Source: a virus | Virus record (IMG/VR): IMGVR_UViG_3300032285_002718 | Span: 1 to 42,214 of that record | Strand: one strand, 5' to 3' | Length of the DNA: 42,214 nt | Shown here: positions 1 to 42,214 of the stretch, piece by piece | How the letters are laid out: each line of letters opens with the position of its first letter | Position numbering within the stretch: the stretch's first letter is position 1 | The notes under the pieces: generated by a model | Told to the model about the DNA's origin: nothing | Seen by the model: only the letters and a program-made list of their open reading frames with translations | The model's database searches: none | Program-made: the position numbers and the translations under genes

Positions 1-42
1 AGCGTATAAGCAAATTTTTGCCATACGTGGAGAGGGAAACTA

Positions 43-3000
43 ATGGCTACTAATGACGATTTCATAGTCAAAAATGGCCTTGTGGTTCGTGCCGCAAGTT
101 CAACATATCAATCAACAAGCACTACAACTGGTGCAATCGTAACGCCCGGCGGCCTAGGCATTGGCCAAAATGCGACCATCGGCGGACAGCTCAATGTCGA
201 CAGTACATCATCATTTGCAAGTCAATTGCAAGTTGGTGGCATAACAAAAGTCCTCTCTACAGCAATAAACACCGCAACAGTCGTTCCAGACGGCAACGCA
301 TTGCAAGTTGCAGGTGGTATCTACGCGGCAAACATCAATATCTCGGGCATTGGTTTAATCAAAGGCTCGCAGATTTTAACACAAGCTGATGGTTTCAAAG
401 GTGGTGTAATTAGCCAGCCGTTGATCATCAACACAAACACTCAATCTACTTCTACTTCATCTGGTGCCTTAACAACTCCAGGTGGTATCGGCTTTGGCGG
501 CAACTTAAACGTTGGCGGCAATGCTTGGGTTACTGGTACTATGTATTTGTCAAGTGACATTTACTATCAGACACAACACCTATTAGCTAACATTACAACT
601 TCGCCAGGTCCTGGCATCGTATCTAAAGTAACGTTTAACGGTTATACAGCTACTATTATTACAACCAACACTGGCGTACTATCAGTAACTGGTGGTACTG
701 GTATTAACGTAGACAATCCTAACGGCAATATTACAGTCAGTAACATCGGTGTTACTGCTATCCAAGCTGGTACAGATATTACTGTTGACTACAATACCGG
801 CACTGTTACAGTTAGTGATGCAAGTACTTTACAGTCGGTCCTAACACGTGGTAACGGAACTGACCAACAGGTATTCCTCAACAACACCGCTATTGGTACA
901 GATTTATATACTACTAACGTATTGAACGTACTAGGTAGTATTGGTGCAAACATGTTGAACGTGGCTTCAACCAGTTACATTGGTGGCGCTATTGTTGTTA
1001 CAACCAGCAACATTAATAGATATGTTGGCGGTATAATTACAAATACTCTACGTATCCAAAACACAACAAGCTCAGTAAGCACAACTACTGGTGCGTTGGT
1101 TGTTGACGGCGGTGTTGGTATTGGTCAAGACTTAAACGTTGGCGGTAGTTTATTCATTCAAGGCGGCATTACTGTACTAGGCAGTTATACAACTGTTACA
1201 GTAAATTCTACACAAACAGTATTCACTGATCCAGTTATCGATTTAGGATCGGGCTATAATAATAGACCGTTAGCAATCAATGACGGGTTGGATCGCGGCT
1301 TGTTGTTACACTACAACACGGGTTCAAACTCAACCTACGATACACACGCATTTATTGGTCGTCAAGCAAGCACAGGTCAATTGGTTTTCTTAACAGACGT
1401 ATTGCCGGGCGGAAACGAAAACGTTCCAAATCCTTATACAGGTAATCCTGGCACAATGAAACTAGGACAGTTGGTCTTAGTAAGCCCAACAGCCAGCACA
1501 AGTACTCAAGCGGGTGCGCTAACTGTTGTAGGTGGTGTTGGCATTCAAGGCGATTTGAACGTAGGCGGATCTGCTTACCTAGGTAACACATACGATAACG
1601 GAAATCGCGTTGTAACTAACGTTAATGTTACATCGACATTATATACTGTAAGTAATGCAGGATCTGGAATCGCAGTTCAATCTACCGTAGTCACAGGCTC
1701 ATTTGTAACAGTTAATTTAACCAACACAGGTATTGTTGGCTTGTTCGGAAGCTCTGGTATTAGTATAGCAGGATTTACTGCAACTAACGGTATGATCACC
1801 GGGGTATCAACAATTACCAACACTGGTGTATTAACAGTTAGCGCCACAGGTGACTTGTCAACAACATTCTCTGCTCCGCTAGGACAAGCATATAATTCTG
1901 GTAATGTTACAGTTATAAACAATTCTACATTACAAACAGTAACCGATCGCGGCTTTACAACAACTAATCAACTTAATATTACCAATACAGCGACTTCAAT
2001 GATTGTAACAGGTACTACTGTTACAATACAACCGGGTCCCGGTAATTATGCATTGAATGTAGCAGGTGGTATCACAGCTACAACCTTGTATATTGCTCAA
2101 GCAGGTTTTATTAATAATGCGCAGATTATTACATCGGCAACTATTAACAGTTTCTCTGGTGGTACAATCAACAATTCATTGTACATTGCATCAACAGCAA
2201 CTTCAACATCAAGCAACACAGGTGCATTGAGAGTAGCTGGCGGAGTTGGATTCCAATCTGCGCTAAACGTTGGTGGTACGATAACAGCATTCAACACAGG
2301 TACTGCTTTTAATTCTTATGGTAATGCCTATTTCAGTAGTACCATTTATGTCAACACAGTTTCTGCTCTAACACTTGGCTTAGATTTAGTCAGTGTTGGC
2401 ACAGGTACAGTCAACATCAACGGCATTGACATCCTACACTATGATACAGACATTTGGTATGTTTCTGACGTAGGTAACGATACCAATGACGGTCGTAGAA
2501 CAGCGTCGGCTTTCAAAACAATTAAGAAAGCTCTAAGCGTTGCTTCAGCTGGTCAGATTGTTTACATTGAGCCAGGTACATACACTGAAATATTCCCTCT
2601 AACTATTCCAGCGGGTGTTACAGTTAAAGGTTCTGGTTTACGTTCAACTATTGTTCAGCCAACCAGCGGAACAAACACACAAGATGCATTCTTGTTAAAC
2701 GGTGAAACAACAATTACTGACTTTACAGTTACTGGTTTTTACAAACCAGGTTATGCATTCCGTTTTGCCGCAGGCGCAATAATCACTACAAAGAGTCCTT
2801 ACATTGAGCGATTCTCTGTAATTACAAAAGGTTCAGTAACTTCAGCAACTGACCCGTTTGGTTATGCACAAGCAGACGCAGGTGGTGGTGCATACTTAGA
2901 TGCCAGCGTACTATCTGTAGGTAGTTTAGAGCCAGCAGTATTATTCAACGAAGCAACATTCATCGTTCCAAACGCAGTTGGTATCTATATGACTAACGGT

Positions 3001-6000
3001 GTTCGTTCAGAATTACTAAACGGTTTCGTATACTTTGCCAGCACTGCTATCAACGCACAAGCAGGTGCAACAGGTGTCAGCGGATTTGGTCAAACAAGAA
3101 TTAAACTATCTGGAGCAAGCGGATCATTTGCCGCAGGCGATGTTTTAAATTATAAAGATTCTACAGGCAATACTCTAGCACAAGGCACAATTACTACAGC
3201 TTCAAATGGTTACGTTTACATGAACGGACCAGTTTGGGGCTTTGCCACAGTTGCAGACCGCACACCAAAAACAGTAACACCAATTGGTACTGCAAAACAA
3301 AGTTCAACACAGAAGAAATTTGGTGCAAGCTCTGCATACTTTGACGGATCTTCTGGTTACCTACAAGTATTAAGTGACATTGATCTACAGTTTGGTGTTA
3401 ACAGTTTTACATTTGAAGCTTGGATCTATATAAACAGCAACGGTACTACACAGACCTTATTCAATAAGGGTACTTCTTCAACCCAACAAGTGATGTTGCA
3501 GATCAATTCAACAGCACATTTATCAGCGTATTGGGGAATTGCAAACGCAGTAGGTACAACAGCACTATCTTTAAACACATGGTATCATGTGGCAATGACA
3601 CACGATGCAACACTAAGCCGTGTTGCAGTTTATGTTAATGGTGTAATTGATGGCTTCTCAATAGGTGCAGTTGCTAACGTTAATTCAATTGACTCTTTAA
3701 ACATTGGTGCAGATGCATTAAGCTCTAATTTCTTTAATGGTTACATGGATGAAATACGTATTAGCAATGTTGCTAGATACGGTTCGTCATACACAGTTCC
3801 TACAGCCGCACAAGCCAGTGATGTTTCTACTGTTTTAATGCTACATTGCGACAGCGGAAATAATTCTATTTCGTTTATTGACGACGGTGTCGCAACACAA
3901 ACTGTATTCTCAACAGGTACAAGTCCACAGACTGCTACAAGAATTACTTTAGCAGACTACCATCAGTTTGGCGCCGAGTTGCGTTGTATTGGTTCAGCCG
4001 CAGTGTATGGTAACAAAGGTGTTGTTGCTAACGGTACTGGTACAGATCTAAAACTTATTGCGTTCAACATGAGCTTCATCGGAGCTGGTGGTGATCTTAC
4101 AAACGATTCAACTCTGGTTGTACAGACTAACGAAGTAACACAAACTAAGGGCGGTATTGTTTATTATCAAACAGTTGACCAATTTGGTGACTTCCGTGTT
4201 GGTTCCAGCTTCTTAGTTAATGAAAGAACAGGTGCAGTCAGCTTTGGTAATGCAAACGTTAACCTAAGTAGCATTAATGAATTAATCATTACTGACGGTA
4301 CAAATAACGCTACTATATTACCATCTAGCATTAGCGTCGGCAACTTATCGTTATCAGGCGGCACAATTGGTAGCTTGACTGGTAACTTAACTTTAGCACC
4401 AGACTCTGGCAACCTTGTAATCATTAACAGCGGTGCCCAAGTTAATGGCGCTTTAACTATTAGCGGCGCATTTGCTGTACCAAGCACACAGGCAAGCACA
4501 AGTACACAAACAGGTGCATTAACTGTAATTGGCGGCGCAGGTATTGGCGGGGCTGTATACGCAGGAAGTACAATTACTACCTACAGCGCAGCCGGTAGTA
4601 CCAGTTCTATATTGAATAATGCTGTTACAGTTCCTAATGGTGGAATTGGCGCACAAACATTATATCTAACACAAAGTGGTTACATTGGCGGATACGCAAT
4701 CGTTACCACAGCAAGTATTGGTGCAAGTCTTGGTGGTATCGTTCCAAACGCATTGCACATCACAGCAATAGCGCAGTCAACCAGCACAACAACAGGTGCT
4801 CTAGTTGTTGACGGTGGTGTTGGTATCGGCGGCAATTTAACAGTTGGTGGAAACTTAAATCTATTAGGTGGCGGCAGTGTTTTAACAAACGTATCTGCAA
4901 CAACCGATGCATACATTGGTGCAAGTGTAACAAAAGCTGGTACAACAGCAACAATTAATATTGTTAACTTAGGCGTTCAAAGCCTATCAACAGGTTCTGG
5001 TCTTGCAGTTTCTGCAACAACTGGTACTATTACAATTTCAAGTATAGAAACATTAGACTCAGTAGTGGCAAGAAATAGTGCTACTTCTCAAATTATCACA
5101 ATGTCTAATGTGGCATACAGCACAAGTACTATAGCTGGTAACGCATTAGCAGTTACTGGTGGTATTGGTGCATCACATCTATATCTAAGTAATGATGGTT
5201 GGATCAACGGAGCGCAGATTGTTACATCAAGCACAATTGGTAGTTTTGTTGGCGGCCAAGCAGTTACAAGTCCTTTACAAATCACCAGCACAGCAACATA
5301 CGCTCTGCAAGTTGGTGGTGGCGCATTAATTGGCGGCAATACTGTTATTCAAGGTAGCTTGCAAGTTGCAGGTACAGTAACATCAATTAACAGTACAAGC
5401 GTTGATATTGGTAACAAAGTTATTTTCTTAAGCACACTAAGTGGCGCTCCTATACAAACTGCCGGTGCAGGTATTGTTGTAGGTAAAGATGACGGTATTG
5501 AAAACGATCGTTGGGCAAGTTTATTATTTGACGGCGGAGCAGGTCCAGCAGGTAACTGGATTGTTAAAGCAGGATTAAATCCTTATTTTGATAGCTACTA
5601 CGGAATTGGTAGTGTATCACTACAATGGAATAGTGCATACATTAAAACTATTAATGCAAGTTCTGTGTTATCTACAAGTTCTGCATATAGTACAAGTACA
5701 ATTTCAGGAAATGCATTACAAGTTACTGGTGGTATTGGTGCTCGTAGCATATACTTAACTACAGACGGTTACATTGGTGGATTCCCAATTGTCACATCTG
5801 GAAATATTAGTACATACGCAGGTACATATGACGGCGCAACTCCAATTCATAACCCACTACAAGTTGTAAACACAAGTAGCTCAACAAGTATTACTACAGG
5901 TGCTTTACAAGTATCTGGTGGTACAGGCATATTACTTGACCTATGGGTTGGCGGATCAGGATATTTTGCTAAAAATATTACTGTAACAAATACAGCAACT

Positions 6001-9000
6001 ATTCAAAGCACAACATTAGCAACATCTCCAGTAACTGGGGCTTTAAAAGTCAGTGGCGGTGTTGGTGTACTAGGTAATATTTGGGCAGGCAGCACAATAC
6101 AAAGTAATAGCGATATTACAGCAGGTGGTAATTTTATTAGCGCAGGTGGTAATCTAAACTTTACTAACACACAAACTGGTGCTACCATAAATTCATATTC
6201 TCCATTGACTATCACTGGAGCAAGTGGAACAGCCGGTGTTGCTCTTGGCTTAACTTTACAAACAACAAATGGTCAAATTGTAATTCAAGGTGCAAATGGA
6301 GTAGCAATTGCCAGCGCACTAACAGTTACTGGTACTGTTGTTTATCAAGCACAAGAAACAAATACATTTGGTCAGTTAACAGTATCAACACAAACTGGTG
6401 CTATCGTTGCAGTTGGCGGTATTGCTACAGGCGACAGCGTTTATGCTGGTAATAATATTACTGCTAACAATATTATTTCATCAACTGCGGTCGCAATTAG
6501 TTCAAGTACTATTGCAGGCAACGCAATTACTGCCCCGTCTGGCGGACTTGGAGCAAGAAGCCTATACTTAACAGATCAAGGTTATATTAACGGTGCATTG
6601 ATTGTTACAACAGCAACAATCAATCAGTACTCTGGTGGTACAATTGGTAACACATTAAATCTATCTAATACCACAAACTCATTAAGCACACAAACAGGTG
6701 CGCTAACAGTAGCCGGTGGTGTTGGTATTGGTAAAGATGTTAATATTGGCGGATCATTATACCTACAAGGTGACTTGTATGTAGACGGCAATCAAACTAT
6801 TGTAAATCAAAACAGCATCCAAACAGGCGACAAGGTTATCTATGTTAGCACTGGTGCTGTAAGCGCGATTCTAGCAAGCGGTTCAGGCCTAGCAGTTGGT
6901 AAGCCTGGCGCAATTAGATCTAGCTTGTTCTTTGATGGTGTAAGCAGTTGGGCATCTAACGTAAGTATCAATCCTAGTGGACTTGGTATTGGACTAGGTA
7001 CATATTCAAATGCTTGGAGTTATGGTTACTTTAACACACTCAAGTTAGTTGGAAATACTACTTCTACAAATACCTTAACTGGTAGCTTGCAGGTATTAGG
7101 CGGAATAGCCGCAACAGAAAATCTATATTTAGGTACTAACCGCACAAGCACACTAACAAATACATACAACGCTCTAACAACATTAGGCGGTGCTTACATC
7201 GGTGGCCAATTAACAATTACTGGTCCAGATGCGTGGTTAGCAGGTAGTCCAATACTAACAGCTAATAATACATATCAAGTTAACTTCCAAAACACAACTG
7301 ATGCTACAAACACACAGACTGCGGCTGTTACAGTTGCAGGTGGCTTAGGTGTTGGTAGTACATTGATTGTTGGTGGTCAGCAGTACATTACCAGCTTACT
7401 AGAATCAACAGTAACTAATACACAAAACGCATTAGTTGTTAGTGGCGGTATATATTCAGACATGTTGATGGTCAATCAGATCGCAACAGTCAACGGCGGA
7501 GTTGTAATTACTACTGCTACTATTGGTAACTTCTCGTTCAATGGTGGTACAATTAACAAGCCTATTATTATTAATAGTGCTACACAAGCAACATCAACTA
7601 TTACAGGTGCCCTACAAGTTACAAACGGTGGCGCAGGTATTGGTGGAAACGTATACATTGGCGGTTCACTATGGGTGCAAGCTAACTCATCAACCTTCAA
7701 GACCATTACAGTTGGCACAGCAACAATTACAACTGGTACTGTAAGTTCTGCAATATTCAACACAGCAACTCAAGCAGGTAATGCACTACAAGTTGTTGGT
7801 GGTGTATATGCAGGTTACTTGAACGTTAAAAACCAAGCATGGATTAATGGCAGTCCTGTAATTACAGCGGCTACTATTAACAGCTTCTCTGGCGGTACAA
7901 TCAATAACCCACTTGCTATTAATGATGCTACTCAAGCAACAAGTACAACAACTGGTGCATTGAAAGTTATCAATGGCGGCTTAGGTGTTGGTGGTAACAT
8001 TTGGTCAGGCGGATACTTTGAATTTGTAGATCCATTTACTGCATCATACGACGGTTACTTTGGTATTAATACTGGTCTTAATGCAATTAACATCGGTTCA
8101 AATAATACTAACTTACCATTGGCATTTGTACAAAACAAGAATGAAATTGGTAGAATAACAGTTTACAATGCTTCAGGCGGTGCTCAAGGTGCAGTATTAG
8201 GTGTTGGTAATACAACTCCACAATACGGTATACACCTAAACGCAAGTTCTGCAGGTACATGGAATTGGATACAAACAGCTAATACAATGACTAACCTAAT
8301 GAGTTTGAACAACACATTAGAAAATGCATTAGGTATTGGTAGTCAAGACATCAGCAAATTAGCGTTTGCCGCATTCAATCCAAACGGTGACGGCACAACA
8401 TTTGAACATTGGATTGCATCCGGTCAGCAAAACGCAGGTACTGCAAGTGCATTAGTATTTGCAGGCGGTGCATGGGATAATAACCTTAACACAAATACAA
8501 CTGTTGAATGGGCTAGATTCTTAGCCAACGGTACTTTCAGTGCTAAAGGTAATATTGTTACTACAGCCGCTGGCGCAAGCACAGCAACAATCGGTACTAA
8601 CGCAATGCAAGTTAGTGGCGGAGGTTGGTTTGGTAGCTTGAACGTAACTGGCGCGGCCTGGGTTGGTAACAGCAAAGTTATTACAGCGGCAACTATTGCC
8701 AGCTATAACTTCAATGGTGGTACAATTACAACTCCATTGTATGTAAACACAACAACTCAAGCAGTTAACAACTCTAGCGGTGCTATACGTACAAGCGGTG
8801 GTATATCAGCAGTAGGTAATATCTACGCTGGTGCAAATTTCTACGGTAACTTAATTGCTACAAACGTAACAGCAACTAATATCAACACGCAAGGAAATCC
8901 GTTAACTGTTGGTGGTATTGTAACAATCAGTACAACTACAGATCAAACTGGTGCAGGTACTGGTGCATTACAAGTATCTGGTGGTGCTTCAATAACACAA

Positions 9001-12000
9001 AGTTTATATGTTGGTTCAAGTTTCCTAAGCACAAATACTATTGCAGGTAATGCAATACAAGTGCCAAACGGTGGAATTGGTGCAGTTAACTTGTACCTAA
9101 GTGGTAACGGTTACATTGGTAATGCACAGATTGTTACTTCAGCTAACATCAACAGCTTCTCTGGTGGTACAATTAACAATGCATTAACTATTGCTAATGC
9201 AACACAATCAGTAAGCACAACAACTGGCGCTATAACTATCACTAACGGTGGTTTGGGCATGGGCGGCAACTTGTGGGTTGGCGGTAACGCAAACGTATTA
9301 GGTAGCTTATTCTTAACTGGCGACTTGTATGTTGATGGCACACAAACTTTTGTTAATTCAACAAACATTCAAACAGGCGATAAAGTTATATACCTAAGCA
9401 CAGCTTCAGGTAATGCGGCTCTAGCAATTAACTCAGGTATTGCTATAGGTAATACAGTTAGCCCATACGCAAGTATGTTGTTTGATGGTATTAACGCTTG
9501 GGTAAGCCAAGGAAGTATCAATCCATCAACAAGCGGTGGCTGGAGTTTAGGTAGTTCAACATTGCCATGGAACACATTCTATGGTATAACAGGTAGATTC
9601 TCAGGTGCAGTTGATTCAACAACAACACAAACAGGTAGCTTACAGGTAGTGGGCGGCGCGGGCATTGGTAAGAGTTTAACTGTTGGAAATACAGCAACAG
9701 TACAAAGTACTTTATATAACTTAACCAGTGCAACAGGCAACGCAATTTACACACCAGGTGGTATTGGTGCCAAGTACTTAACTATTGATACTAACGCCTA
9801 TGTAAACGGTAGTGCTGTTATTACAGTAGCTAACATTGGTGGTTATGCTTATAACGGCGGTTATGTAAACAACGCTATTGTTGTTAATTCAACAACAAAT
9901 GCTACAGCGGCACTTAATACAGGTTCTATTGTAACCTACGGTGGTCTAGCAGTTACTAAAGATACATACCATGGCGGATTAGTTGCTATCGCAAGCACAC
10001 TATCTAACACAGGTACTATTGCAGGCAACGCTTTACAAGTGACTGGTGGTATTGGTGCTAACACATTATACATTGCTACAGCAGGTTACATTGGTACAAG
10101 CCCAATTATTACAGCGGCTAACATCAACAGCTTTTCTGGTGGTACAATTAATGCGGCCCTAACAATCAACAACGGTACACAGGCTGTTAGCACACAAACT
10201 GGTGCGCTGATTGTACAAAATGGCGGTGTTGGTATTGGTGGTAACCTATACACAGGAGGCTTTGCCGCAGTAGGTCAAGCGTACAACACTCCAGGTACAC
10301 TAGGTAACACAGCAAGTGGTAGCTTACAAGTACTCGGTGGCGCAGGCATTGCAGGAAACTTAACTGTTGCAAGCAATGGTTACTTTGGTGGTAACGTAGG
10401 TATTAATACCGCAGTACCAAACCAAGCACTTGAAGTTAACGGCAACATTGTTGCTGGTGCATACAATTACAGTCGTGTACAAATCACTAACGCAGGTGGT
10501 TCACAAGCAATTTATGAAATTGCTACAACAGAAACTACTCCGCGTTGGCAAATTGGTCGTGACCTATTAGGTATTGGTACTTCAGGTATTGCGTTTATGA
10601 ACGCAAATCAAACATTTGGTACAGGTGGTGCGGCAATTGGTGCTGTATCTGGATTGAACGGTTCAATTGGTTTCTACTCAACCAATGGTACATCAATGAC
10701 ACTACGTGGTATCATTGATAGCGGTGCCGCAGGCGGCAACATGGGTATCGGTGCTACCAGCAACTTACAAGGTAAGTTACATCTAAGTGGTTCTGCTTCT
10801 TCAGGATATGGTTTATATGCAACTGGTGGTAATATTGATCACGTATTCCGTTCAGGTAATGCAGGTCAATATGTTGACGTACAAGTAACAAGAACAGGCG
10901 GCGGCGCACAATCTGACTGGAGAGTTGGTGTAGCAGGTGCCGCAAGTAACTTTATTGGTACTGCGGCTCAAGGTGATGCTGTAATGAGTTACAGCACAAA
11001 CATGATTATTGCCAATCAGTCAAATTATGAAATGGCTCGATTTGGTAATGGTACATTTACTATCTCTACAGCTACGGCGGCGGTTAGCACACAAAGTGGT
11101 AGTATTGTAACCTACGGTGGTGTTGGTATTGGTGGCGACTTGTTTGTAGCGGCTACAGCTAACATTACTGGTACTACAGTTATTAGTCAAAGTATTGCAA
11201 GTACTTCTAGTATTGCAGGTAATGCATTACAAGTTACAGGTGGTATTGGCGCTAAGAGCATTTACCTAACTAATAGTAGCTGGATTAACGGTTATCAAAT
11301 TGTTACAACACAAAATATTGGTGCGTTCTCTGGAGCATTTAACGGCGGTACAATTACTGCTCCGTTGTTTATAGCCAACACAGCAGATTCTGGATCAACA
11401 AGCTCTGGTGCATTGTACACAACAGGTGGTGTTGGTATTAGTAGACAGTTGTATGTTGGTGGTATCACTACATTGGCTAATACTCTAAACGTAACAGGTC
11501 AAACTAACCTTCTAGTTGCAACACAATCTAACAGCACAGTTACTGGATCATTAGTTGTTACTAACGGTGGTATAGGTTTAGGCGGAAATATTTGGACTGG
11601 TGGCAATATAAACTTTGCTACCAACGTTGGTAAAGTTCGCTGGCAGACTATTCAACTTGCAGTCGGCGACGACGGCGGCGCAGGTCAAGGATCAATATTC
11701 TTAAACGGTGGTAACTCAGGATTCCCTGCAACTACAAGCAGTGCTCAAACTGTTGCAATTGGTGCCTATGCAGGCCCTACAGTATCAGGCGCACAAAATA
11801 CATTAGTTGGTAACTCAGCAGGTTATTCTTTAACAGGCGGAACTGCTAATACTATATTTGGTCAGAACGCAGGTTACTATATTGCGGCTGGTACTAACAA
11901 TACTATAGTTGGCTCGGGTGCAGGTAACGGTAACTCAACTACACTATCATCAAGTGTTGCAATAGGTTATCAAGCTCTACAACAATCAATTGGTACACAA

Positions 12001-13722
12001 AACGTTGCACTAGGTTATCAAGCAGGTAAAGCAATTACCAGCGGTGCATATAACGTTGTAATTGGTGGCATTGATGGATCAACTATTGCTACATCAAGCA
12101 ACAATATTTTATTGTCAGACGGTCAAGGTAACTTACGTGCAGTATGGAACAGCGGTGGCGTATTAACACATCCTGGTCAGATTGCTATTACTAACATTAC
12201 TTCTGCAACAAGTACAGCAACAGGTGCATTAACAATCGCAGGTGGCCTAGGAGTTGCAGGTGATATCTATGCACGTAACATCTATGCTAACGGTACATTA
12301 GTTGGCACTGGTGGCGGTGGTGGTGGCGGTAGTGGTACTTCAACAAGTACTCCGTATATCAACGTTTATACAGCAACAGTTTCTGTATCAACATTAACTG
12401 GCGGTTTAACAACTGTTGGTGGTGCTGGTATTGGTAAAGATCTATTTGTTGGCGGTCCAGTTGTTATTGGTAACTCGAGTGTGTTTATTAATAGCGGTGC
12501 TAACCTAATAACACAAAACAATGCCATCCACGGCGGCGCAAGTATATCTAACGGTGTATATGCACAAGGTGGTAACATATTAGTTTACTCAAGTGACTAC
12601 TCACAAGCTAACTGGACTAAACTAAATTCATCTTACCAAGCAGGTAGTACATATAGCCCAGACGGTACACTAAATGCTTCCAAGTTAGTTGAAACAAGTG
12701 CTACAGGTAATCACTATTTCCAACAGGTTATTAGCCAAACTGGTCCAATAACTGTTAGCGTTTACATGCAGGCCGCTGATCGCACATACGGTGCAATTAA
12801 CGTAACAGTAGCAGGTGTAGCACATACAGCATGGTTTAACTTAACAACTGGTGTTGTAGCAAATACAGCCGCTGGATTATATCCAGTAACTGGTCGTATT
12901 GAATTAGTTCCATACGTAGGCACCGGTAACTGGTATCGTTGCTCATTAACTGTCAACGCACCAGGTACTGCAACTGCAACACTATTTGGTATCTATACAG
13001 CAATCGGTGCAGGTACAGTTATCAACGACAGCTTAACAAGTTACACAGGTACAGCAGGTTTTGGTATCTATGTATACGGTGCTCAAGCTGAACCAGGTTA
13101 TATAGCCGGTTACTATACAGCAACTACAGGAAGTGCTCTTCCTTCAACAAGCAATAACATCTACACAGGTGGTAGCTTGTTTGTTGCTACTACTGCAACT
13201 GTCGCAGGAAGTACTGTAACTACATACGCAAACTTGATGCAACAGTTCGGTGGTACAACAAACAACAGTCTAACTATTGCATCTGGTATTAACTCAGTAT
13301 CGACAATAACTGGTTCGTTAATTATAACTAACGGTGGTATTGGAGTTGGTGGTAACGTATATGTTGGTGGTACATTGTATGCAACTGCTAAGAGCTTCTT
13401 AATTGATCATCCAACTAAGCCAGGCCAGAAACTACAGTACGGTTCATTAGAAGGACCAGAAAATGGAGTTTATGTACGCGGTCGTTGCACATCGGGCGTA
13501 ATTGAATTACCAGATTACTGGACAGCGTTAGTTGATGAAAATTCTATAACAGTTGATATAACTCCAATTGGAAGTCATCAGAAACTGTATGTTGATCGTA
13601 TTGAAAACAACAAGATTTACATCGGTAACGAAAATATTATGAACAAGAAAATTAACTGTTTCTATACAGTATGGGCTGAACGTAAAGATGTAGGCAAGTT
13701 AGACGTAGAGGGAGAACTATAA
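43..13722 (+). CDS. Giant modular tail fibre protein (4559 aa)
   Basis: Very long Thr/Ser/Gly/Asn-rich fibre, presumably a trimeric host-recognition appendage on the virion. The N-terminus (MATNDDFIVKNGLVV) resembles T4-like cyanophage fibre N-termini. Most of the protein is a chain of two alternating short repeats (see the repeat entry). Inserted parts, by approximate residue: a DUF1565/pectate-lyase-like beta-helix starting at WYVSDVGNDTNDG (about 805-1070); a LamG/concanavalin-like domain (about 1089-1275); the rest of the beta-helix unit with HQFGAELRCIGS and GDFRVGSSF (about 1290-1400); four copies of a larger unit containing DKVIYxST or similar; YadA-head-like NTxxGxxAG repeats (about 3900-4030); a seven-Gly hinge (about 4090); a jelly-roll, carbohydrate-binding-like domain (about 4182-4370); and a conserved C-terminal domain beginning SFLIDHPTKPG and containing LEGPENGVYVRG. 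It lacks an S74 end. The start follows the ribosome site GAGAGGG at 30-36. The fibre assignment is secure; the receptor is unknown. Confidence 0.9.
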   Translation: MATNDDFIVKNGLVVRAASSTYQSTSTTTGAIVTPGGLGIGQNATIGGQLNVDSTSSFASQLQVGGITKVLSTAINTATVVPDGNALQVAGGIYAANINISGIGLIKGSQILTQADGFKGGVISQPLIINTNTQSTSTSSGALTTPGGIGFGGNLNVGGNAWVTGTMYLSSDIYYQTQHLLANITTSPGPGIVSKVTFNGYTATIITTNTGVLSVTGGTGINVDNPNGNITVSNIGVTAIQAGTDITVDYNTGTVTVSDASTLQSVLTRGNGTDQQVFLNNTAIGTDLYTTNVLNVLGSIGANMLNVASTSYIGGAIVVTTSNINRYVGGIITNTLRIQNTTSSVSTTTGALVVDGGVGIGQDLNVGGSLFIQGGITVLGSYTTVTVNSTQTVFTDPVIDLGSGYNNRPLAINDGLDRGLLLHYNTGSNSTYDTHAFIGRQASTGQLVFLTDVLPGGNENVPNPYTGNPGTMKLGQLVLVSPTASTSTQAGALTVVGGVGIQGDLNVGGSAYLGNTYDNGNRVVTNVNVTSTLYTVSNAGSGIAVQSTVVTGSFVTVNLTNTGIVGLFGSSGISIAGFTATNGMITGVSTITNTGVLTVSATGDLSTTFSAPLGQAYNSGNVTVINNSTLQTVTDRGFTTTNQLNITNTATSMIVTGTTVTIQPGPGNYALNVAGGITATTLYIAQAGFINNAQIITSATINSFSGGTINNSLYIASTATSTSSNTGALRVAGGVGFQSALNVGGTITAFNTGTAFNSYGNAYFSSTIYVNTVSALTLGLDLVSVGTGTVNINGIDILHYDTDIWYVSDVGNDTNDGRRTASAFKTIKKALSVASAGQIVYIEPGTYTEIFPLTIPAGVTVKGSGLRSTIVQPTSGTNTQDAFLLNGETTITDFTVTGFYKPGYAFRFAAGAIITTKSPYIERFSVITKGSVTSATDPFGYAQADAGGGAYLDASVLSVGSLEPAVLFNEATFIVPNAVGIYMTNGVRSELLNGFVYFASTAINAQAGATGVSGFGQTRIKLSGASGSFAAGDVLNYKDSTGNTLAQGTITTASNGYVYMNGPVWGFATVADRTPKTVTPIGTAKQSSTQKKFGASSAYFDGSSGYLQVLSDIDLQFGVNSFTFEAWIYINSNGTTQTLFNKGTSSTQQVMLQINSTAHLSAYWGIANAVGTTALSLNTWYHVAMTHDATLSRVAVYVNGVIDGFSIGAVANVNSIDSLNIGADALSSNFFNGYMDEIRISNVARYGSSYTVPTAAQASDVSTVLMLHCDSGNNSISFIDDGVATQTVFSTGTSPQTATRITLADYHQFGAELRCIGSAAVYGNKGVVANGTGTDLKLIAFNMSFIGAGGDLTNDSTLVVQTNEVTQTKGGIVYYQTVDQFGDFRVGSSFLVNERTGAVSFGNANVNLSSINELIITDGTNNATILPSSISVGNLSLSGGTIGSLTGNLTLAPDSGNLVIINSGAQVNGALTISGAFAVPSTQASTSTQTGALTVIGGAGIGGAVYAGSTITTYSAAGSTSSILNNAVTVPNGGIGAQTLYLTQSGYIGGYAIVTTASIGASLGGIVPNALHITAIAQSTSTTTGALVVDGGVGIGGNLTVGGNLNLLGGGSVLTNVSATTDAYIGASVTKAGTTATINIVNLGVQSLSTGSGLAVSATTGTITISSIETLDSVVARNSATSQIITMSNVAYSTSTIAGNALAVTGGIGASHLYLSNDGWINGAQIVTSSTIGSFVGGQAVTSPLQITSTATYALQVGGGALIGGNTVIQGSLQVAGTVTSINSTSVDIGNKVIFLSTLSGAPIQTAGAGIVVGKDDGIENDRWASLLFDGGAGPAGNWIVKAGLNPYFDSYYGIGSVSLQWNSAYIKTINASSVLSTSSAYSTSTISGNALQVTGGIGARSIYLTTDGYIGGFPIVTSGNISTYAGTYDGATPIHNPLQVVNTSSSTSITTGALQVSGGTGILLDLWVGGSGYFAKNITVTNTATIQSTTLATSPVTGALKVSGGVGVLGNIWAGSTIQSNSDITAGGNFISAGGNLNFTNTQTGATINSYSPLTITGASGTAGVALGLTLQTTNGQIVIQGANGVAIASALTVTGTVVYQAQETNTFGQLTVSTQTGAIVAVGGIATGDSVYAGNNITANNIISSTAVAISSSTIAGNAITAPSGGLGARSLYLTDQGYINGALIVTTATINQYSGGTIGNTLNLSNTTNSLSTQTGALTVAGGVGIGKDVNIGGSLYLQGDLYVDGNQTIVNQNSIQTGDKVIYVSTGAVSAILASGSGLAVGKPGAIRSSLFFDGVSSWASNVSINPSGLGIGLGTYSNAWSYGYFNTLKLVGNTTSTNTLTGSLQVLGGIAATENLYLGTNRTSTLTNTYNALTTLGGAYIGGQLTITGPDAWLAGSPILTANNTYQVNFQNTTDATNTQTAAVTVAGGLGVGSTLIVGGQQYITSLLESTVTNTQNALVVSGGIYSDMLMVNQIATVNGGVVITTATIGNFSFNGGTINKPIIINSATQATSTITGALQVTNGGAGIGGNVYIGGSLWVQANSSTFKTITVGTATITTGTVSSAIFNTATQAGNALQVVGGVYAGYLNVKNQAWINGSPVITAATINSFSGGTINNPLAINDATQATSTTTGALKVINGGLGVGGNIWSGGYFEFVDPFTASYDGYFGINTGLNAINIGSNNTNLPLAFVQNKNEIGRITVYNASGGAQGAVLGVGNTTPQYGIHLNASSAGTWNWIQTANTMTNLMSLNNTLENALGIGSQDISKLAFAAFNPNGDGTTFEHWIASGQQNAGTASALVFAGGAWDNNLNTNTTVEWARFLANGTFSAKGNIVTTAAGASTATIGTNAMQVSGGGWFGSLNVTGAAWVGNSKVITAATIASYNFNGGTITTPLYVNTTTQAVNNSSGAIRTSGGISAVGNIYAGANFYGNLIATNVTATNINTQGNPLTVGGIVTISTTTDQTGAGTGALQVSGGASITQSLYVGSSFLSTNTIAGNAIQVPNGGIGAVNLYLSGNGYIGNAQIVTSANINSFSGGTINNALTIANATQSVSTTTGAITITNGGLGMGGNLWVGGNANVLGSLFLTGDLYVDGTQTFVNSTNIQTGDKVIYLSTASGNAALAINSGIAIGNTVSPYASMLFDGINAWVSQGSINPSTSGGWSLGSSTLPWNTFYGITGRFSGAVDSTTTQTGSLQVVGGAGIGKSLTVGNTATVQSTLYNLTSATGNAIYTPGGIGAKYLTIDTNAYVNGSAVITVANIGGYAYNGGYVNNAIVVNSTTNATAALNTGSIVTYGGLAVTKDTYHGGLVAIASTLSNTGTIAGNALQVTGGIGANTLYIATAGYIGTSPIITAANINSFSGGTINAALTINNGTQAVSTQTGALIVQNGGVGIGGNLYTGGFAAVGQAYNTPGTLGNTASGSLQVLGGAGIAGNLTVASNGYFGGNVGINTAVPNQALEVNGNIVAGAYNYSRVQITNAGGSQAIYEIATTETTPRWQIGRDLLGIGTSGIAFMNANQTFGTGGAAIGAVSGLNGSIGFYSTNGTSMTLRGIIDSGAAGGNMGIGATSNLQGKLHLSGSASSGYGLYATGGNIDHVFRSGNAGQYVDVQVTRTGGGAQSDWRVGVAGAASNFIGTAAQGDAVMSYSTNMIIANQSNYEMARFGNGTFTISTATAAVSTQSGSIVTYGGVGIGGDLFVAATANITGTTVISQSIASTSSIAGNALQVTGGIGAKSIYLTNSSWINGYQIVTTQNIGAFSGAFNGGTITAPLFIANTADSGSTSSGALYTTGGVGISRQLYVGGITTLANTLNVTGQTNLLVATQSNSTVTGSLVVTNGGIGLGGNIWTGGNINFATNVGKVRWQTIQLAVGDDGGAGQGSIFLNGGNSGFPATTSSAQTVAIGAYAGPTVSGAQNTLVGNSAGYSLTGGTANTIFGQNAGYYIAAGTNNTIVGSGAGNGNSTTLSSSVAIGYQALQQSIGTQNVALGYQAGKAITSGAYNVVIGGIDGSTIATSSNNILLSDGQGNLRAVWNSGGVLTHPGQIAITNITSATSTATGALTIAGGLGVAGDIYARNIYANGTLVGTGGGGGGGSGTSTSTPYINVYTATVSVSTLTGGLTTVGGAGIGKDLFVGGPVVIGNSSVFINSGANLITQNNAIHGGASISNGVYAQGGNILVYSSDYSQANWTKLNSSYQAGSTYSPDGTLNASKLVETSATGNHYFQQVISQTGPITVSVYMQAADRTYGAINVTVAGVAHTAWFNLTTGVVANTAAGLYPVTGRIELVPYVGTGNWYRCSLTVNAPGTATATLFGIYTAIGAGTVINDSLTSYTGTAGFGIYVYGAQAEPGYIAGYYTATTGSALPSTSNNIYTGGSLFVATTATVAGSTVTTYANLMQQFGGTTNNSLTIASGINSVSTITGSLIITNGGIGVGGNVYVGGTLYATAKSFLIDHPTKPGQKLQYGSLEGPENGVYVRGRCTSGVIELPDYWTALVDENSITVDITPIGSHQKLYVDRIENNKIYIGNENIMNKKINCFYTVWAERKDVGKLDVEGEL
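91..13380 (+). repeat. Degenerate protein-level repeat array within the giant fibre gene
   Basis: Two repeat types recur through the gene. Type A has the form STSTxTGALxVxGGVGIGxxLxVGG; I count about 29 recognisable copies by eye. Type B has the form TIAGNALxVTGGIGAxxLYL followed by GYIxGxxIVT and a SFSGGTI segment, with about 14 copies. They mostly alternate, giving a period of a few hundred bases. At DNA level the copies are diverged through synonymous changes, although short strings such as ggtggtattggt recur often. A larger unit is present in four versions, near 1150-1460, 5340-5650, 6755-7040 and 9300-9590. The array reads as old duplication within the gene, not as a recent tandem expansion. 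Confidence 0.85.
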
Positions 13723-14375
13723 TGTCAATTAATATTGGACCATTTATACCTTTATCGGGTTTGGTCTTTATGGCCGACCCTCGCAATACTAAATGCTATC
13801 CGGGTACAGGCACTGCCGCATACAATCAGGTAGACAACCAAGCATTGACTTTAAGTTCAGCAAGTGCATGGTCAGGAAACTATTTTACTCCAGGTGCCGC
13901 TTATACTGTCAGCAGTAATAACTCTTATAGTTTAACGCTTAGTTCAGGTTATACTGTAATACAGTTTATGAACTTGACAACAAAAGCAGGCGGCACATTT
14001 GGTTACACATCTGGCTCAAATACTGCAAACTTGTACATGGGTAACGGAAACGTAATGCAGTGGGGATCGTACTTAACAGGCGGTACCTTAAACTCAAACA
14101 CTACAGTTCCTACAGGTGTGTGGCATAGCTGGGCAGGAAGTTTTAGTGGTACTGGATCGCCCGGCGGAACAGGAACAAGCAAAATTTATTATAATGGTGT
14201 GTTAGACAACCAAGGCAGTTTAGCAGGATCTGCAAGTATAGCGGGCAATTTCCAGCTGTTTTATAGTGGACCTCCTAACGGACAGATAGGACCTACATTA
14301 TTCTATAGCAGAGTACTAAGCGATACAGAAGTAAGAACAGTCTTTCAGGCATATCGCGCAAGTTTTGGAATATAA
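13722..14375 (+). CDS. LamG/concanavalin-like virion protein
   Basis: A 217-residue protein that looks like a single laminin-G/concanavalin-type beta sandwich, a fold that often binds glycans in phage adhesins. Supporting signs are the opening GLVFMADPRNTKCYPG, the central VPTGVWHSWAGSF, KIYYNGVLDNQG, and the closing LFYSRVLSDTEVRTVFQAYR, the classic end of such domains. The ATG shares one base with the stop of the giant fibre gene (TAATG), and a GAGGGAGAA ribosome site lies just upstream, so the two are probably translationally coupled. It is most likely a fibre tip or fibre-associated adhesin. No catalytic motif is visible. Confidence 0.7.
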   Translation: MSINIGPFIPLSGLVFMADPRNTKCYPGTGTAAYNQVDNQALTLSSASAWSGNYFTPGAAYTVSSNNSYSLTLSSGYTVIQFMNLTTKAGGTFGYTSGSNTANLYMGNGNVMQWGSYLTGGTLNSNTTVPTGVWHSWAGSFSGTGSPGGTGTSKIYYNGVLDNQGSLAGSASIAGNFQLFYSGPPNGQIGPTLFYSRVLSDTEVRTVFQAYRASFGI

Positions 14376-14382
14376 TAGACCA

Positions 14383-14389
14383 ATAAATA
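14383..14389 (+). promoter_or_regulatory. T4-type late promoter motif ATAAATA
   Basis: ATAAATA lies in the 36-base gap before the S74 fibre gene. By the T4 rule transcription would start near 14395, giving a short leader of about 17 bases before the ATG at 14412. Confidence 0.6.
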
Positions 14390-14411
14390 CAGGAACATAA
14401 CGGAATAAGAG

Positions 14412-16928
14412 ATGGCATATACCGATCGTAATATTTTAATAACGCCAAACATTGGTTCAAGCACTGCTGAGCCGATTATAAGGTTTACTGGTGGTGCCGC
14501 TGCCAGCTCTGCATCTACATACATACGTGTACTTGATAACGGTACACAAGCATGGGAAGGAACAAGCGGTCAGTTACAAAGTGTTATTGATAGCATGGCT
14601 GGTAACATTTATGCTGTTACAGACACCAGCGGTATTCCAAGCCTAGTAATACAAGCAACAGGTCAAGTACAAATTGCACCGTATCAGGGCATTACCTACG
14701 TTGGTTCTTATACTGCACCAACACAAAGTACAACGACAGGTACTGGTGCTCTAGTAGTTGCCGGCGGGCTAGGAATTTCTGGCAACTTAAACATTGGCGG
14801 ATCATTTGCCTTAAGTGCTAACTTGGCAATTGGCGGATCAGGATCGACATACGGTCTTAACGTTAGCACAACAACTAACGTAGCTGGTTATTTTTATAAC
14901 TCAGGTAATTCACAAGGAGTTGCTGTACAAGTTGGAGCCAGTACATATCCGCTAGGATTTGGCCTAAACAGCTATAATAACGCAGGCACTACTTATGTTA
15001 TGGGTACTGGTTATAATGCTCAAGTACAACTTAGCTCAGGTAACTTAAACTTTTTAGTTTCAAGCGCAAGTCAGTCATCTGGCGCACTTGCAACACAACT
15101 AAACGGATTAACAGTTAGTGCAACTGGTATATCAGTACCACAATCAACAGCTATTACTGTTACATCAGGTGTTGCATCAACAGGTACCGGCGCTATTGTT
15201 ACATACGGCGGCATTAGTGCGGGCGGCGGCATTGTAACAGCAGGCGATGCTTATCATAGTGGTGTACGTATTGGTACAGGACAGTCAAGTATTTCAACTA
15301 ACTTGGTTATTGGTACAGCGGCTGGTGCAAACTTATTAACAGGCGGTACTAACGCATTGATTGGTTATTATGCAGGTAACGCATTAACAAGTTCTGCAGG
15401 TAATACAGCAATTGGTTATCAAGCACTTTTAGCACAAACTGCCACAGGCGGTAACAATACTGCTATCGGTTATCAGGCAATGTATACTGCTAACAATACT
15501 GGTATGACCAACAACGTGGCTATTGGGTATCGTGCGCTAGGTACAGGTAACGGTGGTTTCTACAGTAATACAGCAATCGGTTATCAGTCTGGTTTCCAAA
15601 TGGCCGGCGGATATCAAAATACTCTAATTGGTTATAACTCAGGTAACTCGTTAACCGGCGGTGCAAATAATACACTGGTAGGATACGGAGCTGGTTCAAG
15701 TATTGGTGCAAACATCAACAATGCTGTTATACTCGGTAGTGCCAGTGGCGGTACTGCGGTAAACAACGCTATTATTATTTCAGACGGTGCAGGTAACATT
15801 AGATTATCTAGTGACGGCTCAGGTAACTGGTCAATTGGTGCAACAACAGCGGCATCAGGTGTTGCAGGTGTTGGCGCATTAGCAGTAAGCGGCGGCGTTG
15901 ATATTGCTTCAGGTCTAACCCTTCGTGGTGCATTATATATTGGCGGCTCTGCAGGTACAAGCGGGTATGCACTAACATCAACTGGTACTGGCCTAGCATG
16001 GGCACAAACTGGTGTAAGTATTGCAAACATTACAACCAATGCTACTTACTATCCAGCATTTACTAACTCAGTAAGTGGTGCTATTACAACACTTAACGTT
16101 AACAGTGCCGCTCTTACATATAACCCAAGTACTGGTACATTAAATTCAACTATATTCATTGCTGGTACTACTTTCCAAGGCCCAATTGGTTCTGGTGTTA
16201 CTGCTTATTCAGGAAACTTTACAAGTATTAACGGATCTGGATTATTATCAGTTAGCGCAACAGGTCAAACACATACAATAACAGGCGCAACATCAGGTGC
16301 GCTGACTATCAATAACAACTCGGCGGCCAACGGTGCAGGTGTTTGTTTACAGGTTAACGGCTCTGGCGATATAAACATCACAACTGGCGGTAGTTTATTC
16401 TTTGGTAACTACAGTTACGCCGCTGGTTCATATATCCGCGGAAACAGCGGTAGTGAAATTTATATCTATCGTACAGGTAACAACTTGTTCCAAACAAACG
16501 GAACAGGTGCAATGCAGGTTAACGGTGTACTATATGTAACCGGCGACTTGTATACTAACACTTCTGATATTAGATTAAAAACTGTACTTGCTCCTATAAC
16601 AAACGCAAGTGCAAAATTAAGAACACTTGATACATTTACCTACGTTAATAACGAACTTGCTATTAGCCTAGGACACAAATCTACCAAAGAACAAGTTGGT
16701 TTGAATGCGGCACAAGTACAAGCAGTACAGCCCGAAGCAGTGGGCCTAGCGGCAATTGACGTTACGTCAGATTACGAATCAAAATCAGGCAAAAATTACC
16801 TAACTATCCAGTATGATAGATTAGTACCGTTAGTGGTTGCAGGACACAACGAGCATTCAGACGAAATTGCCGCACTAAAAGAAGAAGTTGCGCAATTAAA
16901 AGCATTAGTAGCACAGCTACTCAAATAA
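14412..16928 (+). CDS. Tail fibre with C-terminal S74 self-cleaving chaperone domain
   Basis: An 838-residue fibre. After a distinct N-terminal part (MAYTDRNILITPNIGSS) come type A repeats like those of the giant fibre. YadA-head-like repeats follow (about residues 290-465: NTAIGYQAL, NVAIGYRAL, NTLIGYNSG), then a variable region. The end is an intramolecular chaperone of the peptidase S74 family: TSDIRLK places the predicted cleavage serine at residue 718, and GLNAAQVQAVQPEAV, YDRLVPLVV and a terminal coiled coil (EEVAQLKALVAQLLK) follow. In this family the domain drives trimerisation of the shaft and is then cut off. This is one of several fibre-type genes in the cluster, and probably a side or long fibre component. 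Confidence 0.9.
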   Translation: MAYTDRNILITPNIGSSTAEPIIRFTGGAAASSASTYIRVLDNGTQAWEGTSGQLQSVIDSMAGNIYAVTDTSGIPSLVIQATGQVQIAPYQGITYVGSYTAPTQSTTTGTGALVVAGGLGISGNLNIGGSFALSANLAIGGSGSTYGLNVSTTTNVAGYFYNSGNSQGVAVQVGASTYPLGFGLNSYNNAGTTYVMGTGYNAQVQLSSGNLNFLVSSASQSSGALATQLNGLTVSATGISVPQSTAITVTSGVASTGTGAIVTYGGISAGGGIVTAGDAYHSGVRIGTGQSSISTNLVIGTAAGANLLTGGTNALIGYYAGNALTSSAGNTAIGYQALLAQTATGGNNTAIGYQAMYTANNTGMTNNVAIGYRALGTGNGGFYSNTAIGYQSGFQMAGGYQNTLIGYNSGNSLTGGANNTLVGYGAGSSIGANINNAVILGSASGGTAVNNAIIISDGAGNIRLSSDGSGNWSIGATTAASGVAGVGALAVSGGVDIASGLTLRGALYIGGSAGTSGYALTSTGTGLAWAQTGVSIANITTNATYYPAFTNSVSGAITTLNVNSAALTYNPSTGTLNSTIFIAGTTFQGPIGSGVTAYSGNFTSINGSGLLSVSATGQTHTITGATSGALTINNNSAANGAGVCLQVNGSGDINITTGGSLFFGNYSYAAGSYIRGNSGSEIYIYRTGNNLFQTNGTGAMQVNGVLYVTGDLYTNTSDIRLKTVLAPITNASAKLRTLDTFTYVNNELAISLGHKSTKEQVGLNAAQVQAVQPEAVGLAAIDVTSDYESKSGKNYLTIQYDRLVPLVVAGHNEHSDEIAALKEEVAQLKALVAQLLK

Positions 16929-16931
16929 ATA
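16925..16931 (+). promoter_or_regulatory. T4-type late promoter motif ATAAATA
   Basis: ATAAATA overlaps the stop codon of the S74 fibre gene. It is followed by an AGAGGAAA ribosome site at 16941-16948 and the ATG at 16954. The predicted leader is about 17 bases. Confidence 0.55.
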
Positions 16932-16953
16932 ATAGTAACAAGAGGAAACTAAA

Positions 16954-18078
16954 ATGGCATTATACATTGGTAACACCAACATTATTCCGGGCATTTACCC
17001 ATTACCTAGCGCAGACTCATACTCTAGGGGTGCTACTCTAGTAACTGACGGATCTGTAGCGTTCTGGACATACCCAGGTAGCCCGTCAGGCAACCCACAA
17101 GCTGGTTACAGATATCGTAGTATTCTTACTCACGGTTTTAGCTCTGCAGGTTACAAAGGCGGTAACTCATGGCGTGCTCTTAATAAAACATGGCATTTAA
17201 CTGATATTACTTACTATTGCGGTGAGCAGTTAATGTATACCGGTGACTACATGGACGGTTTCTTCTCAGATTATAACGCATATCCGCTAGGAACAAATAA
17301 CGGATTTGGCGGTGCGGCATCGCACACTGACAGCTACAACTTGTACACAGGTATTAACCGTGCTAAAACAAGTGGTACATTTAGTCCGTTCTCCTTTGGT
17401 TATGCAGGTGACGAACCTGGCGCTAACGGTGTAGGATACGGAACTGTAGGCGGATGGGACATGTCAGTTGCTCGTCGTGCTCACGGTGCGTCAAGCGCGG
17501 CAACATACCAGTATGGTTATTGCACAGGCGGCGGCCCAAGCTCAACAGAAAAAATGCACTTCCCAACAGAAATTATGTATACTGTAACAGGTAACAATCG
17601 TGGTGGCGGTCCAACTTCAGGTTGCGGTGGCCAAGATTATTCTTGGTTCTCTATCGGCGGCGGCTCATCAGGTGTTAGCCATTCGAGCGATGCTTGGTTT
17701 GGAAGCCCAACACAGTTTACTACAGACGGTTTCATGAAATTCTTAAGCACTAAGTATGGTTGGCACTATACTGGTACACAGTCTAATGCACAGCAAAACC
17801 GTGTACAGTTTAACGAAACGAACGGAAACGCTATTGCTTACTTTAACCAAATTTCAGCTTATGGCGAGGACGTTATGATGGCCGGACAAGATTGGGGTTA
17901 CATGACTGGTAACTATGACGGTAATCAAAATAACAAGTGCGATAAGACAACTTATAACAACAACGCACAAACACGCATGTCAGCGGCAACACGCAACAAA
18001 GGTCACTACGGTGCAAGTTCAGGTTGCGCTTCAAGTGCGGCAGCTACAGTAGCAAGTTCAGGACGTCCAGGAGTTTAA
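16954..18078 (+). CDS. Putative tail/adhesin protein, Gly/Ser/Tyr-rich
   Basis: A 374-residue protein opening MALYIGNTNIIPGIYPLP. It is rich in Gly, Ser, Tyr, Asn and Trp, with a fairly regular spacing of aromatic and GG motifs (YRSILTHGFSSAGYKGG, YCGEQLMYTGDYMDG, GGWDMSVARRAHG, YQYGYCTGGG, FPTEIMYTV). It resembles structural proteins I know from T4-like cyanophages that begin with a similar YRS-x-x-THG block. The repetitive GG/aromatic pattern could form a beta-propeller (kelch-like), but I cannot confirm this. The C-terminus is Ala/Ser-rich and low in complexity. Position after the fibres and before an operon of unknowns suggests a baseplate- or fibre-associated virion protein. No enzyme motif is visible. 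Confidence 0.55.
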   Translation: MALYIGNTNIIPGIYPLPSADSYSRGATLVTDGSVAFWTYPGSPSGNPQAGYRYRSILTHGFSSAGYKGGNSWRALNKTWHLTDITYYCGEQLMYTGDYMDGFFSDYNAYPLGTNNGFGGAASHTDSYNLYTGINRAKTSGTFSPFSFGYAGDEPGANGVGYGTVGGWDMSVARRAHGASSAATYQYGYCTGGGPSSTEKMHFPTEIMYTVTGNNRGGGPTSGCGGQDYSWFSIGGGSSGVSHSSDAWFGSPTQFTTDGFMKFLSTKYGWHYTGTQSNAQQNRVQFNETNGNAIAYFNQISAYGEDVMMAGQDWGYMTGNYDGNQNNKCDKTTYNNNAQTRMSAATRNKGHYGASSGCASSAAATVASSGRPGV

Positions 18079-18079
18079 T

Positions 18080-19021
18080 ATGACACAACACTATTCAGTA
18101 GATTTCTGGGATGCTTCCACAAACGCAACTGCAGAAGCACCTCCCCCTGCATTATATTCAAACGATCCAGCATACGATATAAATCCATTTATTAATACTG
18201 CTACAGTATATATGATTGTGGGCGATCATGTGCTAGATCCTGTATTGTTTGATAGTACACACCAAGATCCAGCAATGTATTGCGTAGATCTATTTGATTT
18301 ATTCAACGTTAAATGTGTTGCAATGAGCAAGCATCTTTACGATACACTTGTCTATACATGGCCACGTGAAAAGATTACATATATCACAGAATCAATGGCA
18401 ATGAATGGTCGTACATTCTTTGCAGATTATCGTGCCGCAGCCAAAGTTTGGGTGCCTAACACTGATCATATCCCATACGGACCTGACGGTATTAGTCCTT
18501 CAGAAAACTTAGGTGCTGGATTCAAGCAAGAAATTGAAATGACTGACGAAATCGTTAAAGACGTCAGAGACTTTATGTATCTATTTGCTAAAGAAACTGT
18601 TGAAGACGAATTTGAGCGTAGATTCTTAGCAATGGCTCCAAGCGGAACTTTAGAGCGCGAAACGTGGGAAATACAAAAACACGAAGCACGTGAGTGGTTA
18701 ACTTATCAGGGCACAGGCGGGCATAAAACTAAGTTTTTAGATTATTTGGCCGAATCACATAACCGTGATAAAACAGAGTTAGCTAACAGAATCTTAGAAA
18801 AAGCAGAAGAATACGAAGATCAAGTTGCAGAGCTATTAGTACAGCAACAAAGAATCTTAGCCGATTTCAAAGCATGCGAAAATGTGTGGGATATAAATAT
18901 CCAGTACGAAAGGTACTTTGGATTAGCCATCCCCGGAAAACAAGCCCAAGCGATGGGATTAACCCAAGGACCCGACAGTTTAACAAGAACAACAGAGGTT
19001 CCACATGGATTCCAATTCTAA
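18080..19021 (+). CDS. Unrecognised protein in the fibre-distal cluster
   Basis: A 313-residue soluble, acidic protein with no signal peptide or membrane segment. I do not recognise the family. The N-terminal two thirds look globular: TVYMIVGDHVLDPVLFDS and YCVDLFDLFNVKCVAMSKHLYDTL suggest an alpha/beta fold. The C-terminal third is helical and probably coiled coil (DKTELANRILEKAEEYEDQV followed by AELLVQQQRILADF). It starts one base after the preceding stop, with a CAGGAG ribosome site, and overlaps the next gene by 17 bases, so the three genes from 18080 to 21450 look translationally linked. Tail-fibre assembly or modification is possible by position only. Confidence 0.6.
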   Translation: MTQHYSVDFWDASTNATAEAPPPALYSNDPAYDINPFINTATVYMIVGDHVLDPVLFDSTHQDPAMYCVDLFDLFNVKCVAMSKHLYDTLVYTWPREKITYITESMAMNGRTFFADYRAAAKVWVPNTDHIPYGPDGISPSENLGAGFKQEIEMTDEIVKDVRDFMYLFAKETVEDEFERRFLAMAPSGTLERETWEIQKHEAREWLTYQGTGGHKTKFLDYLAESHNRDKTELANRILEKAEEYEDQVAELLVQQQRILADFKACENVWDINIQYERYFGLAIPGKQAQAMGLTQGPDSLTRTTEVPHGFQF

Positions 19022-19841
19022 GACAACAAACGCATATATTAAAGATATAGAAAATATCGTAGCATCAGACGTAACTGAAATTAAAATCGACGAAGAGTTT
19101 TTAAATCGTTACGGAATGGGCGATTTTGAAAAAGAAATCATGGCCTATGCTGTACACTCTAATATGGGTATGACAGCATACCAATGCCAGAACTTTGTCG
19201 CAAGAAGCCAGTTAACTCCGTGGCGTCAGGTACGACAAGCATATATGGAGCTTGAAGCTCGTTACCATGCTTATCAAGAAATCAAATCTAGTTTGCGCAA
19301 AGCAGAATTACTACGTAAAAAGTGGTTGCGCGATCAAGCCGAAGCAGTTGACGAAATTGCCAAGGAAATGCTTCAAGTAGATATCGATAAAAACGATTAC
19401 GATATTACTATTTGGAAGCGTAAGATGCTACAAGCAGAAAGAGAAATTAATGCTTTCATGGAAATTGTAAAATTCTATGCAAAGACTGACGAAGACCTAC
19501 AATGGTTTGCCGCAGAAAATGCAGAAGAAGAAAGAAAGTATTGGATTGCTCGTATGGGTAAGCAAGCCGCAACAGACATTATTAGTTACGGCAGAATTGG
19601 TTCGGGCAATTGGGACAGTATTGCTATGATGCCAGAAGCTGATCAAATTGAAACTCTACAAATGGCCACAAAGTATGCTGGCCTGGTCCAAGCAGGGATA
19701 CATAATATATCGTTAGGCGTACAAGGTTCTATCGATAAATTACTAGAGAGTAGAGATGAAACAATCCCAGACATCTGCGAAGACGCAAAAAATATTCAGC
19801 TTACCAATCAACCCAAAATTAACGGAACAGCAATACTTTAA
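19005..19841 (+). CDS. Unrecognised helical protein
   Basis: A 278-residue protein that is predominantly helical and charged: LEARYHAYQEIKSSLRKAEL, LLRKKWLRDQAEAVDEIAKEML, and a middle segment rich in Lys, Glu and Trp. No domain is recognised. An AGAGG ribosome site lies upstream of the ATG inside the 3' end of the previous gene. Its own 3' end overlaps the following methyltransferase fusion by 86 bases, an unusually long overlap. It may be a partner subunit of the enzyme encoded downstream, but that is inferred only from the overlaps. Confidence 0.6.
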   Translation: MDSNSKTTNAYIKDIENIVASDVTEIKIDEEFLNRYGMGDFEKEIMAYAVHSNMGMTAYQCQNFVARSQLTPWRQVRQAYMELEARYHAYQEIKSSLRKAELLRKKWLRDQAEAVDEIAKEMLQVDIDKNDYDITIWKRKMLQAEREINAFMEIVKFYAKTDEDLQWFAAENAEEERKYWIARMGKQAATDIISYGRIGSGNWDSIAMMPEADQIETLQMATKYAGLVQAGIHNISLGVQGSIDKLLESRDETIPDICEDAKNIQLTNQPKINGTAIL

Positions 19842-21450
19842 TTTTTTAGAGTTTTGCAAGTATTACAAAGATTATATCTTTGACATATACTTTACTTCAA
19901 GAATTCCTCCGTTTAATCAAGATGCTATGGGAGACATATTTGTTTCCCAGCAAGATGCATTCTCTGTAATAGATGCCGCGTTCAACCTTCATAGGGAGAC
20001 CGGCATCCCTCTTTGTGCTACCTTTAATAACATTGATGTAGCACCAACTCAAAAGAACCTTGACATATGGCTAGAGCACTTCCAGCCTTTATATGACGCA
20101 GGCATCCGTTCTGTAATTCTTCCACATATTCATTGGATGACTACAGGACAAATACAAGCACGATATCCAGACCTGTATGTTAAGAATACAATTCTACGAA
20201 ATGTACGCACTCCTGCTGAGTTTGTTGCTCATGCAAAAGCAGGTTTTGATTATGTGTGTATTGATCGAGATCTAATGCGTGACCGTGATGCACTTATTAG
20301 GTTAAAAACTGCTAAAACTTGGGTTAAAGAAAACTTAAACAAAGATGTTACTATTAGCCTATTGGCAAACGAAGGATGTTTAGGTGCATGTCCTATGATG
20401 GACGAACACTATCAATTCAATAATAGTAGAGATTCAAGCCGTCCCCAGTATTTTAATGATAGTATTAGCCGTGTAAGTTGTCCTAAATGGGATCATGAAG
20501 ATCCTTCAGTTCCATTAAAAACAGCTAACCTTCCTCCATGGAGAGAAGACTGGGTTGAATTACTTGACTATGTTGATGTATTCAAAATGCACGGCAGAGA
20601 AAGCATTGAACGTTTTCACGAAACGCTCGATATAGTTGCAGGTTTTGTTGAAGGCGATGAAATCTTATTTGACGGGTTTGAAGAATATATTGAAGAAGGT
20701 AACCTAACAGAAAAGCCGATTAATATTTGGCGAGATAAAATTAAGAACTGTAAATTTGATTGCTGGGAATGCCAGTACTGTGATAAAGTTGTTAATAAGA
20801 AACGTACAGAAATAACATCGCCTAGAATTGCTCAAGCAATTGATAGTGTGATGAATAGTTCTATTGATATGATTAATATTGATGTTCCTGGCTTGACCAG
20901 CTGGAAGATGGAAAGTCTTATCAATAAGTTAGCTAAGAATTCTACACGGTATTTAGAAGTAGGTAGTGCGTTAGGTGCAACAGCCTGTGCGGCCCTTAAA
21001 GATAATTCTTTAGAAGTTATTTGCATAGACACATGGAAAGATACATATCAACCAGATAATGGAATCTTTGAAATGCCAGAGAACAATAAAGAAGATTTTA
21101 TTAAAAACATAAAACGTTTCAAAGGCGACAACAGAGTTATTGTCTATGAGTCCGATATGTTTGACGTTAACTTAGATGAAATTGAACCAGTCGATTTCCT
21201 ATTCTATGACGGCCCGCACGATCCAAATACTACTGCAAAAGCTATCAAATATTTTTCTAAAATACTTGCCAATGAAGCATTTATATTAGTTGATGATGCT
21301 AATTGGGAAGGTGTAGTTGCAGGAACCGATGCAGGGATCAAGGCAGCAGGTCTTGATGTTGTGTATTCTAAAGTTATTTTAAATGATCAAGAAGATCTAA
21401 CTGCTTGGTGGAATGGGTTTTATCTGCTGGTAGTACGCAAATCAAGCTAA
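19756..21450 (+). CDS. Predicted peptidase-U32-like Fe-S TIM barrel fused to SAM methyltransferase
   Basis: A 564-residue two-domain protein. Residues about 15-350 look like the peptidase U32/collagenase-like TIM-barrel family: YIFDIYFTSRIPPF, GIPLCATFNN, GFDYVCIDRDLMRD, and LLANEGCLGACPMMDEHY. Seven cysteines are clustered as C208, C212, C242 and C332/C336/C339/C342, consistent with an Fe-S cluster. Family members UbiU/UbiV, TrhP and RlhA act in hydroxylation of quinone precursors or RNA. Residues about 395-564 are a class I SAM methyltransferase (motif I LEVGSALGATA near 399, then VDFLFYDGPHD and LVDDANW). The start is supported by purine-rich AGAGAG upstream; the next Met is at residue 58, inside the barrel. 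The 3' end overlaps the convergent Nudix gene by nine bases. The substrate is unknown and could be fibre, surface glycan or host RNA. Confidence 0.65.
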   Translation: MKQSQTSAKTQKIFSLPINPKLTEQQYFNFLEFCKYYKDYIFDIYFTSRIPPFNQDAMGDIFVSQQDAFSVIDAAFNLHRETGIPLCATFNNIDVAPTQKNLDIWLEHFQPLYDAGIRSVILPHIHWMTTGQIQARYPDLYVKNTILRNVRTPAEFVAHAKAGFDYVCIDRDLMRDRDALIRLKTAKTWVKENLNKDVTISLLANEGCLGACPMMDEHYQFNNSRDSSRPQYFNDSISRVSCPKWDHEDPSVPLKTANLPPWREDWVELLDYVDVFKMHGRESIERFHETLDIVAGFVEGDEILFDGFEEYIEEGNLTEKPINIWRDKIKNCKFDCWECQYCDKVVNKKRTEITSPRIAQAIDSVMNSSIDMINIDVPGLTSWKMESLINKLAKNSTRYLEVGSALGATACAALKDNSLEVICIDTWKDTYQPDNGIFEMPENNKEDFIKNIKRFKGDNRVIVYESDMFDVNLDEIEPVDFLFYDGPHDPNTTAKAIKYFSKILANEAFILVDDANWEGVVAGTDAGIKAAGLDVVYSKVILNDQEDLTAWWNGFYLLVVRKSS

Positions 21451-21870
21451 GATATCGATTACAGTATCTATCTTAGCTTTGATAATTTTATTATTAAGGG
21501 TAACACGTACACCATTGTGTAATGGTTTTGGCCAATGTTCTTGATCACACCAAGCATAGCCAACGTGTTCTTCGTTAAGTTTAGGAATAAATTCTTCCTT
21601 AACTACTAACATGTATGTGTGATAATGAAAGCCTTCGTCTTTGCTTGTGAATAATTCTAGCGGAATATACTTGTCAACTTCTGGCAAGAACCCAATTTCT
21701 TCAGTAATTTCTCTTTTTAAAGTATTAATGGGCGCAGTATCTAGCGGCTCGTTTTTGCCGCCTACTATTCCCCAAGTTCCTGCAGTCTTGCCTTGATTGC
21801 GCAATAAAAATAAAAATCTTTTTGTATCTTTTGCAAAAAATATACCACCACTACAAATTATATCGTTCAT
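21442..21870 (-). CDS. Nudix hydrolase
   Basis: A 142-residue single-domain Nudix protein, expected to hydrolyse a nucleoside diphosphate linked to another group. The Nudix box is readable around GGKNEPLDTAP and REITEEIGF. It departs from the consensus GX5EX7REUXEEXGU by having Asp at the first Glu position and one extra residue before REITEE. The catalytic REXXEE core is intact. The ATG overlaps the gp15 stop (ATGA), so it is probably translated from the same minus-strand late mRNA as gp14 and gp15. Nudix genes are common in T4-like phages, but placement in a neck/tail operon is less usual. Possible substrates include damaged dNTPs, ADP-ribose or NAD derivatives; none can be chosen from the sequence. 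Confidence 0.85.
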   Translation of the reverse strand: MNDIICSGGIFFAKDTKRFLFLLRNQGKTAGTWGIVGGKNEPLDTAPINTLKREITEEIGFLPEVDKYIPLELFTSKDEGFHYHTYMLVVKEEFIPKLNEEHVGYAWCDQEHWPKPLHNGVRVTLNNKIIKAKIDTVIDILA

Positions 21871-23297
21871 AAAAATAATCGCCAGTTACCTGATCTGTAT
21901 TCACCTTCAAAGCTCTTAGACCACATTTCACCGTCCCATACATATTGTATGCCGGTTCTAATGTTAGTTATGTAGGTAAGATCAGTAACTGACTGCGAAC
22001 TGAATATCACAGACCATGCTGTTCCGTTCCATGTAATGATATTGTTTGCATGTGCTACTAAGTACGTTCCGTCAGCATTTCTCCAGGCCTTTGCCGCTTG
22101 GTCTTCGGCTAATGCTTGTGCTAATTTAGGATCTGTATTAATATCTTCTAATATTAGATATCGTATTCCTGCAACAGGATTATCAGGAACAAATGTCGTT
22201 GGATCTATAATTGCATCAATATAAGTTTTACCACTATTTGGTGGAACTTGTGTATCAGCAGGAATAGTATCAACGTCATAGTCTAAGTGCATGACAGATT
22301 CATCAGCGGGATCTAAACTAATACGTGCAATAATTTCAGTACCGGACGGTTTTAAAAGTCTAATTTGACTTAGTCCTGCTTGGAACTTTCCTGGATATTG
22401 ATCAAGTATTCGCAACCAACTTATATTTGTTCCGTACTTGTAAGGAACTTCGTCGCTTGAAAGTCCTTCATATTGAGCTAACAATTTTGCTGTTCCGTCA
22501 ATAATTAACACTCCTAGATTTCCTAAAGTAGTTCCGTCGACTGCTGTAGCAGTTCTTCCGCCAAAGAAATCAGTTTCAGTATATGAATGATATTCGCCGG
22601 ACTCTAATGTGCCTTCAGGTTCAACAAATATAGATGTAATAATATTTGTAATGATTCCCATCTGTTTAACTTTAGCAGGTGTTGTTAACCATATTGGAGT
22701 TGCAAACTGTAACGTAGCTATGTCAATATCTTGTTCAGTACCTTGTGGAATTTGACGACTACTAAATGTCATTTCTGTTAATTCTAAAGTACTTAGACTT
22801 GTCCAGTCTAAATAATTGTCAGTTGTTTGTAATTCTAAACTAGGACGGAACAGTACTAACATTTGCTCAATTAATTGTAACTTTTGATCTGTGTTAGTTG
22901 TCCATATGTCTGCTTGAAATGTTAAATCGTATGGCACAGGCATTAGGCGTTCTACAGTATAATTTTCGCCTTCAATATTTAAAAATTCTTCTTCTCCAGT
23001 ATCTGGATTGATCCAAGTATCTCTTTCTTTAACATGTACTTTACTAATGTGCGTAGGCTCTTGTAATCGATTACGTGCAACTTCTAAGTTCTTAATGTAG
23101 CATCCAATAAGAGGAGCAGTTGGCATAGTGTTTTCGCTGTTCTTTGCCAGTATCTGTGCAACCTGTCGATTCATATCACCATAGCGAACAGGTACTCTGG
23201 TTAAATTTCCTTTATTGTCGCTGTAACTGAAATTGCTCATTAGACGCATAAACTGTGTTAGGTAGCGTCTTATCTGCCCGTCATAAAAGTATTCCAT
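21867..23297 (-). CDS. 15: Tail sheath stabiliser/tail terminator gp15
   Basis: Homologue of T4 gp15, the hexameric protein that caps the tail tube and sheath and joins the tail to the neck. The N-terminal third carries the family pattern FYDGQIRRYLTQFMRLMSNF, then LTRVPVRYGD, and later PVPYDLTFQADIWTTNTDQK with EQMLVLFRPSL; T4 gp15 has equivalent FYNSSFRRY, FIRVPITY and QILPYFQP blocks. It is 476 residues against roughly 270 in T4. The extra C-terminal half contains two short aromatic motifs (ITWNGTAWSVIF, YVWDGEMWSKSF) that resemble modules in this phage's gp14 and sheath. It begins one base after the gp14 stop and overlaps the Nudix ATG by four bases. Confidence 0.85.
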   Translation of the reverse strand: MEYFYDGQIRRYLTQFMRLMSNFSYSDNKGNLTRVPVRYGDMNRQVAQILAKNSENTMPTAPLIGCYIKNLEVARNRLQEPTHISKVHVKERDTWINPDTGEEEFLNIEGENYTVERLMPVPYDLTFQADIWTTNTDQKLQLIEQMLVLFRPSLELQTTDNYLDWTSLSTLELTEMTFSSRQIPQGTEQDIDIATLQFATPIWLTTPAKVKQMGIITNIITSIFVEPEGTLESGEYHSYTETDFFGGRTATAVDGTTLGNLGVLIIDGTAKLLAQYEGLSSDEVPYKYGTNISWLRILDQYPGKFQAGLSQIRLLKPSGTEIIARISLDPADESVMHLDYDVDTIPADTQVPPNSGKTYIDAIIDPTTFVPDNPVAGIRYLILEDINTDPKLAQALAEDQAAKAWRNADGTYLVAHANNIITWNGTAWSVIFSSQSVTDLTYITNIRTGIQYVWDGEMWSKSFEGEYRSGNWRLFL

Positions 23298-23298
23298 C

Positions 23299-24501
23299 TT
23301 AATTGTCCGCCTTTATTCTTAGTGCTTTACTTAGTGCTTGGCGCTCTTGGACAACCTTAGTGCCGATTGTAGCAGTATTTGTATTATTAATAAAGCTGGT
23401 AACTTCTGTTTGACGAGTTTGACTATTTGGTGTTGTCATGTTTCCGTCTCTTGGAGTATTAGTTGCCTCCATTCTTACATTATCTTCGTACTTGAGCCAA
23501 TAAGAACCGTCGTATCTAAAAAGTCTATTTGGAAAATAATCTGTACGCAAGTGGAATTGTCCTAGAATAGGATTGCTTGGCCAGTTGATGCCAAATGTGT
23601 AAGGAGCACCGTTAGGAGGAACAGTACTGCCTGTGTTATATCCTACATAGTACTCATGTTCGGGAGTTCTAAGAACAACAGAAGCATCAATAGTTCCTTC
23701 GGCTGTAACGTCAATGTTAGTATCGCTAACATCTTCAACATCAACTAATCCTTGTTCGTTTAATGGAACAACAAAATACGGAGTAGTGTCGTATCCGCTC
23801 ATTGGTAGGTCAGCTTCTGCTTGTGCTATGATAGCATCATTAATTGCTTGAGCAATGTTGAGTGTTGTGTTTAATTCTGCTAATGTTCCTGCAGGATTTC
23901 CTTGAGTATCGTACTGCTCTTGATTTAGTATTTCTGCGTACTCTTGACTGTTGATCATAGGAGCACATTTTAATCTTAGTAAGTGCGGATACCAAGTAGG
24001 ACTGAAGCCAGTTGATGGACGAGTTACATCTTGGACAACATAAAATCGCTTTAGTGCGATAGATGCATCACCTAAGGCATACTCGTCTTTTAAATGAGGT
24101 AACTCTAACACATCGCCCGATACAGGTTTTCTACCTAGCAATTCAACAATAGTACGCAAGTGTACGTGAATCATAACATTGTCGTTGGTTAAAAATAAAC
24201 CAAATTGACTTAGATTAAAATCTAAGTCCTGCATGGTATAAATTGCACGTCCAATATAAACATTTGGCTCGTAATGACGATCTCTGTTTTCCATTAACAG
24301 CAAATCTTGTATACCTAGTACGGGATCGTAGTGGGTATTTGTAGGTTGTGCTGGAGATGCTTCCGTTTCAGGAGCAACAGGGCCAGCATACTTGTGTATG
24401 TAGATGTCAGTTCCGCCCACCTGAAATTGTTCATTAATCAAGCGGTCAAAAAACTTGAAATCATTGCCCTTTTCGGGGCGGTATAGAGATAGTCTTGGCA
24501 T
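23299..24501 (-). CDS. 14: Neck protein gp14
   Basis: Homologue of T4 gp14, which with gp13 forms the neck that closes the filled head and binds the tail. The start MPRLSLYRPEKGNDFKFFDR and the QVGGTDIYIHKYAG block are typical of cyanophage-type gp14; SQFGLFLTNDNVMIHVHL and GDVLELPHLKDEY match the family core. A longer reading from 24540 adds 13 residues, but the start at 24501 fits the family N-terminus and lies just after a minus-strand TAAATA motif (24509-24515), which a longer start would read through. Near the C-terminus, GQFHLRTDYFPNRLFRYDG is a small aromatic module. The protein has 400 residues against roughly 250 in T4. No Shine-Dalgarno sequence is seen. Confidence 0.85.
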   Translation of the reverse strand: MPRLSLYRPEKGNDFKFFDRLINEQFQVGGTDIYIHKYAGPVAPETEASPAQPTNTHYDPVLGIQDLLLMENRDRHYEPNVYIGRAIYTMQDLDFNLSQFGLFLTNDNVMIHVHLRTIVELLGRKPVSGDVLELPHLKDEYALGDASIALKRFYVVQDVTRPSTGFSPTWYPHLLRLKCAPMINSQEYAEILNQEQYDTQGNPAGTLAELNTTLNIAQAINDAIIAQAEADLPMSGYDTTPYFVVPLNEQGLVDVEDVSDTNIDVTAEGTIDASVVLRTPEHEYYVGYNTGSTVPPNGAPYTFGINWPSNPILGQFHLRTDYFPNRLFRYDGSYWLKYEDNVRMEATNTPRDGNMTTPNSQTRQTEVTSFINNTNTATIGTKVVQERQALSKALRIKADN

Positions 24502-24508
24502 AGTAGTG

Positions 24509-24515
24509 TATTTAA
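24509..24515 (-). promoter_or_regulatory. Late promoter motif TTAAATA for gp14/gp15/Nudix
   Basis: On the minus strand TTAAATA ends seven bases before the gp14 ATG. The T4 spacing rule predicts an RNA start about two bases before the ATG, an essentially leaderless message. The motif abuts the plus-strand motif for gp13. Confidence 0.6.
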
Positions 24516-24522
24516 CTAAATA
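24516..24522 (+). promoter_or_regulatory. Late promoter motif CTAAATA for gp13
   Basis: CTAAATA ends exactly five bases before the gp13 ATG at 24528. Together with the adjoining minus-strand motif it forms the near-palindrome TATTTAACTAAATA at 24509-24522. No ribosome site is present. Confidence 0.65.
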
Positions 24523-24527
24523 TAAGC

Positions 24528-25286
24528 ATGAGTGATACAACTGATGCCCGTCAAGAAATTATAGATTACGTTACCAATATGCTAGGTGGCGGAATGGTCG
24601 ATGTTGAGTTAGAGCCATCTAATTATCAAACAGCTATTGACCGTGCCCTTGCTGTATATCGTCAACGTAGTGCAAATTCTGTTGAAGAAAGCTATGCTTT
24701 TATAACTGTAGATCAAGATGTTAACGAATATCAGTTAGCACCTGAAGTTATGAGTGTGCGCGAAGTATTCCGCAGAAGTATCGGATCTCGCACTGGCGGC
24801 GGCGACACAGGTACGCTATTTGAACCGTTTAATTTGGCCTATACAAATACCTATTTGTTAAGCTCTAGCAACATGGGCGGTTTAGCAACATATTTTGCGT
24901 TTGCAAGTTACCAAAATTTAGTAGGTAAAATGTTTGGTAGTTTTATCAACTTCCGCTTTAATCCTGCTAATAAGAAACTAACGCTAATGCAACGTCCAAG
25001 AGGACAAGAAACACTATTGTTATGGGTTAACAATCACAGACCAGATTTTGACCTAGTAAGAGATCCTTATGCAGGTATTTGGATTAAAGATTATACCCTA
25101 GCAACCTGCAAGATGATATTAGGCGAAGCTCGTAGCAAATTTAATCAAATTGCCGGACCTCAAGGCGGTACAAGTTTAAATGGCGATGCTTTAAAATCAG
25201 AAGGCCAACAGGAAATTGAAAAATTAGAGTTAGCTATTAGAAATAGTGAAACAGGTGAAACCCCAATGTGGTTTGTAAGAGGATAA
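24528..25286 (+). CDS. 13: Neck protein gp13
   Basis: Homologue of T4 gp13, the head-closure neck protein that sits under the portal. It has 252 residues. Diagnostic stretches shared with cyanophage-type gp13 are the N-terminal helix DARQEIIDYVTNMLGGGMVD, YQTAIDRALAVYRQRS, and the C-terminal DYTLATCKMILGEARSKF with IAGPQGGTSLNGDALKSEG. It is transcribed divergently from its functional partner gp14, with only 26 bases between the two start codons. No Shine-Dalgarno sequence precedes the ATG, and the late promoter motif ends five bases upstream. The next gene begins one base after its stop. Confidence 0.85.
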   Translation: MSDTTDARQEIIDYVTNMLGGGMVDVELEPSNYQTAIDRALAVYRQRSANSVEESYAFITVDQDVNEYQLAPEVMSVREVFRRSIGSRTGGGDTGTLFEPFNLAYTNTYLLSSSNMGGLATYFAFASYQNLVGKMFGSFINFRFNPANKKLTLMQRPRGQETLLLWVNNHRPDFDLVRDPYAGIWIKDYTLATCKMILGEARSKFNQIAGPQGGTSLNGDALKSEGQQEIEKLELAIRNSETGETPMWFVRG

Positions 25287-25287
25287 T

Positions 25288-25665
25288 ATGAAAATACGTG
25301 ACTTATTAGAAAGCGTTGGCGGTTCTAAAGCATTATCGCAAGATCAAGTAACTGCGATTCCTAATGCGCATTATTTTCCAGACTTAGATAACAGTAGTGG
25401 TTACGAAGCATATCGCTGGGGAGTAGCATTGGCAGGTATGCCAGATTTTCCAATGGAGCCAGCAGGTCCAACAGGGCAAAAATTAGTAACTATTGGTTAT
25501 ACCGATACAGATGATATCATCATCGATAGCACAAGTAAAATATTTGGCGCCCAAAAAATTCGCCTAACACCCAGAGGCAGTAACGAGCCCGGCGACACAC
25601 AAAAAGTTAGCCCAGTGTCAAACTGGAACGCTAAAAAGACCACCAAAAGAACCAAAAAAGATTGA
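25288..25665 (+). CDS. Small protein with capsid-targeting-like N-terminus
   Basis: A 125-residue protein of unknown function. The opening MKIRDLLESVGGSKALS resembles the short N-terminal peptides that route T4 internal proteins into the prohead, and contains L-L-E followed by Ser, which fits the (L/I)-X-E cleavage rule of the T4 prohead protease gp21. The middle (YEAYRWGVALAGMPDFPM, TIGYTDTDDIIIDSTSKIFG) looks globular. The C-terminus is basic and Lys/Thr-rich, ending KKTTKRTKKD, which would suit DNA contact. It starts one base after the gp13 stop and is probably translationally coupled. A virion-internal role is inferred, not shown. Confidence 0.6.
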   Translation: MKIRDLLESVGGSKALSQDQVTAIPNAHYFPDLDNSSGYEAYRWGVALAGMPDFPMEPAGPTGQKLVTIGYTDTDDIIIDSTSKIFGAQKIRLTPRGSNEPGDTQKVSPVSNWNAKKTTKRTKKD

Positions 25666-25690
25666 CCTTGTAATCACAATGTAATAAAAT
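25662..25690 (+). promoter_or_regulatory. Sigma70-type (early) promoter for dNMP kinase
   Basis: TTGACC at 25662-25667 and TAAAAT at 25685-25690 are separated by exactly 17 bases. The predicted start is near 25697, about 15 bases before the ATG, and an AGGAG ribosome site lies within the leader. This looks like a host-sigma promoter placed inside a late structural region. Confidence 0.65.
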
Positions 25691-25712
25691 ATAGTATCGA
25701 CTAGGAGATACT

Positions 25713-26369
25713 ATGATTATAGGTGTGTGCGGTTTTATTGGATCAGGCAAAGATACCATTGCTGATTATCTAACAAATTTCCACGGATTTAGACGCGAGA
25801 GTTTCGCCAACAGCCTTAAAGATGCTGTAGCACAGGTATTTGGTTGGGACCGCACAATGTTAGAAGGGCGCACTAAGATGGCCCGAGAGTGGCGTGAACA
25901 AGTAGATCCGTGGTGGGCAGAACGTTTAGGTATGCCAAATCTTACTCCACGTTGGGTACTACAATATTGGGGTACAGAAGTATGTCGCAAATCATTCCAT
26001 GACGACATTTGGATTGCCGCATTAGAAAATAAACTCCGTACAAGCAAAGACGACATTGTTATTAGTGATTGCCGATTCCCTAATGAAATTAAATCAATCA
26101 AAGCCGCAGGTGGCATTGTAGTCCGTGTTGTCCGAGGCCCTGAGCCTGAATGGTACGATGCCGCAGTTAGTGTAAATCACGGCCCAAATGGTAATACAAG
26201 CTGGGCGTTGAGCAAACAAAAATTAGAAACATTAAAAATCCATGCTTCGGAAACAGCATGGGTAGGAACTAATTTTGATGCTATTCTAGATAATAATCTT
26301 AGTATTGATGACTTGTATGATCAGGTTAAAAGTCTGGTCGGAGATCTCCCCGTTTCCAGGGTAGCTTGA
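25713..26369 (+). CDS. 1: Deoxynucleoside monophosphate kinase (T4 gp1 type)
   Basis: A 218-residue P-loop kinase expected to phosphorylate dNMPs to dNDPs for phage DNA synthesis. The P-loop is GFIGSGKDT at residues 7-15, equivalent to SGVKRSGKDT in T4 gp1. It is followed by DTIADYLTNFHGF, a lid-like EQVDPWWAERLG segment, LQYWGTEVCRKSFHDDIW, and VISDCRFPNEIKSIKAAGG, all typical of the phage family. It has its own sigma70-like promoter and an AGGAG ribosome site. Its last 44 bases overlap, tail to tail, the opposing small zinc-protein gene. Confidence 0.85.
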   Translation: MIIGVCGFIGSGKDTIADYLTNFHGFRRESFANSLKDAVAQVFGWDRTMLEGRTKMAREWREQVDPWWAERLGMPNLTPRWVLQYWGTEVCRKSFHDDIWIAALENKLRTSKDDIVISDCRFPNEIKSIKAAGGIVVRVVRGPEPEWYDAAVSVNHGPNGNTSWALSKQKLETLKIHASETAWVGTNFDAILDNNLSIDDLYDQVKSLVGDLPVSRVA

Positions 26370-26664
26370 GCTGGTGTAAAAGTCGCTGACAATTAGCGCA
26401 TACCGTTTTCAAATTTGCTGGACGGCAGTTATCTAAATTACCGTCCACAAAGTACACATCAAATTGATCAGGGTACTTGCTGTTAAAGTTACATCTATCG
26501 CAGGCATCCTTTTTCTTGTAGCCTGCTAACTGCCACTTGGTAAGACCAGGCTTCCTATTCCTAGCGCAATGGTCGCAGGTCGCTCGGTAGAATGTCCTAC
26601 CTTCTTTGTGATAATTAACTGCAACTGGTCTTTTACCGCATGTTTTACATAAAGATCTAATCAT
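26326..26664 (-). CDS. Small two-zinc-site protein with degenerate HNH motif
   Basis: A 112-residue protein with four CxxC knuckles (CKTC, CDHC, CDRC, CANC), enough for two zinc sites. The end VDGNLDNCRPANLKTVCANC follows the HNH/McrA layout D-x-N..N..NL..xC..C. However, the usual catalytic His before VDGN is replaced (YFVDGN) and the last His is Gln, so nuclease activity is doubtful. Similar proteins occur in T4-like cyanophages. I chose the ATG at 26664 over the one at 26691 (nine residues longer): a minus-strand TTAAATA at 26695-26701 would start RNA near 26689, inside the upstream ATG, and AAGGGCGGG lies just before 26664. It is convergent with and overlaps dNMP kinase. Confidence 0.75.
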   Translation of the reverse strand: MIRSLCKTCGKRPVAVNYHKEGRTFYRATCDHCARNRKPGLTKWQLAGYKKKDACDRCNFNSKYPDQFDVYFVDGNLDNCRPANLKTVCANCQRLLHQLKLPWKRGDLRPDF

Positions 26665-26694
26665 ACCCGCCCTTTTTCGTGCCCTTTCCATAGG

Positions 26695-26701
26695 TATTTA
26701 A
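26695..26701 (-). promoter_or_regulatory. Late promoter motif TTAAATA for the small zinc protein
   Basis: Minus-strand TTAAATA. The predicted RNA start near 26689 gives a leader of about 25 bases with a GGGCGGG-like ribosome site before the ATG at 26664. It lies back to back with the sheath promoter motif at 26725-26731. Confidence 0.5.
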
Positions 26702-26724
26702 CCAAGTATTTTTTGGTACAACCG

Positions 26725-26731
26725 CTAAATA
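26725..26731 (+). promoter_or_regulatory. Late promoter motif CTAAATA for the sheath gene
   Basis: CTAAATA with a predicted start near 26737, giving a leader of about 30 bases. The leader holds a GGGAG ribosome site at 26753-26757. The position rules out the upstream in-frame ATG at 26713 as the main start. Confidence 0.65.
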
Positions 26732-26766
26732 CTGATGAACAAACCATTACATGGGAGATGCACAGA

Positions 26767-29700
26767 ATGGCAACATTAAATTCACCAGGCGTATCAGTAA
26801 GCATAGTTAACGAAAGTTTTTATACCCCAGCGGCACCAGGAACAGTGCCTCTAATCTTTATTGCTACTGCCGCCAACAAGAAAAATTCATCAGGTACTGG
26901 CACAGCGGCCGGTACTACAAGTCAGTACAAAAATCAAGTATGGACTATTACAAGCCAGCGTGATCTTACAGACACATTTGGTACACCATACTTTGAAGTT
27001 GATTCAAGCAACAATCCAGTAAACGGTGGTGAGCGCAATGAGTACGGTTTACAAGCCGCATACTCAGTATTAGGTGTAAGCTCTAGAGTATTCGTTGCTC
27101 GTGCAGATGTTGACTTAGGACAATTAGTAGGAACAAGCTCAGCTCCATCAGGACCACCAGCAGGCGGTACATACTGGTTAGACACATCAAATACTAAATT
27201 TGGTGTTTTTGAGTGGGATGCAGGTTCTCAAACATTCAGCGCACAAAGCCTTACAGTAATCGACGGTTCAAACAAAGGTCTTGCAACTGTTAATGGTGAC
27301 GGTGTTACTATTGCTCCAAGTTTTGGCGCAGTTGGTGCTTATGCAATCACTACAGATTTGGGCAATACAAACGAAGTACAATACAAAAACCAAGACGGTA
27401 ATTGGGTACACGTGGGCTCATCAGGTGAGACAAACTTCACTACAAATGCTAACGTAAGCACATTTAGATCTACAACTTGGACAACAAGTTATCCAACAGT
27501 GCCTGGCGTTACAGCTAATCCAAGTTTTGCACAAGCATCTGGTTCATTGATTATTAACGGTACTACTATTGCAGTAAGCACAGCAAGTACAGCAGTTACA
27601 ATCGCACAAAGCATTAACTCAACATTACACACAAGTGGTATTGGTGCTAAAGTTAATTCAAGCAATCAATTAGATATCTATGCTGATGCTAACCCAGGGC
27701 AAATTACTATTGGTGGTACACAATCTACTGTTGCCGCACTAGGTCTTTCTGCTAAGACTTACTATGCTCCATCACTATTCCTTGGACCACATACACAATA
27801 TCCTGACTTTGGCAATAAGCCAAGCGGATCTGTTTATGTTAAAACAACAAGCCCTGATTCAGGAGCAAGTTGGATAGTCAAACAGTATAGCGCATCATCT
27901 CAGTCATTTACACAAATTGCCGCTCCTATCTATTCTTCTGCCGCTCAGGCAATTTATAGCTTGGATCTAGCAGGTGGTGGTGCTAACATTGGTGTTGGTA
28001 CATTGTTTGTTGAAAGCAACTTTAACCATGGTAACGGTACAGCAACAACATCTAGCAATTTTGCATCATTTGCAGACTTCCGTATTTGGAGACGCTCTGC
28101 TGTTGCTCCTACAGTAATTACAAGCACTGCACAAGCAAATCCTCCTACTTTACCAAACGGTTCTGTGCTAACAATCAAAGAAAGTATTCCTGGTTCTAGC
28201 AATTTAACAAATGAAGTAGCTATTACATTATCTGGAACAACACTATCACAGTTAGTCCTTCAGATCAATGCCGCAGGAAATACATTGGAATATACGTCAG
28301 CCGCATTAAACGGTGATGGTACTATTTCTATAACACACAAAGCAGGCGGAGAAATCAAGTTTAAGGATCCGGGCAACATCCTAGGATCAGCAGGATTTAC
28401 GCCATATACATTTAATGCTGTTTCAGACACATGGGTAGGAAATGCAAATTTCTATGCCGCAGGTACTAAAGAAGTTGACGGATATACACACAAAGCCAGC
28501 AATTGGGCTCCATTGGTGTACACTCCATCACAGACAGCACCTACAACAAGTCCTGAAGATGGAACATTATGGTTCAGCAATGTATTCAACCAAGTTGACA
28601 TCATGTATCACAACGGTACAAAGTGGCAAGGTTATAAGAATGCGTTCCCAAGCACTGACCCGGCAGGTCCTATTATATCAGTAACACAACCTGTGACACA
28701 AAGCACCGGTAACGCATTAGCTAACGGTGATATTTGGATCCAAACAGGTAATATGGACCAATACGGTCAGAACATTTATGTTTACAACGGTAGTACTCTA
28801 AAGTGGGTTCAACAAGATCCTACAGATCACACAAGTCCAAACGGTTGGGTGTTTGCTGATGCACGTTGGAGTGGTGCTGGTGACGATGTTGATCCAGATC
28901 CAATCGCTAAATTGTTATCATACGATTATGTTGATCCAGATGCACCTGATCCAGGTTTGTATCCACGCGGTACACGCTTGTTTAACCTACGTCGTTCTGG
29001 TTACAATGTAAAACGTTACGAAGCTAATCATATTAACATCAACTCTAATAATGGTGTTAATATCCGTACTGGCGAGCCAATGAATGGTTCTAATTCAACT
29101 ACGCCTTACAATCCAGCTCGTTGGGTTTCCGTAAGTCCAAACAACGATCACGGTGTAGGCACATTTGGTCGCCTAGCACAACGTGGTTATGTTGTTAAAG
29201 CATTGAAAGCAATGATTGATACTAATAGCTCTATAAGAGATACAGATACATTAGTATTCAACTTAATGGCTTGCCCAGGATATCCAGAAACTATTCAAAA
29301 CATGGTTGGCTTAAATCATGACCGTGCGCAGACAGCATTCGTTATTGGTGATACACCATTCCGCTTGCCAGCTAACGCTACAGCAATCCAAGCATGGGGC
29401 GGAAGCACTACTGCTTTAGATAATGGTGAAGCAGGCGCAGTAACACGTGATGACTACACAGCTATGTTCTATCCAAGTGGTTATACAAACGATAATACAG
29501 GCAACTATATTGTTGTTCCACCGAGCCACATGATGTTACGTACATTCATCAACAGTGATGCTGTTAGCTATCAATGGTTTGCACCAGCTGGTGTAAGACG
29601 TGGTGTTGTTGATAACGCTTCTTCAGTTGGTTATATCAATTCTACAACAGGTGAATTTGTACCAGCGGCATTACCACAAGGTATACGCGATACAATGGCA

Positions 29701-30138
29701 TTGCAAACTGTTAGAATTAACCCAATTGCAACATTGAATGGTTCAGGTATATTAAACTTTGGTAACTATACTCGTAGCAATTCAACAAGTGCTGTAGATC
29801 GTATTAACGTATCTAGATTAGTAGCTTACTTACGCCGTCAATTAGACATTATTGTTCGTCCATACTTGTTCGAACCAAATGATCAGATTACACGCAATGA
29901 AGTTAAAAATGCAGTTGAAAGTTTCTTGTTAGAGTTAGTTGGTCAACGTGCTCTATACGATTACATCGTTGTATGTGACACAAGCAACAACACAGCGGCA
30001 AGAATTGACCGTTCAGAACTATGGGTTGATATCGCAGTTGAACCAGTTAAGGCAGTCGAATTCATTTACATTCCAGTTCGACTATTGAACACTGGTGCAA
30101 TTAAGTCAGGCAATTTTGGCCAGGCAGCGCAGGGTTAA
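26767..30138 (+). CDS. 18: Contractile tail sheath protein gp18
   Basis: Homologue of T4 gp18, the sheath subunit that contracts to drive the tube through the cell envelope. The N-terminus MATLNSPGVSVSIVNESFY and the conserved C-terminal part (PQGIRDTMALQTVRINPIA; VSRLVAYLRRQLDIIVRPYL; FIYIPVRLLNTGAI) are family signatures. It has 1123 residues against 659 in T4. The central extra region holds four short look-alike modules of the form G-x-x-W/Y....Y-x-x-x-G-x-x-W (near residues 135-160, 353-390, 596-625 and 650-700), probably surface-exposed decorations. I chose the start at 26767 because of the GGGAG ribosome site nine bases upstream and the family-like N-terminus; an ATG at 26713 lies upstream of the predicted RNA start. 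Confidence 0.9.
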   Translation: MATLNSPGVSVSIVNESFYTPAAPGTVPLIFIATAANKKNSSGTGTAAGTTSQYKNQVWTITSQRDLTDTFGTPYFEVDSSNNPVNGGERNEYGLQAAYSVLGVSSRVFVARADVDLGQLVGTSSAPSGPPAGGTYWLDTSNTKFGVFEWDAGSQTFSAQSLTVIDGSNKGLATVNGDGVTIAPSFGAVGAYAITTDLGNTNEVQYKNQDGNWVHVGSSGETNFTTNANVSTFRSTTWTTSYPTVPGVTANPSFAQASGSLIINGTTIAVSTASTAVTIAQSINSTLHTSGIGAKVNSSNQLDIYADANPGQITIGGTQSTVAALGLSAKTYYAPSLFLGPHTQYPDFGNKPSGSVYVKTTSPDSGASWIVKQYSASSQSFTQIAAPIYSSAAQAIYSLDLAGGGANIGVGTLFVESNFNHGNGTATTSSNFASFADFRIWRRSAVAPTVITSTAQANPPTLPNGSVLTIKESIPGSSNLTNEVAITLSGTTLSQLVLQINAAGNTLEYTSAALNGDGTISITHKAGGEIKFKDPGNILGSAGFTPYTFNAVSDTWVGNANFYAAGTKEVDGYTHKASNWAPLVYTPSQTAPTTSPEDGTLWFSNVFNQVDIMYHNGTKWQGYKNAFPSTDPAGPIISVTQPVTQSTGNALANGDIWIQTGNMDQYGQNIYVYNGSTLKWVQQDPTDHTSPNGWVFADARWSGAGDDVDPDPIAKLLSYDYVDPDAPDPGLYPRGTRLFNLRRSGYNVKRYEANHININSNNGVNIRTGEPMNGSNSTTPYNPARWVSVSPNNDHGVGTFGRLAQRGYVVKALKAMIDTNSSIRDTDTLVFNLMACPGYPETIQNMVGLNHDRAQTAFVIGDTPFRLPANATAIQAWGGSTTALDNGEAGAVTRDDYTAMFYPSGYTNDNTGNYIVVPPSHMMLRTFINSDAVSYQWFAPAGVRRGVVDNASSVGYINSTTGEFVPAALPQGIRDTMALQTVRINPIATLNGSGILNFGNYTRSNSTSAVDRINVSRLVAYLRRQLDIIVRPYLFEPNDQITRNEVKNAVESFLLELVGQRALYDYIVVCDTSNNTAARIDRSELWVDIAVEPVKAVEFIYIPVRLLNTGAIKSGNFGQAAQG

Positions 30139-30146
30139 TGGGAATG

Positions 30147-30153
30147 GTAAATA
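30147..30153 (+). promoter_or_regulatory. Late promoter motif GTAAATA for the tube gene
   Basis: GTAAATA lies in the 38-base sheath-tube gap. The predicted leader is about 18 bases and contains an AAGGAG ribosome site. Confidence 0.55.
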
Positions 30154-30176
30154 ACATAGAACAAGGAGCATATTAA

Positions 30177-30803
30177 ATGGCTATTGCAAGTTTAAGTAAA
30201 TTATCTGTACCACTACCCCCAGGGCAAAGCTCAACAAGCCAAGGCTTGTTGATGCCAAAACTCAAGTACAGATTTCGTGTAACACTATTGAATTTTGGGG
30301 TATCAAAACCAACTACAGAAATAACAAAACAAGTTGTAACTGTTGGTCGTCCTAATTTAACATTCGATGAAGTTGAATTACACGTTTATAACAGCCGTGT
30401 TAAGTATGCAGGTAAGCACAAGTGGGAAGATATCCAACTTGTTATCCGTGATGACGTAACTGGTGCTGTTAGCAAGTTAGTAGGCGAACAGCTACAGAAA
30501 CAATTTGACTTCTTTGAACAAGCAGTTGCGAGTTCTGGTATTGATTATAAGTTTGTTACTAAAATTGAAATTTTAGATGGCGGTAACGGACGTTATACAC
30601 CAAACGTTCTTGAAACATTTGAACTAGATGGTTGTTTCGTTAAGCAAGCTCAATATCAGCAAGGTGACTACAGCTCATCAGATCCTATGGATATTACACT
30701 ATCTATTGCTTATGATAATGCTTTACAGACAGGCCCAACAGGTAATCCTATTGGTATTGGCACAGCAGTTGGCCGTACATTAGGTACATTAGCTACAGGT
30801 TAA
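30177..30803 (+). CDS. 19: Tail tube protein gp19
   Basis: A 208-residue homologue of T4 gp19, the inner tube subunit stacked in hexameric rings inside the sheath. Family features are LLMPKLKYRFRVTLLNFG, KQVVTVGRPNLTFDEVELHV, GKHKWEDIQLVIRDDVTG, the helix KQFDFFEQAVAS, and the C-terminal LETFELDGCFVKQAQYQQGD with DITLSIAYDNA. The order sheath then tube matches T4. It has its own late promoter motif and AAGGAG ribosome site, fitting high expression, and is closed by a strong hairpin terminator. Confidence 0.92.
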   Translation: MAIASLSKLSVPLPPGQSSTSQGLLMPKLKYRFRVTLLNFGVSKPTTEITKQVVTVGRPNLTFDEVELHVYNSRVKYAGKHKWEDIQLVIRDDVTGAVSKLVGEQLQKQFDFFEQAVASSGIDYKFVTKIEILDGGNGRYTPNVLETFELDGCFVKQAQYQQGDYSSSDPMDITLSIAYDNALQTGPTGNPIGIGTAVGRTLGTLATG

Positions 30804-30821
30804 TCTACATAACACAAACAT

Positions 30822-30852
30822 AAAAAGCCTGGAGGTAAATCCAGGCTTTTTT
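30822..30852 (+). terminator. Rho-independent terminator after the tube gene
   Basis: The stem AGCCTGGA/TCCAGGCT has a GGTAAA loop, is extended by a flanking A-tract/T-tract, and ends in TTTTTT. It closes the sheath-tube unit. Confidence 0.9.
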
Positions 30853-30856
30853 ACGA

Positions 30857-30863
30857 CTAAATA
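30857..30863 (+). promoter_or_regulatory. Late promoter motif CTAAATA, five bases before the ATG
   Basis: CTAAATA begins four bases after the terminator and ends five bases before the ATG at 30869. No ribosome site is present. The predicted RNA start coincides with the A of the ATG. Confidence 0.65.
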
Positions 30864-30868
30864 TCTAT

Positions 30869-32449
30869 ATGCCATCCATAGTTGAATATCTCTCAGGTTT
30901 TACAAATCAAGGTCAAATGCATGACTTCGCTCACGCCAGTCGTTTGTACCTTGACGATACTTATGCTCTTGCTCCTAAAAACAGCTGGATATTTTATGTA
31001 GTATTTTCTATCAATCCTGCCGCAATATCAGAAGTGCAATGGATTAATCAAAATAGAGAATATGAAGCAGGAATGTTAGTTAAATCTGCTGACTTGCCAA
31101 AATTTAAAATTGCAACAGAAACTATTAATCAGTACAATAGAAAAACTTTAGTACAACAAAAAATTACATACGAACCTATTAGTATATCATTCCATGATGA
31201 TATGAGCAACGTAACAAACAGCTTATGGGTAAACTATTTTAGATACTATTACAGAGATACATGGTGGGGACAAAGTGTAAGAACAGGTGCTACCTTAACA
31301 TCAGGACAACGACCTGCGGCATTTCAAAATAACTGGAAGTACAGTCCAGAAATCAATATTAAAGATCCATTAGGAAGAGCAGGCATCAACGGTAAATTTG
31401 GTCTAAACAATAATCAGAGTGTGCCTTTCTTTAATGCTATTACTATCTATCAATTAAATGCAAAAAGATTTACCAGCTATGTATTAGTGAATCCTTTATT
31501 AGAATCTTGGGAACACGATCAGCTCGATCAAAATCAAGGAAGTAAATTTGCACAGAGTAGATGTACAGTTGGATATGAAACTGTGTTTTACGGCGAGGGG
31601 CGTGTGGCCAGAGATAACCCTCAAGGATTTGCGACTTTCCATTATGATCGAACCCCGAGCCCGTTGAGTCTAGCAGGGGGTGGCAACAGTAGTATATTTG
31701 GTCCCGGTGGTATTGTTCAAGGTGCAGAAGATATATTTGGCGCTACTGATAAGCTACTTAGTGGACAATCTGCAGGTGGCGGCATCCTTGGCGTAACAGG
31801 AATTGCAATCCAAGGATCAAATCTAATCAGGAATTATCAAAATATTACTTCAGCGTCTTTGCGAGCTGAGGGTAAGAGTATTTTAAATAGCGCAATTAAA
31901 GGAGCCCTTACTAACCAACAGGGAGGTATATCTGGGCTGATTGGCGGTGGATTGGGTTCACTAGGAAAGTCGTTAGGATTTGGTCCACAGGTTGGTACCA
32001 TGTTAGTGGGGTCAAATTTCCAGCCAACGCAAACTATAGCCACTGCTGGCGCGATCGGATCCTCAGCTCCGCCCACTATGACACAGATAGATGAAAACTT
32101 TGCAAAACAACAAGCAAGTGCGCAGACTTTAGTATTCAACGTTGACAGTCTTCTTAGTATAGACGAAGCAGATAAGGAAGAGGTCATAGCTCAGCAAGAA
32201 GCGTTATTGACTCGCGCTCAGAAAAATTTGGATTACGCCACTGCTAATAAAGATACAATCGATGCGGCAGTTAATGCCGCATACGCACAAGATGGTCCTG
32301 CCGCCGCGGCATTGATACGACAACAAGCCGCACAGCAAGGCTATGTTGATCCCCTACAATCAGAGGCAGAGATAGAAGCATATAAAGAGAATCTTAAAAA
32401 CATTGATATCCGTTTCAATCCGTCGTTGCCTCAGCCACAAGTACCCTAA
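30869..32449 (+). CDS. Putative tube-fold virion protein (baseplate or tail associated)
   Basis: A 526-residue protein. Residues about 1-260 show a pattern typical of the phage tail-tube/initiator fold: WIFYVVFSINPAA, then MLVKSADLPKFKIATETINQ and QQKITYEPISISFHDDMSN, followed by WVNYFRYYYRDTWWG and ITIYQLNAKRFTSYVLVNPLLESWEHDQLD. This recalls tube-like T4 proteins such as gp54/gp48/gp19, but I cannot assign which. Residues about 270-420 are Gly/Ser-rich and hydrophobic in patches, with GGGILGVTGIA and GGISGLIGGGLGSLGKSLGFG. The C-terminus is helical and ends in a Pro-rich tail. It lacks a ribosome site and may be translated from a leaderless mRNA. Baseplate initiator or tail completion are the likeliest roles. 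Confidence 0.55.
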   Translation: MPSIVEYLSGFTNQGQMHDFAHASRLYLDDTYALAPKNSWIFYVVFSINPAAISEVQWINQNREYEAGMLVKSADLPKFKIATETINQYNRKTLVQQKITYEPISISFHDDMSNVTNSLWVNYFRYYYRDTWWGQSVRTGATLTSGQRPAAFQNNWKYSPEINIKDPLGRAGINGKFGLNNNQSVPFFNAITIYQLNAKRFTSYVLVNPLLESWEHDQLDQNQGSKFAQSRCTVGYETVFYGEGRVARDNPQGFATFHYDRTPSPLSLAGGGNSSIFGPGGIVQGAEDIFGATDKLLSGQSAGGGILGVTGIAIQGSNLIRNYQNITSASLRAEGKSILNSAIKGALTNQQGGISGLIGGGLGSLGKSLGFGPQVGTMLVGSNFQPTQTIATAGAIGSSAPPTMTQIDENFAKQQASAQTLVFNVDSLLSIDEADKEEVIAQQEALLTRAQKNLDYATANKDTIDAAVNAAYAQDGPAAAALIRQQAAQQGYVDPLQSEAEIEAYKENLKNIDIRFNPSLPQPQVP

Positions 32450-32470
32450 CTAAAATATTGATTATTTAAA

Positions 32471-32848
32471 ATGCAAAAAATATATACAAATATCCCACAA
32501 GTTAAAAATAGTGATAGCGCCGATAGCACTAGGAATACTATAAACAATTTTTATTCGGTCGATCTTCCAATTGATGCAGGAACGTTTGAAGCAGTTAAAG
32601 GTTTCTTTGAACACAACGGGTTTAGCAAAGTATCGTCAGATACTATTGCCTATATAATTTTATATCAAGCATATATTGATAATTACAATCCTATGCAAGT
32701 CTTAGAAAACATTCAAAGCCTTAATGGTATACAACTAAACGCATTAGTTACTGAAATTTTAAATTTCAATAGATTTAAAACAAGCTTCTTAGGATTTAGT
32801 GTCAATTATCAAACTAACAGTATAGTGAGCAAAGAGATTTTAGCTTAA
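32471..32848 (+). CDS. Small conserved phage protein of unknown function
   Basis: A 125-residue mixed alpha/beta protein (FFEHNGFSKVSSDTIAYIIL, YNPMQVLENIQSLNGIQLNA) without a recognised motif. The N-terminus MQKIYTNIPQVKNSDSADST is polar and probably flexible. It lies between a tube-like protein and gp4, and its stop overlaps the gp4 start (TAATG), so translation of gp4 is probably coupled to it. No Shine-Dalgarno and no clear TAAATA motif precede it; the gap reads AT-rich. A virion assembly role is suggested by position only. Confidence 0.6.
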   Translation: MQKIYTNIPQVKNSDSADSTRNTINNFYSVDLPIDAGTFEAVKGFFEHNGFSKVSSDTIAYIILYQAYIDNYNPMQVLENIQSLNGIQLNALVTEILNFNRFKTSFLGFSVNYQTNSIVSKEILA

Positions 32849-33282
32849 TGAGAAATACAGCCAAGGGTCGCTTCAACATGAAGAACCCAGAAAAATATAT
32901 AGGAACCAAGGCACCTATCTATCGCAGTAGCTGGGAAGTGGCAGTCATGCGGATGTGTGATAACAATCCGGCAATACAGCAATGGGCAAGCGAAGCAGTA
33001 CAAATACCCTATAGGGATCCCCTTACTGGTAAGCAGACAGTTTATGTTCCGGATTTTTTAGTTTGCTTTCAAGACAAGCAAGAAGTCAAACACGTTGAGC
33101 TTTGGGAAATTAAACCAGCCAATCAGCAGATATTAGAGAAGGTCGGAAAGAATCCCTACAATCAGGCACAGTTTGTTAAAAATCACGCCAAGTGGGCGGC
33201 CGCGAACGCATGGGCTAGACAAAAAGGCATGAAATTTAGGGTTTTAAACGAGAACGATATTTTCCATACTGGGAAGAAATAA
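32848..33282 (+). CDS. 4: Head completion protein gp4, PD-(D/E)xK nuclease-like
   Basis: A 144-residue homologue of T4 gp4 (gp50/4), needed to finish the DNA-filled head before tail joining. Shared features are GRFNMKNPEKYIGTKAPIYR with SSWE, the NPAIQQWASEAVQIPYRDPL block, and the end AKWAAANAWARQKGMKFRVL. The residues Glu of SSWE, Asp of VPDFLV, and Glu and Lys of LWEIKP form a PD-(D/E)xK arrangement like that of TnsA-type nucleases, suggesting it could trim or hold DNA ends. Its start overlaps the previous stop by one base. Confidence 0.85.
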   Translation: MRNTAKGRFNMKNPEKYIGTKAPIYRSSWEVAVMRMCDNNPAIQQWASEAVQIPYRDPLTGKQTVYVPDFLVCFQDKQEVKHVELWEIKPANQQILEKVGKNPYNQAQFVKNHAKWAAANAWARQKGMKFRVLNENDIFHTGKK

Positions 33283-33283
33283 A

Positions 33284-33290
33284 ATAAGTA
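33284..33290 (+). promoter_or_regulatory. Variant late promoter motif ATAAGTA before gp16
   Basis: ATAAGTA, one base off ATAAATA, ends five bases before the gp16 ATG at 33296, the same spacing as at other genes here. It is weak alone; the spacing is what supports it. Confidence 0.4.
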
Positions 33291-33295
33291 ATATT

Positions 33296-33778
33296 ATGAC
33301 TAAGAAACTTGAAGAGTTGTTAAACATAAACCCTGCAGAAGAAAAGCCAGTAGAAGCGGCTCCTACAGCGCCAATTCCTACCCACATGAATCTGCAACAG
33401 ACTTTAGAAGAATTTGACAAAATTTCAGCCGCACTTCCACAAGTTAGAGGGTTAGGTGATATCAGCGATAGCGAGCTCGATGCTCTAGCAAAGAAAGCAG
33501 AAGATGCGTTTGATGACATTTACGACCTAGGAATGAACGTAGAAGCACGTTATAGCACACGTATGTTTGAAGTAGCGGGCAACATGTTAAATGCCGCAAT
33601 TACAGCCAAATCTGCAAAGATTGATAAAAAATTAAAAATGGTCGAACTACAGCTTAAGAAGCTGGCTATCGATAAGAAAGATAACCCAGGCGAAGGAAAT
33701 GGCGTTGTAGCAGGTGAAGGTTACGTAATTGCTGACCGTAATAGTCTCATGGCAAAACTTAAAAACATGGATAAATAA
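33296..33778 (+). CDS. 16: Terminase small subunit gp16
   Basis: A 160-residue protein matching cyanophage-type gp16 in layout. A flexible acidic, Pro/Ala-rich N-terminus comes first. A central helical hairpin follows (DALAKKAEDAFDDIYDLGMN; YSTRMFEVAGNMLNAAITAK; IDKKLKMVELQLKKLAIDKK), which in this family forms the oligomeric coiled-coil ring. A short C-terminal tail completes it (GYVIADRNSLMAKLKNMDK). The ring regulates DNA recognition and gp17 activity. Its length is close to the T4 protein (164). Position between gp4 and gp17 supports the call. No Shine-Dalgarno sequence is seen. Confidence 0.75.
   Translation: MTKKLEELLNINPAEEKPVEAAPTAPIPTHMNLQQTLEEFDKISAALPQVRGLGDISDSELDALAKKAEDAFDDIYDLGMNVEARYSTRMFEVAGNMLNAAITAKSAKIDKKLKMVELQLKKLAIDKKDNPGEGNGVVAGEGYVIADRNSLMAKLKNMDK
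33771..33777 (+). promoter_or_regulatory. Late promoter motif ATAAATA overlapping the gp16 stop
   Basis: ATAAATA overlaps the gp16 stop codon. The predicted start near 33783 leaves a leader of about 11 bases with TAGGA before the ATG at 33794. Confidence 0.5.
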
Positions 33779-33793
33779 AGGGTAGGAATAACT

Positions 33794-34381
33794 ATGAAAA
33801 CATTTAAAGAATACCTAGCCGAAAGCAAAAAAGTATACGATTTTAAAATTAAAATCGCAGGTGATTTTGCAGGCGAAGACAAGCTCAAGCAGATGCTAGA
33901 ACGCTTTGTCATCTCAAGTTTCAAGAAAGCAGGCACTACACCAATACAGGCGCTACCACTAGATTTTCCAAAAATCCGTAATTCGGAAGTTACTGTTTAT
34001 GAAGTTGCTTTAGAGTATCCAACTACTCCTTACGAACTACACGAATATATTTCAGCAGGAATTGAAAAAGGCCCTGACTATGTAGTTGTAAGAAAACCTA
34101 ATGAACCAACTGAAGCATATCAGCTCGATGATGAAATGCACAAAGGTGCGTTGCTTCAAGATCCAAACTACACAGAAGTGGCAAAAATAGATACTAAAGA
34201 CTATTATGGCACTGAATACAATACAAGTCTTGTAAAGACATTGAACGATGACCTTAAGGCCATGCGTAAAGAAAGAAGCGAAACTATTCCAAGTACCGCA
34301 GAGGGAAAGACAACAAATAGTATAGCTCAAAACAACACAAGTCCAATTCAACAAACGGACTATGATCCAAGGAAGAAATAA
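33794..34381 (+). CDS. Putative capsid-targeted internal protein
   Basis: A 195-residue protein. Its first residues MKTFKEYLAESKK closely match the capsid-targeting sequence of T4 internal proteins (T4 IPIII starts MKTYQEFIAEA), including L-A-E followed by Ser where the T4 prohead protease would cut after (L/I)-X-E. Residues about 15-95 look like a small alpha/beta domain (DFKIKIAGDFAGEDKLKQML; PKIRNSEVTVYEVALEY). The C-terminal part is polar and disordered-looking (AEGKTTNSIAQNNTSPIQQT). If the targeting reading is right, the mature protein is packed with the DNA and may be delivered into the host. Its function is unknown. Confidence 0.65.
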   Translation: MKTFKEYLAESKKVYDFKIKIAGDFAGEDKLKQMLERFVISSFKKAGTTPIQALPLDFPKIRNSEVTVYEVALEYPTTPYELHEYISAGIEKGPDYVVVRKPNEPTEAYQLDDEMHKGALLQDPNYTEVAKIDTKDYYGTEYNTSLVKTLNDDLKAMRKERSETIPSTAEGKTTNSIAQNNTSPIQQTDYDPRKK

Positions 34382-34382
34382 C

Positions 34383-35165
34383 ATGCAAATGATCGACGTA
34401 TTAAAAAAGTTGGCTGAACTTGATGAGGCAACTTCGCCAAAGCCAATGGTTCAAATGGCCAACGACCCAACAGTCGCAGTCATTACAGAATCTATCACAG
34501 GTGAGGCAGGTATGCCAGTGGCGGCTCCAACAGCGGCTCCAACAGTTCCTGCAAGTTTCAGCATTAATGCTTCTGCCGCAAACGGCAATGAAGTTAGCAC
34601 AATGCTAAGAGACATCCTAAACCTAGCAGGTGTTAAAGAAGTTGGCCCTCAAGATATTAATCAACCACAAGCACTAACAGCTGAGCCAGGTCAAGGCGGC
34701 AACGATATCAAACAAGCACTTGATGCTATTGGTAACATTGAAGACGAAGACATGGGCGGAATGGACCCTGCACAAATGGGCGGCGAGCTTCCTATGGACA
34801 TGGGCGACACGGGTGCAGAAATGGGCACAGCCGGTCCAGCAGGCGGCACTGATGTTGCATCAATGGCTGACGAAGTTAGCGATATGGCTGATCAACTTGC
34901 AGGTACAAGCAAAGAAGAATTAGGCTTAGAAAGTTTAAGAATGTTTGACAACAGCCCACAAGAAGCAGTTAAAGATTACAATCCAAACGATTTTGCAAAT
35001 ATTATCAACAAAGTCCGTCAATTTGATTACACATCTACTCCAGCAAACAACAACCTACCAGAGACAATTGAAAAAACAGAGGCTCCAGTACAGGAAGGCG
35101 AATCATTACTAGATATGACTAACAAATTATTCCAAGATTATCAAAGTTTTATCAAGAATATCTAA
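34383..35165 (+). CDS. Acidic low-complexity protein next to terminase, unknown
   Basis: A 260-residue acidic protein. An amphipathic N-terminal helix (MQMIDVLKKLAELDEATSPK) is followed by an Ala/Pro/Thr-rich stretch, a short helix (STMLRDILNLAGV), a Met/Gly/Asp-rich segment (MGGMDPAQMGGELPMDMGD), and a helical C-terminus ending LFQDYQSFIKNI. The composition suggests a scaffold-like or head-interior protein; no enzyme motif is present. I chose the ATG at 34383 because GGAAG lies seven bases upstream and it begins one base after the previous stop; an in-frame ATG at 34362 lies inside the previous gene. A terminator follows. Confidence 0.6.
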   Translation: MQMIDVLKKLAELDEATSPKPMVQMANDPTVAVITESITGEAGMPVAAPTAAPTVPASFSINASAANGNEVSTMLRDILNLAGVKEVGPQDINQPQALTAEPGQGGNDIKQALDAIGNIEDEDMGGMDPAQMGGELPMDMGDTGAEMGTAGPAGGTDVASMADEVSDMADQLAGTSKEELGLESLRMFDNSPQEAVKDYNPNDFANIINKVRQFDYTSTPANNNLPETIEKTEAPVQEGESLLDMTNKLFQDYQSFIKNI

Positions 35166-35180
35166 TAGTTTTATAACTCC

Positions 35181-35208
35181 AAATAGGCTCTTCGGAGCCT
35201 ATTTTTTT
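35181..35208 (+). terminator. Rho-independent terminator with TTCG tetraloop
   Basis: The stem AAATAGGCTC/GAGCCTATTT has a TTCG loop and is followed by a T-run. It ends the unit carrying gp4, gp16 and the putative head proteins, two bases before the next promoter motif. Confidence 0.92.
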
Positions 35209-35210
35209 CA

Positions 35211-35217
35211 GTAAATA
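35211..35217 (+). promoter_or_regulatory. Late promoter motif GTAAATA, five bases before the gp17 ATG
   Basis: GTAAATA begins two bases after the terminator T-run and ends five bases before the ATG at 35223. GAAG next to the ATG is too close to serve as a normal ribosome site. Confidence 0.6.
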
Positions 35218-35222
35218 GAAGT

Positions 35223-36815
35223 ATGAGCTTATCTAACAGCAACAACTTAATCAAGACAGCAAACAAAGCAGTCCGATATTCAGAACAGGATCTAATTGAT
35301 CTCGAGCGATGCATGGATCCAGTAGACGGTCACAAGCATTTTCTTAAGAATTTTTTCTTTATACAACATCCAACTCGCGGGCAGATAAAATATGAAGCCT
35401 ACGGATATCAAGATGCTTTGGTAGATAGCTTACACGAATATCGATTTAACGTAAACATGTTACCGCGACAAAGTGGCAAGACTACTACAGCAGTAGGTTA
35501 CTTGCTTTGGTATGCTATGTTTAACCCTAACGTAACTATTTTAATTGCCGCACACAAATATACAGGCGCACAAGAAATTATGCAACGCCTGCGTTATGCC
35601 TATGAAACTTGTCCTAATCACATACGATGTGGAGTTAAAAGCTATAACAAACAGTCAATTGAGTTTGACAACGATTCACGTATTGTAGCACAAACAACTA
35701 CAGAAAATACAGGTCGTGGTATGTCTATATCATTACTATACTGCGACGAGTTTGCGTTCGTTCCGGACAACATTGGTAAAGAGTTCTGGACTTCAATATC
35801 ACCAACACTGGCAACTGGTGGTAAAGCGATTATTACGTCAACTCCTAACTCAGACGAAGATCAGTTTGCTGAAATTTGGTTTGGAGCTATCAAGATAGAA
35901 GATGAGTACGGAAACGAAAATCCTAACAAGATAGGTATTAACGGTTTCCATGCATACACAAGCCACTGGTCAGATCACCCGGATCGTGACGAAGAATGGG
36001 CCGCAGTTGAAAGAGGGCGCATTGGAGAAGAACGTTTCCGTCGTGAGTACGGTTGTGAATTCTTAGTCTACGACGAAACACTGATCAACAGTATTCACTT
36101 AGCCGCAATGCAAGGAATTGAACCTGTTATGAAAATGGGCCAGTGTCGCTGGTATAAAAAGATAGACCCTAAAATGACCTATATTGTTAGCCTAGACCCT
36201 GCGTTAGGCACAGGCGGAAACTATGCGGCGATTGAAGTTGTTGAGATTCCTAGTATGATACAAGTAGGTGAGTGGCATCACAATCTGACCCCGGTACAAA
36301 GCCAAGTTAAAATAATGCGAGACATCTGCAAGTTTATAGACGATGCATGTACTGAAAAAGGTATTCAAAGCACTATCTATTTTTCAGTGGAAAACAACAC
36401 TTTAGGAGAAGGCGCTTTAGTAGCTATTAACGAACTAGGCGAAGAAACATTTCCAGGACTTTTCTTAAGTGAGCCCATTAAAAAGGGACATGTGCGCAGA
36501 TATCGTAAGGGATACAACACTACAGAAAAGGCCAAAATCGCTACCTGTGCCAAGCTAAAACATCTAATAGAAACTAAAAAGCTCACAATTAACTCGGCTC
36601 CATTTATTAGTCAACTTAAGACGTATATTGCTACAGGAACAAGTTTTGCAGGAAAAAACGAAGAGCCCGATGACTTAGTTGCAAGTATGTTGGTAAATTT
36701 ACGCATGGTTATGCAGTTACAGGACTGGGATCCTGCGGTTTACGATACTATGCACGACTACGTAAATAACGAGATGGAACTGCCCTTGCCTATCTACATA
36801 AGTACCAATTTTTAA
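35223..36815 (+). CDS. 17: Terminase large subunit gp17
   Basis: A 530-residue packaging motor and headful nuclease. The ATPase half has Walker A MLPRQSGKTTT near residue 80, Walker B LLYCDEFAFV near 172 and the coupling motif ITSTPNSDED near 203. The RNase H-fold nuclease half begins at VSLDPALGTGGNYAA (near 324), with further acidic residues in FSVENNTLGEG (near 390) and EEPDDLVAS (near 482), the expected metal-binding triad. It is shorter than the 610-residue T4 protein. Upstream are a terminator and a late promoter motif with the fixed five-base spacing, and no ribosome site, suggesting modest, separately controlled expression. Confidence 0.95.
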   Translation: MSLSNSNNLIKTANKAVRYSEQDLIDLERCMDPVDGHKHFLKNFFFIQHPTRGQIKYEAYGYQDALVDSLHEYRFNVNMLPRQSGKTTTAVGYLLWYAMFNPNVTILIAAHKYTGAQEIMQRLRYAYETCPNHIRCGVKSYNKQSIEFDNDSRIVAQTTTENTGRGMSISLLYCDEFAFVPDNIGKEFWTSISPTLATGGKAIITSTPNSDEDQFAEIWFGAIKIEDEYGNENPNKIGINGFHAYTSHWSDHPDRDEEWAAVERGRIGEERFRREYGCEFLVYDETLINSIHLAAMQGIEPVMKMGQCRWYKKIDPKMTYIVSLDPALGTGGNYAAIEVVEIPSMIQVGEWHHNLTPVQSQVKIMRDICKFIDDACTEKGIQSTIYFSVENNTLGEGALVAINELGEETFPGLFLSEPIKKGHVRRYRKGYNTTEKAKIATCAKLKHLIETKKLTINSAPFISQLKTYIATGTSFAGKNEEPDDLVASMLVNLRMVMQLQDWDPAVYDTMHDYVNNEMELPLPIYISTNF

Positions 36816-36821
36816 TAAATA
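36815..36821 (+). promoter_or_regulatory. Late promoter motif ATAAATA, five bases before the ATG
   Basis: ATAAATA overlaps the last base of the gp17 stop and ends five bases before the ATG at 36827. No ribosome site is present. Confidence 0.65.
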
Positions 36822-36826
36822 CACAC

Positions 36827-38953
36827 ATGAATGCTATAGAACTAATTGCACAAGATTTATTCGACAAGGTACGTAGTCGATTCTCTAACCTACAAATGGG
36901 CGACGAATCAGGCGCAGTAACTATCGATCCAACAGAAGCTCGATTCTTTGATTTTGATTTCGTTGTAGAAGGAAATAATCTAGGACGTGTGAGCGTAAGT
37001 ATTAACGAGCTAGGCAATTTAAAGTTATTCTACAGCCAAGGAATTGTAGAAGACCACGATCCTGTTACACAGGAATTTTGGTTTGATTTTTTAAGAGAAA
37101 TGAGACAATTTGCCAAGCGTAGATTGTTACGATTTGATACTAGAGATATTACTAAAGGTAACCTAGAGAAAAACGATTTCCAATACCTAGCAACAAATGG
37201 ATCTAAGGAAGATAACATGACAGAATCACAAATGTACGGTAGTTCAAAAAGTAGCTATCGCCCGTTAGAAAAAACATTATTAATTATTCGCCACAATACC
37301 AAAGTTGGTGAAGACCGCGGTGCTCGTAGCCGTCCTAATAACATTAAATCTGTGTTCATTCAAAATGAAGCAGGTGAACGATTCAAATATCCATTTGTGC
37401 ATTTAGCAGGTGCTAAGGCCATGCAACGTCACGTTGCTAACGGCGGCATGCCATATGATGAAGCAGGTAGTGCTATTATCAAAATGAGCGAAAATATCCG
37501 TGCATTAAGTACATTCAAGCGTCAAGTAGGAAATGCAGAACAACTAACACAAGAAGCAGTTGGTATTGTTGACCGTGCAAGCAGTAAACTATCTACACTA
37601 AGAACAACTATTGAAAACTTAGCCAAACAAACACATTACGAAGCATGGAGAGAAAACTTAGAGAACGTTGACCTCTCAGAACAATCAGAATTAGATCCAG
37701 CAACATTAGAAGATTATAAATCTAAATTTACAATATCAAGTTACAAAGAAGACTTAACACAATACTTTCCGTTGCTGTACAGTATCATGAGAGAAACAAG
37801 TGAAATTGATCTTGAAGATTACGTAGGCGAAGAAAAAGAAGAAATGTGTGATGCATGCGACAAGCCAGTTGATGACTGCGGTTGTGATGATCACGAAGAA
37901 ACAAAAGAAGGCATAGAAGCATTTGAAGCATGGGCCGATAAAGTTGCTATGGAAGTATTTGATGAAATAGAAGAAGCAGGTAGCCCAGCACAGCAGGCTG
38001 CGATTGCTATCAACATGAAAAAACATCATCAGAAACCTAAAAGTATGGAAGAAGGTGCGTACCAAGATTTAGGTCCAAACGGCAGAGAAATTTATGCTAA
38101 GGTACAAGCACTTCGCGACAAATTCCGCAGTGGTGAAATTACTCCTAACGAAAAGATGCAAAGCGAGTTTGATCAACTATTAGTTGGTGCAGGTATGGAT
38201 CCTGAATTTGTAGAAACAGAATGGAACAGAATTACAGGTAATAGTTCTAAGCCTACTCTAGATCCTAGCATGAGAAAATCTGCTCCTCCAATGTCAGCTC
38301 CTACAGATAGCGATGACGAAGATGATGACGCAAGCTTCTTACAAAAATTACGTATGCAAGCCAAGAGCGGTTCAATCAAGCCAGGTGCCGACACAGGTGA
38401 AGTTGACGAAGAAATGGAAGAGACTAATATTCATCCAGCTCAAATTGCAGAGTTAGTATTGCCACATATTGATCGTGAAACAGGTGGTTGCCCACTAGGT
38501 GCTACTGGCGTTGGTATCAATATTAAGAAACAAACAGGATCTGCAAGAGCAGGCGAGTTAGCTGAAAAGTTAGTACATCATTTACAGGCAAAATATCAAG
38601 CAGAAAGTGAGTCTAGACAACAAATGGAAAGTATGCGTAGATTAGCAGGCCTACCTCCGCTATCCGAAGCAGAAAAGAAAACTATGAGTCGTGCCGCTAA
38701 AGGTGTTATGAAGTACGGTAAAGACGGCATGAAGGCATTAGCTAAAGCTGGTAAAGAAGGCAAGAGCTTAGACAAGATCCGTGACAAGTACAACAAGTAT
38801 GACGAAGGTAAAGATTCGTTTGATCCGTTAAAACATGTTAAGAATCCTACAGCAGGTGAAAAGAAAGCCGCCAAAGATGTTAAACGCGGTAGCTATGCAG
38901 ACCGTGCGGCAATGTTAAAATCAGCTGAGAAAGACGGCCGATTAAAGAAATAA
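36827..38953 (+). CDS. Large phage protein of unknown function, probably structural
   Basis: A 708-residue protein. Residues about 1-340 look globular and resemble a protein found in T4-like marine phages (FFDFDFVVEGNNLGRVSVSI; YRPLEKTLLIIRHNTKVGED; FKYPFVHLAGAKAMQRHVAN). A cysteine cluster CDACDKPVDDCGCDD near residues 342-356 may bind zinc. After it come an acidic linker, a segment SMEEGAYQDLGPNGREIYAK, a Met/Pro/Asp-rich linker, HPAQIAELVLPHIDRETGGC, and a strongly basic C-terminus (KSLDKIRDKYNKYDEGKD; AAKDVKRGSYADRA) that could contact DNA. LSEA in the late part fits the (L/I)-X-E prohead protease rule. A head-interior or DNA-ejection role is a guess from composition and from position next to gp17. 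Confidence 0.6.
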   Translation: MNAIELIAQDLFDKVRSRFSNLQMGDESGAVTIDPTEARFFDFDFVVEGNNLGRVSVSINELGNLKLFYSQGIVEDHDPVTQEFWFDFLREMRQFAKRRLLRFDTRDITKGNLEKNDFQYLATNGSKEDNMTESQMYGSSKSSYRPLEKTLLIIRHNTKVGEDRGARSRPNNIKSVFIQNEAGERFKYPFVHLAGAKAMQRHVANGGMPYDEAGSAIIKMSENIRALSTFKRQVGNAEQLTQEAVGIVDRASSKLSTLRTTIENLAKQTHYEAWRENLENVDLSEQSELDPATLEDYKSKFTISSYKEDLTQYFPLLYSIMRETSEIDLEDYVGEEKEEMCDACDKPVDDCGCDDHEETKEGIEAFEAWADKVAMEVFDEIEEAGSPAQQAAIAINMKKHHQKPKSMEEGAYQDLGPNGREIYAKVQALRDKFRSGEITPNEKMQSEFDQLLVGAGMDPEFVETEWNRITGNSSKPTLDPSMRKSAPPMSAPTDSDDEDDDASFLQKLRMQAKSGSIKPGADTGEVDEEMEETNIHPAQIAELVLPHIDRETGGCPLGATGVGINIKKQTGSARAGELAEKLVHHLQAKYQAESESRQQMESMRRLAGLPPLSEAEKKTMSRAAKGVMKYGKDGMKALAKAGKEGKSLDKIRDKYNKYDEGKDSFDPLKHVKNPTAGEKKAAKDVKRGSYADRAAMLKSAEKDGRLKK

Positions 38954-38977
38954 CAAGTTAACTACTTTTTAAAAGAG

Positions 38978-39004
38978 AGGCAGAAATTTTCTGCCTTTTC
39001 TTTT
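38978..39004 (+). terminator. Rho-independent terminator
   Basis: The stem AGGCAGAA/TTCTGCCT has a three-base loop and is followed by TTTTCTTTT. It separates the packaging/head genes from the methyltransferase. Confidence 0.85.
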
Positions 39005-39010
39005 GACTGG

Positions 39011-39017
39011 ATAAATT
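39011..39017 (+). promoter_or_regulatory. Late promoter variant ATAAATT, five bases before the ATG
   Basis: ATAAATT follows the terminator by six bases and ends five bases before the ATG at 39023. No ribosome site is present. Confidence 0.5.
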
Positions 39018-39022
39018 AGTAT

Positions 39023-39823
39023 ATGGATAATATAGAATTTCACTCACTAGAGCAACAGGACGAATTTATTGTTAATTTGTTCAATAAAAAACGTAATGGT
39101 TTTTTCTTAGATATAAGTGCAGGGCATCCAATAGTTGCCAGTAACTCTTATACGCTAGAACAACATTTTGGATGGACTGGTTTTGCATTTGACATACAAG
39201 ACTGCGAAGCCCGTTGGCAATGGAGTAGCAAACGTGCCAATTCATTTGTGCAAGCAGACGCAACATCTGCACAATTAACGGAATTTCTTAAAAAGAATAT
39301 ACCAGAAGATCTTGTAGTTGACTACATATCTGTAGACGTGGATGCTGACGGTACAAGCCTAAGTTTAGCCGTACTAAAAAGAATTTTAGACTCCGGAATT
39401 AAATTCAAAGCAATGACCTTTGAGCACGAAAAGTATATGCACGGCAATGAACCTAGAAATGAATCTAGACAGTTATTGTCCAGTTTAGGATACGTTCCGT
39501 TATTTGGTGATGTAAAGGCATGGGCGGCAAAACCAGAACAATATAGTGAAAATGAATTTTTTGAAGACTGGTGGATACATCCTCAATACTTTGATAGTTC
39601 TATACTAACAGCACAACGCTCAGAACTATATAGTTTTGAATGTATCGATGTGCTTCGTGAAGTTACTGGTAATACCTATACTGCACAACACAATTTCTGT
39701 AGGAGTTTTCCAGCAGAAGCAAAAATATGGTGGAGCCCGGAAGAAGAACGTAACTGGCCCAACACCGTAGCACAATTGATAAAATATAATCAAAATAAAA
39801 GAGATCTTGGCTTGACAAGCTAA
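39023..39823 (+). CDS. FkbM-like SAM methyltransferase
   Basis: A 266-residue class I SAM-dependent methyltransferase that looks closest to the FkbM/Methyltransf_21 family, which usually methylates hydroxyl groups of sugars or small molecules. The SAM-binding start is FFLDISAGHPIVASNSYTLE (near residue 27), followed by GWTGFAFDIQDCEARWQWS, then VDYISVDVDADGTSL (near 99) and FKAMTFEHEKY. The C-terminal 90 residues add a Trp-rich extension (FFEDWWIHPQYF, IWWSPEEERNWPN). It is the second methyltransferase in the window and seems unrelated to the fused one at 19756. The target is unknown: glycan, DNA precursor or virion component. It ends inside the gp32 promoter. Confidence 0.7.
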   Translation: MDNIEFHSLEQQDEFIVNLFNKKRNGFFLDISAGHPIVASNSYTLEQHFGWTGFAFDIQDCEARWQWSSKRANSFVQADATSAQLTEFLKKNIPEDLVVDYISVDVDADGTSLSLAVLKRILDSGIKFKAMTFEHEKYMHGNEPRNESRQLLSSLGYVPLFGDVKAWAAKPEQYSENEFFEDWWIHPQYFDSSILTAQRSELYSFECIDVLREVTGNTYTAQHNFCRSFPAEAKIWWSPEEERNWPNTVAQLIKYNQNKRDLGLTS

Positions 39824-39840
39824 ATAAAAGTGCGTACAAT
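39812..39840 (+). promoter_or_regulatory. Consensus sigma70-type early promoter for gp32-uvsX
   Basis: TTGACA at 39812-39817 and TACAAT at 39835-39840 are separated by exactly 17 bases. The -35 box lies inside the end of the methyltransferase gene. The predicted start is near 39847, leaving a leader of about 74 bases before gp32. Confidence 0.8.
39820..39826 (+). promoter_or_regulatory. Late promoter motif CTAAATA inside the early promoter spacer
   Basis: CTAAATA sits between the -35 and -10 boxes of the sigma70-like promoter, with a predicted late start near 39832. This could allow gp32 expression to continue late, or the two polymerase forms to compete. Confidence 0.45.
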
Positions 39841-39847
39841 TACTTGT

Positions 39848-39880
39848 ATGCAGATTCTTAGATGTAGTTGCATTTAAGAA
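39848..39880 (+). promoter_or_regulatory. Possible pseudoknot in the gp32 leader
   Basis: ATGCA (39848-39852) can pair with TGCAT (39869-39873), and TTCTTA (39855-39860), within that loop, can pair with TAAGAA (39875-39880), an H-type topology. T4 gp32 represses its own translation through a leader pseudoknot. The one-base loop between the two 3' strands is sterically tight, so two alternative hairpins are also possible. Confidence 0.35.
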
Positions 39881-39920
39881 ACAGGCAAAACAAAGGCATA
39901 AACAATTAAGGAGATTTATT

Positions 39921-40934
39921 ATGGCAACTTTGGCAGAAATCCGCGCGAAACTTCAAGAAGCGCAACAAAAATCAAGTGGTCAATCGACCGGTGGTGGCGA
40001 CAACGCAATTTACCCACATTGGAATATCCCAGAAAATTCAGAAGCAGTCATCCGTTTCTTACCAGACGCTGATGGCGATAACACTTTCTTCTGGATTGAA
40101 CGTGCAATGATCAAATTGCCGTTTGCAGGTATCAAGGGAGAAACAAATTCTAAACCCGTAACAGTTCAAGTACCTTGCATGGAAATGTGGGGCGAGACCT
40201 GTCCAATTCTTACTGAGGTTCGTCCTTGGTTTAAGGATAAGAGTTTGGAAGATATGGGTCGTAAGTATTGGAAGAAGCGTAGTTACTTGTTCCAAGGCTT
40301 TGTTGTTGACAGCCCATTGAAGGAAGATAAGACACCAGAAAATCCAATCCGTAGATTCATTATCGGTAGCCAAATCTTTAACATCGTTAAAGCGGCATTG
40401 ATGGATCCAGACATGGAAGATTTGCCAACAGACATCCTACGTGGTGTTGATTTCAAAATCACAAAAACATCAAAGGGTGGTTACGCTGACTACAGCACAT
40501 CTAAGTATGCTCGTCGTGAACGTGCTTTGGATGACGCAGAACAAGCGGCTCTTAAAGAGCATGGTTTGTTTAACTTGAAAGACTTCTTGCCTAAGAAGCC
40601 AGGCGAAGTTGAACTCAAGGTTATGAAAGAAATGTTTGAAGCATCAGTAGATGGCGAAGCATTTGATATGGAACGTTGGGGTCAGTACTTCAAGCCAGCA
40701 GGCATGGGAGGTAGTGGTCAAGCAACAGGTTCTGGTTCAGCACCTAAAGCAACACCAGTAGCATCAACTCCGGATGAAGATGATGTCCCTTTTGAGAGCG
40801 CGGCATCAGCACCCGCAGTTAAAGTTGCTGAAGCGGCTCCTGTGGCAGAGAAAGCTACACCAGCGGCTGGCAGTGAAGCAAGTGCAAGAGCGCAAGACAT
40901 TCTTGCAATGATTCGTAACCGTCAAAAAACTTAA
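39921..40934 (+). CDS. 32: Single-stranded DNA-binding protein gp32
   Basis: A 337-residue homologue of T4 gp32, which coats ssDNA in replication, recombination and repair. The N-terminal basic helix ATLAEIRAKLQEAQQKSS corresponds to the cooperativity domain. The OB-fold core follows from AVIRFLPDADGDN through RKYWKKRSYLFQGFVVDSPL and RRFIIGSQIFNIVKAALMDP. The T4 zinc site is only partly present: PCMEMWGETCP has two Cys at a spacing unlike the T4 C-x9-C-x2-C arrangement. The C-terminal tail has the expected acidic patch (DEDDVPFES), an Ala-rich stretch and the ending ARAQDILAMIRNRQKT. An AAGGAG ribosome site lies seven bases before the ATG. Confidence 0.9.
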   Translation: MATLAEIRAKLQEAQQKSSGQSTGGGDNAIYPHWNIPENSEAVIRFLPDADGDNTFFWIERAMIKLPFAGIKGETNSKPVTVQVPCMEMWGETCPILTEVRPWFKDKSLEDMGRKYWKKRSYLFQGFVVDSPLKEDKTPENPIRRFIIGSQIFNIVKAALMDPDMEDLPTDILRGVDFKITKTSKGGYADYSTSKYARRERALDDAEQAALKEHGLFNLKDFLPKKPGEVELKVMKEMFEASVDGEAFDMERWGQYFKPAGMGGSGQATGSGSAPKATPVASTPDEDDVPFESAASAPAVKVAEAAPVAEKATPAAGSEASARAQDILAMIRNRQKT

Positions 40935-40948
40935 TTAGGAGATAGACT

Positions 40949-42007
40949 ATGAGTAAGGCCTTCGATATTTCGAAGTTCCGTAAGTCTATCACTAAAAGTA
41001 TTGATGGCTTAGGAATTGGTTTCAATGATCCAACAGATTGGATCTCAACTGGCAACTATGCACTAAACTATCTTATTTCGGGGGACTTCTTTAAGGGAGT
41101 CCCTTTGGGTAAGGTAACTGTGTTTGCTGGAGAATCTGGTGCAGGTAAATCATATATCTGCTCTGGTAACATTATTAAACATGCTCAAGAACAAGGCATT
41201 TATGTTGTCTTAATTGACTCAGAAAATGCTCTGGACAAGGCTTGGCTAGAAGCACTAGGTGTTGATATTTCAGAAGATAAACTACTGAAGCTCAACATGG
41301 CAATGATTGATGATGTTGCTAAAACTATCAACGAATTTATGAGTGAATACAAATCAATGGATGCTACAGATCGTCCAAAGGTTTTGTTTGTGATTGATTC
41401 GTTAGGTATGCTGTTAACACCAACTGACGTAAATCAGTTCGAAGCAGGAGACTTAAAAGGTGATATGGGTAGAAAGCCTAAGGCACTTACGGCGCTGGTT
41501 CGTAATTGTGTTAATATGTTTGGTAATTACAACGTCGGCTTGGTATGTACTAATCACACATACGCTTCGCAAGATATGTTTGATCCAGATGATAAAATCT
41601 CAGGCGGACAAGGCTTCGTTTATGCATCTTCTATCGTGGTCGCTATGAAGAAGTTGAAGTTAAAAGAAGACGAAGATGGTAATAAAGTAAGCGATGTTTT
41701 GGGTATTCGTAGTGCTTGTAAGATTATGAAAACCCGCTACGCAAAACCATTTGAATCAGTCCAAGTTAAGATTCCATACTCAACAGGTATGGCTCCTACG
41801 TCCGGATTGGTTGATATGTTCGAGAAAATGGGTGTATTATCTAAGGTAGGGAATAAATTAGCATACACCAGTAAGGCTACTGGTGAGATTGTTGCCGAGT
41901 TCCGTAAGAATTGGACAGAAGATAAGTTACACATCATTATGGAAGAGTGGGACGCAACTGCGGCGCAAACATTAACTACAACTATCGATACAGAGGAAGA
42001 AGCATAA
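40949..42007 (+). CDS. uvsX: UvsX RecA-like recombinase
   Basis: A 352-residue homologue of T4 UvsX, the strand-exchange protein that works with gp32 in recombination-dependent replication. Walker A is GESGAGKSY near residue 60, the catalytic Glu region is VVLIDSENALD (near 92), and Walker B is VLFVIDSLGMLLTPTD (near 147). NYNVGLVCTNHTYAS and KISGGQGFVYASSIVVAMKK match the DNA-binding loop region. AGGAG lies seven bases upstream of the ATG, 14 bases after the gp32 stop. It is probably co-transcribed with gp32 from the early-type promoter. Confidence 0.93.
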   Translation: MSKAFDISKFRKSITKSIDGLGIGFNDPTDWISTGNYALNYLISGDFFKGVPLGKVTVFAGESGAGKSYICSGNIIKHAQEQGIYVVLIDSENALDKAWLEALGVDISEDKLLKLNMAMIDDVAKTINEFMSEYKSMDATDRPKVLFVIDSLGMLLTPTDVNQFEAGDLKGDMGRKPKALTALVRNCVNMFGNYNVGLVCTNHTYASQDMFDPDDKISGGQGFVYASSIVVAMKKLKLKEDEDGNKVSDVLGIRSACKIMKTRYAKPFESVQVKIPYSTGMAPTSGLVDMFEKMGVLSKVGNKLAYTSKATGEIVAEFRKNWTEDKLHIIMEEWDATAAQTLTTTIDTEEEA

Positions 42008-42214
42008 TGGATGAGAATCTAATTATTACTGTTTGGGATATGTTCCGCGAATACATCCCTGAAAAAAATCGTGAAATGGCGGCAAATCAGTACGTTGATT
42101 TTTTGCTAGGTAACGACATTAGTGCAGATACATTATCTGGTTATACGGGCTACGACCCACATTTGGATGAAGCTATTAAGTTAGTAATCGAAGAAGAAGG
42201 CGTAGATGACGATG
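42007..42214 (+). CDS. Partial conserved phage protein downstream of uvsX
   Basis: The start overlaps the uvsX stop by one base (TAATG), and the reading frame runs open to the window edge (69 codons). The visible protein is acidic and helical: MDENLIITVWDMFREYIPEK, then NREMAANQYVDFLLGNDISA and LSGYTGYDPHLDEAIKLVIE. No catalytic motif is visible in the part present. Coupling to uvsX suggests a replication/recombination-phase protein. Confidence 0.65.
   Translation, partial: MDENLIITVWDMFREYIPEKNREMAANQYVDFLLGNDISADTLSGYTGYDPHLDEAIKLVIEEEGVDDD

Follow-up and report, generated by a model that had tools for sequence, protein, structure and literature searches.

A T4-type late promoter predicted to be joined to the start codon in many late genes of uncultured giant T4-like phages

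Introduction

Within a viral genome fragment of about 42 kb, the motif TAAATA, or a one-base variant of it, ends five bases ahead of the ATG of six genes, which raises the question of whether a T4-type late promoter can be so placed that transcription starts on the start codon itself. T4-type late transcription is among the best-studied phage gene switches, and leaderless mRNAs in general are well known. The T4 late box comprises 8 bases, lies about one helical turn before the start point and has its first base at −13 (PMC2988020); a five-base spacer after TAAATA would thus reach as far as −1 and leave the A of the ATG at +1. Counted from the end of a T4 late box, base 5 also tends to be T and base 6 to be A or G. 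The original prediction for this fragment was of two classes of late genes, leaderless genes of low copy number and leadered genes of high copy number.

Data and counting rules

The window, meaning the whole stretch of DNA analysed, is an entire IMG/VR record of 42,214 bases with 40.7 % G+C, and the record is itself a genome fragment. PHROG matches in the window were obtained for gp13 (head-tail adaptor Ad2), the tail tube, a tube-like 526-aa protein, head closure, the large terminase gp17, the sheath, gp32 and UvsX, with a weak match for the small terminase. The nearest isolates to the window gp17 were PA5oct-like Pseudomonas jumbo phages (49 %, phage 30-3). A gp17 query retrieved 80 IMG/VR loci with 57–99 % identity, and a query with the gp17 of PA5oct retrieved 79 additional loci. 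The long relatives G001, G004, G005, G006, G009, G012, G013 and G016 were read as (nearly) whole contigs; G001 spans 200 kb and has a gp17 90 % identical to that of the window, and G016 spans 354 kb.

The distance d was defined as the number of bases separating TAAATA from an ATG that opens a frame of at least 60 codons, and the spacing control was the mean over the remaining 14 arrangements of these six letters. Raw site counts are non-independent because the loci are orthologous, and non-redundant and per-cluster counts are therefore given; the properties of d=5 sites were determined on the 102 sites retained once near-copies had been removed. For class counts by gene, the short class comprised d=4–7, the leadered class required a Shine–Dalgarno (SD) sequence, and starts with neither were uncounted. 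Gene starts were read from sequence rather than from peptides, and all members of the group are metagenomic.

Results

Promoter boxes in the window

All six spacings proposed at the outset were exact, four with TAAATA and two with the variants TAAATT and TAAGTA (Table 1), and the SD core was absent from all six, in agreement with the claim that these genes have no usable SD sequence. The short-spacing class in the window extends to two minus-strand genes beyond the six, gp14 and, more weakly, a 121-aa ORF. Longer spacing combined with ribosome-binding sites had been described for the sheath, tube, S74 fibre and gp32 genes. The first three carry TAAATA at 22–35 nt before the ATG together with an SD or SD-like stretch rich in purines, as does the gene for a 374-aa protein, whereas gp32 has the SD sequence but no TAAATA close by. 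A 267-aa family that is leaderless with TAATTA in relatives was rejected as a member in the window, where no such box occurs at its start.

Two further points of the earlier description called for correction. The FkbM label of the ORF at 39023–39823 lacks support, the ORF having no PHROG match (E≤0.001) and no Pfam match (E≤0.01). The box here is TAAATA with a weak preference at −13/−12 rather than the full TATAAATA, and TATAAATA-N3–8-ATG occurs nowhere in the window. At d=5 the flanking positions were A39 G28 T19 at −13 and A52 at −12, and the TA of T4 at these positions was not conserved.

Table 1. Predicted promoters, leadered starts and terminators in the window
Feature	Position	Strand	Support or remarks
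Leadered: TAAATA, 22-nt gap, ATG 14412 of fibre protein	14384–14414	+	Sequence
Leadered: TAAATA, 22-nt gap with AGAGGA, ATG 16954 of 374-aa protein	16926–16956	+	Sequence
TAAATA-N7-ATG of gp14 (23299–24501, minus)	24499–24514	−	Lies back to back with, and right beside, the gp13 promoter; orthologues 20/22 short class, mostly d=7
TAAATA-N5-A(TG), predicted leaderless late promoter of gp13 (Ad2, 24528–25286)	24517–24528	+	Orthologues 25/30 leaderless
TAAATA-N3-ATG of 121-aa ORF (26326–26691), weak short-class member	26691–26700	−	Same layout at G001 41994–42359
Leadered: TAAATA, 35-nt gap with GGGAG, ATG 26767 of tail sheath	26726–26769	+	Orthologues 56/58 leadered with SD
Leadered: TAAATA, 23-nt gap with AAGGAG, ATG 30177 of tail tube	30148–30179	+	Orthologues 63/63 leadered with SD
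Terminator-like hairpin and T run just ahead of the 30858 promoter	30824–30857	+	Sequence; class enrichment
TAAATA-N5-A(TG), predicted leaderless promoter of 526-aa tail-tube-like protein (30869–32449)	30858–30869	+	Orthologues 76/80 leaderless
TAAGTA-N5-A(TG), variant box at gp16-like small terminase (33296–33778)	33285–33296	+	Orthologues 81/81 leaderless, mostly TAAGTA in first set
Leadered: TAAATA, 16-nt gap with AGGA, ATG 33794 of 195-aa protein	33772–33796	+	Family divided between classes
Intrinsic terminator immediately before the gp17 promoter (stem of 9 bp, TTCG loop, T run)	35182–35210	+	Stem covaries across 20 orthologues
TAAATA-N5-A(TG), predicted leaderless promoter of gp17 large terminase (35223–36815)	35212–35223	+	138/138 classified orthologues leaderless
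TAAATA-N5-A(TG), predicted leaderless promoter of 708-aa virion protein (36827–38953)	36816–36827	+	Begins immediately past the gp17 stop codon; orthologues 142/164 leaderless
Terminator-like hairpin, T-rich tail, upstream of the 39012 box	38978–39009	+	Sequence
TAAATT-N5-A(TG), variant box at 266-aa ORF (39023–39823)	39012–39023	+	Four TAAATT-N5 cases in family

A spacing peak at five bases

A genome-wide count of TAAATA-to-ATG distances, the check put forward with the original prediction, gave a sharp peak at d=5 in the relatives. There were 184 cases at d=5 against a control mean of 12.7 among the 80 loci, and 101 against 7.4 among the 79 PA5oct-side loci. For the long contigs, the number of genes with TAAATA at d=5 (control in parentheses) was 9 (0.79) in G001, 8 (0.43) in G004, 6 (0.29) in G005, 7 (0.79) in G006, 5 (0.50) in G009, 6 (0.50) in G012, 5 (0.29) in G013 and 14 (1.43) in G016. 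Control motifs made of the same letters reordered showed no comparable peak at 5. Across the 80 loci and the long genomes the box distances were bimodal, with the peak at 5, a near-absence at 9–15 and a second cluster at about 17–35; G001, for example, had 16 genes at d=3–8, one at 9–15 and 20 at 16–26.

The peak at 5 was absent from T4 (1 against a control of 0.57), Syn9 (0), the KVP40-like nt-1 (0), PA5oct (2 against 1.07) and the Rak2-like Munch (1 against 1.36). The distance from box to ATG was mostly 16–35 nt in Syn9, nt-1, PA5oct and Munch, and mostly 9–30 nt in T4. The Campylobacter phage CP30A had 3 cases at d=5 against 0.5, a number too low to weigh in so small and A/T-rich a genome (26 % G+C).

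The orthology of many loci would suit an explanation by shared ancestry only, under which a few promoter–gene junctions were inherited unchanged and the spacing was not selected. This is extremely improbable, as TAAATA at d=5 was found in 41 different protein clusters, gp17 identity in the set goes down to about 55 %, and the spacing was exactly 5 in 126 of the 138 gp17 genes even though spacer bases 1–4 are near-random. Among d=5 sites in general, the four spacer bases other than −1 were likewise nearly free.

Signature of the predicted start point

The SD core was found at none of the 102 d=5 sites, compared to 75 of 152 sites at d=17–32. Base −1 at the same 102 sites was T in 81 %, C in 15 %, A in 4 % and G in 0 %, a pyrimidine in 98 cases, compared to T in 34 % and C in 20 % of leadered genes. 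With the A of the ATG at +1, base −1 would be left outside the mRNA, and its preference would therefore be transcriptional, which we read as an initiator signature. In the leadered genes only a weak pyrimidine–purine signal was seen at the expected start point, and it was a little stronger when shifted one base upstream; the exact start may therefore differ by a base.

Counts at d=4, 6 and 7 were also above control (24, 27 and 42, respectively, against approximately 10–14), and 92 % of the 24 d=7 sites had an A three bases ahead of the ATG, which makes a 3-nt leader possible there instead. The start chosen by RNA polymerase can usually shift by one or two bases, and both observations are consistent with RNAs that start 1–4 bases before the ATG and carry leaders of 1–4 nt rather than being strictly leaderless. 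The peak is nevertheless clearly at 5, the A of the ATG lies exactly at the T4 +1 and base −1 is a pyrimidine in 96 % of d=5 sites, all of which makes such ultra-short leaders an unlikely general explanation.

Start codons at d=4–7 comprised 168 ATG and 7 GTG/TTG, with GTG/TTG at background and the excess in ATG only. This ATG use is consistent with leaderless mRNA and not diagnostic of it, because leadered genes also mostly start with ATG (95 against 8 GTG/TTG). The structure of the 5′ RNA did not separate the classes, which were weakly structured to the same degree (+0.72 and +0.67 kcal/mol relative to shuffled sequences).

Terminators upstream of the boxes

A terminator-like hairpin was present within 45 nt upstream of the box at 37 of the 102 d=5 sites, compared to 1.6 in shuffles, and at 6 of 91 leadered genes. 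The stem of the gp17 terminator covaries across 20 orthologues, with 90 % of cells paired and 16 double changes against 5.8 when shuffled (0/500 shuffles). The T-richness of the sequence 5′ of the d=5 box is due at least in part to the terminators that end in it. We propose that a terminator directly before a leaderless promoter insulates the gene from upstream transcripts, so that its own leaderless mRNA would be the main message.

These hairpins also bear on whether TAAATA might be a translation element, A/U-rich and S1-binding or substituting for the SD sequence, within a longer leader transcribed from upstream promoters. A/U-rich sequence ahead of a start codon is generally known to aid SD-less initiation. 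The terminators lie directly 5′ of many boxes, however, and gp13 and gp14 are divergent and so are without an upstream gene for a shared transcript. Moreover, only the letter order of the late box peaks at 5, the same box is found further upstream in SD-bearing genes, and the −1 preference is absent from leadered genes. A role in translation is thus very unlikely.

Class by gene

The two-class scheme proved to be real, with class kept gene by gene across loci. Over all loci, leaderless and leadered counts were 138/0 for gp17, 81/0 for the gp16-like gene, 76/4 for the tube-like protein, 142/22 for the 708-aa virion protein, 25/5 for gp13 and 20/2 for gp14, compared to 0/63 for the tail tube and 2/56 for the sheath; the 195-aa family was split 51/57. 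The major capsid protein had a strong SD sequence, and the portal gene had d=4 in G005 and G006. In G016 and G001, leaderless genes included those for an ATP-dependent protease, an acetyltransferase, an endonuclease, a radical-SAM protein, a nucleotidase, a small-terminase-like protein and a virion protein, and leadered genes included those for fibres, tail spikes, tube, endolysin, a phosphate-transporter subunit and a homing endonuclease.

The proposed division into low-copy leaderless and high-copy leadered genes was only partly borne out. Most genes for packaging, neck and non-virion functions are leaderless, and sheath, tube, major capsid, fibre and endolysin genes are leadered. Against the rule stand the divided 195-aa family, a leadered gp13 in G016 and several leadered genes that are not bulk structural, and copy number is therefore only a tendency.

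In a separate pass over gp17, a leaderless-type start was found in 132 of 165 records, 27 were without one (including five isolates, PA5oct, Munch, T4, Syn9 and nt-1) and 6 were cut off. On the gp17 tree the class label needs 9 changes compared to 16.6 when shuffled, so that it is inherited with some losses; PA5oct falls beside a leaderless lineage. By comparison of orthologues, the start codon is unchanged where the leader state differs: L079 has TAAGTA-N5-ATGAGTAAATCACTTGACGG, and the SD-bearing orthologues L233 and L267, which confirm the start, have GGAG-TTTAA followed by an ATG from which the same peptide, MSKSLDGVLI, is read.

Late sigma and host factors

Homologues of gp55 with a conserved core were found in G001, G005, G006 and G016, and the G001 protein matches gp55 of 7d7c (E=2.6e-5). 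Neither gp55 nor gp45 was seen in the 42-kb window, a genome fragment, and T4 gp45 had no phmmer match in the genomes of the relatives. No phage copy of initiation factors IF2 and IF3 or of the ribosome-hibernation family S30AE was found in ten genomes. Ribosomal protein bS21 was present in G016, G017 and PA5oct, the last of which is not leaderless, and was not found in G001, so that no link to the leaderless class emerged. A host search with gp17 or bS21 against bacterial genomes returned nothing useful.

Discussion

The best explanation, which we consider very probably correct, is a T4-type late promoter used at two fixed positions, one of which is fused to the AUG and gives a leaderless mRNA. 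The fusion is strongly supported by sequence (spacing, the gap at 9–15, absence of SD, the −1 pyrimidine, the restriction to AUG, the frequent upstream terminators, the constancy of class by gene and the gp55 homologue in relatives), and at the RNA level it is a prediction. Host RNA polymerase carrying gp55, the sigma-like factor of the phage, would recognise the TAAATA core. Genes of the first class have five bases between the box and the ATG, which would put the RNA start at the A of that ATG, and the resulting leaderless mRNA would be translated via recognition of its 5′-terminal AUG. In other bacteria such recognition involves intact 70S ribosomes. Sites at d=4, 6 and probably 7 would be near-leaderless relatives of this class. 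In the second class a box about 17–35 nt upstream would leave room for a leader with an SD sequence, intermediate leaders being apparently avoided. Class appears stable for most genes, with terminase, neck and tail-completion genes mostly leaderless and tube and sheath leadered.

It is also conceivable, if rather doubtful, that late in infection the phage shifts host translation so as to favour leaderless phage mRNAs over leadered host mRNAs. The agent could be, for example, phage bS21 (in two long relatives) or some other factor, and promoter position would then set both the timing of a gene and its initiation route.

Compared to T4 late promoters, which depend on gp55, the co-activator gp33 and the sliding clamp gp45 (PMC2988020), those described here share the TAAATA core, the T before the start point and, in relatives, a gp55 homologue; they differ in that many boxes are fused to the ATG and the TA at −13/−12 is relaxed. 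Natural variants of the late box exist, such as a/gC at −13/−12 in Aeh1 (PMC2988020). PA5oct (Arenbergviridae), the nearest cultured relative, has a similar gp13-to-gp17 gene order and a gp55 homologue, but its late genes mostly have leaders with SD sites and there is no d=5 peak.

Among systems outside this group, the lytic Thermus phage phiYS40 is reported to make leaderless mRNAs, the level of host IF2 going up and that of IF3 down (as summarised in PMC3594737). It is alike in being a lytic phage with leaderless mRNAs, and differs in its Thermus host and its different transcription system; its infection alters host IF2/IF3, whereas the present phages showed no gene for either factor. In Deinococcus-Thermus, a −10 element approximately 6–7 bp before the ORF has been shown experimentally to give leaderless mRNA (PMC12340547), although there the genes are cellular and the sigma factor is the housekeeping one, compared to a phage late sigma here. 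Mapped 5′ ends in Lactococcus cremoris gave two kinds of leader, <5 nt and long, and no leader between 4 and 14 nt (PMC10986495), which matches the gap in box distances at 9–15 here (leaders of approximately 4–10 nt), the leader lengths here being deduced from promoter position. Our literature search, which reached few subscription papers, found no report of leaderless late genes in T4-like (gp55-dependent) phages.

The phages that carry this layout form a large, widespread group of uncultured giant T4-like phages in which many late genes appear to have the promoter joined to the start codon. Their close relatives offer a clean test system, in which the same gene with the same start codon occurs with and without a leader. 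Annotation would also improve, the promoter serving to identify the true start codon of genes that have no SD sequence. If the proposed reading is right, there is a form of T4-type late transcription in which a single unit of approximately 12–14 bases combines promoter and start codon, and a full set of essential late genes (terminase, neck and tail completion) would be made without ribosome-binding sites, via a leaderless route.

Probable start sites of the tail sheath and large terminase genes

The tail sheath of the window probably starts at the ATG at 26767, which follows GGGAG, rather than at the TTG at 26713 of the open frame. A predicted late box (26726) falls within the longer frame that begins at this TTG. 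For the large terminase of the Pseudomonas jumbo phage PA5oct, the nearest cultured relative (NC_071039.1, 128846; 29688 in gp17 locus L096), the annotated start lies within a terminator-like hairpin, AAAAGGGTGTTATGCACCCTTTT, and comparison with orthologues favours ATGGCAGCAG, further downstream, as the genuine start codon region.

gp55 and bS21 homologues

Homologues of the T4 late sigma factor gp55 in this group carried an insertion of ~110 residues, located between the N-terminal motif YLNNRDLL and the conserved core, whereas gp55 of T4, Syn9 and nt-1 lacked it. Phage-encoded genes for ribosomal protein bS21 were also located; in contig G016, TAAATA-N7-ATG was observed at the bS21 gene itself.

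Coordinates of gp55 homologues with the insertion and of bS21 genes
Feature	Genome	Coordinates	Strand
gp55 homologue	G001	103907-104845	-
gp55 homologue	G005	44040-44945	
gp55 homologue	G006	32937-33899	
gp55 homologue	PA5oct	70756-71622	
bS21 gene	G016	232944-233180	-
bS21 gene	G017	111767-111931	
bS21 gene	PA5oct	170985-171143	

Predicted late-promoter arrangements

Campylobacter phage CP30A (JX569801) had three or four TAAATA-N5-ATG genes (e.g. 63021 and 99676) against 0.5 for the reordered-letter control, which may be another instance of this layout, independent of the first, or a chance result given the genome's 26% G+C. Within the window, gp14 and gp13 are divergent (24499-24528); each strand carries one TAAATA box, and the two boxes are separated by only a few bases, which makes the two predicted late promoters practically overlap.
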